From Physcia stellaris (Eukaryota > Ascomycota > Lecanoromycetes > Caliciales > Physciaceae), in assembly GCA_018902385.1 (NCBI GenBank), contig JABSSW010000084.1, positions 1-64,000 of the forward strand: DNA of 64,000 nt, given 5' to 3'. The notes below the pieces were generated by a model. It did no database searches, was not told the origin of the DNA, and was given only the letters and a program-made list of their open reading frames with translations. Both the position numbers and the translations under genes were made by a program. Shown here in pieces: positions 1-64,000 of the stretch (position 1 is the first letter of the stretch; every line of letters begins with the position of its first letter).

Positions 1-2700
1 AAAACGACAACAACAATAAAAATTCAGAAAAAAACATGAATGATATATCAAAACGACGTTTAACAATCATAAATCAAATTATTTAATAATTCAACAACGT
101 ATTGAATTATTTACAATTTAAAATTTCGATATCAATCGATATTTTCAACATTTTTACATCAATTATGAAAAAACAATCGACATCAAATCGAAACAAATCA
201 AACGATTTTATTTTTTTATTAAAAACGAACAATCGAAAATATCGACGTGATATGAATCGATATTTTTTTCGATAAAATTTTTTGTTACATGAACGTTCGA
301 AAAAAACATCGATTACACGATAATGTTAAAAAATCATCAAACGACGAAAAAACAAAAAAAAATTAATGATGAACATGCATATTTGATGAAACGAATTTTT
401 TTTTATTTTCAAACATTAATATTCAATGAATGTATCAAAATCAAATTAAACGTTTGAACAAAACATAATTTCGATGCGATCAACGATTTTATTTTGAAAA
501 TATAAAAAATGCAAACGAATGTTTGAACGCAACATAAAACGACATTCGAAAATCATAAATGTATCGCAAAATTTCGAAACGCGAATCGTAAAATTATTTA
601 CATAAAAAATATGCAAATACATTAACGTCAACACAAATGTACGATTCAATCGACATTTTTCGATTTAATGCAATTTACAAAATCAAAAACATAATGATTT
701 CGTATTATAAATTCGAAATTATTGTCAATTTTCATCAATTGATTGCGAAATTGTTACACAATCATGTTTTCATTCGTTTTAATTACGAAAATTTTGAATC
801 GAAAATAAATAAAAACGTGTTAATTATCATGATAAAATTAACAAATGTTGTGTAATTTATTTCATTTATCGTCGACATTATAATCATCGCGATTTACGAC
901 ATATTTTTCAAAAATTTCAAAAATGATTTCGATTTTCAAATGTACATCAAAAACATATTCAATAAATTTCGTTTTGTTATGATATTTTTTGTAATCACAA
1001 TTATATATCATGCAATTAAAAAGTATTTCGCGAATGATAAAAAAACAAACATAATATTCGAAAATTTAACGATAAAAATATGTTACGTGTTATTTCGATT
1101 TTTTACATTATTAATATGCAACAAACAATTACGAATTTTACATATTAATTTGAAAAATTTAAATTTTCAAATTCAAAACGAAATTTGCAAATATTTTCAA
1201 AACAAAATCAAAATCGAATCACAATCAACGCAAAAAACAATGAAATTTCAAAAATTATTTCATTGAAATGTGATTATTTCATCGAAACAATCAAAATTTT
1301 GCGAAACAACAAAAAATTGTTTCGCGTTTTTACATCAAACAATTTTCAAATTGATATCAATAATTCGAATTTGATCGATGAAATCGTCTAATCGAAAAAT
1401 TAATGTCAATTATAACAATATTATATCATGTTTTTGAAAAAAATTTGATACGATTTCGAATTTTCGTTTTGTTTTCAAATTTTTACAAACAATGATCGCG
1501 TGACATTAATTGTCGAAAATTCGAATATCGATTCATTGAAAACAAAAAAAAGCAACGAAATAAAAAAAACAAATTCAATACGAAAACGAAAAATTGAAAA
1601 ACGTGTCGAAAAATTGATAAATCGAATTCACACATGCGATGTCAATGTGTTTATTGTTCAATTATAAATAACAAAATATAAAAAACGCAAATTTTGAAAT
1701 CGAATCGTCGAAAAAATGAAATTTATCATTTTATTGAACAACAAAGCGATCAAAAATGAACGTTCACGTACGATTTGAATTGATAAACATGATGTAAAAA
1801 AATGAATGTACAAAACGAAAAAATATTTGAATATATTTTGTATCGAAAATTCTGATTTATCAAAACGAATGAAAATTACAATTCAATGAAAAAAAAATTG
1901 CAAATAAATTATAAAAAACGTTTCGAAAAATCAATAACGATGCAAAAAAATGTAATTACGAAAACGATTTAATATATATTGAATACAAATTTTGCATTTC
2001 GTGTTTGATAAAAACAATCAATCAAAATTTAATTGATAATTTAACACGAATCGATAAATTCAATAATAAAAATGACGTTAATGATTATTTTAAAACAAAA
2101 ATTTCAAAGCAAACGCAAAATGAAAAAAAGAAAAAATATTTGATACGACAAAAACGAAACAAATTGTCAATAATTTTGATATCAAATTAAAAAACGATTT
2201 GAATGTTTAAAACAAAAAAACGAAATGAATGAAAAAATCATCAAAAAAAAAATGATTTTCAAAACAAAATGCATGAAAAAACAATAATCAACAAAACAAA
2301 AAAAATATCAATCAAAAAATATGCGAAAAAAAATGAATTCATTTAATGCGTTTTGAAACATTTTGAAACAATTCAATGTTTCAAATGTGAATTTTGAATC
2401 AACAATGAACGATTGAAAACAAATTTCAATTGTTTGAAATTTGTTTTTGACGAAACGTTGTTGATTTGAAACAATGAAAAACAATAATTTTAATTATTTG
2501 ATTAAACGATTCGAAACAAATTTTAAACGTCAAAATCAATCGAACATTTTTTTCGACGTTTTTTTATTTTTGAAATTGTTGTTCGAATCGACGTTTAAAT
2601 ATCGTTTTTTCGTTTTTTCGTTTTTCGATTTGTATTTTGATGACGATTTCTTTGCGTCATTTCAAATATAAATAAATTTATTTTGATTTTTATTCATTTT
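1..2700. other. Unclassified AT-rich repeat debris with short plus-strand frames
   Basis: No family recognised. Short plus-strand frames lie at 637-855, 940-1266, 2005-2190 and 2474-2671. The first two are adjacent, in compatible order, and rich in I, N, K and F, as mutated coding DNA elsewhere in the window is, so they may be parts of one decayed plus-strand gene. I see no RT, integrase, transposase or helicase motif that I trust. CpC, CpT, ApG and GpG are almost absent, as in the known elements downstream, so this was probably repeated DNA too. Confidence 0.35.
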
Positions 2701-4319
2701 TATTTTTACATAATTCATTTTCATTATCAATAACAAATGCTCATTGTAATTTAAATAATGAAATGTTTATTGTAATTTATAAATCGATAACGTGATGACG
2801 ATTTCATTCATTGTTACGTTTTCAATATGAAATGAAAAAAATTAATTTTCAATTGTTCGAATCGATATTAATTTGTCGTCGTTGAATAAACGTTTTTTCG
2901 CGTTCATTACATGATTTTTTTTTGTTTCATTTGCGATTCATCGCGTTCGTTGTTTGTTTTCAATAAATGTATTGAATATTTAATTAACGTTTTGACGCGT
3001 ACACAAAAATTCATTGCGATTATTTTTTATTTTTTTTTTCAATATTATTTTGAAACAATTTGATAAAAATGTTTTTCGTGTTTAAATTGTGTTTTGTTGA
3101 CGTTGACAATTTTGTACAATATTAAAATTGTTAACAATAAATTTATTGTTTTTTTTATTGTTATTATTGAAACACGCAATGATTTCGCGTGACATCAAAA
3201 TCAGAATTATAAATTTGATTTGATTTCGTGATTTCGTGTGTTCATTTTTGTAATTTTTTAAATGTGTTCTGAACACGTTTCGTGTAAAATGTTGTATGAA
3301 ATACGTTAAACGCAAATTTAACGATATCGAACATAAAATATGTATTTTACGTTTTCAATTAATCGCGTTGATTTACACAATGTTTTTGATCATTCACGAC
3401 GACAAATGTTTTACGTGCGTGTCGATGCGTAAATTTTACATATCATTTTTTTTTTGAAAATGTTCGTCGAATTCAACAATATTTGATGATTTTGACAATT
3501 GCAATAAAAAACAAACGCACGAATTTGATATTCAATTTGCAATTGCGTTTGAAAAATGCAATTGTGAAAATTCAACAACATTTTACAAAACAAAAAAATT
3601 AAATCAACATTGTTTTATTGAGAATTTGTTGTTGCGTTTGAAATTTCGATTCGTTAATATTAATGAAATTTTACGTTTTATGATCGATTCGTTTCGCGTC
3701 AATAAAAAATTTTCAATTATGCGTTTTGCGAATTTTTCGAATAAAAAAAAACGAAAATCAAATTTTTGTTGATGTTGAAATTATAAATTTCGACGAAAAT
3801 GATCGTCGAATAAACGTGATAATCGTTTTTGAACATTATTTTTTATCAAAATCGAACAAATCGTAATCAATCGAAAAATCGATACGATAAAAACGAAAAT
3901 AAAATTCAAAACGATGTTTGTTGTAATTGACAAATTTTTGTTTGTAATTTTTTTAACATAAAAACGACGACGAATTGAAAAAACATTGTATGAAAAAATT
4001 AATTGATAATTTCAACATGTTTATTAATCATTTGTACATATTCAATGCAACGACACAATTGTTAAAAAAAAAAAATGAATTTTGTTGATTTTATTATTTG
4101 TGAAACAATTTATTGTAAAAAAATTCGCATTTGAATTTTTTTTTGTTACAAATCGTTTTTTTTTTGAATTTCAAATTTAATTTCGCAAAATTTCGTTTGA
4201 ATGATCGTTTTTTTTTTTTCGAACGAAAAATGACAATTGAATTTCGACACGTTTTCGCTTAAACGTCGTCAACGTTTTGTCGATTTTATTCAAATTTTTT
4301 AAATTCAAATTCAAAATCA
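2701..4319. other. AT-rich stretch, nothing recognised
   Basis: Minus-strand frames at 3082-3315 and 3411-3593 carry no recognisable motif and look like shadows. By position this could hold earlier gag-pol sequence of the Gypsy element whose RNase H starts near 4987, but I could not see reverse-transcriptase motifs in any frame. Confidence 0.3.
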
Positions 4320-4860
4320 CATGAAAAATTTTTTCGAGAAAAAGTTTCACTGTTTATCGACATAAATTTTTTTACAATTCGTTTGTAATCAAATTTATAA
4401 ACGTTATAAGTTGATTTTTTAGTCGTTAAACAATGAATAACAATATTTAAATCGATTTCGAGTTATTTAATCAACAATAACAAATATTTAAATCAACATA
4501 AAACGTCAAAAATCGAAAATCAATTGTAGAAATTCGACATCAATTGAAAAAATCTCAATTAAGTTTAGCGTTTTCGCGTTTTTTGATGTTCGTTGTCAAA
4601 ACAAATTAACGAAAAACGCGTAACGACGTCGTTATCAACGTTATGAAAAAAATAATTTTATTTTTGAAAAATTCACGTATTTTTCACATAGAAAAATGTA
4701 ATTTATGATATAATACGTGTATCATACATTACATAACAATTAAATGAAAAATTGTTTTTAATCGTTTTAGATGAATTTAAATACGTGAATAATTTGTTTA
4801 ATTGATTAAAATTTTGTTATTCATTGTTTAAAGTTGATTCAAATTTTTTTTTGATTCAAA
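4320..4860. repeat. Cluster of inverted repeats in a less-mutated island
   Basis: Three inverted pairs lie close together. An 18-base sequence at 4426-4443 recurs inverted at 4814-4831. ATTCACGTAT at 4671-4680 recurs inverted at 4781-4790. A 14-base arm beginning at 4697 pairs, with one mismatch, with an arm ending at 4733. A 12-base perfect palindrome AACGACGTCGTT (4622-4633) sits at the centre of the outermost pair. The stretch keeps several CT and AG dinucleotides, unlike its neighbours. It could be a foldback or MITE-like insertion just 5' of the Gypsy RNase H remnant. The arms do not share one centre, so a single simple transposon is not shown. Confidence 0.4.
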
Positions 4861-4986
4861 ATCGACTTAAATACAATCATTTTTGATTTAATGTTACGAA
4901 TAAACAATGTTTTTGACTAATCGACTAATCGATTCGAAATCGAATTTAAACGCAAAAATCAATAAAAACATTTTTTCGACGTTCAA

Positions 4987-5320
4987 TCTATATTATTTTT
5001 GAACAAATTATTCAACAATGTCGAACAAAATTATTGATCAACAAAATTAAAAATAACAAACATTGTTTGAATAATCAAACGAATAAAACATTTAATCGAT
5101 TCGATCAAAAAATTTTCGATTAAAATTTACACAAATCATTCGACAATCATATTAATATTCAAACAAATAACGTTAATCACGTTCAACATTAATAAATTGA
5201 ATTTTCAATTAATACGTGTTTCGCAATATTTGTTAAATTTTAATATCGTTATTCGTCACAAATCAAACAAATCAAATATAATATTTGACGTTTTGTCAAA
5301 ATTATTTGACAAATTATCAA
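4987..5320 (+). pseudogene. E: RNase H remnant
   Basis: Plus-strand translation shows the C-terminal half of a Gypsy RNase H: a stretch like the aspartate-histidine motif (IYTNHSTI, near 5130), then the typical LNFQLIRVSQYLLNFNI segment at about 5196-5250, followed by IVIRHKSNKSNI. In the family this domain degrades RNA in the RNA-DNA hybrid during reverse transcription. It is a fossil. Confidence 0.65.
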
Positions 5321-5523
5321 CGCAATCGAATGTAATCGACAAAATTGAAATTTTTGATATGTTGTATGAACATTTTGTCAATTTATCGAATTATGAATTA
5401 CGTTTCAATATCATTCAAAATTTATTATCGATTAATTATTACGTCACGTTAATAAAAATGTCGAATGTTTTCAAACAACGATTCAAAATTGTCTATACGA
5501 AAAATGAACAATGAAAAAAAATA

Positions 5524-6290
5524 TTGAACGTCATTACGTTTAAACAGATAATTACAAATCAAATTCTAATTACAAATCAAATTCAATCAATTATCACAAA
5601 TGTCGCAATTAAAATTATTGTCGACGCAAAGTTTTCACGCGATATTCGATTCAAATTACGTGACGATTTGATTTATTACGCGTCAAACGAAAATAAAAAA
5701 CGTATATGCGTGTCAATTGCAATAAAACAAAACATATTTAAAATAATTCATGATTTGAACAATCATGATGATTTTTATCGTATTTACGATAAAATTGTCA
5801 ACTTGATATACATTAAACAATTCACGAAACGATTACGAAATTACATAAAACATTGTTCAAAATGTCAATTGAAGCAAATCAAACGTCATTTATTTTATGA
5901 ATTATTGCAATTCATAATTACATTAACTATTTCGTTTTACATATTAATTATAAATTTTATTTTGAAATTATCATTTATAAATTCAAACGACATGAATTTC
6001 ATTATGTTAATAACAAATAAATTCATTAAAAAATGCATGATTTTATTCGATAAAATTATTTACAACGCGAAAAAGTGAATCAATATATTCATTATTGCTT
6101 TTATGACACGCGATTAAAACGTATCACGAAAAATTATTAATGATTGTAAAAAATAAAAATTCAAAATTTTCGAAAATGCGATTCGCATTTCGTCAAACAA
6201 TTCGATTATCGAAATTCGAATAATTTCGAAAAAAATCAATTTTTATCATTTTACAATTCGATCAACGATAAACTCAACAAATTTATATTG
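5524..6290 (+). pseudogene. E: integrase remnant with HHCC zinc finger
   Basis: The reading frame at 5524-6078 carries an integrase N-terminal zinc-binding region: IIHDLNNH with histidines near 5749-5763, then YIKHCSKCQLKQIKRH with the paired cysteines near 5851-5862. After it comes the start of the catalytic core (ILIINFILKLSFINSNDMNF, near 5940-6000). Family role: the enzyme that inserts the DNA copy into the chromosome. Weaker integrase-like sequence continues to about 6290. The copy is broken. Confidence 0.75.
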
Positions 6291-6560
6291 TCAGTCGAAA
6301 TCGATCGAATTCGTACGATTGAATAAATAAAATGTAAATCAAAAACAATTGCAAAACGTAATCTGTTTTGTAACGATTAATAAATCAATATATTACATTT
6401 CAAATTATATTTTTGATGTCAATAATTCATTAAATTATATTATTTTTAATACGAATTTTACATTTTAATCGTTATCATATTTCAAAATGATATCACTCGT
6501 GTATATTTAACAGAATTTACTTTTGTAATTTCGCATATATTATGTCGAATTTCGACAATG
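6290..6560 (+). repeat. A: candidate 5' LTR end and leader
   Basis: A stretch ending TTTTACA at 6462 matches the end of the candidate LTR of element C, which ends TTTTACA at 16017. In both, ACGARTTTTACATT is followed by TAAT and TTATCA. A TGTAACGATT at 6369 resembles the LTR start of element B. The exact LTR start is not resolved. Confidence 0.4.
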
Positions 6561-6993
6561 ATTTGCTTTTCGAATTTGTTGAAAATATTGACGTAATTTT
6601 ATAATTGATTTATTACAAACAACAAATCGAAAAAAATCACAAAAAAATCAAATTTCAAACTCGAAATGTCGAGCGTTCGAAATTTGTAATTTTTATTTTA
6701 TTTGTTTTTGTTTTTGTTTTCGTTTGAAAATTTTTCGTCATGAAAATTATAAATTCTACATCTGAATCAATACGAAAAAAAAAACTATAAAAAATGAAAA
6801 AAAATATTGCAAACAAATAAAAAATCAATTCACGCAAAACAACGTGAATTATATAATTCAATTTTCGAATCGAATTAAAATCGTTTACGTCAATATTTAT
6901 TTCAAATTTCAAAACAATGCGAATAAATTGTGAAACGCAAAAATCGATATTCATTCAAACAAACAATATATTTGAAACGAATTCAAAAATTTT

Positions 6994-7560
6994 TTGAAAA
7001 ACGACATCGAACGAGCAATCACGTTGCAACAAATTTTTTTGAAAAAATATCGCAAACACAAACAAAATCACATTCAATCAATTAAAAATTACAATGTCGA
7101 ACGAATAAATATGTTTGTTGAATTGAAATTCGAATTCAAATTCACGAATTCAATGAAATTCAACGATTTTCGTGACGAATTACGTTTTAAATTTCGTTGC
7201 ATGCTTTTTTAAAAAAAAATTTCTACAAAAACGAAACTGTTTGAACGATTCAAACGTATGAAAAACGTTCAAATTTTGAAAAAAAAAAACTCAAAAATTT
7301 CAAAAAGCGTAAAATTTCGTTCGATACTGACAATTTTGAAAACGAAAACGAAAAATTCAAAATTGCGAAATTCAAAAAAAAATATTAACAATATCAATTC
7401 GAATCACGAATCAATCAAATCGAAAAATATTCGAATGTATCGTTGATTTGTTCGCGAATTCAAAAAAATTCAAAACAAAAATACTTGTATCGAATGTGAC
7501 AAATCAAATTATCAAATTGAAATTTGCATCAAAAAAAATCATTTTCGTTGATCAAATTTT
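6994..7560 (+). pseudogene. A: gag remnant with zinc-knuckle-like motif
   Basis: Frames at 6994-7212 and 7258-7446 are rich in lysine and asparagine, as expected of a nucleocapsid region. Near 7480-7525 a C-x2-C-x9-C pattern (CIECDKSNYQIEIC) looks like a decayed zinc knuckle. Gag forms the virus-like particle in this family. The assignment rests on this motif and on its position before the protease. Confidence 0.5.
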
Positions 7561-7799
7561 TGAACAATCAAAAAACTAATCGATTTGATGATTTTCGTTC
7601 AAATCGTTAAAAAAAAAATTCGAATTTCGATTTCGATACGTCGTTTTTTTCAAACATGAACAAAAATCATGCTAACAAAAAAAACGACGCAAAAAATTCA
7701 AAAAGTTTGTAATTCGTAAATGCGTTAAAATCAAAATTAACATACAAAATGCGAATCAAATTTGAAACGAATCGAAAACAATATTCGATACAAAAACGA

Positions 7800-8000
7800 A
7801 AATTAATTTGATAAATCATGTTTATGCGAAAAAATTCGATTTTCGTCATTTCGAAATTTTAAATTGTGATGCAATAACAATTGATAATCATTGTTTGAAA
7901 ATATATGACGTTGATTTCGTACAATTCGAAATGTCAAACATTAAAAAAATCAATCGTTTTTTCGAGAAATCGTTTTTGATCGTGAATTTGAATTGAGATT
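7800..8000 (+). pseudogene. A: aspartic protease remnant
   Basis: The frame 7808-7996 begins MINHVYAKKFDF and continues ILNCDAITIDNHCLKIY. It matches the protease frame of element C (LINHILVKQLEL, VSNCEIVTINNHF) residue by residue. In retroelements this protease cuts the polyprotein. It lies about 270 bases before the RT frame. Broken. Confidence 0.6.
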
Positions 8001-8260
8001 TAACGCTAAACATGTTTTGAATAAAGTTTTCGAAAATCAAAATAAATTGAAACGACGACAATATCAAAATTTGACGTTGCAAAAAAAATTATTTCATTTT
8101 TTTAACGAATCGTATCGAAAAAATCGAATTAAAACAATTGATCATAAACGTTATTGATAAAAAAATTGAAACGTATTTCATGTTCGTACGAATGTATATT
8201 GACAAACAATTCGACATGCATGAAATGCACGTTTCAAAATGAATTCAAATAAATTTTGTT

Positions 8261-9060
8261 TTGATTGAAATGAAAGAAAAATTCGATATCAAAATCACGT
8301 TTCTCGAAATTCTGAAAACGTATGAAGAATTCGATAACGAAAATAAAATTTACGAATTATCGAATTATGATTCAGATAATCATGCTATTGATTTAAAAAA
8401 AAACAAAAAATCGTCGCATAAATCACTTTGTTTTTTATTTAAAAATAAATTTCAAATTTTACGTGTTTATATCGAAAAACATTTAGTTAACGATTTCATT
8501 CGATTTTCACAATTTTTTGCAAAAACGTTCATCTTGTTCGTCAAAAAAACGATAATTTTCGACTGTGTGTAAATTACAAAAATCTCAACGTTTTCACGAT
8601 AAAAAATAAATATTTTTTTTCGTTAATAAATAAAAATTTAGATAAATTCAACAAAGTCGTCAAATATATTATTATCGATTTGATTGTTGTTCATCATCGA
8701 TTGCGTATTAAACATGAAAACGAATGAAAAACAATTTTTCGTATTCGATATGATCATTTCGAATATAACGTATTTTGTTTCGATTTCATTAATGTTTCGA
8801 CGACGTTTCAAAATTTCATCAATCGAAATTTGACGATTCGTTTCGATATTAACGTCATAATATATTTGAATGATATAATAATTTATTCGATAAACGTCGA
8901 AATTCATGTTGACGATATCAAATGAATTTTTGATCGTTTTGAAAAAAATTATATATTGTTTTTGAGAAATGCAAATGATTCGTTGACGAAATAAATTTTT
9001 TGAATTTGTCGTTTCATTCAAAAAAATACGAATGCAAAATCAAAAAATCGAAATCATTAA
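8261..9060 (+). pseudogene. A: reverse transcriptase remnant
   Basis: The frame 8261-8572 carries the conserved Gypsy RT N-terminus: NHAIDLKKNKKSSHKSL, then DFIRFSQFFAKTFILFVKK. Further plus-strand RT segments follow to about 9060, including the palm region. RT copies the element RNA into DNA. The same segments occur at 52346-53060, 19907-20650 and 24968-25870. Broken at several places. Confidence 0.8.
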
Positions 9061-9094
9061 AAAATGATTTGTATTTCGCAACGTTTTTGACATT

Positions 9095-9735
9095 ATGCAA
9101 TTTTTCGATATTGTTAATTTTTATCGACGATTCATTAAACATTTCAATAAAATTGTTGAATTTTTGATCGTTATGTTAAAAAAATCGCAAAAATTACGAA
9201 AAAATATTCGTAAACGCAAACGAAATCAAAATCGAAATCGCAACAAATTATCAAATATTCATATTTTTTTGATCAACGAAACGTTGAAAATTTTCAAACG
9301 ATTTCGTAAAACATTTATCGAAACATCAATTTTACGTTATTTCGATTTCGAACGTGTTATTCGAATCGAAATCGACGCATTCGACAAAATTATCGAAATA
9401 ATTTTATGACAACAAAACGACGAAAATTATTGACATTTTGTTGCGTATTTTTCACGCAAAATGATTTCGATCGAATGCAATTACGAAATTCATGACAAAA
9501 AATTGTTGATCATTGTGATTTCGTTCAAACAATGAAAACATTATTTCGAAAACGCAAAAAAACAAATTTGTGTTTTTATTGATCATCGCAATTTGAAACA
9601 ATTTATGATCACAATTAAATTGTCGTCACGTCAAATTCGATGAATTCAAAAATTAAATCGATATAATTTTTTAATCGATTATCGTTTCGATAACAAGAAT
9701 TTTGTTGACGAATTTTCAAAACGATTTGATCACAT
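9095..9735 (+). pseudogene. A: RT thumb and RNase H remnant
   Basis: The frame 9095-9409 reads IVNFYRRFIKHFNKIVEF, the typical RT thumb, then the connection and the start of RNase H (IRIEIDAFDKIIEI, near 9360-9400). The RNase H end follows to about 9735 (LIDYRFDNKNF-like). It has a basic run of K and R near 9195-9245. Also present at 53095-53700. Confidence 0.75.
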
Positions 9736-9943
9736 GATAATTATTAAAAAAAACGTCGAAAACAATCGTTAAATTTTGAAACAATTGCAAAAATCATTGA
9801 TCGCAAACTCGAAAAAATGCGAAAAAATGCGAAAAAATGCGATCAAAATCATAAATACGATGTATGTCATGAAACAATTCATGAATACGATGCATAACAT
9901 GAAACGTCGATCGCATTTAAATGATTCAACAATCGAATCAATC

Positions 9944-10045
9944 AACGTTGTTTCGAAAACATTTGATTCAAAAAATTCAAAACGAAATCGAATTTCAATT
10001 AACGTTGTTTCGAAAACATTCGATTCAAAAAATTCAAAAATTCGA
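9944..10045 (+). repeat. A: 57-bp tandem repeat in the RNase H-integrase linker
   Basis: A unit of 57 bp, starting AACGTTGTTTCGAAAACATT, is present nearly twice (9944 and 10001). In frame it gives a 19-residue repeat (NVVSKTFDSKNSK core). The same repeat is present in the second copy near 53838-53935, so it predates the duplication. Just upstream, near 9810-9841, a 10-bp unit (CGAAAAAATG) is repeated three times; the second copy lacks this extension. Confidence 0.7.
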
Positions 10046-10129
10046 AACGTTCGATTGAAAAAAAGCAAACGTGATATTCATAAAATGAAAAATTTTTGTA
10101 TTAAAATCAACGATTGTATTTGAATGCGC

Positions 10130-10837
10130 AATGCATAAAATTCGAATACAAATTGTTTTACGAGAAAAAACGACATATAACGACGAATCAACATTTTCAT
10201 TGTTGAATTTCGTTCGAAATTTGATCGTTAAAAATCAATTCGTTTTTAAAACATGTCGAAAATTAATTATTTCGAAAACAAAAACAAATCATTGACAATA
10301 CAAAAATGAATTTTTGTATTACGACGACGTTATTTACATTTCAAAAAATTTGCGTGAAAACGTTATTCGTATCAATCACGATAATTCGTTCATTGATTAT
10401 TTCGACATCGAACGAACACTAAAATTGATACGTCGAAAATATTATTGATCGAATCAAAATTTTATCGAAATTTTTGAAATGCGACAACAAATCAAAAAAC
10501 ATTGTAAAACATGCGTCGTTTGCAAACGAAACAAAATTTCACGACACAAATCATACGACGAATTTTTTTTTTAATTTTTAAATTTAAATGAATTGATTTT
10601 TTTATGAATTTCGTAACAAAACTTTTTTCTAATAAAACGTGAAATGAAACAATTTACGATTCGATTTTAATGATTGTGAATCGTTTAACGAAAATAATTC
10701 ATTACATATCAATGATTAAAACGACTTTCGCAAAAAATTTGATCGAAATTTTATTTCGCGAAATCATTCGATTTTACGATTTTTTTTTCGTCAATCGTTA
10801 TCGACAGAAATTTCATTTTCATATTCAAATACAACGA
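10130..10837 (+). pseudogene. A: integrase remnant, cut by element D
   Basis: The plus strand shows an HHCC zinc finger (CVVCKRNKISRHKSY near 10513-10557) and the start of the catalytic core (IVNRLTKIIHYISMIKT, from 10670). The similarity to the second copy at 54060-54760 stops at about 10837, where sequence matching the inverted 3' LTR of element D begins. The last codons of the open frame to 10858 therefore belong to D. Confidence 0.75.
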
Positions 10838-11022
10838 TGTATCATGAATCGCGTTTGAATAAACGTATGATTGATTAATTAAACGAAAACAATAAGTTTG
10901 CAAAACAAATAAATACAAAATAATGAAATTGTAAACAATGTGCGAACGTTAATTTTAAATCACGCTAATTTCGTCAAAAAATTAAAACATAATTCGATTT
11001 AAACATATTTGTTTAATCATTT
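10838..11022 (-). repeat. D(-): 3' LTR
   Basis: Reverse-complement match to 61389-61563. Read on the minus strand it ends CGATTCATGATACA at 10838. Shared blocks include an inverted GTTTTCGTTTAATTAATCAA and, just inside the element (11030-11060), AATTTGACAAATAAATAATTG. Confidence 0.65.
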
Positions 11023-11899
11023 ATCATATCAATTATTTATTTGTCAAATTTATTTATCAAACATATTCGTAATATTATTATTTTTTTCGCGAACGTCGTT
11101 TCGACGATTTGTTGTTATTTCGAAATTTGAAAACGTTATTGAAAATTTCGTTGATCAAATTGTACAATTGCAAAATTCAAACATTTCACGATCATCATTT
11201 TTCATTTTTTGATATTTTATTGTCATTTCAACGTTCGATAAAATTTGACGACAATTTTTGAAAATGTTTTTGACACGATTCAATTTTTTATGCGATGTAA
11301 ATTCTGACTGTAAATAACATCGAAATGATAATAAAATTTGAAATTTTGAATAAAAATCGTGAAATCAAAAACAAATGAATGAAAATCGAATTTGTGACGT
11401 CAAATGTTAATCGAAAATAATTTTTATTAGTGTTAACATGACGATTTTTTTTCGAAAACAACGATGATTCGTTGAAAAATTTGATTCGTCGACGATAATT
11501 TGAAATATTAAAATCGACGTTTTGAATTATTTTAAATTTGTTGTCATGAAATGATTACGATGAAAATTGTTTATCATATCGCGAACATTATCAAATTTTT
11601 CGTTGTCGACATAATATTACGTTCGATCATGAAATCAATTTGATCAATTGACACGATATTGAAAACGATTGTAATGATATCGAAATTTCAAAATATCGTT
11701 CATTTTTCATTCGAAATTTTCGTTGATTAAAACGAAATCGAAAAATTCATTGATTTGATTTTCGAAAAAATCACGAAAATTTTTGCGAAAAAAATCACGA
11801 AAATTTTTGCAAAAAAATCAACAATGAAACACATCGTAAATTCGCATAATTTTTGACAATTCGAATCGATAAAAATTGTTTTTACGTTTTAATATTTTA

Positions 11900-12700
11900 T
11901 ACGAATTTAATTTTTTGTCATCAAATTTGTCAAATGATTTGATCGTTTTGATGTTTCGTCAATTCAAAAAAACGAAATTTTTTTCGACGTATTTCACGAT
12001 TTTTCGATGTTTGTTGATTTGAATTATTATACGTTTTTGAATCATTTTTGCATGATTTCGTACGTAATTGAAAATATTTTGCATCGTGTCGATAATATTT
12101 TCTGTTTTGACGATCAAAAATCGTTTTTTCGTTATAACATACAAAATAAAATCTAATGAAAAATTCATACGAAAATAAAAATTTTTATTAATGAAAAATA
12201 AGAATAATTTTATTGTTGCAAATATCGCGTTGTTGTTTACAAATTCGATCATAAACAATCAAACGTTTTAATCGTTTTGCATGTAATTGCAATATTATCG
12301 CAATTGTTTTTCGATATTTTGATTGATTTTTTCGATTTGTTTATCGATTTTTGAATAAAAAACGATGAAAAACTTACATTTGTTGTCGAAAATTTTGCAA
12401 AATGTTTGTCAAACGAATGATATGAATTGAAATTTTCGATTTGACGTTATAAAAAATAATAATTCATACGTACGAAACACGTAATTGATAAATATTTTGA
12501 TCGTGATTTTCGCATTTGTATTTTCATCGTCGACGATACAAAATACGTAATGACGTTTTTTGTTAAATTTGTCGATTATCGTGCAAATGATATTGTGATC
12601 GTAAACGTCAAACAATTCGATAATAAAATTTATAAATATGTCGATTCAACGTTGCAAAAAATGATCAAAAAAATGAATAAATCATTTTTTCGATTTTTGA
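11900..12700 (-). pseudogene. D(-): integrase remnant
   Basis: Minus frames 12409-12615 (MFDVYDHNIICTIIDKFNKK, integrase core) and 11959-12258 (IEFVNNNAIFATIKLF; later QKRIIIQINKHRKIVKYVEK) match the plus copy at 59810-60480. Order and spacing fit a Gypsy integrase core followed by its C-terminal part. Broken. Confidence 0.7.
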
Positions 12701-12884
12701 AAATTTTCGTACGTTAACATTTATAACAATTGCGTACGTATCGACGAACGAATTTGCGTATATTGAATCAATAATAATCACGACGTATAAAATTTTTTAT
12801 ACGATTGAAATTTGAATGTTTCGAAATCGAAAATTTATGAATTTTTTTGAAAAAATCAACGAATAAAAAAACGTCGACAAACAT

Positions 12885-13157
12885 TCATAATTGATTATTT
12901 CGATATAAAATATCGTTTTTTTTATTGCAATTTCGTGAATCGATTTCGTTCATTGATATGAAATTTTGTTTGATAATTTCACGATATGTCGTGCAATTAT
13001 CGTCAATTTTATTGACAATCAAAATTCGTTCGTAAATAAATTTGTCAAATTTTATCGCGTGAATTTCGAATCGTTTCGAAATAAACAATATTTGTTTTCG
13101 ATATTGATATTGTTCATCAATTTCGATTTTGAATTGAAAATCAAATATACGAATCAA
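12885..13157 (-). pseudogene. D(-): linker between RNase H and integrase
   Basis: A 90-residue minus frame (QYRKQILFISKRFEIHAIKF) matching 59267-59539 in the other copy (QYKKQMLFISKRFEIHVVEF). This is the low-conservation segment before the integrase zinc finger. Confidence 0.65.
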
Positions 13158-14612
13158 AATATCGATTTTAACGTTTTGAATTTCGAATTGAAATTGAATG
13201 ACAATGTTGAATTTCGAGAAAATTTCTGTTCAACGAATTTGACGAGAAATGAATTTTTTTGACGTCATAAAAATTTTCAATTTTTTGTGATCGATGAAAA
13301 TTTTAATCGATTTTTCGATATTTTCGAATTCAAAACGTCAATGTTTTAAACAACGAATGATGATTAATAATTTTTTGTTATAAATTTCGTAATTGCATTC
13401 GATTGAAATTATGTTACGATTATAAAAAACAACGAAATGCAACATTTTTTCGTCGTTATATTGAAATAATATTTTTGCATTGACGTAATCAAAAAAATCG
13501 AATTTCAAAATGATTTGTTTTGTTCGATCGTAATATCGTAATATGAAAATTTTCGTTATCGTTTTTTTGAAAAAATTGAAATTTTTTTCGATTTTTTCAA
13601 TTCATTCGAAATCAACAAATTTTTTAATCATTCGAATGAAAATTCGAATTTTTTTCGAAAAATCACGAATGAATCGTTTGTAAAAATCGACGAAATTCAC
13701 GAAAATTTGTATTTTTTTCAAATTCGTAAAACGTTTTCAATTGACAATGATTTTTATTTTTTTCGAATTCATGCGAAAATCATTTATCGATAATATGACG
13801 TTCAAAAATGTCATTTTTTTTTTGAAAAATTCGCATTTTTCAATATTCATTTGTAATTCGATTTTTTTGAATGTTTTCGATATTTTACGAACGTGAACGA
13901 TATGTTTTTTTTAATTTGTTGTAAATGAAAATATCATTTAAATAAATTTGACAAAAATCGTTCAAAAAATTGAACAACAAATCGTTCATGTAATGTTGTC
14001 AATTCGCGAATTCGTTGATCAATTCGAAAAATAATATTCGATATTTGTAAAATTTCATGAAAATAACGAACGTAATGAATTTTTCATTTTTTTTATTCAT
14101 TCGAAATTTGTTGAAAATCAATATAATATTCAATTTGATCAAATATTTGCAATTTTGTATTTTGATTAAAAATTTTTCGATCAAAAAAATGAAATATCGA
14201 TTGCGTTTCGTGATGTAATTAAATCGTCGATAATTCACACACAAACGTAATTGATCGTTTGATTTAATTGCAAATAAAACGAACAAAACGTATGCAATTT
14301 GATTGAATACGATAAATTTTTTTGAAAATTATTTTGCAAATATTTTTTGAATTTTTGAAATTTCAATTCGAACAAAAAATATATTTTGTTTCGAAACAAT
14401 GAATTGTTATCGTTTAAAAATTCGATTTTGTGATCGTAAAATCGATACGATAACAATTCAATTGTTTTTTGAAAATCGAATATTTTTGACAAATGTTTGA
14501 AATATTTGAATATTTTTTTCATTATGCGTTCAAAAATCGATTTGATTTGTTCGTGTTTCAAAAATTTTTTGATCATAACAACAATTTTCAACGATTCAAA
14601 ATTTGTTCGCAA
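13158..14612 (-). pseudogene. D(-): RT and RNase H remnant
   Basis: The minus frame 13999-14286 shows the RT fingers (LRLCVNYRRFNYITKRN) and the start of the palm (LIKLNIILIFNKFRMNKKNE). 14235-14612 is the segment leading into RT. RT thumb and RNase H follow toward lower coordinates to about 13160. It corresponds to 57700-59260 in the plus copy. Broken. Confidence 0.75.
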
Positions 14613-14711
14613 TGTTTTGAACGCGAAATCGATTTAATTGATCGTAATGAAAAAACATTGCATTTTTTATTTTTTATTTTTGAAATCGACGAATAAACAA
14701 AAAAAAATGCA

Positions 14712-15032
14712 TTAATTATCGCGATATTTATTGAATCGTTTGAATTCAATTTCGATAATGAAAAAATTTCGAATTGTTGTTTTTTGATTTTTCAACGTTT
14801 GTTGCGTTGTTTTTTCAAATTTTTTTTTGATAAATGTCGTTTTCGTAATTGTTGTGATATCAATTTTTGAATTATTTAATTCGATGATTGACGATTCGTC
14901 ATCGTCATCGACGTTCGAATGAATTGAACATTCGAAACATTTCGAATCGAATACATTTGATTCATTCTCAATTGTAAAAAACAAAAATTTGATTTTGAAA
15001 CGAAACAAAATGATATATCGAAATTTTATCAT
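14712..15032 (-). pseudogene. D(-): segment between protease and RT
   Basis: A minus frame beginning MIKFRYIILFRFKIKFLFF, with an acidic-serine stretch, matching 57303-57587 in the plus copy. No catalytic motif is visible; by position it is the spacer between protease and RT. Confidence 0.55.
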
Positions 15033-15329
15033 CGTTATATGTTTCGAATTGTTTTTTTGCGATAATACGATATCACGACGTCAATTAAATACATTTTATC
15101 GACGATTTGATTTGAAAATTTTCAAACGTCGAATTTGAACAATTTGATTGAATATATTGTCATGATAATTGCATTTAAACGATTTGAAAATCAATTTATC
15201 GTAAATCATGTTCAATATAATTTCATGTTTGTTTATTTACGATTTTTTTAAAATTATCGAATGATTATTCAAATCGATAATTAACAAAAAAATAATCAAT
15301 TCGAAATGCAATTTTATTGTTAATTTAAA

Positions 15330-15570
15330 ATATATGACATGAATTATTGATGAAATTTAACGATTGTCAAATTCAATCAATAATTTCGATTTTAATAAAA
15401 ATACGAATTTCATGTTTAACATGTTGCATACAAATTGCGCGATTTTTTTATTAATGAATGCATAATCAATTGCATCAATATTTATAAAAATGTTTAATTT
15501 ATGTTTATTATCGTTGAATGATAACGTACATTTGATGATTAAAAATCGTTTGATAAAAAAATCAAACAAA
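15330..15570 (-). pseudogene. D(-): aspartic protease remnant
   Basis: The minus frame 15357-15569 reads KLNIFINIDAIDYAFINKKI, the region of a retroelement protease active site, and matches 56735-57100 (KLKILINIDAIDYAFIDKKI). Similarity to the plus copy fades near 15690, which sets the end of this copy. Confidence 0.65.
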
Positions 15571-15696
15571 TTATCATTGTGAATAAAAAAAAAATTTAAA
15601 TATTCATCAATCGCGTTTTTGATGTGAATTGTTAATTTTTCGAATCAAAATCATTCGATTCGACGATTAAATTCATGTACGATATTTGCATTTTGT

Positions 15697-16017
15697 TGTA
15701 AGAAATTCAGAATTCAAGATTTGCGAAACGAATTTCGTTTGCGAAATAAATTCGTCAAGAATTCAAATCAAACAGATTCGAAACATCAAATCGATTATAT
15801 CATGAAATCAACAATTTCGTCATATTAATAAAATCAACGCAACAACGATTAACGCATCGATATTTGCGCACAAACGACAGTTGATGTGTACGTTGCATTT
15901 AGCAGAACGTGTATATAATGAATTTTCTGAAAAATAATTAATTTTGCAGTTATTAATCTAAAAACTATTTTGTTTTTTGTTATACATTTCTGATGTCATT
16001 ACTTTACGAGTTTTACA
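15697..16017 (+). repeat. C: candidate 5' LTR
   Basis: Begins TGTAAG and ends TTTTACA, the same TGTAA...TTACA ends as the proven LTRs of element B, and its end matches element A at 6462. It keeps many CT and AG dinucleotides. The matching 3' LTR was not found, so the limits are inferred. Confidence 0.4.
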
Positions 16018-16640
16018 TTCTAATAATTATCACAATCATTCGATTAGCATCATTCGTGTATACATTATGTTTTTTCTCTTTTCTCTCATCGAATTCGACG
16101 ATGAATTCGTTTTTGATTTCTCAAAGTCAAATGTCATCGCAAAGAAATATCGAACATATATAAAGCAACAACACGCTCGATACGAAACATTACGAAACGC
16201 ATTTAATTTTTCAATCGTTCAAACTATTGTCTCTAAGAAAAAGTCATTTTACATCAAGATAATGAAGAACAAATCAAATCTTTTCTCGAAAAACAATTAC
16301 GCAAAATGAATTCAATACGTCTGAAAAATGAAAAATCAATTTGATATGAATCAAATGAACGACTACGTCAAAAATCTTGATAAGATTAAGTTTTTCTTTG
16401 TTGTCATCTTTTTAAAGAAAAAATTTAACGCACAGTTGCTATGAAACGTCAAAACAAAAAACGATAAAAATCGAAATTATATTTGAAAAAAATATGTCGA
16501 TTTTTTAAAAAAAACATCAAAAAAACATTCATTCGAAAGGAAAATAATTTCGAAAAATATAAAAATTACAAGCAACTAGCTCATTAGTCAGTAAAAAATT
16601 ACGACGCATATCGCATCGCTCTGATTTCGAATTTACATTC
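16018..16640 (+). other. C: leader and 5' gag region, weakly mutated
   Basis: AT-rich but keeps CT and AG (for example CTCTTTTCTCTCATCG near 16076). An open frame at 15977-16309 overlaps it. A TATA-like ATATATAAAG lies near 16154. I see no protein motif. It probably holds the untranslated leader and the start of gag. Confidence 0.35.
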
Positions 16641-16644
16641 AATC

Positions 16645-17125
16645 ATGAAATTTTCGTCAACAATAGAGCTGCAGAATTTCGTACTGAATTTTACACAAAA
16701 TAATCAGAACTTTTTGATCGAACAAAATATCGAAAACGACAAGAATCAAATCTTGAAGCGTCTCAAACAGCGAAAAAACAACGAGCGCAAAAAACAGCGA
16801 AATATCAACAAAAATAAATTTGATAACGACGTCAACAAACGCAAGAAAAATGACGAAAATTTCGATTCAGACGAAAATAACAATCAAATTCAATTCAATA
16901 GAAATCGAGAAAGAAATCGAAAAAATCGAAAAAACGATAAAAAATTCAAGTCTAATAATTTTAATCGCGAATCAGTCAAGAATAAAAAATTATGACGATG
17001 AATCAAGATCGAATACAAGAATATTCGAAATAACAACAAATGTATTGATTGCGACAAATTTGAATGTAATATTAATGATTGCAAAAACATCAAATCGAAT
17101 ACGCACTCATTTGAGAAAATTTTTC
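16645..17125 (+). pseudogene. C: gag remnant, nucleocapsid end
   Basis: The frame 16645-16995 and an overlapping frame to 17125 are very rich in N, K, R and E. A cysteine cluster CIDCDKFECNINDC near 17043-17085 sits where element A has its zinc-knuckle-like motif. The gene is interrupted at 17125 by the 5' LTR of element B. Confidence 0.5.
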
Positions 17126-17485
17126 TGTAACGATGCAAATCGAAATCGAATAAGCGATTTGCAATGATTCAGATCAGAAACGAAAAATCGATTGTTCGAC
17201 ATTGATGTTCAGATTTTAGAAAACAGACTTCGATATATTCGTCGAACGATGTAATCAGAAAAATTGCATAAACTTCAATTCGAAAATCTTGAAAACTAAA
17301 AATAAATCATGTATTAACGATATGCGATAATCGCTGAAAATCTCGATAAAAAATCGTCAAATACATAGTAAATCACGAATTTTGTTTTTGATGAAGCAGC
17401 GATTCGTCTGAATATCAAAAACATGCAACTCTAATTCTAGTCAATTGATGCAAATAAATCAATCTTTTGAAAAAGAAATTTTACA
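17126..17485 (+). repeat. B: 5' LTR (360 bp)
   Basis: Direct match of 360 bp to 24002-24362. Starts TGTAACGATGCAAATCG, ends TTTTACA. By eye about 93% identical to its partner; the differences are nearly all C/T or A/G transitions, most of them at CpC/CpT or the complement. Confidence 0.9.
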
Positions 17486-17844
17486 TTCGAATCGCTGTTA
17501 TAATCATCACGATTTGCATTTTTCGACTGAAATTTATATATCGTTCATTTCGTACGAGTCATCATCAAAAATCTCGAATCGTACGCGATTTGTGATCGTT
17601 GTGCAGCAATTAATAATCATATATTGTTTTGAAAACATCATCGAAAACATCATTCAAAAAATTCAATTTTATTCGTATCGCACGCGAAAATTTGCAAAAT
17701 TTTCATCGTCATTTTTTTTCTTCATAAACAATCAAACGTGAAACAATAATACGATGTTTTGATCGAAAAAATGTTTTTGACACGATTCAATCTCTTTAAA
17801 TCATTTCGAAATAAATTTTGTAAAACGTAAAAAATAATTACATC
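17486..17844 (+). other. B: leader after the 5' LTR
   Basis: Starts directly after the LTR and should hold the primer-binding site, which I could not assign to a tRNA. A frame at 17445-17741 crosses the LTR boundary and is probably chance. Short blocks such as TTTTTGACACGATTCAAT near 17772 also occur in element D (11274), a possible old fragment. It keeps some CT and AG. Confidence 0.4.
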
Positions 17845-19130
17845 ATGATCAAAACTCTGAAATCACAAATCGTCGTCAGCGAAAAACGTTTCAATCGAAA
17901 CATCTCAAAACATGATACAATTACTTCGCGAAAAAATAACAATACTTCTGAAAATACGACGATTTCTCGAGAATCTATCGAATTTTTTTATGATTTTGCA
18001 TTCGACATGCTCGAAAACTCAAACGATAACGTCTTCGCATTTCGCAAATTTCGATATCTCAATCAATTAAAAACGTATATTACGTGACAAAACGAACAGC
18101 GCGTTCTGACGCAAATTGAACGCGATATAACTATCAAGATCGTCGCAAAACGAACGAAAAAATCTTCTATTGTTGTTTTTACAATTGTCGAAAAAAAGTC
18201 AGTCATTAAAATTCAAAAAAAACGTTCGACATTTACAAAAAAATGCAAAATATGAAACATACGACGAATACGTCATGAAAATGAAACAACAATTCGATTT
18301 CAACAACGTCAAACATAAAAAAAACATGCACGTTCAAAAAATAAAATTTGTCATTACTTTTTTGAAACAGACGATCAAAAAACAATGACATTTTCACGTA
18401 CGAATCAAAAAATTCGTTCAACTCATTTGACAAAAATATAAAAATTATTTGCTCGAAAAAATCACAATCGATCGTGCAATCTTTGATCAAAATAACTATG
18501 ACGCATGACTGAATGTCAAACAATTAAATAATCATAACGTATTTCAATTCATTTTCTATTTGAATTTTTTGAAATTTTATTTATTCGTTCATATGCAACA
18601 TTTCAATTTTCAAATGATAAACAAACTTAAAAATTCTGTTAAAATTGAATTTCGAATTGAAATGTCGAACAAAAATTTTATCAAACGAAACACGACGTAC
18701 GAAAAATTTCAAAACAACATTATAAAAATTGAACATGATTTCAAACAAAAAAAAATATATTGAATCGCGATCACGAAAACAAAAAACGAAATCGTAATTT
18801 TCACGACGATCAAAACGATCGTGTCAATAAATCGTCAAAAAATTTTGAGCGAAAAAATCGTGTTCGAAAACGCGAAAAACGTATCGAAAACGATCGCAAC
18901 AACAATCGAGAAAATAATCAAAACAATCGTCGTGAAAATGATCGTGAAAAAAATCGAAATGATCGTGATGAACGACGAAAAAAACGAAAAAATAATTCGT
19001 TTGCAATCGAATTCAACATCGATTTCGTCGATCGAGAAAAAAGCAAAAAAAACGAAAAAAACGTCAAACAAACGAATCATGTTTCAAATGTGAATTCAAA
19101 AATCATTGAATCAAAAAATGCAAAAAATCA
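17845..19130 (+). pseudogene. B: gag remnant
   Basis: Successive plus frames (17845-18087, 18170-18388, 18560-18763, 18760-19251). The first starts with an ATG at 17845. The third ends in a highly charged nucleocapsid-like stretch of N, R, E, K and D repeats (about 18770-19010). No clear CCHC knuckle is left. Mutation density rises from left to right: the first 250 bases keep CT and AG, the rest almost none. Confidence 0.55.
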
Positions 19131-19139
19131 AAAACTAAA

Positions 19140-19640
19140 AAATTTGATCGTTTTTATTCAAATTCGAAAATTGAAAATGATTCATTTATTGATATCGATT
19201 GCACGTTCGATTTTTTTAACGAAAAATTTGATTGTTTCATTGAATCATTGAAATTCGCGAAAATTATTCGTCGACGTTTTCATCGTATTCAAATTAAAAT
19301 CGTCAAAATTTTCGTCAAACGCAAATTCGTCATCATTTTCTTTATCAACATCGATGTGATCATAAAAAAAACATAACATGAAAATTTTGTTGAATAACGA
19401 AAATCAAATCAATTTTATATTTCGTTGTTTAACGCAACGTTTGAAATTTTCGTCGAAACATTTTGAATTCGTACGCGTTAAAATTGTCAATGACGAAATT
19501 TTGCGTACGTACGAAATACATTTTTTGAATTTGAAAATCAAAAATCAATTCGACATCGTTCGATATTTCATCGAATTCTTTTTGAAAATCGATTTATCGA
19601 ATGAGCAACTCATTTTAAATTTACTTTTTTTACGATAATC
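19140..19640 (+). pseudogene. B: protease region remnant
   Basis: Lies between the charged gag end and RT. The frame 19378-19638 and the preceding segment fit by position and by a hydrophobic pattern like that of retroelement proteases. A second segment (19701-19925) leads into RT. The active-site motif is not clear, so the call rests on order. Confidence 0.4.
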
Positions 19641-19906
19641 AATTCGAATGTGAATTACGAAATACGAAAATTCAAATGACGTATCAAAATCGAAAAATTC
19701 ATGTTCACTGTGAACAAAATACTTGACTCAAATTTCGAAATGTTTGTTAAAAAATTGATGCAAAACATGATTCGAACATATTGCTTGTATATTCGATTTG
19801 TGAATACTGAAACGATCAACATTGAAAACGTGCATTTCGATCGTCAAATAAACGTTTTGTCTGTCGTTACAGCAAAAACAAAAAAATTCAGAACAATAAA
19901 AACATT

Positions 19907-20650
19907 ATGTCTCAATGTTATCTGAAATACAAAAAACTTGATTTCGAAAATAAAACGTATGAATTATTCAAACATTCGATTTCGAATCATGTCATCGATT
20001 TCGTCGAAAACAAACAATCATCATATGAATCTATTTATTTTTTATTCGAAAACGAATTCAAGATTTTTCGCAATTACATCATCAAACATTTGAAAAACGA
20101 TTTCATACGTTTTTCACAATCGTTTGCTGACGTTTCAATACTATTTGTCAAAAACGAGATAAAAATTTTCGATTGTGTGTGAACTATCGAAATTTGAACA
20201 ACGTAATTATCAAAAATCGATATTCATTGTTTTTGATCGATGAAAATTTGAATCGATTAAATCGAACAAAAATTTATACGCAATTAAATTTCATCGTCGT
20301 TTACAATCGAATGCGTATTAAATTTGAAAACGAATGAAAAACGATTTTTCGAATTCGATACGATCATTTCGAATATCAAATTTTATTTTTTGATTTAATC
20401 AACGTTTTCGCATCGTTTCAAATTTACATCAATAAAACATTCGCGAAACGACTCGATGTAAATGTCATCGTGTATTTTGACGATATTTTGATTTATTTTG
20501 AAAATTTTGTTATTCACGTCGAAAATGTCAAATGAATATTGAATCGATTTCAAAAACACGATTTTTTTATCAATTTGAATAAATGCAAATGACATATTGA
20601 TGAAATGAATTTTTTGAATTACATAATTTTTTTCAAAAAAATTACAATGC
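19907..20650 (+). pseudogene. B: reverse transcriptase remnant
   Basis: The frame 19907-20182 has NHVIDFVENKQSSYESI and DFIRFSQSFADVSILFVKN, the Gypsy RT N-terminus as in A and C. Palm segments follow on the plus strand to about 20650; an open minus frame there (20395-20652) is a shadow. Broken. Confidence 0.75.
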
Positions 20651-20685
20651 AAAAAAACAAAATCAAAAATATTCGAAATTGATTC

Positions 20686-21340
20686 ATGTTTCGATCAATC
20701 AATGATATTCAACAATTCGTCGAATTGATCAATTTTTACAAACGATTTATTCGTAATTTCAATCGTATCGCGATTTTACTTATTTCAATGTTGAAAAATT
20801 CTGAAAAAACATACAAAAAAAACAAATTTCGAAAACGTAAACGAAATCGAAATCGAAACTTTCAACGTTTTGCAAAATTCTTTACTGTTAAAATTGTCGA
20901 AACGTTCGAAATTTTGAAAATTTGCTTTATTGAAATGTCGTTATTGCATCATTTCAATTTTATTTGTCGATTTCGAATTGAAATCGATGTTTTCAATAAA
21001 ACGATCGAAAAAATTTTCATTCAATTTATTGACGGCGAATGACATTCAATTGTTTACTATTTTTTCAAGATGAATTCGACACAATGCAATTACGAAATAC
21101 ACGATCAGAAATTGTTGATTATTGTTGAAACATTCAAGCATTGACGACATTATTTGAAAAACGCTTCACACGAAATTCTCGTTTTCACGAATTATCATAA
21201 TTTGAAAAAATTCATGAAAAATCACAAAATTATTGTCGCGTCAAATTCGATGAATTCAAAAATTGTCACGATACAATTTTCGTATTGATTATCGTCAAAA
21301 TAAAAAAAATTCAACGAATGCGTTATTTCGACGCTCAAAC
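20686..21340 (+). pseudogene. B: RT thumb and RNase H remnant
   Basis: The frame 20686-21042 reads IQQFVELINFYKRFIRNFNR, the RT thumb, then a basic linker and RNase H start (FRIEIDVFNKTIEK near 20976-21017). The RNase H end is at 21263-21350 (NFRIDYRQNKKNSTNALFRR). Confidence 0.75.
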
Positions 21341-21539
21341 TTAATGCAAAAAAATGAAAATGTTCGTGAAAAAAATCGTCGAATTTTGCATCGTTTTCAG
21401 AAATTTCTACAGAAACAAAATGTTGACGTGAAAATCATGCTCGTCGCAACATGCAAATTTCAAAACGAAATCGAAAATTCAAATTTTTTTGCAATTCACA
21501 ACGAAACAGAAAATCAACAAAAAATTGATTGACGCACAT

Positions 21540-22760
21540 TAATGATTGACGAAACATACGTATTTGAACGTTTCAAAAAATTAATCGCAATGCGTAACGT
21601 CATGATTTCAAAACAAATTTACGACGAAAAAATAATCAAATTTTTCGTCGATTTGATTTTTCAAATGTTGTTTCAAAATTTTTTTGTCGTTTCGTTTCGA
21701 AAAAAATTAACTATTTTTAACGAAAATGACGAACATTGAATTGACGAAAATGACGTTTTTCGTTTTGACGACAAATTGTATATATCAAAACGAATTCGAT
21801 TCGATGTGTTACAACGTTGTCACGATGATTTTTTTGCAAATCATTTCGAAATGAATAAAATTTTGAAATTATTTCGTCGCAAATATTATTGATTTGATCG
21901 AAATCACGATTTTGACATGTTTGTTGACATGTTCGAATTCGTCAAAAATTATTGCGAAAATTGTGTTATTTGCAAACGAAACAAAACATCAAGACATAAA
22001 TCATATGAAAAATTTCAATTTTTTTTTATATTTCAATATCGTTGAGTTGATTTTACAATGAATTTCGTGACAAATTTATCAACAAATAAAAATTGAAACG
22101 ATGTCAAATACGACAATATTTTTGTCGTCGTCGATCGTTTTACGAAAATGATTCATTATATTTTCGTCACGAAAACAATTAAAATCAAAAATTTGACGAA
22201 AATGTTTATACGAAAAATAATTCGATATCATGATTTTTCTAATTTTATCATTATTGATCGTGAATCATTGTTCACGTTCGAATATTATTATTTTTTGTGT
22301 TATGTATTGAAAATAAAAAAAAAAACGTTGACAACGTTTCATTCTCAAACTGATGAACAAACGAAACGACAAAATAATATCATGAAACAATATCTTCGAA
22401 CATACGTCAACTTCGCTCAAAATAATTGAATTTTTTTACTTTTTATGATCGAATTCGTTTACAACAATGCGAATCACGTTTCAACAAACATGTCATCGTT
22501 TCGAATTAACTTGAACTATAATTCACGAATGATTTTCGAAAAAAATTCTAATTCACGATCACGAACTCCGGCAGCATTAAATCATTTCAAAAAATTACGT
22601 CAGTTGATTGCTGTTTTCAAAAACGAATTGATAAATGCTCAACGAAATCAAACACGATTCAAAAATAAGCGAAACATCGTCAAAACGTACAATAAAAACG
22701 ACATGATTTGATTGAATATCAAAAATATCAAAATCAAACGAAATAACAAATTGAAACATC
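21540..22760 (+). pseudogene. B: integrase remnant
   Basis: An HHCC-type finger (CVICKRNKTSRHKSYEKF near 21964-22015) is followed by the core: frame 22148-22429 with IIRYHDFSNFIIIDRESLF and TFHSQTDEQTKRQNNIMKQY, the region around the second catalytic aspartate and the glutamate. Then 22445-22711 (IEFVYNNANHVSTNMSSF) and the start of the C-terminal part. This is the best preserved integrase in the window. Broken. Confidence 0.85.
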
Positions 22761-22829
22761 GTCTTTTCGAATCGTTCAAAATTCTCGATACACATGAATT
22801 TAATGTTTACAAATTGACGCTTTTCGATC

Positions 22830-23130
22830 AATGACACATACACGATGTATTTCACGTCTTTTTACTGAAAAGAAACAATTCAAGAAAAAAAAAAATTCAA
22901 CAATTTCTGTCACGTTTTCTTCTGATTATATTGACGTGAAAAATCAAAATTCGATGTATCAAATACGTGAAATTGTTGACAATGTTGATTTCGAAACGAA
23001 CAAAATTTTCAATCGATTTGAATGATTAGAAAATTTTTATTATCTAATAAATTGAAAAAGTTACGAAAAATATGATCGCACATGAAAATTTTATGAAAAA
23101 ATAACACATTTGAAAAAAATTTTTCGTCAA
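22830..23130 (+). pseudogene. B: chromodomain remnant
   Basis: The frame 22831-23025 contains YQIREIVDNVDFETNKIFN, and just after it segments resembling LENFYYLI and KSYEKYDRTWEFYE, the three strands and helix of a chromodomain. In chromoviruses this domain follows the integrase and guides insertion to marked chromatin. This places B in the chromovirus clade. Confidence 0.75.
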
Positions 23131-24001
23131 TTTCACGATGAAAATTTCAACAAATCGAACGATCGAAAATTCACATCGACGTCAAAATCAAAAAATTTTA
23201 TTTTTAAATCAAAAATTTTCAAATCGAAAAAAAAATCAAATCGTTTTCGCAAAAATCAATGACGAATATTTGATTTAAATACAATGTTTACGAATTTTTT
23301 CGTCAAATTTTATTTTTCATTCGAATTTTCGTCGTCGTCAAATCATTATCGTCGAATTATATAATTCGCAATACAATTATTTGATCAAATTTCGATCAAT
23401 CATTTGCAACGATTCAACAAACGCATTTGCAAAAATCATTGAATCAACGCATGATCGCGAAAGTAATTTCGTTTTTTTCAAATTTTCATTGAAAACATAT
23501 ATCATTTGATCATTTTTTATTGTTTCAGCAAATCACGCACTTTTTTGTTCTGTTTTTCACTGAATTTTTCAGATTTTAACGAGACGTAAACAAAAAGCGA
23601 AAAAATCTTTTTTATTTTCGTATCAGAGTCGCGAAGCATTTCGTCATTTTTCTTTTTTTATGCATTTTTTTATTCTGTTATTTTTTTGAATTTTTCGAAT
23701 CTCAATGAGACATCGACAACGAACGAAAAATTCTTTGTTCAAACAAACATGTAAGCAATCGTCGTCGTCATCGTCGCAACAATCAAACTAATTTCAATTC
23801 GAAAGTGATTTCGACTATATAAAACATTTTCAAATTTTTTTTTCATTATCATTTTCGAGATCGCTTTCGAGAGCAAATTTCTTGAAAATGTCACAAAACG
23901 ACGACGTCATCAGCGAATGATGCTCGAAAAAATTCGTCGTCGATTCGTAAACGTCAAACACGTGAATTTCATGAAACTTCGATCTCGTTGAAAGAAAATA
24001 A
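23131..24001 (+). other. B: 3' non-coding stretch before the 3' LTR
   Basis: From about 23460 it keeps many CT, AG and GG dinucleotides, unlike the pol region. It has a TATA-like CTATATAAAA near 23815 and thymine-rich runs. An open minus frame at 23830-24078 overlaps the LTR and shows no motif. It is unusually long (about 870 bp) for the gap between chromodomain and LTR. Confidence 0.5.
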
Positions 24002-24362
24002 TGTAACGATGCAAATCGAAATCGAATAAACGATTTGCAATGATTCAAATCAAAAACGAAAAATCGATTGCTCGACATTGATGCTCAAATTCTAAAAAGC
24101 AAATTTCGATATATTCGTCGAACGATGTAATCAGAAAAATTGCATGAATTTCAATTCGAAAATCTTGAAAACTAAAAATAAATCATGTATTAACGATATG
24201 CGATAGTCGCTGAAAATCTCGATAAAAAATCGCCAAATACATAGTAAATCACGAATTTTGTTTCTGATGAAACAACGATTCGTCTGAATATCAAAGACAT
24301 GCAATTTTAATTCTAATCAATTGATGCAAATAAATCAATTTTCTGAAAGAAAAAGTTTTACA
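24002..24362 (+). repeat. B: 3' LTR (361 bp)
   Basis: Partner of 17126-17485 with the same ends, TGTAACGATG and TTTTACA. It is followed by the target duplication TTTTC at 24363-24367. Confidence 0.9.
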
Positions 24363-24584
24363 TTTTCGAAAATCGAAATCAAAAAAGTAATCGACTTGAT
24401 GATTTTCAATCAAATTGACACAAAAAAAATTCAATATCAAACGAGTGTATCGACTTTAATCATGACGATTTTTTTACAATCGATATCGAAATCAAAAGTG
24501 TCAAACGTCGTCGTCGAAAACTTCGCATAACTAAATGTAAAAAAACAAAATCAAAATGAACAAGAAATTTGACGAAAAAAAAAT

Positions 24585-24780
24585 TTGAAATTCGAAATCG
24601 TCATGAATTTTGAAGCAAAAGTCAATCTAATAAATCATATTCTCGTTAAACAACTCGAATTAATATTTTTCAACGTATCAAATTGCGAGATCGTGACTAT
24701 AAATAATCACTTTTTCAAAACTATGAAATTTATTTCGTTCAATTCGAAATACAAAACGAAAACGACGTAAATCGTTTTTT
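24585..24780 (+). pseudogene. C: aspartic protease remnant
   Basis: The frame 24585-24770 reads NFEAKVNLINHILVKQLEL and VSNCEIVTINNHFFK, matching A's protease at 7808-7996. It keeps more CT and AG than A's copy. It belongs to the half of C downstream of the B insertion. Confidence 0.6.
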
Positions 24781-24967
24781 CAATAATAGTTTTTTAGAAA
24801 CAAATTTCGCATGAGATATGACGTTGAATTTGTCTTGAATGCAATTGTCAAAAATCAATGTGAATTGAAATATCGATAAAATCGAATCGTGATCACTAAT
24901 TGTAAAATCAATTCTTTTCACAACAAATCGTATCGAGAAAATTGAATCAGAAAAACTAATCAACGCG

Positions 24968-25870
24968 ATGATTGATGACAAGAAACAAATTTTCGTCATG
25001 TTCGTACGAATCATTCATGATAAAATGAAAAATCTGAATAACGTGCACATCGAACGAAAAATTCAAATCGATTTTGCTTTCGCGAAAATTGAAAATAAAT
25101 CAAATATCAAAATCATCATTTTCGAAATTTTGAAAGAATTCGTTGATCTGACAGATAAAAACAAAACATATGAATTATTTGATCATGAATCAGACGATCA
25201 CGCAATAAATTTGAAATTTGACAAGAAATTTTCATATGATTTCATTTATTCGTTGTCAGAAAACGAACTTAAAATATTGCGAACATATTTGAATAAACAT
25301 TTCAAGAACGACTTCATTCGACTTTTCACTTTTTCGATTGACGCATCAATTTTATTCGTCAAAAAAAAAACGAAACGCTGAAATTATGCGTGAATTATAA
25401 AAATTTGAATTTTCTAACGATCAAAAATAAATATTTTCTATCGTTAATTGATGAAAGTTTGAATCGTTTAAACAAAATTCGCATTTATACAAATCTCGAT
25501 ATGATAACGACGTACAACAAATTTCGTATTAAAAAAAAACGATAAGTGAAAAACAACGTTTCGAACACGATATGAGCATTTTGAATATATCGTTTTATTT
25601 TTTGATTTCATTAATGCATTTGCAACGTTTCAGAATTTTGTCAATAAAATTTTAGCGAAACGATTCGATTTCTGTGTCATAATATATTTCGACGATATCG
25701 TCATTTATTTTATGAATCGAAAATAACATATCGAAAACGTCAAATGAATTTTTCAACGCTTAAAGAAACACAAACTTTTCATCAATATTGATAAATGCAA
25801 ATGATTTACGAACAATATCGACTTTTTGAACTTTGTCGTTTTTTCAAAAAATGTGCAAATGCAAAAAAAT
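24968..25870 (+). pseudogene. C: reverse transcriptase remnant
   Basis: The frame 24968-25381 contains DDHAINLKFDKKFSYDF, then LRTYLNKHFKNDFIRLF and ILFVKKK, the Gypsy RT N-terminus. Palm segments follow to about 25870. CT and AG are frequent up to about 25400 and scarce after it. Confidence 0.75.
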
Positions 25871-25909
25871 AAAATCGATGTCATACAAAATTGATCGATT
25901 TCAAAAAAC

Positions 25910-26580
25910 GTGTCAAAAATTTTGAAATTTTTAAAATTATGTAATTTTTACAAACGATTCATTAAAAATTTCAATAAATTAACATTATTTTTGATCGTTA
26001 TGTTAAAAAAATCAACAAAATTTAAAAAAAAAAAAAAAAACACAATCGAAACAAAAATCAGAATCGAAATAAATTATCGAATGAATTTTTGATTTTCGAC
26101 GTTTTCAAAATTTGCAAACGTTTACGAAAAACATTCATAAAAACATTTATTTTACAAGCATTTCGATTCGATTAAATTCATTCGTGTGAAAATCGATGTT
26201 TCGAATAAAACAATAAATGAAATTTTTTGTCAATCAAATGACAAAAATCATTGACATTCAATAATTTATTTTTCAAAAAAAATGATTTCGACGAAATGCA
26301 ATTATGAAATTCACGACAAAAAATTTTTGATTATAATTTTCGCATTCAAACAATGACGTCATTATTTGAAAAAAACGAAAAAACAAATTTTCGTTTTGAC
26401 GAATCATCGAAATTTCAATCGTTTCATGATTACAACGAAATTATTTTTTCGACAAATACGATGAACGCAAAAATTATCACGTTATAATTTTGTCATCGAT
26501 TATCGTTTTGACAACAAAAATTTTGCGAACGATTTGTCAAAACGATTCGATCATATAACGATTATCGAAAAAAAAAATTG
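25910..26580 (+). pseudogene. C: RT thumb and RNase H remnant
   Basis: The frame 25910-26092 has LKLCNFYKRFIKNFNKLTLF, the RT thumb; RNase H segments follow to about 26570. Saturated for the CpY signature and broken. Confidence 0.65.
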
Positions 26581-26597
26581 AAAATAATCGTCAAATT

Positions 26598-28044
26598 TTG
26601 ACGCGTTTACGACAATTTTTACAAACGAATTCGAACGAATTTCAAATTTGCGTGAACGAAATCAAAATTACGTTGTTCAAATTCGATGAAAATGAAAAAA
26701 ACAATTTTGCGAATAATTTTTTTGAAAAAACGAAAAAAACAATTTCACGAATGATTTTTTTAACGTTTTCGATGAAAAATCAAACGTGATTATCGATAAA
26801 TGAAAAACAATAATATTGAATAATGCAACGATTTTCGAGTCGATCAACGTGATGATTGCGCGAAAACATATTCACGAACATGATGCAACATACGACGATA
26901 AAATCGTTGACAATTTCGTCGAATTGATTCGTTCATTGTTAAAACAAAATTCGTGCGCAATTCAAATGAAACAAAAATTAATTATTTTTGAAAAATCACA
27001 TTCGCATTGACACGACAAAAAAAAATATTATAACACGAAAAATGTTTGTACGTTTCGTCGAATTTGAGAAAAAAACGTTATAAAAACAAATCATGACAAT
27101 TTTTTCGTTAATCATTTCGAAATCAAACGTATTTTTGAATTGATACAACGAAAATATTATTGATTCAATCAAAAAAAAACGATTTCGAAAAAAACGTCGA
27201 ACATGATTCAAACATGCGTACACAAATAAAAAAATATTGCGAAACATGCGCAATTTGCAAAAAAAACAAAACATTTCGACACAAATCATACGAAAAATTT
27301 TCGTTTTTTTTCATATCAAAATTCAAATGAATTGACATAACAATGAATTTCGTGACAAATTTATTAAAAAGCAAAACATGAAACGAAACGACGTACGATT
27401 CAATATTCGTCGTTATAAATCGTTTGATCAAAATAACACATTACATTTCAATCACGAAAACGATGATCGCAAAAAATTTCGTCGAAATATTGATTCGAAA
27501 AATCATTAAATTTCATGATTTTTTATCGTCGATAACAACAAACAAAAATTCAATTTTTATTTCAAAATATCATGACGCATTGTGTTATGTTTTAAAAATA
27601 AAATTTAAATTATCGACGATTTATCATTTACAAACAAATAATCAAACGAAACGTCAAAATTCAATCATGAAACAATATTTCAAAATTTTCGTCAATTTTC
27701 AACAAAATGATTGAATAAAATTATTGTCGATGATTGAATTTATTTACAACAATAATAAACATGCATTCACGCAAATGTCGTCGTTCGAAACAATGCAAAA
27801 ATACACATTTAAAATGTTTTTCGAAAAATTTGCAAATTTCAAAATTAAATCAAAATTTGCAAAAAAACATGTCGAAAAATTGATCGCGTTGATGAAAATA
27901 TTGAAAATCAATTTAACACACGCACAAAAACAACAAATCAAATACAAAAATGCAAAAACAAAATCGAAAAAATTCGATGTAAAAAATTACGTCAACGTCA
28001 ACGATAAAAATATTCGCATCAAACGCAACAAAAAATTAAAATGA
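26598..28044 (+). pseudogene. C: linker and integrase remnant
   Basis: Linker frames at 26598-26789 and 26816-27010. A zinc-finger segment lies near 27230-27290 (CAICKKNKTFRHKSYEKF-like). The core is at 27424-27714 (ITHYISITKTMIAKNFVEI; YHLQTNNQTKRQNSIMKQY) and the C-terminal part at 27724-28044 (IEFIYNNNKHAFTQMSSF). Homologous to B's integrase but clearly diverged. Confidence 0.75.
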
Positions 28045-28099
28045 AAATTTTTCAAAAAAATTCTGAATTGAAGTCATTTTGAACAATAAAATTTACAAA

Positions 28100-28260
28100 A
28101 AAAATCAAATTTTTGATAAATCGTACAGCGAATCAAAATTTTATTATTTTGTTCAATGAAAAAATTATGAAAAACGTATTTGAAAATCAATTGCGATGAT
28201 CAAACATTTACGAAATATGTTTAAAAAATTTCATGCGAAAAATTTCAAAAAAAACGATGC
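28100..28260 (+). pseudogene. C: weak chromodomain remnant
   Basis: Plus-strand translation just after the integrase shows short segments resembling the C-terminal half of a chromodomain, ending with a helix-like LRNMFKKFHAKNF near 28208-28246, at the place where B has its chromodomain. Low conservation; inferred mainly from position. Confidence 0.35.
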
Positions 28261-28368
28261 AAATAAAATTATCAATCGTTGACGCGTTCGACGTCAAATA
28301 AATGTAATTTTTATCGTGAAATCGTTGACAAAAAAATCAATTTTTCACATTTAATTCGATGTTATTTA

Positions 28369-28508
28369 TGTCAAAATTCAAATTTCGAAATTAATTTTAT
28401 ATTTTTGTCACGTGATTTAAACGATTTTGACGTTTCAATATGTATATAACGAATTCAAATTTTCAGCATTTTTAACAATACAATGCGTTTTATTTTTTAT
28501 TTTTGACA
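28369..28508 (+). repeat. Copia copy 1: 5' LTR (140 bp)
   Basis: Perfect terminal inversion TGTCAAAA...TTTTGACA. Matches 35797-35936 with two differences, and 50704-50843. Contains a palindromic CACGTG (28409-28414) and a TATA-like TATATAA near 28443, plausible promoter parts. Confidence 0.9.
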
Positions 28509-28668
28509 AATTATGAATTCGAAAAAACGAATAATTTATTTGTAATTTTCGTATCAAATTAATCGTTTAAACGAACGAACGTTATTATTGTTTTTATGTC
28601 AAAATTCAATACATTTTTACGAAATTTTTTTTTAAAAATTTTTCAAAATCAAAACTCATTGCATTGCA

Positions 28669-29860
28669 ATGAAAAATACAATTTCAAAAAACATGAATTT
28701 TGAACAAAAAAACAAATTTCAAAAATGTCATCGAAATTCGTTCGACATAATTGAACAAAAACAAATTTCAAAAATGTCGAAAAAATTGAACAAACGATTA
28801 AATTTATTTTTTATTCGCGATTTGTCGTTTTCGTTAAAAAACGCATTGATTAATGAAATTGTAAACAAACAAATCATTGATGAATTCATTCAAACGATAT
28901 GTATCAATCATGTGATCATGTGAAACGATTGATATCGCAATTGATTAACGAAATTTGAAACGCGTTTAATTTCGTCAAAATACGAATGTCGAATCGTTAA
29001 AAACATGCAAAATTTTTTCAATTTCAATTTTTTCAATTCATTTGAAATCGTATTGCGAAAAATCAACATCACAAAAATTCGAACAATTGATTTCGAACAA
29101 TCGAAATTCGAATTCAATCAATTTTTTTATTATTTTCAATCAAACGAATCACAATTGCGATTCACAATAATTTCGTATTGATTTATCAAAATCAATAATC
29201 GATCAATTGTTGAACGATTTCAAAAACAAAATTGAATTGAAACGACAAATGATTTTGATCAAAATTTTAACGCAATTGCATATTTCAATATCACGAATTT
29301 TGATTCATTCGATAATTTTTCAATCATTCGATTTGTCAAAAAAAAACAAATAAATTGATTCAAAAAAACAAATTCGAAAATTAAAAACGTGTCGCATTGA
29401 ACATTGTTGCAATTAATGCACGATCGAATCAAATTGAAATCATTCAATCATTCAATATTAAACGAAATTCAATTTTTTGTTTTTCAAAATTCAATCAAAA
29501 AATGATTGACATTTCAATAAATCAAACATTTGAAACAAATTCAAATTCAATAACGATTGACAATGTCAAAACGAAAATTGAAATCATTGTCGTATCATCA
29601 AAAATTGAATTTTCAATTATCGTGAAAATTGAAATTATTGTCGCAACAAAAATCGAATTTTCAAACAATGTTGAAACAAATGCATATAATCAAACATTTT
29701 TTTTCGAAAAAATTGACAAAAAACGAAAACGTTACAAAATTATTTTATCATTTGAAATTCACGTTTATTTTTCACAATTTACATTTACGTTTTTTTTGCA
29801 ATTATTTAAAAAACGATTCAAATTCAATTTCGAAAATTTTCAACAATTCAATTGAAATGT
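28669..29860 (+). pseudogene. Copia copy 1: gag remnant
   Basis: Plus frames at 28669-28923 (MNFEQKNKFQKCHRNSFDII) and 29397-29855, rich in N, K, I and F. Position after the LTR and before integrase indicates gag. The same region is repeated at 51031-52161 and 62750-64000, each broken. No zinc knuckle is seen. Confidence 0.5.
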
Positions 29861-30004
29861 GTCAATTGATCAATTGTTTTCAATCAATTTTATTAACAAA
29901 ATAAAAATCATTCGTTATTTATACGTAAAACATTTCGAAACAAAATTTTTTGACATTGTACACGAAATTGCACAAATCATAATTGATCATTTTCGCGAAT
30001 TAAA

Positions 30005-30345
30005 CGAGAAAAACACTGAAAACTACGAGTATCAATTTTCTTTTTTCAAATTCGCCGAATTCTCATTTATAGATTCATTTTCTAGTTTTCAAATATCGAG
30101 TTCATCGAATTTTCTCGATTTCTTTCGTTTAATCACACGAATTTTTTTTAAATTTTCAAAATCATCATGTTCAATTCGACAATTCAATTCGACATCGAAA
30201 ACGTCTTTTTCATCGTTTTCGCTTTCGTTTTCGTTTTTCTTAAAATCATCATCAAAATCAGTGATTTTCAAAAATATCTCAAGTGAAATCGAGAAATGAA
30301 AAATGTTCTCAAATGAATTCGTTTGTGAAAATATATTCAACGAGC
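30005..30345. other. Copia copy 1: less-mutated segment absent from copy 2
   Basis: Keeps CT, AG and CC (for example TTCTCGATTTCTTTCG near 30111), while the flanks are saturated. It begins where similarity to the second copy stops (about 30005 here, 52345 there). Open on both strands: plus 29859-30299 is Ser/Phe-rich; minus 30089-30340 is acidic with a KKIRVIKRKKSRKF segment. Which strand codes, if either, is undecided. Confidence 0.45.
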
Positions 30346-31058
30346 GTTTTCAATTGAAAATGAAAATAATGAATTGTGTTGTATTGTTTTACGTACAATT
30401 GTGAACGACGATTTGTATCATGACATTAAAAATATCAATGTAATCAAAAATGTTTGAAAAAAAATTATTCAAATTTGCAAATTCAAAAAATTCAATGCGT
30501 TCATGATTATTTATAACAAATTTGAATTTTTCAAAAATTTTTTTGCGTCGATATCAATGAATATAAATTCAAATTTCGAAACATTATTAACGAATTCGTC
30601 ATTTATTCATTCAATTCAAAAATGAATGAAAATTGATTTATTTACAAATATTTTGCGAATTTTTCAAAATTCGTTCGTTTTTTCATTGATCGTTGAATTT
30701 CGAAACATGAATTTTTCGACAATAATCAAAAAAATGATTTCAAACACGTTTTTTCGAACGTTATTCATTCATACGAAATTCAATGCATCAATTTTTTTGA
30801 AATTGCGATCATCAACGATATTGATTTTGTTTTTTTAATTATCGATTTTGTTTCAAATTTCATCAAATCGTTTCAACAAAACGTCATTTTCGAACATATC
30901 AAAATTATTATTCAAAAAATCAAATGATGCGATCATTGTCAAAAATTTTATCATGATATTATCGAATGCATCATCAAACATTTTCATTTTGTCGTTGTCA
31001 AACAAATTCGAAAAAAAAAAAAAAAACGACGCAAACGCAAAAATCAACAACGCAACGA

Positions 31059-31114
31059 TAATCAAAATCAAAATCAAAATCAAAATCAAAATCAAAATCA
31101 AAATCAAAATCGAA
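31059..31114 (+). repeat. Hexamer microsatellite (ATCAAA)n
   Basis: About nine uninterrupted copies of a 6-bp unit, giving alternating Lys-Ile in the frame 30848-31186. It lies within Copia copy 1 between gag and integrase. Confidence 0.85.
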
Positions 31115-31450
31115 CGAAAAAAAACAAAAACAAAAAAAACAACAAAAATAAAACGAAATTCGACGAAAATTTTTGAAAATTTGTAAACGAAACGATAATC
31201 ACGCATTCGATTTTCGTCGAAATTGTTGTTTTTTCGAAATCAATCAATTTTGACAAATTTATTGTCGTCAAATTTTTTTTTTCATTTTTGTTATCATCAA
31301 AATTTTGAATTTCAATATCGTTTGATTGTTCGATACGAACGTTTTTTTTCACATGATTAATAATCGTTGATTTTTCATCAATTTTGTTGTCATTTTCGAT
31401 ATTTCAATTGAAAACATAAAAAAAAATTCAAATTTTTCGATTACGATATT

Positions 31451-32260
31451 GTGCGATTTTTTTGCGACATTTTTAACGAAAATCGTTATTTATTTATTCA
31501 TCAAATGTTTTACGTTTCAAATTGCATTTATAATTTTTTTTTTTTTCAATTTCAACAAAACGATTGTTTTTTATTTATTATATTCAACGATTTCGCAATG
31601 AACAACAAAAACATTCATGTTTTGAAACAACAAAATTTTTACGTTTTTCAATTCGACAAATTCGTGATTTGTTTAATTGTCAATCAAAACACGTTGAAAA
31701 TGTGACACGAACGATTGAATCATTTGAATATTCAAAATATTATTCAAATAATTTATCAACATGATATTGATTTTTTCAAATTATCATTATCGAATTCGTG
31801 CATTTTTTGCGAAAAAATCAATGATAAAACGAAATTTTATCGAAAATTTATCAAATCAAAACGTCATGTTGACGATTTCATTCACGATAATTTGATAAAT
31901 TTTTTTCAAAAAAACAAAATGATGTTTATTGAATAATGATTTGAATTGACGATTTTATTCAAATGTTTCACGTGAACATTTTATACGACAAAACATTTTT
32001 CGAAATTTTGATTTCATTCAAAAATTTTTGAATATCATTGAACACGATCATTTTCGTTGCATTCGTTTACGAATTGACAACGATAATGAATTTTTTGAAA
32101 ATGTTTTTACGATTTATCGAAAAAAACGCGACATCATAATGAAATTTTTTATTGTTGAAAATTTTCAAATGAACGAATACGTTGAACGTTTTAATCAAAT
32201 TATCATACGCAAAATCAACACATTTTTGAAAAATTCAAAATTGTTCATAAAATGATGATT
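31451..32260 (+). pseudogene. Copia copy 1: pre-integrase finger and integrase remnant
   Basis: Near 31706-31815 a Copia pre-integrase finger is visible: HERLNHLNIQNI, then CIFCEKINDKTKFYRKF. The core follows with RLRIDNDNEFFENVF (32060-32105) and NEYVERFNQIIIRKINTF (32172-32225), the aspartate and glutamate regions. Integrase ahead of RT identifies the Copia order. Broken. Confidence 0.8.
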
Positions 32261-32552
32261 CGAATTTGTTAATGTTGTCAATCACATTCGCAACGTTTTT
32301 ATTTTCATTTTCGTAATCGACGACAATGACAAATCAATATTTTTTTATCAAAAATTTATCGATCATGTTTATTTTATCGAAAAATTTCGTCGCATCGATC
32401 AAAAAAAAAATATTTGATAATCAAATTCAACATTAATTGAAAAAATTTCAAAATTATCGTCAACGTGAAATTTTGATAAAATACGATGAAAAAATCATAT
32501 ATCGAATAATCATCATTTCGAACAACATTTATCGTTTTTTAACGTCGAATGA

Positions 32553-33077
32553 TTGAACAACAAACGATTTCATTCAACGACAAAATCATTTGCGCAAACA
32601 TTTAAAAATCAAATCGACATTTTTTTAAACAATTTGAACGTGAAATTCAAAAATGACAATCATTGCATCGATATCATTTTTCGTTTCACACAAATTCAAT
32701 CGCAAAAAATTTTTCAAAACAATGCGTTCGTGATTTTTGACACGTTCGATTTCGAAAACGATTTCGAAAAATCGCGAAAACAACGTCAATTTGTTTTTTC
32801 GTTTTTCATTTTGAAAAATTCAATTCGATTATTTTTTACGTTGTTTGATAATGATGTCGACGAATTGATTATCAACATTTTCGATTTCGTTCAATTCGAA
32901 ATCGTCAATATTGTCAATCAATTCGAAAAAACGTTGAAACAACATTTTTATTTGCGTTTTCGTCGTGATTTTTCAATGAATTTTTTGATTTTGTTGATTC
33001 AATATGTTTTTTCAAATTTTCACGAATTCAAAATTTACAATGAAACAATGACGAACGTTCAACACAAAATGAATTGA
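32553..33077 (+). pseudogene. Copia copy 1: integrase C-terminal and spacer remnant
   Basis: A 174-residue plus frame beginning NNKRFHSTTKSFAQTFKNQI. It lies between integrase core and RT, where Copia polyproteins have a poorly conserved spacer. No motif beyond position. Confidence 0.5.
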
Positions 33078-33079
33078 CA

Positions 33080-33820
33080 ATTAAATATGAACGATAAAAT
33101 GCAATTTCATAAAAACAATGACATTTGAAAATTCGTGTTTTTCGTGTTTCAAAATCGTAAAATTTTTTTGATAAATGAATTTATAAAAAAAAAAAAATCA
33201 ATGATAAAATGATCAAATATAAAACACGTTAATGTGTTCGAAATTTCGAACAAAAAAATTTTGATTATCACGAAACGTTTTCAATCGTGATTAAATTTAT
33301 GAATTACAAAATCATTTTCGTCATCGTCGTTGCGAATGATTGAAAAATAAAACAAATAAATGTCAAAATCGTTTTTTTGTATGAAAACATCGATGAAAAA
33401 ATTTATGTGAAAATTTTTCATGAATATATTGATTTTAAACGAAAAATGTATTGTCGTTTACGCAAAATTTTTATGAATTCAAACAATCGTTTCGAATTTG
33501 ATTCAATATTTTGATCAATTTTTTTAAAAAACATAAATTTTTTTTTTGAATGCGAATCAAAGTGTTTTTTTAACGACAAAATCATTATCGTTATTTACGT
33601 GAACGATTTTTTTATTGTTGAATTTAACAAAAAATTCATTCGACAAATTAAAAAAATTTTCAATAAACGTTTTCAAATGACGAACATGAAATCATTTGTT
33701 TATTATTTAAATATAAACGTAACAAAAAATAAACAATAACGAATTTTTTGTTTCAATCAAAAAATTTATTTGAATTTTTTTTTCAAAAATCATGAAATGT
33801 GAAATGTTAATTATAAAATC
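33080..33820 (+). pseudogene. Copia copy 1: reverse transcriptase remnant
   Basis: Plus-strand segments of a Copia RT, with the palm box region IVIYVNDFFIVEF near 33585-33622, then KSFVYYLNINVTKNK near 33690-33730. Broken at several places, so no long open frame marks it. Confidence 0.6.
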
Positions 33821-33826
33821 ACATTT

Positions 33827-34588
33827 ATGAACGTCAATATCAAATTTGAATTTGTTGATTTTGATTACATTTGTTTCGTTTTCGACAAATTTCGTTATCA
33901 ATTCGTCGTTGATTTTTTCATGTACGCGATGTTTAAAATTCGTTCAAATATTGCATATGCGATATCAATAATAAATCGATATGCATTTAATTTCACGAAA
34001 ATTCATTGAAAAATTGTCATCAAAATTTTCAAATATTTTCGACATTTTTTCGATTTGTTTTTTATTTTTTTTGAATTTTTTCGTTTTTTGACAAATTACA
34101 TCGATGTCGATTGAATTGACAACAAAAAAATTCGTCGTTCAATTTTCGATTACATTTTCAATTTCGATAACGAAATTTTCAATTAATTATTCAAACGACA
34201 AATCATTGTAATTTTTTTTATTTGTGAAATCGAATATATGAATCAAATTCAAATTGTCAAAAAAATCATATCGAATTTGTTGAACGAATTGCAATTTTTC
34301 AATACGATTAAAAATAATTTAATTGTTTATGAAATTTTTGTTTATTGTTTCGTAATCATTATTATTTATTGCGACAATCAAAAAACACAAACGTTAATTC
34401 GTAATTTCAATCAACACGTTCGAAACAAACATATCGATATTCAACAACATTTCGTCAAAAACAAAATGCAAAACGATATTTTGAATTTGCAATATGTTTT
34501 TAATAATCAACAAATTGTCGACGATTTAATCAAATTTTTGTTCAAAAACAAATTTTTGAAATTTCGTCGCGACATTGATTTGATGTAA
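33827..34588 (+). pseudogene. Copia copy 1: RT end and RNase H remnant
   Basis: The frame 33827-34009 has the Copia signature RSNIAYAISIINRYAFNFTK. The frame 34238-34588 has the RNase H end: YCDNQKTQTLIRNFNQH and NKHIDIQQHFVKNKM, then QQIVDDLIKFLFKNKFLKFR. Very typical of Ty1/Copia. Confidence 0.85.
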
Positions 34589-34710
34589 TCGAAAAATGTT
34601 GTTATTTGACGAATTTAAATAAAATTTTTTTTTAAATAATAATTCGTTCAATCGAAATCATTTTTTGAACGATTAACACATTTTAATCAAAACACAATCA
34701 TTTTTATTCA

Positions 34711-35796
34711 ATGATTTTCATGAATTTTTCAAAAACGAATTTGTTCATGAATCAAAAATTTCAACGTTCAAATCGAATTCAAAAAACGTATCAAAAAATT
34801 TTTGTTACATTAAACGTTTATCAAAATTTCATCAAAAAATTTCAACATTCAAATGATTTCATCAAAAATAAAAATTTATTCAAAAATTTCAACATTCAAA
34901 TCAAATCGATTTTCGTCAAAAATTGATTTGAAAACGTTTCAAAAAACGTTCAAAACGAACACAAACATCAAAAATTCGCATCACGAATCAATGTTCAAAT
35001 TCAAAAATCGTTATCATTTTTTTCGAAAAACGAAATTCATACAATTTATCGAAAATACATTCAATCGTTATCATTTTTTTCGAAAAACGAAATTCATACA
35101 ATTCATCGAAAATACATTAAAAAAAAAATTTTATAATTTCACGTTTAATTTATCAAACAACGACATTCGAACAAATTATTCAAATATTTAATTTTCAAAT
35201 CACATATCAAATACGTACATTATTTCGAACAAAAATTATTTATTTTCGCATTTCAATTATTTGTGAAAATTATTTATTGTTTATTGTTAACGTTTGAATC
35301 ATGTGAAAATTATTTATTCGTTTTTTCGAATCATGTGAAAACATTATTCAATATTTTTTATTATTTACATTTATTATTTTCGTATTTTCGAAAATTTATC
35401 ATTTGCATTTTTTATACGTCAATTTCATTCAACAACGAAATCACATAAAATTATTTATATTTTTCATATATTTTTCGAATTCATTTTTGATTCAAAACAA
35501 TAAACATACAATAAATTTCAAAAATAATTTTCAAAAATCGCGTTTTTGTCAAAAAAATACATTTTTTTTTATTTTCGCGCATTTAACAAAACGTTTTATC
35601 ATCGACAAAAATTTGATTTCGAATTTTATATTGATTTTATCGTCGTCGCATAAAATTTTTTTCAAACATAATCAAAAAAAAAAAAATTCACAATTTCTTA
35701 TTAACATTCACATCTCAAAAAGAATGTGAAAATTGTGAAAATTGTGAAAACAAATTAGAAAATACAAAATGTTGAAAAAATAAATTTAAATGAAAA
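34711..35796 (+). other. Copia copy 1: long tail after RNase H
   Basis: About 1.2 kb between the end of RNase H and the 3' LTR, longer than usual for Copia. Frames at 34711-34926, 34853-35191 and 35403-35729 are K, N and F rich with no known motif. A 57-bp tandem duplication sits at 35008-35121. It could be captured sequence or the remnant of an extra frame. Confidence 0.45.
35008..35121 (+). repeat. 57-bp tandem duplication
   Basis: Two copies of a unit starting TCGTTATCATTTTTTTCG, differing by one transition. In frame it gives two 19-residue repeats (RYHFFRKTKFIQFIENT). Confidence 0.85.
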
Positions 35797-35936
35797 TGTC
35801 AAAATTCAAATTTCGAAATTAATTTTATATTTTTGTCACGTGATTTAAACGATTTTGACGTTTCAATATATATATAACGAATTCAAATTTTCAACATTTT
35901 TAACAATACAATGCGTTTTATTTTTTATTTTTGACA
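35797..35936 (+). repeat. Copia copy 1: 3' LTR (140 bp)
   Basis: Same ends (TGTCAAAA...TTTTGACA) as 28369-28508; two differences, both transitions. Confidence 0.9.
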
Positions 35937-37120
35937 GAATTCACATCGAAATTATTTATTTCATCATATGTTTTGCATATTTCATTTCAATATCATTCGT
36001 GCGTCGAATATTTCGTTCAATTTTCGTCAATGATTCGATTTCTAAAACATATCAAACAAATCAATTGTTCGAAAAAATTTGCAAACATTGCGATGCAAAT
36101 TTCAATTTCAAAAATAAATTTCACGAACATATTCGCGAACAACATATTCAAAAATCGAATATCAATTCGAATTTTCGATTTTTTACATCAGAATTCACGT
36201 ACAAAATCAAGAAAAAATCAACAATCGTTTGTTCGTTTGTTTCATTTGTTTCGTTTGTTTCGTTGATTTTTTTTGCAATATTTACATCGATATTTGAATC
36301 AATATTATCAAAATGTTCGAATTTTTTTATTGCGACATTCAATATCATATCGAAATCGATGAAAAAATTATCAATCAATTCATTTACATTTACGATTTCA
36401 TTTTTTCGAACATTTGTACGAAAACATCAAAAATTTCACATTCAAAAATTTTATTTCATCATCGATGATTTGATTCGCATGTTTCGTGAAAAATTTAAAT
36501 CATTTGATTTACATTCGCATCAAAAACGTCGTTTTTTTTTTTCACGAAATTTTGACATTTTTTATCAATCACGAATTATCGTTTATTTTTTGTTTGCAAT
36601 CAATCAAAAAACATCGATTAATCAAAATTCGAAAAATTCAAAATCGAAAATTTCGAAACAATACATGTTCGCGAAGTTTATTCGCATTGTTTTCAACAAT
36701 TTTTTTGAAAAATCGATCATTTTATTATACAAAAAATTAAACATTTTTTACATTTCGTTGCAATCAAAATTTTCATCAAAATTTTCATTCGCATGATTTC
36801 GATTTACGTTTTCGTTTACGTTTTCGTTTACGTTTTCGTCATTTTTTCGATTTCGAATTTCAAATCACGTTTGTTGCATTTGTTTCGATCATTTCAATTT
36901 TCGCAATGATTCGTTCAATTATCGACGTTTTAATCAATCATATTTTTCGAATCGTCGATCGATGAAAAAAATGAAAAAAATAATTAATCGTTTCGAAACG
37001 AAATTGAAAAAAAACGAAAAATAATGTGACGAACGTATTATGTGTTAAAATTTTGATAAATATTTGAATTTTTATTTTATCACATCGAAATTCGAATTCG
37101 AATTTCGTTTATGATCAAAT
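35937..37120 (+). pseudogene. C2H2 zinc-finger frame, plus copy (element fossil)
   Basis: The longest open frame of the window (35855-36796; its first 27 or so codons lie in the Copia LTR, so the true start is lost). A C2H2 finger: CKHC at about 36071-36082, then HEHIREQH near 36122-36145. It is followed by a long Ser/Phe/Thr stretch, then FIIDDLIRMFREKFKSFDLH near 36454-36510. A second finger-like HVCCICFDHF lies near 36860-36890. The layout resembles C2H2-bearing frames I recall from fungal Gypsy polyproteins; this is from memory. Its inverted partner is at 37225-37528. Confidence 0.5.
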
Positions 37121-37167
37121 CATTTACATATGTTTTGTCAAATTTTCGTAATTAGTTTTGCAATTTA

Positions 37168-37208
37168 GAATTTTGTTGTTTATTCATATTATTGCATGAC
37201 ATTTTACA
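37168..37208. repeat. Inverted repeat, left arm
   Basis: Pairs with 45903-45939 in inverted orientation; core ATTGCATGACATTTTACA, with weaker similarity further out. The two arms bracket the minus-strand C2H2 frame, its upstream frame and the nested element F. Possibly terminal inverted repeats. Confidence 0.45.
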
Positions 37209-37224
37209 CGAACAAATGATTGCT

Positions 37225-37528
37225 TCATTTCTTTTTGATTTTGTACGTAAATTCTGATGTAAAAAATCGAAAATTCGAATTGATATTCGATTTTTGAATA
37301 TGTTGTTCGCGAATATGCTCGTGAAATTTGTTTTTAAAATTGAAATTTTGTTCGCAATGTTTGCAAATCATTTTCGAACAATTGATTTGTTTCGTATGTT
37401 TTAAAAATCGAATCATTGACGAAAATTGAACGAAACATTCGACGCATAAATGATATTACGACGAAAAATTTGATGTAAAAATAAATGATTTCGCGATAAA
37501 TTCGAACGAAATAATAAAAAATGCACAT
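37225..37528 (-). pseudogene. C2H2 zinc-finger frame, minus copy (element fossil)
   Basis: Minus frames matching the plus copy over about 300 bp: FRSIFVNDSIFKTYETNQLF, then the C2H2 finger CKHC...HEHIREQH near 37310-37375, then NINSNFRFFTSEFTYKIKKK. The Ser/Phe-rich tail of the plus copy is missing. Similarity stops close to the inverted-repeat arm at 37168-37208. Confidence 0.55.
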
Positions 37529-37620
37529 GTTAAATTTCGATCAAAATTTTGTATAATGATGAAATTTGATTAATTATTGAATCATGCGAAAGTTGAATTT
37601 CGAAAACATTTGAATAACAA

Positions 37621-37802
37621 TGTCATAAAGTCGTCGCATGTAATTAATTGTATTGAAATTGACGAAAATATTAATTATGCAAAAATATTAATTACATGTT
37701 GAAAAATTTTCTATTTGCGATAATCATTCGATTAATCGTTTCGTTGATTCGCAAATTCGTTTCGTTCGAACATAACAAAAATTCGAAATCAAAATTATCA
37801 CA
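37621..37802 (-). repeat. F: 3' LTR (182 bp)
   Basis: On the plus strand TGTCATAAAG...TTATCACA. Differs from 44873-45054 at about ten positions. Nine are transitions in which this copy always has the T or A, seven of them at CpY or its complement. Confidence 0.9.
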
Positions 37803-38329
37803 TTTTTTTTTAAGATTTCGCGAAGTTTCGACGAATTCGTTTCGTTGTTTTTTCACGTGCATGTTGTCATAAACGATCGTTAAATGTATCAATTTAATTT
37901 TTAAATTTTTTGAACAATGCATAATGTTCATTTGAAAACGTCAATGTACGTGAAACAATCATTTTAATGCGTTTTCGTTTTTTCAATGATTTCATTAAAC
38001 GATTAGAATTGATTTTCAGTAATTGCGTTCGTTCGTTCTCATTAACATTGCTCAATGTTTATTAAGTTTTTTGCTATTTCGTTAATTATTTGATGAAATT
38101 CAATTTTCAAATCGTACAAAAATTGCATGTGAATTCGTTTTTTTTGAATGTTTGTGATGAAAATTTGTTATCAAATGCGACGTTGTTTTCAAATCGATGT
38201 ATGTGTATCAATCGAACGTTGTATTAAAATTATTTTGATTTGATTATTTTATTCGATATTTTAAACAATTTTTAATTTTTGTGATTGAATCATTCATTTT
38301 TTTATCGATTTTGAAATTCAAAATTTCGT

Positions 38330-38590
38330 TTATTTTTCACAAATTTTCATTGACATCGATCGCAACAAATGACGATTGCACGTTTTGTTGTTCAAACATC
38401 GAATTTTCATCATCGAAATGTAAAAATCAAAAATGAAATATTGAAAAATATTTTTCATGATTTGCGACAATTTCAATTCGTAAACACAATTGTCAATCAC
38501 TCGTATAATTTTGAAAAAATTCAAATTTTTATAATCGAAATTTTTGTTGAATCGCATGATTTTAATATATCGTGCATTCAACATGATCAT
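38330..38590 (-). pseudogene. F: integrase C-terminal (GPY/F-like) remnant
   Basis: The minus frame MLNARYIKIMRFNKNFDYKN...FFKIIRVIDNCVYELKL matches the Gypsy integrase end, where the element body meets the GPY/F module. It is the last coding part before the 3' LTR. Confidence 0.7.
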
Positions 38591-38759
38591 GTCATTTATT
38601 TTGAATTCAAATGCAAATGTTCGATGCGCATTAACATATTTTTTTTGTTTGATTTGAAATCATTTGAGTTCGTTTTTCAAATATTGTTTTAATTTTTTTT
38701 GTTTAGCAATGAATTTATCGACATTTCTCATTTTTCGTCGTTGTACAAACTTTTCTGTT

Positions 38760-39510
38760 ATTGAAATCGATGATTTCAAATTTGATTTAAAAATATAACT
38801 TTTAATGATCAGAAACGATTCAATGTCATTTGATGCATTTTTGTTGAAATTGTTTTCGAATTTCGCTATAAAAAAATAATCGTATCAATCGTTTTGACTG
38901 AAATTGACGTAAATTTTCAAATATTGTTTGAAATTTGCATTGACGTTTTCGATTTGATCGTTTGTTTCTGAATGTCAAACGATGAAAAATTTGAAATGAA
39001 TTTTTATTTTTTCGCACAATCGCTGTCAAAAATAAAATACGAATTGAATGTTTCGATTTGATATTATTGAATTTGAATAATTTTTTTTTTTCATATTCAT
39101 TTTATGAAAATTTGTATCACGACATTGACTTTCAAAAAATTTAACGAAATATATTTTTTCTTTTTGAAAAATCTATTCACGATAATCATGATGTGTTCGT
39201 AATTTTTATCGTTACGTTTGCATATCGATAAAAATGTTATAAAATTTATTGATATGTTTTGAAAATAACGATTCGATATAAATAACGATTTCAACAATTT
39301 TTGTTTATTTTTTCGATATGTTTTGATTTTTTTGCATTGATGACAATTTTTGACGTATCAAATCATCGTATCGATCATGCGTGATCAAAAATAATACGTA
39401 AAAATTTTGTTATAAATTGTCGTTTTGTCGACATGTTCGTCAAATGATGATTCGTGTATTTGTTTAAATATTGTTGAAAAAACGTCATCATTGTGTGATA
39501 CGTAAAATCT
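38760..39510 (-). pseudogene. F: integrase zinc finger and core remnant
   Basis: Minus-strand segments in order: finger region near 39340-39480 (LTNMSTKRQF-like, then CQ), core start 39097-39297 (ISINFITFLSICKRNDKNYE HIMIIVNRFFKK in two parts), and the end of the core at 38826-39029. They are colinear with a Gypsy integrase. Broken. Confidence 0.7.
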
Positions 39511-39519
39511 GCTTTTTAT

Positions 39520-40590
39520 TCAAAATAACTCGTTTTTTATTTCGCAATTTTCTAGTTTCAAACGTATTTCGATTTTGATAATGTTTGTCGATATTCGTTT
39601 TAAATCATTGCGTTTACTTTTCATTATTTTTTGTAAAATGATGTCATCGAAATATGTCGTTTTTATTTGCTTTATTATATCGAATTGAGACGTGAATGAA
39701 TCAATCACTGATTTTTTTTTTGATTTTTCAATTGTTGATTTTTTTTCAAAAACACGTTTTGCAAACGATTTTTCATTTGATTTCTCGTTTGCAAAAAATT
39801 TCTTTTCGCTCAATTCGTATAGCATAATCGTTAAAATAATGACATTTTTCTGATTTTCATTCATCAATAAAAATGCGAAACTGATAACATTACGAATTTT
39901 TGTTTTCAAATAATGAAATTTAAACAAAATGCGATAATTGAATTGTTGACGTTCGTCGTGTTGTTTTTTTGATAAATTTTGAAATTTTCGAATTAAATTA
40001 TTTGATTTAATGTTTTGAATTTTTGATCGATAAATTATTTTAAAATTGAATTCGATCAAAAATTCGATTCATTTGATTTGTCGACGATTCAATTGTTTAA
40101 ATGTCATGAAATGTTTCAAATTTTTGTGATCGATGAAAATCTTTATGAAATTTTTCATCGAAATTTTTGCACATTCAAATCGTCATTTTTCGAACGTTCT
40201 AATTATCGTTAACAATTTTTTGTCATAAATTTCGTAATTGCATTTCGCTGAAAACATTTTCTTGAACATATATGTCATCGAATGAAATTTGTCATTTGAT
40301 TTTATTTGATTGAAAATCGTCGCAACGACGAAGTCGAAAACATCGATTTTTATTCATGTTTCGTTATTTGAATTGAAATGTTGTAATATAAATGCAATTG
40401 TAAACGTCAATTTTAAAATTCGAAACGCGATTTCTTCGAAATCGTCGAAACTTCATGAAAATGCGAAATTTTTTTTCTCGTTTTTGATTAATCTATTCAA
40501 AAATGTAATTATTCTGAAATAATCAAAAATGAACTTTTTATAGAAATTAACGAAATCAAAAAAAGTCTGAACGTTCTTGACGCATTTAGA
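39520..40590 (-). pseudogene. F: RNase H remnant and linker
   Basis: The minus frame 39520-40059 begins IEFNFKIIYRSKIQNIKSNN, the RNase H end (the usual form is the 'F-x-I-x-YR-x-G' stretch), followed by a charged linker with S, E and K. The N-terminal RNase H part lies at 40060-40590. Some CT and AG survive here. Confidence 0.65.
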
Positions 40591-40596
40591 AAATTT

Positions 40597-41297
40597 TCAA
40601 TTGATTATGACATTCATTTTTTTGAAATTTATCGTGATTTTATCTGTTGTTATGATCAACTCGAGATATTTAATCGACGTCACAAAAAATTCAAATTTGT
40701 CGATGTTCAAATATAATTGTGTTTTTTTCAATTTGATTAATATTTTAAACACGTGATTCACATGAACGTTTTTAATATCGTTGTAAACAATGACATCGTC
40801 GACATATTTCGAACAAAAATCATCGAAATATTTTTTCAATGTGACATTGATAAACGCTTGAAATGTTTTCGAAACATTGCATAATTCGAAAAACATGATC
40901 ACATATTCGAATAATTCATAACGAATCAAAAACGTTGTTTTTTTTTTGTTTTTTTTTTTGATGCGCATTTCGTTGAATGCGATTATGATATCGAATTTGT
41001 TGTAAATTTTTGTCGAACACAATTTGATCAACGTTTTTTTAATTAACGAAAATGCGTTTTTATTTTTGATCGTCAACGCATTGAAAATTTTATAATCAAC
41101 ACACATTTTTAAATTTTTTCGAATTTTTTCATCATCAAAATCGATGCGACATATTCGAAAAAATTAAATTTGATGAAATTTTTGTTCAACATATCGTCGA
41201 TATATTTTTTAATTATTTTGATTTGATCGCGAAATAAATCGTATGTTTTTTTGTTGACGATGTCGTTTCGAATTTCAAATCGATGCGATGATTTCAT
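40597..41297 (-). pseudogene. F: reverse transcriptase remnant
   Basis: The 169-residue minus frame 40597-41106 is a nearly continuous Gypsy RT: MCVDYKIFNALTIKNKNAF, ELCNVSKTFQAFINVTL and the box YVDDVIVYNDIKNVHVNHVF. The frame 41109-41297 gives the N-terminus (YDLFRDQIKIIKKYIDDML, VASILMMKK). It is the longest intact-looking RT stretch in the window. Still a fossil. Confidence 0.88.
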
Positions 41298-42090
41298 TTT
41301 TTTTTGAAAAACAATTTGTTGATTTCGACAAAACTGAAAATCTTGACGTATTTGTGAAATTTCATAAAAATTCTTTTTTTCAATTGTTTTTTCGTGAGCG
41401 AAATTTTGTCAATTTTGTTGAAAAATTTTTCGAAATTTTCGACAAAAATTGCTGTTATGTTTATCGCAAAAAAATTCGTCAACATGTATTTATTTTGTTT
41501 TTTAAATTTATTCAACATTTCAAAATGTTTCGATCACATTGTTATAATTTGATTTTTGTTTTGAATCGTCATTTTCATGAATGCAATAATTGTGATTTCG
41601 ATTATGTCGACATCGATGAACGATTTTTTGTTCGACGATTTTTTGATATCGACGTTGTAAATCGTTGTTGATTGATAATTGTGAATGCAATTTTTTAAAC
41701 AATGATCGAATGCGAAAATTATTGATTTATTTTCGCATAATATATTCATTGAATATTGTTTCAATCAAAACATATTCAAAATCAAATCGAATTTTTTTAA
41801 AAATGTCATCAAACATCATATTTCATTGACATGTTTTTTTAATTGAAATTTTATTCGAATCATGCGAATAATATTGAAAACAAATTTATTATCGATTAAT
41901 CGTAATTTGATCGATTTGATAAAAACAATGATATTTAATTTGTGTCGTTTTACGAAATTGATATTCACGAAATTTGACGCAAAAATTTTTGTATTCGTTA
42001 TAATCGACGCTTTTTGATTTCAGAAAAATTTAAATTTTTTTTGAAAATTGAATTGTCGTTCATTGTTTATTTTGAATTGCAACGCGTTTT
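41298..42090 (-). pseudogene. F: protease and spacer remnant
   Basis: Minus segments near 41750-42080 show a retroelement-protease pattern (FVNINFVKRHKLNIIVFIKS and LKKFDLILNMFWLKQYSMNI), followed by the spacer 41294-41764 that leads to RT (TNFFAINITAIFVENFEKF). Broken. Confidence 0.6.
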
Positions 42091-42313
42091 GAATTAATGA
42101 TGACAATTTGACGATATTAAAATGCGAATCGATTATTTGTTCGAATTGTTTGATTCGTTTGCGCATTTCGTCAAAAAATTTTTGAACACGATTTTGTTCA
42201 AAAATTTTTAATTTTTCGATTCATTTTTTGTAATCGATTCAAATTTTTTTTCAAACAAAAAATGATTTGATTTTGTTTTCATTTCGTTTCATTCGATTTC
42301 AAATTTTGTTAAT

Positions 42314-42859
42314 TCAATTATGATTTTTTTTTTTTTTAAAATTCGTTTTTTGATTTTTACAAAAAGCATTTTGTTCATTGATTCGATGATCAAATTTGAA
42401 ACATTTGTAACATTTATTTTCGATTTTTAATTTGAAAACAATATGAAAAAAAAATCGAATTAAATTGTATTCGACATTTTTATTTTTGATTATTCGAAAA
42501 AAAATTTTCGTGATTTTAATTTTGAACGTTTTTGTTGTTTTGAATTCGATATGTCGATCAATATCGTTCAAAAAAATTTTTTGATGAATTATTGTTCGTA
42601 TTTTTTTCACGAATTTATGATAATTTTTGCATTCGAACAAATGAATTATCGCGTTGATCAATCGTTTATTGATAATTTTGAACAATTGATTGATTTTCAA
42701 TGCATCATTTAAATTTAATGATGTCATCAAATTATTGAAACGATTCAAATATTGATCAAAAATTTCGTTTTTGTTTTTGAATTTCATAAAAAATTTGTCA
42801 TCGAAAAATTCATTGTATGCGTTGTTCATTTTGTCGAAATTTTCGCATACATTTTTCAA
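42314..42859 (-). pseudogene. F: gag remnant with zinc knuckle
   Basis: A 181-residue minus frame. The capsid-like part (KNEIFDQYLNRFNNLMTSL; LINAIIHLFECKNYHKFVKK) has the retrotransposon-gag pattern. Its end carries CYKCFKFDHRINEQNAFC, a C-x2-C-x4-H-...-C knuckle with longer spacing before the last cysteine than the usual four residues. Confidence 0.8.
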
Positions 42860-43116
42860 ATCGTTTATTAATTTTTCGATCGATTCGTAAAAATGTGAAT
42901 TATTATAATCGATTCGATGTTCAATGATATTTCATGTCAAATTTTTGCAATGATTTCGTGCGTAATAAATTTTACTTTTTTCAATAAAAAATTGTCATGA
43001 ATTCGATTCGAATTTGATTTTTAAATGAATTTTTCACTTTTTTCACTCGTCATGATTTTCATAAAAATTAAAAATGTTCTGATATTTAATTTTATGTTCA
43101 TGAAAAACACGAATCG

Positions 43117-44512
43117 TTAAAAATTGCTCGTTTGAAAAATTGATTCGTGAAAATGTTCAAAAATTCGTTTTTGAAAAAAAATAATGAATTTTCGTAAAAA
43201 AATTTTAAACAACAATTCGATCATTTCGACATCGCGTTCAAAATTTTGACGTTTAATTTTTGTTCGAAAATTTTTTTGATCGAAATCGTCAATGAAATTT
43301 GATTGACGTGATTGTTTATTGATGAATTTCAAAAATTTTTTTTCAAAAATTGTTTTGTCGAGTCGTAACGTTTTTATTTTTTCGATTAATTCATTTTTTC
43401 GAAATCGATGTTGATTTTTACAACGTTTCATTTTAATTATTTTCATTTTTTGACGAATTAAATCATTGACAACAATTTGATTGAATAACAATTGATTTTC
43501 GATATCGATCAATCGAAATTGTAAATCGAACATTTTTGTGTTTGAACGATGTTTTGACGTTTTTGTTTTTTCAATTGTACAACAGTTTTCGCATGTTTTT
43601 GTTGAACATTTTGTTTTAGTTTTTTGATTACATTTATTTCATCAAAAACATGAAAATATTTTGCATTTAATTCGTTGATCGTTCAATAACATTCTTTTTG
43701 AATTTATCAATGTTTTTTATCATGAATGAAATTGATGATTTGATATTCTTGTCAATCAATTTAAGATATAAATTCAATGTTTTTTTTTTACGATGATAAT
43801 TTTTTGATTTGCAAATTTTCATTCTATAATAAATCGTCGATGAAAACGTTTATGTCGAAATTGATGTCGAATTTTAATGATTGAAAATGTTATTTGAAAA
43901 TCATTTTCGCGAATCGATGTGTGTGAATTTAAAAATTCATTTTGTTGTGAATTTTTACATTTTTTTTTTCGTTTTTCGTTTTTGAATTTGATATGTCATG
44001 TTTCAATAAAAAGTTCGAAAAATTGAACACTTTGAATTCGTAAAATTTTTTTTGAATGATTTGATTTTGAATGTTCAACATTTTCTTCATGCGATTCAAA
44101 CGCGTGTTGAAAATTGATTTTTTGAAAAATTGACTTGATTGCTTTGCAAAAGATTCGAATATTTGATAAATGAATGTTTTTTCGTCAAATAAATCAAAAT
44201 AATGAATTGATTTTCGAATTCGATTGATACGTTCACGATTCGTCATACTGAAAAAGATATGTAGCGACGACATTTCAAATTTTGACTTCGAATGAATAAA
44301 GAAATTAAGTCGAGTCAATTTAGATTTTGATGATGTCGTGATTTGTCATTTTTTGTTTCAAGTATGCTTTGAATTCGTGAACTGATAAATAATGAGAAGT
44401 AATAATAGAAACAAATGTCGTAAATTTCGTAACGTTGCTTGAATGATAAATAAGTAAGATTTGACACTCTAATGTAAATGTTTCGTGTAAAAAATAACAT
44501 CGAAATCAACAT
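43117..44512 (-). pseudogene. F: gag N-terminal remnant
   Basis: Minus frames 44315-44512, 43929-44318 and 43117-43533, in that order. 43117-43533 is highly charged and could form a coiled coil (MKIIKMKRCKNQHRFRKNEL). From about 44240 upward CT and AG dinucleotides return. The start codon is uncertain; ATGs near 44512 and 44318 are candidates. Confidence 0.45.
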
Positions 44513-44872
44513 TCTGATTCACAGTTCACGATATTTTCGTCAGCATTGAATTTTTCAACTCACGATATTTTCGTCAGAGTTGAATAACACTCGTAAGATT
44601 ATTATTGTGTCATACATTGATCACAATTTTCGACTCACGATATTCTCGTCAGAGTCGAATAGTCTCGAAGATTACAAAATATTACATTGATATTCTCAAT
44701 CGTAATTTTCAATTCACGATATTCTCGCCAGAATTGAATGTGTAATAATGAATTGAAAATTCTTTTTCTCGTTCGAATTTAGATAGCTCGAGCACGATAT
44801 TCTCGAACTATCGACGAATGATTACAATCGCTGAGTAATCGTCGTTGTCAGTCGATTGAATAATTAATATTG
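44513..44872 (-). promoter_or_regulatory. F: leader with an array of conserved hairpins
   Basis: Between the 5' LTR and gag lie five copies of a core CACGATATTYTCG(T/C/A), of which four sit in clear hairpins. Units 2-4 have 8-bp perfect stems with a 15-base interior: 44554-44561/44577-44584, 44629-44636/44652-44659 and 44708-44715/44731-44738. Inside, ACGA can pair with TCGT. Unit 5 has an 11-bp stem with one mismatch (44782-44792/44802-44812). Unit 1 (44525-44551) pairs poorly. Spacing of units 2-5 is 74-79 bp. A packaging, dimerisation or translation signal is conceivable; the function is inference. Confidence 0.6.
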
Positions 44873-45054
44873 TGTCAAAAAGTCGTCGCATGTAACTAGT
44901 TGTATTGAAATTGACGAAAATACTAATTATGCAAAAATATTAATTACATGTTGAAGAATTTTCTATTTGCGATAATCATTCGATTAGTCGTTTCGTTGAT
45001 TCGCAGATTCGTTTCGTTCGAACATGACAGAAATTCGAAATCAAAATCATCACA
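44873..45054 (-). repeat. F: 5' LTR (182 bp)
   Basis: On the plus strand TGTCAAAAAG...TCATCACA, followed by the target duplication AACAA at 45055-45059. It keeps CT/AG at seven sites where the 3' LTR has TT/AA. Confidence 0.9.
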
Positions 45055-45400
45055 AACAAAACGAACACATTTGATTTTCGATATTGATGTTGACATTGTT
45101 CGAAATGTTGCAAAAAGTTCGTGATTTGATTATACAATTCGAATTTTTGAATATCACATATGAATGTTGAATCGAATATATCGATATCACGAAATGTTGA
45201 TATAAATTTTGCAATTTCGATAATTTTTTTTTGAATTCGTCGTTGACGTAAATTTTGCAATCGTTGTTTGATTTTCAAAATTTCGATTTTCGCGATTTCG
45301 AAATTTGTTCGTTTTTGAATTTCTGAACAATGCATTGTTCGTATCGCGAAAATTGAAAAAACGATCGATTTGCTAAAAATCAAATAAAAATTTCAATATG
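45055..45400 (-). pseudogene. Upstream frame of the minus C2H2 element
   Basis: Minus frame from 45383 (or the internal ATG near 45335): MHCSEIQKRTNFEIAKIEIL, then a basic helical-looking KIKQRLQNLRQRRIQKKIIE. It faces the F insertion point, so it was probably part of the same element as the C2H2 frame at 37225-37528. No family recognised. Confidence 0.4.
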
Positions 45401-45902
45401 TTTTTCAATAAAAATGATGATATAAATATTGAATATTGATTGAATGTTTGAGAAAAAGATTTTTGTATGTAAAATTCGATTCGTAAAATTGTGACTCGAA
45501 ATGTTACTGAATTTATTACAGAAACAAGAAACAAATATTGATTTGTTAAATAAATAAATATGATTGTGAAAAATTCTCGAAACAGATAAATGATTCGAGT
45601 GTTAAATTATCGTGATCGTTTTGAAATTTGATTTGAAATTTCGAAATCGATTTTTTGAAAAAAATGTAAATGTTTGTTTTATTTCGCGTATCACAAACGA
45701 ACGATAAAAAATGTATTGATTTAAATAAACGTGTGAAGAAAAAAATCGAAATTCGTTGATAATGATTTAAAAATTAAAATCTGATCGACGAAATTTTGTT
45801 GCGAAATAAAATTCGCAATGTTCGATTCAATTGTTTGTTACAAACTATGATTGAAACATGTACGAAAACATGTTTCGATGAATTTGTAAAAGTTTAAAAT
45901 AA
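45401..45902. other. Non-coding stretch, partly less mutated
   Basis: Between 45440 and 45620 CT, AG and CA/TG are kept (for example GTGACTCGAAATGTTACTG). No open frame with a motif. By position it may be the 5' flank or promoter of the minus-strand frame at 45055-45400. Confidence 0.35.
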
Positions 45903-45939
45903 TGTAAAATGTCATGCAATGATATAAATAACAATATTC
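45903..45939. repeat. Inverted repeat, right arm
   Basis: Reads TGTAAAATGTCATGCAATGA on the plus strand; inverted partner of 37168-37208. It marks the likely right limit of the element that carries the minus C2H2 frame. Confidence 0.45.
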
Positions 45940-48900
45940 GCAAATTGATGATCGATTTCTCGAATACGTTAAGATTTTATAAACGAATTTGATAAATCAA
46001 ACGTATGTTTTTGTTTACAAACGTGTCAAACGTTTTCAAATTGATGAAATAATCATTCAATTTGACAAAAAAATTCAAATTGACAAATATATTTTTTATT
46101 GTCAATGTTTTTTTGATTTTCAATAATTTGCAAATTTCAAAATTTTTGAAAAACAAATCGTTTCATGTTAATTGATGACATTTTCGAATTTTCGTTTTTT
46201 TTTTGCATTGTTTTTTATTTGAAAATTTATGCATCACAACGTTCGCAAAAATATTTGACAACATTGTGAATGTCATGTATGAAAAATTTCATTCGTGTTT
46301 TCATAATATCAAATTTTTTCGAATATTGTCAATTTTACATTTTCAATGATTTTTATCATATTATAAAGTCACGATAGTTTCGAAAAATTTTTTATGCATG
46401 ATGTCATGCATGATGTCATTGTAAATAATGTCGAATTGTTTTTTTTTTCGTTGTTGAAAATTTTTCAAACAAATTGAAATACGATGATCATTGAAACATG
46501 ATTAAAATATATTTTGTTCATTGTTAAACGTTTGAATATTTTGTCGATTATTCGAATTTTTGAAAATTTTTAAATAAATCGTCGTGAATCAAATTCATCA
46601 ATTTTCGAATTTTCGTCGTCGATTTAAAAAATGTTTTGTAATTTTGATCGTCGTCAAATTGTTTATCATTTTCGTCGTATCATCAAATCATTTCATTTTT
46701 TTCAACATTGCATTTTTTTTTGAATTGAATTCAAATTGTATTCAAAAACAATTTGTATTCAAAATTTTCGAATCGCGTTATTCAATCAACAAAATTCAAT
46801 GCATTCATTTTGCGTTGATTTTTTTTTTTGACATCGTCGCATTTTGCGTGATATTTGTTAATTGTATATTGCAAATTTCATTGATTTGAATTATTTTTTT
46901 CAATTTTTTCGTTGTCGACGTTGTATTGACATCGAACATGACATCAACGATGCGCGAATCAATCGAATTTTGATTTTTCAACATTAACGACATGATTTCA
47001 ATTTTTTTCGTTTAAAATAAATGCATTGCATATCGAATGAAATGTGTCGATTATATTTATTTTCGATTTTGCGTTGATTTTTTAACGATATAATTATTCG
47101 TCGATTTTTTTGATCAATTGAAAATCATTAATTTCGTGCAACGACAATTGTTCAACGTGTCGAAATGATTGATTTAATTTTTGCATTCGTGAACAAATCA
47201 AATTATTGCAACAAAAAATCGAATAATATTTATTTTTGTAAATTGCAACAAAAATTTTTTCGATAATTTTGTTCGCAAATTTTGTTCAAATCAAACAAAT
47301 TTATTCAATTTTTAATCATGTTTTTATCGTCGCGTTTTTTTCGATTGTTTCGTTTTCGATTCGACGATCGTTGTTGACGTTAATAAAATCATTCATTGAC
47401 GTCAATTCGTCGAATAAATTGTCGTCAAACGTCATTTGATCATTTTTTTCATGAAAATCGTCATTTTTTGTTCGAACATTTTTTACGTTTTTGTCGTTTG
47501 ATCGCGAAAAATCGCGTCGCGATTCATCAATTTTTTTTTGAATTTGCGAAAAACAATATAAATCGTCGAAACATTAACGATGAACATTTCGTTGATATTA
47601 ATCAAATGCGACATGACATGCAATATCATTGTTTTATCGAAAATATTGCGAAATTTATCAAATCGAAATTTTCATCATCGTTCGAATTGTCATATATTTT
47701 TTTTCGTTGAAATCGAAATTTATTTTTTGATTTGATTTTTCGATGTCGATCGAATTTCGCGAAAAACATTTCGTCGATTAATTTTTTGCGTTTATCAAAC
47801 GTTTTTTTGAACGACGAATTTTTGTTGACGAAAATATATTTTGTATTTTTCGAAAACGTGAATGATTGTAAATATGTCAATCATTGTAATCATTCAATGT
47901 AACAATTACGAAAAATTGTTTTATCGCATGCGATATTTTCGATTTTTTTAAATTTTTCGAACGAAAACGTTGTTGATTCGTGAATCGTTTTTTGTTTGAC
48001 GATATTGAATTTTCGTCGTCGTCATAATAATTTTGTTACAAACACGTTAATTTCAAATTTCAAATTTTCGATTCAAAAATATTTGACGTTTTTGAATCGT
48101 TTGTTGACATTCGAATCGATTGTGATTGTTATGTTCACGATAAAAAAAAACAAAATATACAAACAAATATTCATGAAAATCGATGTCGAATAACGAACGA
48201 AAACAAAATCAACGTTAAAATGTTAAATGACGAAAAAAAAACGTTCAAAAATGAAATCGAAACAAAAATTTTAACGCGTTTCGAACGCGTTTCATTCGAA
48301 TATCAAAAAATTAATTTTATCGACGAATCATCGTCGTTTGTTCATTTCATAATTGAAATATAATTTGATTTTCAAATTGAATTGTTGTGTCGTCGAATCG
48401 ATCGAATTTCGTTTATACATATTTATCGCAATGTTGAATTTGATTTATATTGCAATCAATTTGAATTTTTATTTGAATGATGCGAATATTTTGTTTTGTT
48501 TGAAATTAAATTTGTCATTCGAAAATGCGTTCGTTCTTTTTTATCATCATTTTTTAACATTTCATTATTTTTCATGTCACGTTTTTTTTATTTTTATCGC
48601 GTTCGCGTGCATATCATCAATTGATTAACGAAAAAATCGAAATGAAAAAATTTCGAAACGTGACGTCGTGATTGTGAAAAACGTTTGAAAACAAATTGTT
48701 GAACGAAAATCGAATATAACGAATGATAAATATTCGAATGATCGTTTTAAATCATTGATTTCAATCAAAATCGTCATCGAAATGCGATTTTTCAATGAAT
48801 TGATCAATCGATTTGAATTGATACTTTTTTAATTGATTTTTTTCTGAATAATGATATGTTTGTTTTCATCGAAAATTATTTGTTTGTATATGTGTCGACG

Positions 48901-49429
48901 ACAATTAAATTTTTCGTCAAAAAATCAAAATCGTAAATGATGTTGTATTGATTTCAATTCGCGAATGAATTAACATAATGAAAATTTTTTTTTTCGTCGA
49001 CGAATATTACATGCGTATTGCGAATGATTTGTCGAAAATCGAAAAAACGATTTGAATTTATATTTCGCGAAATGACGATTTTTGACGAAAAAATTGTTTT
49101 AATTCAAACATATCATGCGTGTCGTTCATTGCATCATTTTTTCGTCATCGATATAATTGAACAAATGCGTTCGTGTATTATAAAGATTTTTTGTTTCGAT
49201 TGCGACGTTTTATATCAAATATCGTTAAAATCATTCGAAATCGTGTTATGTTTCGATCGACATTTTTTTCGTTTCGCAAACAACGTTGTCATTTATTGAA
49301 TCGCTTTGAATTCATACGTGATTTTTTCGTGTTACATTTTTTTCACGTAAATTGAATGCACAGCGAATTAAATTTTTAATTAATTTTTCGTTGTCGTTGT
49401 TATTTTTATCATTTGACATTCAACAAACG
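45940..49429. other. Unclassified AT-rich repeat debris
   Basis: Short frames on both strands (for example plus 46584-46889, 47396-47710, 48353-48628, 49018-49299; minus 47626-47880). None shows a motif I recognise. CpY is almost absent, so it was probably repeated DNA. The minus frames could be distal parts of the DNA transposon whose transposase remnant follows. Confidence 0.3.
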
Positions 49430-50420
49430 ATTGAATTATAATAAACGACGTAACAAAATTCGATTCAATTTGAATTTTGTTTTCGTCGAATGACAATATT
49501 AATTTTTTTTGTAATGTCATTCATTTTTTTTTTTTCGATTTTTTCGCACGAATATCGTCAAAACATGAATGAATTTTGCAAAATCGTTATCAATACGAAT
49601 AGCAAAATTTTTGATTGATCGTTATGATTTTAAACACAATTCATGTCGTTTCATAAAAACAATGTCAATATGAACGTCAAAAAAATTGAACAATTGTATT
49701 ATTCGTGTTGATTGTGTTATTTTCGATTTCAATGTTTTTTTTGTTTTGATTTGTCGTCGATTATTTTTATACATTAATAAATCAATCATGACGATCATTT
49801 TTGTTCGTCGTATGTTATGATTCAATATTTGAATTTCATAATTTTCGTTTTTATTAATTCGAAAAAAAAATTTTTTCAACAAAAATTTATGCGCAATTTC
49901 GTCGTAACATGTATCGTAATTTTGAACATTGTCATAAAAACGAATGAATTGTTCGTAATGTGTAATTGTATGTCATTTTGAAATGTTAAAATTATTTTTT
50001 GTCGAATTTGCGTCATCGTCGTTTTTGTTGAATTTATCGTTTGAAAACGTCGATTGTTTATATTTGACAAACACGTATTTGAATTTGTCGATACGATATA
50101 TGATTTGTTTTATGTAATTCAAAATCGTTTCGTCATGCACGACGTATTTCGTCAACGTGACGAAATTCAAAATAATTCGAATACAATGAAACGCGTACGA
50201 TGCAATGTTGCGCAATAAAAAAATAACAACAAACATCAATTGTTTCATTATAGTTTTTTGTTCGTTGTCGATTCATTGTTTAATTTGATTGAATTTTTTG
50301 AATCTTTTCAATTCGACGAAAAAAATAATCTGTTTGAATCGTTCATTTAATCGAAAAACAAAATTTTGTTTGACATTTTTATTTGATTCACGTTTTTTTT
50401 TTGATCGCGAAAACAATATC
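49430..50420 (-). pseudogene. Plavaka-like DNA transposase remnant, C-terminal part
   Basis: One minus-strand frame, with several stops, can be followed from about 50420 down to about 49430. It holds NVKQNFVFRLNERFKQIIFF (near 50370), MKQLMFVVIFLL (50248), ITHYEQFIRFYDNVQNYDT (near 49900-49960) and NHNIRRTKMIVMIDLLMYKN (near 49760-49830). This order, including the 'H-x-x-THY...YDT...AHK' stretch, is what I know from the C-terminus of Plavaka/KDZ-type transposases of fungi. The N-terminal catalytic part is missing; the second Copia copy begins at 50704. No terminal repeats found. Confidence 0.5.
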
Positions 50421-50703
50421 GACGATCAAAAATTTAAATCATTGAATCAATTTCATGATAATATTTTTGAAACAATCGTGAAACATATTCATCAACATAA
50501 TGACATGTATATTGATCATCGAATGATTTTAAACAAAATTGTTTTTTCGATGAACGTTCATTACATTTTTGACAATATTGTCATGTTCGTTTTTGTTTCA
50601 ATTCGCGATTCGATTTTGATTTTGACGATGTATTTGTTTCGACGTGTATTCGTGCGTTTTAAAAAATCAAATTTTGATCATATGTTTTCGTTGATTCGAA
50701 AAC

Positions 50704-50843
50704 TGTCAGAATTCAAATCTCGAAATTAGTTTTATATTTTTGTCACGTGATTTAAACGATTTTGACGTTTCAATATGTATATAACGAATTCAAATTTTCA
50801 ACATTTTTAGCAATACAATGCGTTTTATTTTTTACTTTTGACA
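50704..50843 (+). repeat. Copia copy 2: 5' LTR (140 bp)
   Basis: TGTCAGAATTC...ACTTTTGACA. It keeps five CpT or ApG sites (such as CAG, CTC, TAG, ACT) that are TpT or ApA in both LTRs of copy 1, so it is the least mutated Copia LTR here. Confidence 0.9.
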
Positions 50844-51030
50844 AATTATGAATTCGAAAAAACGAATAATTTATTTGTAATTTTCGTATCAAATTAATCG
50901 TTTAAACGAACGAACGTTATTATTGTTTTTATGTCAAAATTCAATACATTTTTACGAAATTTCTTTTTTAAAAATTTTTCAAAATCAAAAATTCATTGCA
51001 TTGCAATGAAAAAATACAATTTCAAAAAAC

Positions 51031-52161
51031 ATGAATTTTGAACAAAAAAACAAATTTCAAAAATGTTATCGAAATTCGTTCGACACAATTGAACAAAAAC
51101 AAATTTCAAAAATGTCGAAAAAATTGAACAAACGATTAAATTTATTTTTTATTCGCGATTTGTCGTTTTCGTTAAAAAGCGCATTGATTAATGAAATTGC
51201 AAACAAACAAATTATTGATGAATTCATTCAAACGATATGTATTAATCATGTGATTTTGTGAAACGATTGATATCGCAATTGATTAACGAAATTTGAAACG
51301 CGTTTAATTTCGTCAAAATACGAATGTCGAATCGCTAAAAACATGCAAAATTTTTTCAATTTCAATTTTTTCAATTCATTTGAAATCGTATTGCGAAAAA
51401 TGAACATCACAAAAATTCGAACAATTGATTTCGAACAATCGAAATTCGAATTCAATTAATTTTTTTATTATTTTCAGTCAAACGAATCACAATTGCGATT
51501 CACAATAATTTCGTATTGATTTATTAAAATCAATAATCGATCAATTGTTGAACAATTTCAAAAACAAAATTGAATTGAAACGACAAATGATTTTGATCAA
51601 AATTTTAACGCAATTGCATATTTCAATATCACGAATTTTGATTCATTCGATAATTTTTCAATTATTCGATTTGTTAAAAAAACAAATAAATTGATTCAAA
51701 AAAACAAATTCGAAAATTAAAAACGTGTCGCATTGAACATTGTTGCAATTAATGCAAAATCGAATCAAATTGAAATCATTCAATCATTCAATATTAAACG
51801 AAATTCAATTTTTTGTTTTTCAAAATTCAATCAAAAAATGATTGACATTTTAATAAATCAAACATTTGAAACAAATTCAAATTCAATAACGATTGACAAT
51901 GTCAAAACGAAAACAAAAATCATTGTCGTATCATCAAAAATTGAATTTTCAATCATCGTGAAAATCGAAATTATTGTCGCAACAAAAATTGAATTTTCAA
52001 ACAATGTTGAAACAAATGCATATAATCAAACATTTTTTTCGAAAAAATTGACAAAAAACGAAAACGTTACAAAACTATTTCAGCATTTGAAATTCAAATT
52101 TATTTTCAACAATTTATATTTACGTTTTTTTTGCAATTATTTAAAAACGATTCAAATTTAA
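51031..52161 (+). pseudogene. Copia copy 2: gag remnant
   Basis: Frames 51031-51261 (MNFEQKNKFQKCYRNSFDTI) and 51733-52161 parallel those at 28690-28923 and 29397-29855. Differences from copy 1 are mostly transitions and small indels. Confidence 0.55.
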
Positions 52162-52345
52162 TTTCGAAAATTTTCAACAATTCAATTGAAATATGTTTAT
52201 TGATTAATTTTTTTCAATCAATTTTATCAACAAAATAAAAATCATTCGTTATTTATATGTAAAACATTTCGAAACAAGATTTTCAAATATTGTACACGAA
52301 ATTGCACAAATCATAATTGATCATTTTCGCGAATCAAACGAAAAA

Positions 52346-53060
52346 AACATTGTTTTATCAATCAATTGATTTTTATTCGAAAATGAATTTCGAATATTGC
52401 GTGTTTACATCGAAAAACATTTAATCAACGAATTTATTCGATTTTCACAATTTTTGCAAAAACGTTCATTTTGTTCGTCAAAAAACGATAATTTACGACT
52501 GTGTGTAAATTACAAAAGTTTCAATGTTTTTACATTGAAAAATAAATATTTTTTTCGTTAATCGATGAAATTTTAAATAAATTCAACAAAATCGTCAAAT
52601 ATATCAATATCGATTTGATTGTTGTTTATCATCAATTGCGTATCAAACATAAAAACGAATAAAAACAGTTTTTCGTATTCGATATAATTATTTCGAATAC
52701 AACGTTTTTTTCGATTTCATTAACGTTTCGACGACGTTTCAAAATTTCATCAATCGAATTCTAACGATTCGTTTCGATATTAACGTTATAATATATTTGA
52801 ACGATATAGTAATTTACACGATGAACGTCGAAATTCATGTCGATAATTTCAAATGAATTTTTGATTGTTTTAAAAAGAATAAATTATATATTGTTTTTGA
52901 AAAATGCAAATGATTTGTTGACGAAATAAATTTATTTGAATTCGTTGTTTTATTTCAAAAAAATACGAATGCAAAACAAGAAAATCGAAATTATTCAAAT
53001 GATTTGTATTTCGTAACGTTTTCGACATCATGCAATTTTTCGACATCGTTAATTTTTATC
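52346..53060 (+). pseudogene. A copy 2: reverse transcriptase remnant
   Basis: Matches 8430-9080 with frequent small indels. Recognisable pieces include FAKTFILFVKK near 52455-52490 and the following palm segments. More decayed than copy A. Confidence 0.65.
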
Positions 53061-53094
53061 GACAATTTATTAAACATTTCATAAAATTGTCGAA

Positions 53095-53700
53095 TTTCTG
53101 ATCGTTATGTTAAAAAAATCGCAAAAATTACGAAAAAATATTCGTAAACGTAAACGAAATCGAAATCGCAACAAATTTTCGAATATTCACATTTTTTTGA
53201 TCAATGAAACGTTGAAAATTTTCAAACGATTTCGCAAAACATTTATCGAAACATCAATTTTACGTCATTTCGATTTCGAACGTGTTATTCGAATCGAAAT
53301 CGACGCATTCGACGAAATCATCGAAATCATTTTATGTCAACAAAACGACGAAAATCATTGACATTTTGTTGCGTATTTTTCGCGCAAAATGATTTCGATC
53401 GAATATCAATTACAAAATTCATGACAAAAAATTGTTGATTATTGTAATTTCGTTCAAACAATGAAAACATTATTTCGAAAACACAAAAAAACAAATTTTT
53501 GTTTTTATTGATTATTGCAATTTAAAACAATTTATGATTACAATTAAATTGTCGTCACGTCAAATTCGATGAATTCAAAAATTGAATCGATACAATTTTT
53601 TAATCGATTATCGTTTCGATAACAAAAATTTTGTTGACGAATTTTCAAAACGATTTGATTACATAATGATTATTGAAAAACGTCGAAAACAATCATCAAA
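53095..53700 (+). pseudogene. A copy 2: RT thumb and RNase H remnant
   Basis: The frame 53107-53361 matches 9175-9409 (LINETLKIFKRFRKTFIETS; IRIEIDAFDEIIEI); 53582-53779 matches the RNase H end (NFLIDYRFDNKNFVDEFSKR). Confidence 0.7.
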
Positions 53701-54059
53701 TTTTGAAACAATTGCAAAAATTATTGATCGCAAATTCGAAACGTTTCGAAAAAATGCGAATAAATGCGATCAAAATTAAATGCGATGCATAACATGAAAC
53801 GTCGATCGCATTTAAATAATTCAACAATCGAATCAATCAACGTTGTTTCAAAAACATTTGATTCAAAAAATTCAAAACAAAATCGAATTTCAATCAACGT
53901 TGTTTCGAAAACATTCGATTCAAAAAAAATTCAAAAAATTCGAAACATTCGATTCAACAAAAATCAAACGTGACATTCATAAAATGAAAATTTTTGATGT
54001 TAAAATCAACGATTGTATTTGAATGCGCAATGCATAAAATTCGAATACAAATTGTTTTA

Positions 54060-54930
54060 CGAAAAAAAACGACATATAACGACGAATCAACACAAATTGT
54101 TAAATTTCGTTCGTGATTTGATCGTTAAAATCAATTCGTTTTTGAAATATGTCGAAAATTAATTATTTCGAAAACAAAAACAAATCAATTGACAACACAA
54201 AAATGAATTTTTGTATTACGACGACGTCGTTTACATTTCAAAAATTTGCGTGAAAACGTTATTCGTGTCAATCACGATAATTCGTTCGTTGATCATTTTT
54301 CGACATCGAACGAACGTTAAAATTGATACGTCGAAAATATTATTGATCGAATCAAAATTTTATCGAAATTTTTGAAATGCGACAGCAAATCAAAAAACAT
54401 TGTAAAACATGCGTCGTTTGCAAACGAAACAAAATTTCACGACACAAATCATACGACGAAATTTTTTTTTCAATTTTCGAATTTAAATGAATTGATTTTT
54501 TCATGAATTTCGTAACACAAAACTTTTTCAAATAAAACGTGAAATGAAACGATTTACGATTCGATTTTAATGATTGTAAATCGTTTAACGAAAATGATTC
54601 ATTACATTTGAAATGATTAAAACGATTTTCGCAAAAATTTGATCGAAATCATATTTCGCGAAATCATTCGATTTCACGATTTTTTTTTTTTCAATCGTTA
54701 TCGACAAAAATTTTATTTTCACGTTCAAATCAACGACAAACTTGAAAATTTTAAATTGTTTTTTCATTTTCAAATTGATGAACAAACGAACGAATAAACA
54801 ACGTCATGAAACAATTTCTTCGCGTTTACGTCAATTTGAACAAAATGAACGTGAAATTTCAATCGTTTTTCGTTTTCAAAACAAACATATGAACAAATGT
54901 TACGAACGAATGACAAAAGATAATTTATAA
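54060..54930 (+). pseudogene. A copy 2: integrase remnant
   Basis: Matches 10140-10837: the zinc finger CVVCKRNKISRHKSYDE near 54410-54460, then the core start near 54575. Past 54760 it continues with a TDEQT-like segment (DEQTNEQ near 54780) that copy A has lost. Confidence 0.65.
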
Positions 54931-54934
54931 TATA

Positions 54935-55080
54935 TGATCGACAACGAATTTTTCTAATTTTTCGTCGAAATTAACGTGATTTGAAATTTGACACATTGTT
55001 TGCAAACATTTTGTATTTAAAAAAAATTGTTTTTTTTTTAATTAATTAATCGATCAAATACAAACACGATTCGTGATATT
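54935..55080 (+). repeat. D(+): 5' LTR
   Basis: Direct match to 61389-61563: GTCGAAATTAACGTGATTTG, GACA...CATTGTTTGCAA, TTAATTAATC and CACGATTCRTGATAT in the same order, with several indels. About 146 bp here. Confidence 0.65.
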
Positions 55081-55254
55081 ATAAAAACAAACGACGTTCA
55101 AAAATAAAATTTCAAATCGATTTTTTGAAAAACGAAACGAAATTTTTTTGACGAAAATCGTGTAATTACAAATCGAATTTACACGCAAACGACGAAATTT
55201 TCGACGATAAAAAACGACAAAACGACGATTTTTTTTTTTTTTTATTTTTTCGAA

Positions 55255-56720
55255 ATGATTCGCAATCATCATGAAACAATTTCATTCAATTCATTTCGTC
55301 AAAATTTGAATATCGACGAAATACAAAAAAACGTTGAACAAATGTTGAAAAAAATTCACGAAATCGATGAAAAATTCACGATTCGTTACAAATTTCGTCA
55401 ATTTTTTTTTTATTTCAAACGTTGTGTCGAATCAAAACGACGATATCACGCATTTTTTGAACATAAAAATCGTTCGTCAATTGAAATATTGAATTCAACA
55501 TCATTTCGACGATTTTTTGAACGTGTTCAATGATTTACGCATCGATCGAAACAAATATTTGATCGTTTTAAAAAATTTTCACGAATTCGTCAAATTGTTC
55601 AAAATTCAAAAAAAAAATTGTTCGATATCGATAATATTTTGAACAAATACGCGACAAATTTAAAACGTTCGAAAAAAAAAAAAAAAATGAAAATCAATTC
55701 ATTGACAAACGTATTGAATATGACGATTTGATCAAATTGAATAAAATTCGTCGTTTCGAACGTGTTTTCAATTTCGATTCAAATGAAAATTCAAACAATA
55801 TCGATGATGACGAAAAAAATTTGTTGTTGACGATTCGATCGTTACAAATTTTGTCAAATTTTCGAAAAAAAAACGCACGAACAAACATTCGAATTTCGAT
55901 AAATTCACGAACGATTTGAATTTTGATTGATTTACGTGAAAAATCAACGTTCACGATAAATTCACGATCAACAACGATTGATACGAAATTGTTCGTTTCA
56001 TGATCACGACAATAATTGATTGAATTGAAAAAAAAAACAATTAAACATATTCAATTTCGTCGATACAACAATTTGAATTATTTCGAAAATGAAATAATGA
56101 TAATCAATTTTTCGAAAACATTTATGAAAATTCAAATTATCAACGCAACGTACGTCGAAAATATCGAAATTTGATCATGTTCGACATTCAAAATTTTCAA
56201 TTTTTTTATTCGAATTTTTATCGTTTGAATATTCAAATCAATTTCGATCAATTCACGTTGATGAAAAATTTAATTGACAAATTCATCATGTCGTTGAAAC
56301 AAATTTTGAACAATTCGTTTCGTCATCATTTTATTTTGTTCGCGTGAAAAAATGACATTCAACAAATGTATAACGATTTGATCAACATTCGAAAAAAAAA
56401 ATTCGAATTCGAATTCAAAAATCAATTTTAATGATTTTCAAATCGATTTTTGTTGTTTCGATTGCAATTTCGTTTGTCAAATCAATTACGTCGACGTTTT
56501 TCGTCAAATTCAAAAACGATTATAAACATGATTCGATTATCGATCAATTGATTGTCACGAACAAATGTTTCACGTGTGAAAAATTCGATCACGATTGAAA
56601 ATTTTGTTTCAACGTCAACAAATTTCAAAAACGTCAATGACATAAATTACAAATACATCAATTGAATTTTGATATCGATTCGAGCGAATTTGATTCGAAA
56701 AATTGACAATTCACGTCAAA
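55255..56720 (+). pseudogene. D(+): gag remnant with zinc knuckle
   Basis: Opening frame 55255-55533 (IRNHHETISFNSFRQNLNID; coiled-coil-like VEQMLKKIHEIDEKF). Further gag segments run to about 56640. Near 56562-56610 a knuckle pattern CFTCEKFDHD...FC (C-x2-C-x4-H-x4-C spacing) marks the nucleocapsid end. Broken. Confidence 0.7.
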
Positions 56721-56734
56721 AACGCGATTGATGA

Positions 56735-57100
56735 ATGTTTAAAAATTTTTTTATTCACGATAATAATATGTTTGATTTTTTCATCAAACGATTTTTAATC
56801 ATCATTTGTACGTTATCATTCAACGATAATAAACATAAATTAAAAATTTTAATAAACATTGATGCAATCGATTATGCGTTCATTGATAAAAAAATCGCGC
56901 AATTTGTATGCAACATGTTGAACATGAAATTCGTATTTTTATTGAAATCGAAATCATTGATTGAATTCGACGATCGTCATGTTTTTTTTATAATTCACGC
57001 GATATATTTCAAATTGACGATAAAATTACATTTCGAATTGATCGTTTTTTTGTTAATCATTGATTTCGATAATCATTCGATAATTTTAAAAAAATCGTGA
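56735..57100 (+). pseudogene. D(+): aspartic protease remnant
   Basis: The frame 56735-57100 has LKILINIDAIDYAFIDKKI, the active-site region of a retroelement protease, then AQFVCNMLNMKFVFLLKSKS. It matches the minus copy at 15357-15569. Confidence 0.7.
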
Positions 57101-57302
57101 ATGAACAAACAAAATAAATTATAAAAATTATATTGAACATAATTTAATAAATTTTTTTGATCAAATTTACGATAAATTGATTTTTAAATCGTTCAAATGC
57201 AATCATCACGACAACATATTCAATCAAACGATGCAAATTCGTCGTTTAAAAATTTTCAAATCAAATCGTCGATGAAATGTATCGTCGATGAAATGTATTT
57301 AA

Positions 57303-58000
57303 TTGACGTCGCGATGCAAAATTATCGCGAAAAATAATACAAAACACATAACGACGATAAAATTTCGATATATCATTTTGTTTCGTTTCAAAATCAAATT
57401 TTTATTTTTTATTGTTGAAAACGAATCAAATATAATCGATTCGAAATGTTTCGAAATCAATTCAATTCATTCAAAAATCGAAAACGACGACGAATCGTCA
57501 ACAATCGAATCAAATAATTCAAAAATTGATATTACGACGATTACGAAAACGACATTCGTCAAAAAAAAAATTGAAAAATCAACGTAATAAACGATGAAAA
57601 ACGAAAAAACAACAATCAAAATTTTCGTTATTTTCAAAATTGAATTTTGACGATTCGATGAATATCGCAATGATTGATGCAATTTTTTTTGTTTGTTGAT
57701 CGATGTCAAAAATCGAAAACAAAACGTTCAATGTTTTTTTATTACGATCAATCAAATCGATTTCGCGTTCAAAACATTACAAACGAATTTTGAATCGTTG
57801 AAAATCGTCGTCATAATCAAAAAAATTTTAAAACACGAACAAATCAAAAAATTCAAAAAAAAAAAAAAAATTTCAAAAATTTTCGATATTCGAACGCATA
57901 ATGAAAAAAATATTCAAAATATTTTCGTCATTTATCAAAAATATTTGATTTTCAAAAATTATCAAATTTTTTTTTTTAAAATTATACGATCATAAAATCG
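57303..58000 (+). pseudogene. D(+): spacer between protease and RT
   Basis: Frames 57303-57587 and 57693-57995, matching 15032-14712 and 14612-14300 on the other strand. Acidic-serine then lysine-rich; no catalytic motif. Confidence 0.5.
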
Positions 58001-58085
58001 AATTTTTTAAACGATAACAATTTTTTATTTCGCAATCGAATGTATTTTTTATTCGAATTCAAATTCAAAAAAAAAAAAATATTTG

Positions 58086-58110
58086 AAAAAAAAAAAAAAA
58101 AAAAAAAAAA
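58086..58110 (+). repeat. Poly(A) tract inside element D(+)
   Basis: A run of about 25 adenines, with a shorter A run just upstream near 58069. The inverted copy has no such run at the matching place, so it is a later expansion or an assembly slip. Confidence 0.8.
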
Positions 58111-58129
58111 TTTATCGTATTTAATCAAA

Positions 58130-59266
58130 CGACATATGTTTCATTTGTTTTATTTGCGATCAAATTCAACGATCAATTACGTTTGTGTGTGAATTATCGT
58201 CGATTCAATCACATTACGAAACGCAATCGATATTTCATTTTTTTGATTGAAAAATTTTGATCAAAATTCAAAATTGCAAATATTTGATCAAATTGAATAT
58301 TATATCAATTTTCAATAAATTTCGAATGAATGAAAAAAATGAAAAATTCATCACGTTCGTCATTTTTATGAAATCGTATAAATATCGAATATTATTTTTG
58401 AATTAATCAACGATTTTGCAAATTGACAACATTACATGAATGATTTTTTGTTCAATTTTTTGAACGAATTTTGTCAAATTTATTTGAATGACATATTCAT
58501 TTACAACAAATTCAAAAAAAAACATATCGTGCACGTTCGAACAATATTGAAAAAATTCAAAAAAATCGATTTACAAATGAATATTGAAAAATGCGAATTT
58601 TTCAAAAAAATGATTTTTTTAAACGTTATATTTTCGATAAATGATTTTCGCATGAATTCAAAAAAAATACAAATCATAATTGATTGAACACGTTTTATCA
58701 ATTTCAAAAAAATACAAATTTTCGTGAATTTCGTCAATTTTTATCGACGTTTCATTCGTGATTTTTCGAAAAAAATCAAAATTTTCATTCGAATGATCAA
58801 AAAATTCGTAAAATTCGAATGAATTACAAAAGCAAAAAAAATTTTCAATTTATTCAAAAAAACGATAATCGAAATTTTCATATTTCGTCATTACGATAAA
58901 ATCAAACAAATCATTTTAAAAATCGATTTTTCAAATTACGTCAATGCGAAAATGTTATCGCAATACGATGACGAAAAAATTTTACATTTCGTTATTTTTT
59001 ACAATCGAAACATGATTTCAATCGAATGCAATTATGAAATTTATGATAAAAAATTATTGATTATTATTCGTTGTTTAAAACATTGACGTTCAAAATTCGA
59101 AAAAATTGACGAATCGATCAAAATTTTCATCGATCACAAAAATTTAAAAATTTTCATGATTTCGAAAAAATTAATTTTTCGTCAAATTCGTTGAGCAAAA
59201 ATTTTATCGAAATTCAATATCGTCATTCAATTTCAATCAGAAATTCAAAACGTTAAAACAAACGTT
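58130..59266 (+). pseudogene. D(+): RT and RNase H remnant
   Basis: RT fingers near 58165-58220 (LRLCVNYRRFNHITKRN), palm 58436-58687 (YLNDIFIYNKFKKKHIVHV; MNIEKCEFFKKMIFLNVIF), thumb near 58730 (FVNFYRRFIRDFSKK), then RNase H to about 59260. Matches the minus copy. Broken. Confidence 0.8.
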
Positions 59267-59539
59267 TTGATTCGCATGTCGAATTCACGATTCAAAAACG
59301 ATAACGACGAACGACATCAATATAAAAAACAAATGTTGTTTATTTCAAAACGATTCGAAATTCATGTCGTCGAATTTGACGAATCAATTTACGAACGAAT
59401 TTTCGTCGTAAACAAAACAAACGACGATTGTCGAACATATCGTGAAACATTCAATCAAAATTTCATTTTCGTGAATGAAATCAATTTACGCGATTGTCAA
59501 AAAAAAAACGATGTTTTATATTACAAAAATCGATTATGA
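59267..59539 (+). pseudogene. D(+): linker between RNase H and integrase
   Basis: A 90-residue frame (QYKKQMLFISKRFEIHVVEF) matching 12885-13157 in the other copy. Confidence 0.65.
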
Positions 59540-59589
59540 ATGTTCGTCGATGTTTTTTTGTTCGTTGATTTTTTCAAAAAAATTCATGA

Positions 59590-60605
59590 ATTTTTCGCAT
59601 CGAATCATTTTGAATTTAATCGCATGAAAAATTTTTTACGTCGTGATTATTATTGATTCAACATGCGCAAAACAATTCGTCGATATATACGTAATTGTCA
59701 CGAATGTCAACGAATTAAAATTTTCAAAAATCGTAAAAACGAATTATTCATTTTTTTGATTATATTTTTGCAACGTTGAACGAATATATTCATTGATTTT
59801 ATCACGAAATTATTTGACGTTCACGATCATAATGTCATTTGCACGATAATCGACAAATTTAATAAAAAACGTCATTATGCATTTTGTACAACGAAAAACG
59901 AAAACACGAATGTTGAAATCACAACAAAAATATTCATTCAATACGTGTTTCGTATTCATGATTTTTTTTTTTATAACATTTGATCGAAATTTTCAATTCG
60001 TGTTTTTCGTATGACAAATTTTTTGCAAAATTTTCGACATCAAATGTAAATTTTTCACGATTTTTCATTCAAAATTGATAATCAAATCGAAAAAATCAAT
60101 CAAAACATCGAAAAACAATTGCGACAATATTGCAATTACATGCAAAACGATTAAAACGTTTGATTATTTATAATCGAATTTGCAAACAATAACGCGATTT
60201 TTGCATTTATTGAATTATTATCGTTTTTCGTCAACAAAAATTTTCATTTTCGTATGAAATTTTTTATCGAATTTTATTTCGTATGTTATCACAAAAAAAC
60301 GATTTTTGATCGTCAAAACGAAAAACATCACGAACACAATGCAAAACATTTTCGATTATGTACGAATTCACGTCGAAATAATTCAAAAACGCATAACGAC
60401 ACAAATCAACAAACATCGCAAAATCGTGAAATACGTCGAAAAAAATTACGTTTTTTTGAATCGACGAAACATCAAAATCGTTAAATCATTCGACAAATTT
60501 GACGACAAAAAATTAAAATCGTACAAAATGTTAAAACGTATGAACAATTTTTATCAATTTGAATTGTTTGAAACAATGCGAATTTATGATGTGTTTCATT
60601 GTTGA
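59590..60605 (+). pseudogene. D(+): integrase remnant
   Basis: Zinc finger with IRRYIRNCHECQRIKIFKNR near 59675-59730, core start near 59770-59880 (FIDFITKLFDVHDHNVICTI), the end of the core near 60170-60240, and the C-terminal frame 60306-60605 (QKRITTQINKHRKIVKYVEK). Colinear with the minus copy at 11900-12700. Confidence 0.75.
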
Positions 60606-61388
60606 TTTTTTCGCAAAAATTTTTGTGATTTTTTCGAAAATCAAATCAACGAATCATTCGATTTTGTCATAATCAACGAGAATTTCGAATGAAAAATGAA
60701 CGATATTTTAAAATTTCGATATCATTACGATCGATTTCAATATCGCGTCAATTGATCAAATTGATCGCATGATCGAATTTGATATTACGTTGACAACGAT
60801 AAATTCGATAATGTTCGTGACGTGATAAATAATTATCATCGAAATCATTTTATCGTCGCAAATTCGAAATCATTTAAAATTATTATTTTTTCGTTTTTCA
60901 AATCGATGATCAAAATTCATTTGCGAATCGTCGTCGTTTTCGAAAAAAAATCGTCGTTTTGACATTCATTGAAATTACGTTCGATTAAAATTTGAAAATT
61001 TCAATTGAATTTGAATTCATTTTGATTTCATTCGTTCGTTTCAAAATTTTTTTTTTCAATTTCAAATTTCATTATTATCGTTTCGACGTTGTTTACAATC
61101 AAAATTTACGTCGCATGAAAAATTGAATCGTGTCAAAAACATTTTCAAAAATTGTTGTTCGATTTTATTGAATTTGAATTGATAACAAATATTGAAAAAT
61201 CAAAAATGATGATCGTGAAAATTTCGAATTTTGAATTCGTTCAAAACAATCGACAACGTTTTCGTTTCGAATCAACAACGAATCGTCGAAACGACGTTCG
61301 CGAAAAAAAAAAAAAATGTTACGAACATGTTTGACAAATAAATTTGACAAATGTTTAACAAATAAATTTGACAAATAAATAATTGATA
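60606..61388 (+). pseudogene. D(+): C-terminal tail, chromodomain-like
   Basis: Plus segments near 60690-60870 (FKISISLRSISISR or, in another frame, a chromodomain-like strand pattern) and frame 61152-61334. The corresponding minus-copy DNA is 11030-11900. A chromodomain is suggested by position only. Just before the LTR a 20-bp unit (AATTTGACAAATGTTTAACA type) is repeated near 61325-61385. Confidence 0.35.
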
Positions 61389-61563
61389 TGATATAATCGA
61401 ACAACGAATTATGTTTTAATTTTACGTCGAAATTAACGTGATTTGAAATTTGACGTCGCACATTGTTTGCAATTTCAACATTTTGTATTTATTTGTTTTT
61501 GCAAATTTATTGTTTTCGTTTAATTAATCAATAATACGTTTTCAAACACGATTCATGATATTT
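61389..61563 (+). repeat. D(+): 3' LTR
   Basis: Direct partner of 54935-55080 and inverted partner of 10838-11022. Ends near CACGATTCATGATAT. About 175 bp, with indels relative to the 5' LTR. Confidence 0.65.
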
Positions 61564-62560
61564 AAAATCAAATTTTTGATTCAAAATAATCAACGTAAAA
61601 ATATTTTACGCGTTTTTTTTTTCGTTTTTCAAATCAGAAATTTTGAAAATCAACAATTCATTATAACGCGTTTTATCGTTTTTCGAATTTTGAAAAAACG
61701 CAAAAGCGAAATTAAATTCGAAAATTCGCAAAAAAACAAAATTTTGAACAAATTTAAAATTGAATGACAATTTCGATTATTTTTCAATCGAAATTTTGAA
61801 TAATTTCAATTTTACAAAACGTGATTTTCAAAATCGTTTATAAAATTTTGCAATATTGTAAAAAAATTTTCATTTAAAAAAATTTCAAATTCGTTTGAAA
61901 ATCGATATTGTTCAAAAATTTAAAAATTTCGAAAAAAATAAAAAAACAATTGAAAAAATTTTTTTTACGAAAAAATTGAACGAAATTTTTTTGCAATTTT
62001 CGATTCATGTAATTAAAAAAAAATTCAAATCAAATTTGATAAAACGTGAATATGTTAAAATTTGAAAAACGCGATTGTTGATTAAAACAACGAAAAAAAT
62101 TTTTTCAAAATCGATATCGAAAAACATCAATTTTCGACGAATTTTTCAAAAAAATTTTTGAAATCAATTGCAAATAAAATTCAAATCGTACGAAAAAAAT
62201 GAACAAATTTTGATAAAAAATTTATATTTTTTTTGAAACACGATCGAAAAATTTGATAAAACGACGTTTTCAAAAATACGTTAAAAAAAATTTAAACAAA
62301 TTTTCAAAACGATGAAAATTTAAAATTTCGAAAACGATAAAAAATTCATTATGATTAAACAAAAGAAAATGCGTTTTGAATAATTTTTTTCAATGTTTAA
62401 AATTTCGAATTTTCAAAATCTGATTCAAAAAAATTTCGAAATGAATGTTTTATATTGAAAAAATTTAAACGATCTTTTTTCAAATATTAAAACGATTTCA
62501 AATTCGATTTCAAAAAATTTTTAAAAAACAATGCGTTTCGAAAAAAATTTTTGAAAATTA
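61564..62560. other. Unclassified very AT-rich stretch
   Basis: Long A and T runs with lysine/phenylalanine-rich frames (plus 61555-61767). No motif, and no match to the other elements that I could see. Copia-like sequence starts near 62565. Confidence 0.3.
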
Positions 62561-62564
62561 AATC

Positions 62565-64000
62565 GAATTCGAAAAACGAATAATTTATTTGTAATTTTCG
62601 ATCAAAATAATCGTTTAAACGAAAAAAATTATTGTTTTTAAATCAAAATTTTTACATCTTTACGAAATTTTTTTTTTAGAAAATTTTCAAATCAATATTA
62701 TTTTTGCATTGCGAAAAAAATTTGAAAAAAATACAATTTCAAAAAATTTGAATTTTGAACAAAAAAACAAATTTCAAAAAAATGTCATCGAAATTCGTTC
62801 GAATAATTGAACAAAAACAAATTTCAAAAATGTCGAAAAAATTAAACAAACGATTAAATTTATTTTTATTCGCGATTTGTCGTTTTCGTTAAAAAAACGC
62901 ATTAATTAATGAAATTGCAAACAAACAAATCATTGATAAATTTATTCAAACGATATGTATCAATCATGTAATCATGTGAAACGATTGATATCGTAATTGA
63001 TTAACGAAATTTGAAACGCGTTTAATTTCGTCAAAATGTTTGTCGAATCGTTAAAAACATACAAAATTTTTCAATTTCAATTTTTTCAATTCATTTGAAA
63101 TCGTATTGCGAAAAATCAATATCACAAAAATTCGAACAATTGATTTCGAACAGTCGAAATTAAAATTCAATCAATTTTTTATTATTTTCATTTTCAAACG
63201 ATCGAATCACAATTGCGATTCACGTAATTTCGTATTGATTTATCAAAATCAATAATCGATTCAATTGTTAAACGATTTCAAAAACAAAATTGAATTGAAA
63301 CGACAAATGATTTTGATCAAAATTTTAACGCAATTGCATATTTCAATATGAACGAATTTTGATTTTTCAAACGATAATTTTTCAATCATTCGATTTGTCA
63401 AAAAAAACAAATAAATTGATTCAAAAAAACAAATTCGAAAATTAAAAACGTGTCGCATTGAACATTGTTGCGTTGAAAAATCGAATCAAATTGAAATGTT
63501 CAATCATTCAATATTAAACGAAATTCAATTTTTTGTTTTTCAAAATTCAATCAAAAAAAATGATTGACATTTCAATAAATCAAACATTTGAAACAAGTTC
63601 AAATTCAATAACGATTGACAATGTCAAACGAAAATTGAAATCATTGTCGATCATCAAAAATTGAATTTTCAATTATCGTGAAAAAAAAATTATTGTCGCA
63701 ACAAAAATCAAATTTTCAAACAATGTTGAAACAAATGCATATAATCAAACATTTTTTTTCGAGAAAATTGACAAAAAACGAAAACGTTACAAAATTATTT
63801 CATGAAATTTGAAATTCACGTTTATTTTAACAATTTACATTTACGTTTTTTTTTGCAATCATTTAAAAAACGATTCAAATTCAATTTCGAAAATTTTCAA
63901 CAATTCAATTGAAAATGTGTCAATTGATCAATTGTTTTCAATCAATTTTATTAACAAAATAAAAATCATTCGTTATTTATACGTAAAACATTTCGAAACA
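62565..64000 (+). mobile_element. Ty1/Copia element, copy 3, gag region, runs off the window (fossil)
   Basis: Matches 28515-29960 and 50855-52290 from just inside the 5' LTR to the window edge, with many small indels. No 140-bp LTR precedes it, so it is 5' truncated. It is the most decayed of the three copies. A minus frame at 63261-63458 is a shadow. Confidence 0.8.

Follow-up and report, generated by a model that had tools for sequence, protein, structure and literature searches.

The window analysed in this work, a stretch of 64,000 bases with a GC content of about 25%, is a transposon-rich region (Table 1) of eukaryotic origin, very probably heterochromatic and most likely fungal. The fungal origin is suggested by the type of elements present, by the description of repeat-induced point mutation (RIP) as fungus-specific (PMC7882544), and by one Pfam match below the cut-off. 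This match, a broken frame weakly similar to DUF6532, is the sole pointer to a taxon and hints at a mushroom-type host; DUF6532 has been listed in two Ganoderma species (PMC8955403). Reading the frame through its stop lengthens the match, and its score falls from 20.3 to 18.7 bits.

Table 1. Features of the 64,000-base window.
Feature	Positions	Strand	Details
Whole window	1-64000	.	CpC/CpT (GpG/ApG) near-extinct, CpA/TpG/CpG kept; dinucleotide counts
Broken frame weakly like DUF6532	592-1509	+	20.3 bits for 856-1509, Pfam cut-off 24
Gypsy copy	8402-10837	+	89.9% identity to 52341-54736; third, diverged copy near 24703-27566
Older Gypsy copy	10840-15663	-	81.9% identity to 56675-61560; CpC 0, CpT 13 (both strands)
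Stretch without self-match in the window	15664-17120	.	Between old Gypsy copy and El1; self-comparison
El1 target duplication TTTTC	17121-17125, 24363-24367	.	Read by eye, as were the LTR ends
Gypsy element El1	17126-24362	+	LTRs 17126-17485 and 24002-24362 (TG...CA)
El1 RT/RNase H	19954-21303	+	Pfam
El1 integrase zinc-binding and SH3	20627-23029	+	Pfam
Three-copy repeat	28369-30018	.	Other copies 50704-52352 (96.2%) and 62425-64000 (90.2%); polarises changes
Longest run without CC, CT, AG or GG	30343-33561	.	3,218 bases; overlaps Copia domains; counts
Copia remnants	31364-34186	+	gag_pre-integrs in 31364-31936 (below Pfam cut-off), RVT_2 in 33233-33739
El2 target duplication AACAA	37616-37620, 45055-45059	.	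Read by eye, as were the LTR ends
Gypsy element El2	37621-45054	-	LTRs 37621-37802 and 44873-45054
Older Gypsy copy	56675-61560	+	Partner of 10840-15663; CpC 0, CpT 5 (both strands)

The Pfam scans covered 67 different stretches, 65 of them from a minority of the 184 open reading frames of at least 120 amino acids, and revealed Ty3/Gypsy and Copia domains but no transposase. The tRNA and Rfam scans of the window gave no hits, and protein and pattern searches of viral and genome contig collections found no relatives: none of the 186 pattern-matching stretches taken from each of the two collections passed tblastn. A phage collection was likewise searched for relatives, with none found.

The window has almost lost two dinucleotides and their complements. 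On the plus strand, base composition over the 64,000 bases predicts 1,063 CC, 896 GG, 3,028 CT and 2,920 AG, against 4, 3, 378 and 316 observed. The dinucleotides CA (4,199 versus 3,182 expected; ratio 1.31), TG (3,584 versus 2,779) and CG (3,668 versus 976; ratio 3.75, the highest of the C contexts) are in excess, and TA is low (3,634 versus 9,062; ratio 0.40). Of the 64 bins of 1 kb, 58 contain no CpC at all, and 57 have a CpT ratio of less than 0.25. The sequence-only reading had described a near-complete loss of CpC and CpT extending over kilobases, with CpA and CpG staying, and these counts confirm a depletion that is even stronger than it had stated, with both CpC and CpT far below the expectation from base composition. 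Its example, 9001-9060, indeed contains no CT, CC, AG or GG, and the longest run of this kind spans more than three kilobases.

The fraction C/(C+T) depends on the base that follows. Before A or G, it is 0.45-0.58 with a 5′ A, G or T, whereas before C and T it drops to 0.000-0.005 and 0.026-0.042, respectively; values with a 5′ C are low everywhere because CpC itself is gone. The residual CpT sites cluster at about 15.5-18.5 kb, 19.5-25.5 kb, 30.0-30.5 kb, 37-41 kb and 43.5-45.6 kb. A slight effect of the second downstream base was visible at CpT (CTT less frequent than CTA), which may merely mirror T runs.

The loss extends over different kinds of sequence. Several Gypsy copies and the Copia remnants are near-saturated (CpC 0 and CpT 1 versus TpC 373 and TpT 1,135 on both strands of the latter), as known for RIP, which acts on transposons and repeats. 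The sequence-only reading had Gypsy, Copia and a DNA transposon mutated alike; this is confirmed for the first two, which carry Pfam domains, whereas the DNA transposon is not confirmed, with no transposase domain detected in the stretches scanned. The process also reached the stretch at 15664-17120 (CpC 1 and CpT 81 versus TpC 212 and TpT 478 on both strands), which has no self-match as judged within the window. RIP requires duplicated DNA, leaves single-copy DNA intact, takes place during the premeiotic sexual phase and is associated with a RID/Masc1 or DIM-2 gene. The CpY loss of this stretch may reflect leakage, a repeat that goes unseen here, or a process independent of repeats.

Comparison of repeat copies revealed the direction of the change. 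In the BLAST alignment of the two El1 LTRs (about 360 bp), all 26 substitutions are C/T differences, 24 of them at CpT, one at CpC, one at CpA and none at CpG. Eleven times the T is in one copy and 15 times in the other, and CT-to-TT and AG-to-AA differences are intermixed, indicating transitions on both strands, as in RIP. Polymorphic and conserved C residues number 24 and 8 at CpT versus 1 and 83 at CpR (Fisher p 5e-17). A MAFFT alignment of the same LTRs has 28 differing columns, comprising the 26 C/T differences plus one substitution and one gap at a T run near the end. The El2 LTR pair showed nine C/T differences among ten substitutions (seven CpT and two CpA), with the T always in the left copy. 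The process continued after the insertion of both elements.

Sites at which the 3′ neighbour is a purine in one repeat copy and a pyrimidine in the other gave a direct view of this dependence. Of the 714 sites at which C precedes the purine, 684 have T in the pyrimidine copy and the other 30 have C, and the reverse pattern (T before purine, C before pyrimidine) occurs seven times; the largest pair alone gave 136 versus 1. These sums are over all 21 self-match pairs, which overlap and are not independent, and 17 of the 21 supplied the 714 sites. With a constant 3′ purine, a switch of the 5′ base leaves C shared by the two copies at 218 sites and confined to one or the other at 48 or 41. Substitutions were also tabulated by neighbour in the 17 of 21 self-matches with at least 300 columns, and the copy comparisons within the window did not show CpA mutated as often as CpY. 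The change therefore replaces C by T, seen as G to A when it falls on the opposite strand, with the target set by the 3′ neighbour and little effect of the 5′ neighbour.

Forward models starting from random sequence were compared by their dinucleotide fit. The best of those tried started from 50% GC and converted 99.8% of CpC and 95% of CpT, values set from the data, which gave a KL of 0.0034. With full conversion, KL was 0.0595 for CpY, 0.087 for CpT only, 0.135 for CpC only, 0.60 for CpG and 1.20 for CpA, and 0.184 without any process (mononucleotide bias). The CpA, CpG, CpR, CpW, CpH and unspecific CpN models, in which conversion was fixed and the starting GC alone was fitted, were rejected for their worse fit. 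Counts, neighbour-tabulated copies and forward model agree in supporting the earlier suggestion of a strand-symmetric, nearly saturated C-to-T change before pyrimidines.

CpC was emptied before CpT, and CpA and CpG were largely spared. Where residual CpT is commonest (17126-17487, 24002-24364 and 44001-45054 summed), C/(C+T) is 2/298 before C and 104/629 before T. In the three-copy repeat, 22 C-to-T singletons versus 154 invariant sites were found at CpA, and 2 versus 118 at CpG. A second, more diverged three-copy family showed no CpA excess (CpA 36/84 versus CpG 42/112), and its polarity is crude because the third copy is only about 70% alike; 41 and 246 C/T columns with a differing neighbour were set aside in the two families, respectively. 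CpA is thus a weak secondary target in one family but not in the other. Single rounds of RIP produce strand-coordinated events. No trace of such events was seen here, since there is no run structure by strand among the residual sites (same-strand neighbours observed/expected 77/70.1, 88/88.0, 8/10.2, 41/38.4 and 36/40.5).

These results are probably best explained by a RIP-like process converting C to T at CpC and CpT, carried out by a non-CpG enzyme of the DNMT1-superfamily type with a new 3′ preference. The agent would be a C5 cytosine methyltransferase-type enzyme similar to DIM-2 or RID, as known deaminases account less well for the reliance on the 3′ base, and its product or intermediate would be deaminated over many rounds in heterochromatin. 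A narrower version, put forward tentatively, is a defence mutator with the order CpC > CpT >> CpA, CpG, over 99% complete at CpC, whose host may be a mushroom-type basidiomycete that lacks RID and hence uses a different enzyme. The order itself appears to be new, and a role of the process in genome defence seems plausible. If a mutator is indeed responsible, it swaps the top and bottom preferences of Neurospora RIP, a specificity that has not been described before.

In Neurospora crassa, the RIP order is CpA>CpT>CpG>CpC, whereas in Trichoderma reesei CpA and CpG are about equal and ahead of CpT>CpC, with one sign of this order lost in the source text (PMC5496416). The window resembles Neurospora RIP (RID, DIM-2) in both-strand C-to-T changes of transposons, AT-rich remnants, a 3′-neighbour effect and CpT as the second target, but differs in being led by CpC, with CpA almost spared and TpA low rather than raised. 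Thus, CpA does not behave as a preferred or shared target (ratio 1.31, TpA 0.40, CpA model KL 1.20).

Previously, CpT changes have been found to overshadow CpA changes in N. crassa Tad1 using RIPCAL (PMC2621366), and their rate is comparatively high in N. crassa rDNA (PMC5555474). CpT signatures accompany those of CpA in Magnaporthe oryzae, Botrytis cinerea and Sclerotinia sclerotiorum (PMC4352252) and in Anisogramma anomala (PMC10998396), and CpT-to-TpT was called the dominant form in alignments of control RIP-capable fungi (PMC7882544). These ascomycete signatures share with the window the C-to-T change of repeats at CpT, but in the window CpC is the leading context and CpA is scarcely affected; a term search of the texts of PMC4352252 and PMC10998396, as available, returned no mention of CpC. 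The sequence-only reading knew of no standard in which CpY is the main target. Our search of the open-licence PMC literature turned up no process led by CpC and CpT together or by CpC, but CpT changes have been published, as a co-signature with CpA or as the commonest change (PMC4352252, PMC2621366, PMC7882544, PMC10998396).

CpG is the named target in transposable elements of Microbotryum (PMC4352252), in Tricholoma matsutake (PMC6980582), which lacks rid and dim2 according to its paper, and in Rhizoctonia solani AG8 (PMC4014442). This basidiomycete hypermutation is also a fungal RIP-like C-to-T change, but in the window CpG stands at 3.75 of expectation and accounts for 0 of the 26 El1 LTR changes, so that neither CpG nor TpCpG appears to be targeted. 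A possible lead comes from R. solani AG8, where Table 2 of the paper gives CpC the highest density of C-to-T changes (one per 214 bp in the whole genome, uncorrected for the number of sites), although the authors stress CpG (PMC4014442).

Of the alternatives, the one that survives best is slow decay, in which a DIM-2-like enzyme methylates CpC and CpT in heterochromatin and 5-methylcytosine is deaminated spontaneously, with no active mutator. DIM-2 is described as methylating outside CG in all CpN contexts with a preference for CpT (PMC13297926), comparable to the CpT loss seen here, and slow decay would also accommodate the mutated stretch at 15664-17120, the absence of strand runs, and the older copies being emptier than El1 and El2. 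However, the El1 LTRs retain 0 and 1 CpC and have lost most of their CpT, yet their BLAST alignment shows no transversion and a single C/T difference outside CpY, which implies a CpY rate far above background. In addition, the account of DIM-2 in PMC13297926 describes no CpC-first order, and we consider slow decay unlikely.

A DNA cytosine deaminase (APOBEC- or DddA-like) editing C before pyrimidines in transposon DNA without any methyltransferase is still less probable, although it could account for near-complete conversion of both strands. To our knowledge, DNA deaminases read the 5′ base; here C/(C+T) before A or G stays at 0.45-0.58 with 5′ A, G and T, and the 3′ switch yields T at 684 of 714 sites, so that the 5′-base dependence of APOBEC- and DddA-type enzymes is absent, and a deaminase reading the 5′ context was rejected on these grounds. 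APOBEC3G changes the second C of CC, and the action of such an enzyme would yield CpT, a context that the window has lost too.

The extremity of the depletion could suggest an artefact of bisulfite-type conversion, base calling or assembly, but this was rejected as highly improbable: conversion chemistry marks one strand per molecule, whereas changes of both strands are mixed within one LTR pair, target duplications and recognisable pol domains are preserved, and the level of conversion varies among elements of one contig. The ordinary extreme mutation bias of an AT-rich genome, in line with the low GC content, has a negligible chance of being correct and was rejected on its poor KL (0.184 versus 0.0034-0.0595 for CpY), the TpA and CpG ratios (0.40 and 3.75), and the neighbour-specific switching between copies.

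In the end state of the process, C and G remain only where a pyrimidine is followed by a purine, codons for Gly and Pro are gone and Trp codons have all turned into TGA, which kills the elements. The 14 transposon frames picked by Pfam matches, two pairs of which overlap, contain one Gly, one Pro, no TGG and 97 TGA among 5,203 codons, a direct consequence of the loss of GG and CC that adds no independent evidence. In an alignment with one of these frames, Ty3 carries 14 Gly and 19 Pro, and the residues predicted by the rule stand opposite only four (D/E) and seven (S/F) of them, respectively, as expected of a distant relative but no strong support for the prediction.

According to a survey published in 2025 and covering 1,239 fungal species, a preference for CpA is common to RIP-like defences, and the enrichment is confined to ascomycetes (PMC12543289). 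The target context of the window, and perhaps its lineage, runs counter to this conclusion. A 3′-pyrimidine specificity would indicate an unusual cytosine methyltransferase, useful for understanding how such enzymes read the base after their target, and the CpT sites of El1 and El2 are part-way through conversion, so that the sequence itself records which contexts are attacked first. The usual RIP indices of the window are 0.41 for TpA/ApT and 1.44 for (CpA+TpG)/(ApC+GpT), compared to thresholds of at least 0.89 and at most 1.03 as cited in PMC10998396. These indices score the window as RIP-free, and such genomes could therefore be overlooked.

Across the window, C stands almost only before A or G, as the sequence-only reading had claimed, and dinucleotide counts revealed a depletion more extreme than it described. 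On the forward strand, with expectations derived from base composition, we counted 4 CC (1,063 expected), 3 GG (896), 378 CT (3,028) and 316 AG (2,920). CA (4,199 against 3,182), TG (3,584 against 2,779) and CG (3,668 against 976) are over-represented, and TA is under-represented (3,634 against 9,062). Of 64 one-kb bins, 58 lack CpC and 57 have a CpT ratio below 0.25, and the longest run without CC, CT, AG or GG covers 3,218 bases (30343-33561); the example stretch 9001-9060 proved exact on recount. Window-wide, C/(C+T) is 0.45-0.58 when the next base is A or G and the preceding one A, G or T; it drops to 0.026-0.042 ahead of T and does not exceed 0.005 ahead of C. With a 5' C the fraction is low before every 3' base because CpC is gone.

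Retrotransposon remnants are numerous in the window. Open reading frames, translated piecewise for domain searches with TGA read as tryptophan, matched Ty3/Gypsy reverse transcriptase, RNase H, integrase zinc-binding and SH3 domains (Pfam) at many sites, and the Ty3 polyprotein from PDB matched 39064-41163 at 1.6e-40. Two Gypsy elements, El1 and El2, retain both LTRs, whose ends and target duplications were identified by eye from the printed sequence. The remaining repeats form pairs or triples at 67-98% identity in a self-comparison of the window. No tRNA genes or Rfam families were found in it, and no relatives among the viral contigs, genome contigs and phages searched.

Retrotransposon features located in the window
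Feature	Position	Strand	Basis or target duplication
El1, Gypsy, both LTRs (~360 bp each)	17126-24362	+	TTTTC
El2, Gypsy, both LTRs (182 bp each)	37621-45054	-	AACAA
Copia reverse transcriptase	33233-33739		Pfam match

An element inserts with two identical LTRs, so the differences within the El1 pair and within the El2 pair arose later. All 26 substitutions in the BLAST alignment of the El1 LTRs are C/T or G/A (24 at CpT, one each at CpC and CpA, none at CpG), with T carried by one copy 11 times and by the other 15 times. Polymorphic and conserved C number 24 versus 8 at CpT, and 1 versus 83 at CpA plus CpG. In El2, whose LTRs lie at 37621-37802 and 44873-45054, nine of ten substitutions are C/T (seven at CpT, two at CpA), and the left copy has T at all nine. 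The stretch 44.0-45.1k is far richer in residual CpT than the rest of El2.

Aligned copies were also compared at sites where the 3' base switches between purine and pyrimidine and the purine copy has C. Of 714 such sites, contributed by 17 of 21 overlapping copy pairs, 684 have T and 30 have C in the pyrimidine copy (136 versus 1 in the largest pair). The reverse pattern, T before purine and C before pyrimidine, was counted 7 times. Where the 5' base switches and the 3' purine is constant, both copies have C at 218 sites, and a single copy has it at 48 or 41. In a forward model starting from random 50%-GC sequence, the distance (KL) to the observed dinucleotide table was 0.184 with no process and, after full conversion, 0.0595 for CpY (CpC and CpT), 0.087 for CpT only, 0.135 for CpC only, 0.60 for CpG and 1.20 for CpA; it fell to 0.0034 with 99.8% of CpC and 95% of CpT converted, both values being set from the data. 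The LTR pairs, the switch test and the model thus bear out the strand-symmetric C-to-T process on CpY proposed from the sequence alone. That reading had named dinucleotide counts and a tabulation of copies by neighbour as checks, and both uphold CpY loss in the window. The process converts C to T on both strands depending on the 3' base, in the order CpC > CpT >> CpA, CpG, and it was acting once El1 and El2 had inserted; Gypsy and Copia elements were both hit.

In the regions richest in residual CpT (17126-17487, 24002-24364 and 44001-45054, summed), C/(C+T) is 2/298 before C and 104/629 before T, compared with ~0.5 before A and G, which indicates that CpC was the first context to be emptied. 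One three-copy family shows CpA as a weak secondary target (22 C-to-T singletons and 154 invariant sites, CpG 2 and 118); in a second family, whose third copy is more distant, CpA (36/84 singleton/invariant) and CpG (42/112) are alike. No strand clustering was seen among residual sites. The segment 15664-17120 matches nothing else in the window yet is also heavily mutated (CpC 1, CpT 81, TpC 212, TpT 478) and may be single-copy DNA reached by spread from adjoining elements. It keeps more CpT than most of the window.

The 3'-base dependence argues for a C5-methyltransferase-type enzyme, which would drive a RIP-like process. The CpT preference reported for DIM-2 in a section of PMC13297926 and the leakage of RIP into sequence adjoining repeats, described in part of PMC4014442, also speak for this reading. 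The main rival, a passive route of methylation followed by slow deamination, appears unlikely, and a DNA deaminase as the agent, ranked after it, more improbable still.

A RIP-like process led by such an enzyme would differ from known systems in its preference. Excerpts of PMC5496416 give the order CpA>CpT>CpG>CpC for N. crassa and CpA~CpG ahead of CpT>CpC for T. reesei; thus N. crassa RIP takes CpA first and CpC last, whereas the window shows CpC first and CpA largely spared. Judged from sequence, the process seems RIP-like in its working, but the CpA preference that marks RIP is not seen. That preference is called common to RIP-like defences in passages of a survey of 1,239 species (PMC12543289). 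CpT signatures beside CpA are mentioned for Magnaporthe, Botrytis and Sclerotinia (part of PMC4352252) and Anisogramma anomala (part of PMC10998396), and CpT ranks first in the alignment counts excerpted from RIPCAL for N. crassa Tad1 and from PMC7882544 for its control fungi, so CpT taken alone has precedents. Basidiomycetes are described as CpG-type in portions of PMC4014442, PMC6980582 and PMC4352252. For the whole genome of Rhizoctonia solani AG8, Table 2 of PMC4014442 has CpC as the densest C-to-T context (one per 214 bp; CpG 370 bp), although the paper itself stresses CpG. No CpC-led process sparing CpA was found in the open-licence literature, in the portions available, and we therefore regard the preference as new.

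Under the CpY rule, C and G persist only at pyrimidine-purine steps. Fourteen transposable element frames (5,203 codons, including two overlapping pairs of frames) contain one Gly, one Pro, no TGG and 97 TGA codons; once GG and CC are missing this loss is bound to occur, so it does not count as independent evidence. The Ty3 sites aligned to one of these frames include 14 Gly and 19 Pro, and the frame itself has neither; the residues predicted by the rule occur at 4 of the 14 Gly (D/E) and 7 of the 19 Pro (S/F). Polymerases lacking Gly and Pro would not be expected to function, so these frames are dead.

The DNA transposon named in the sequence-only reading was not borne out and is unconfirmed, since none of 67 stretches scanned with Pfam yielded a transposase. 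An inverted repeat pair (35920-36236 and 37208-37522) has arms 85% alike, ~1 kb apart, and could mark the two termini of a DNA transposon, though no transposase was recognised. The host is probably a fungus. A broken frame at 592-1509 matches DUF6532 below the cut-off (20.3 bits; cut-off 24), the sole taxonomic hint, pointing weakly to mushroom-type fungi, and is possibly a host or passenger gene; DUF6532 is listed for two Ganoderma species in part of PMC8955403.
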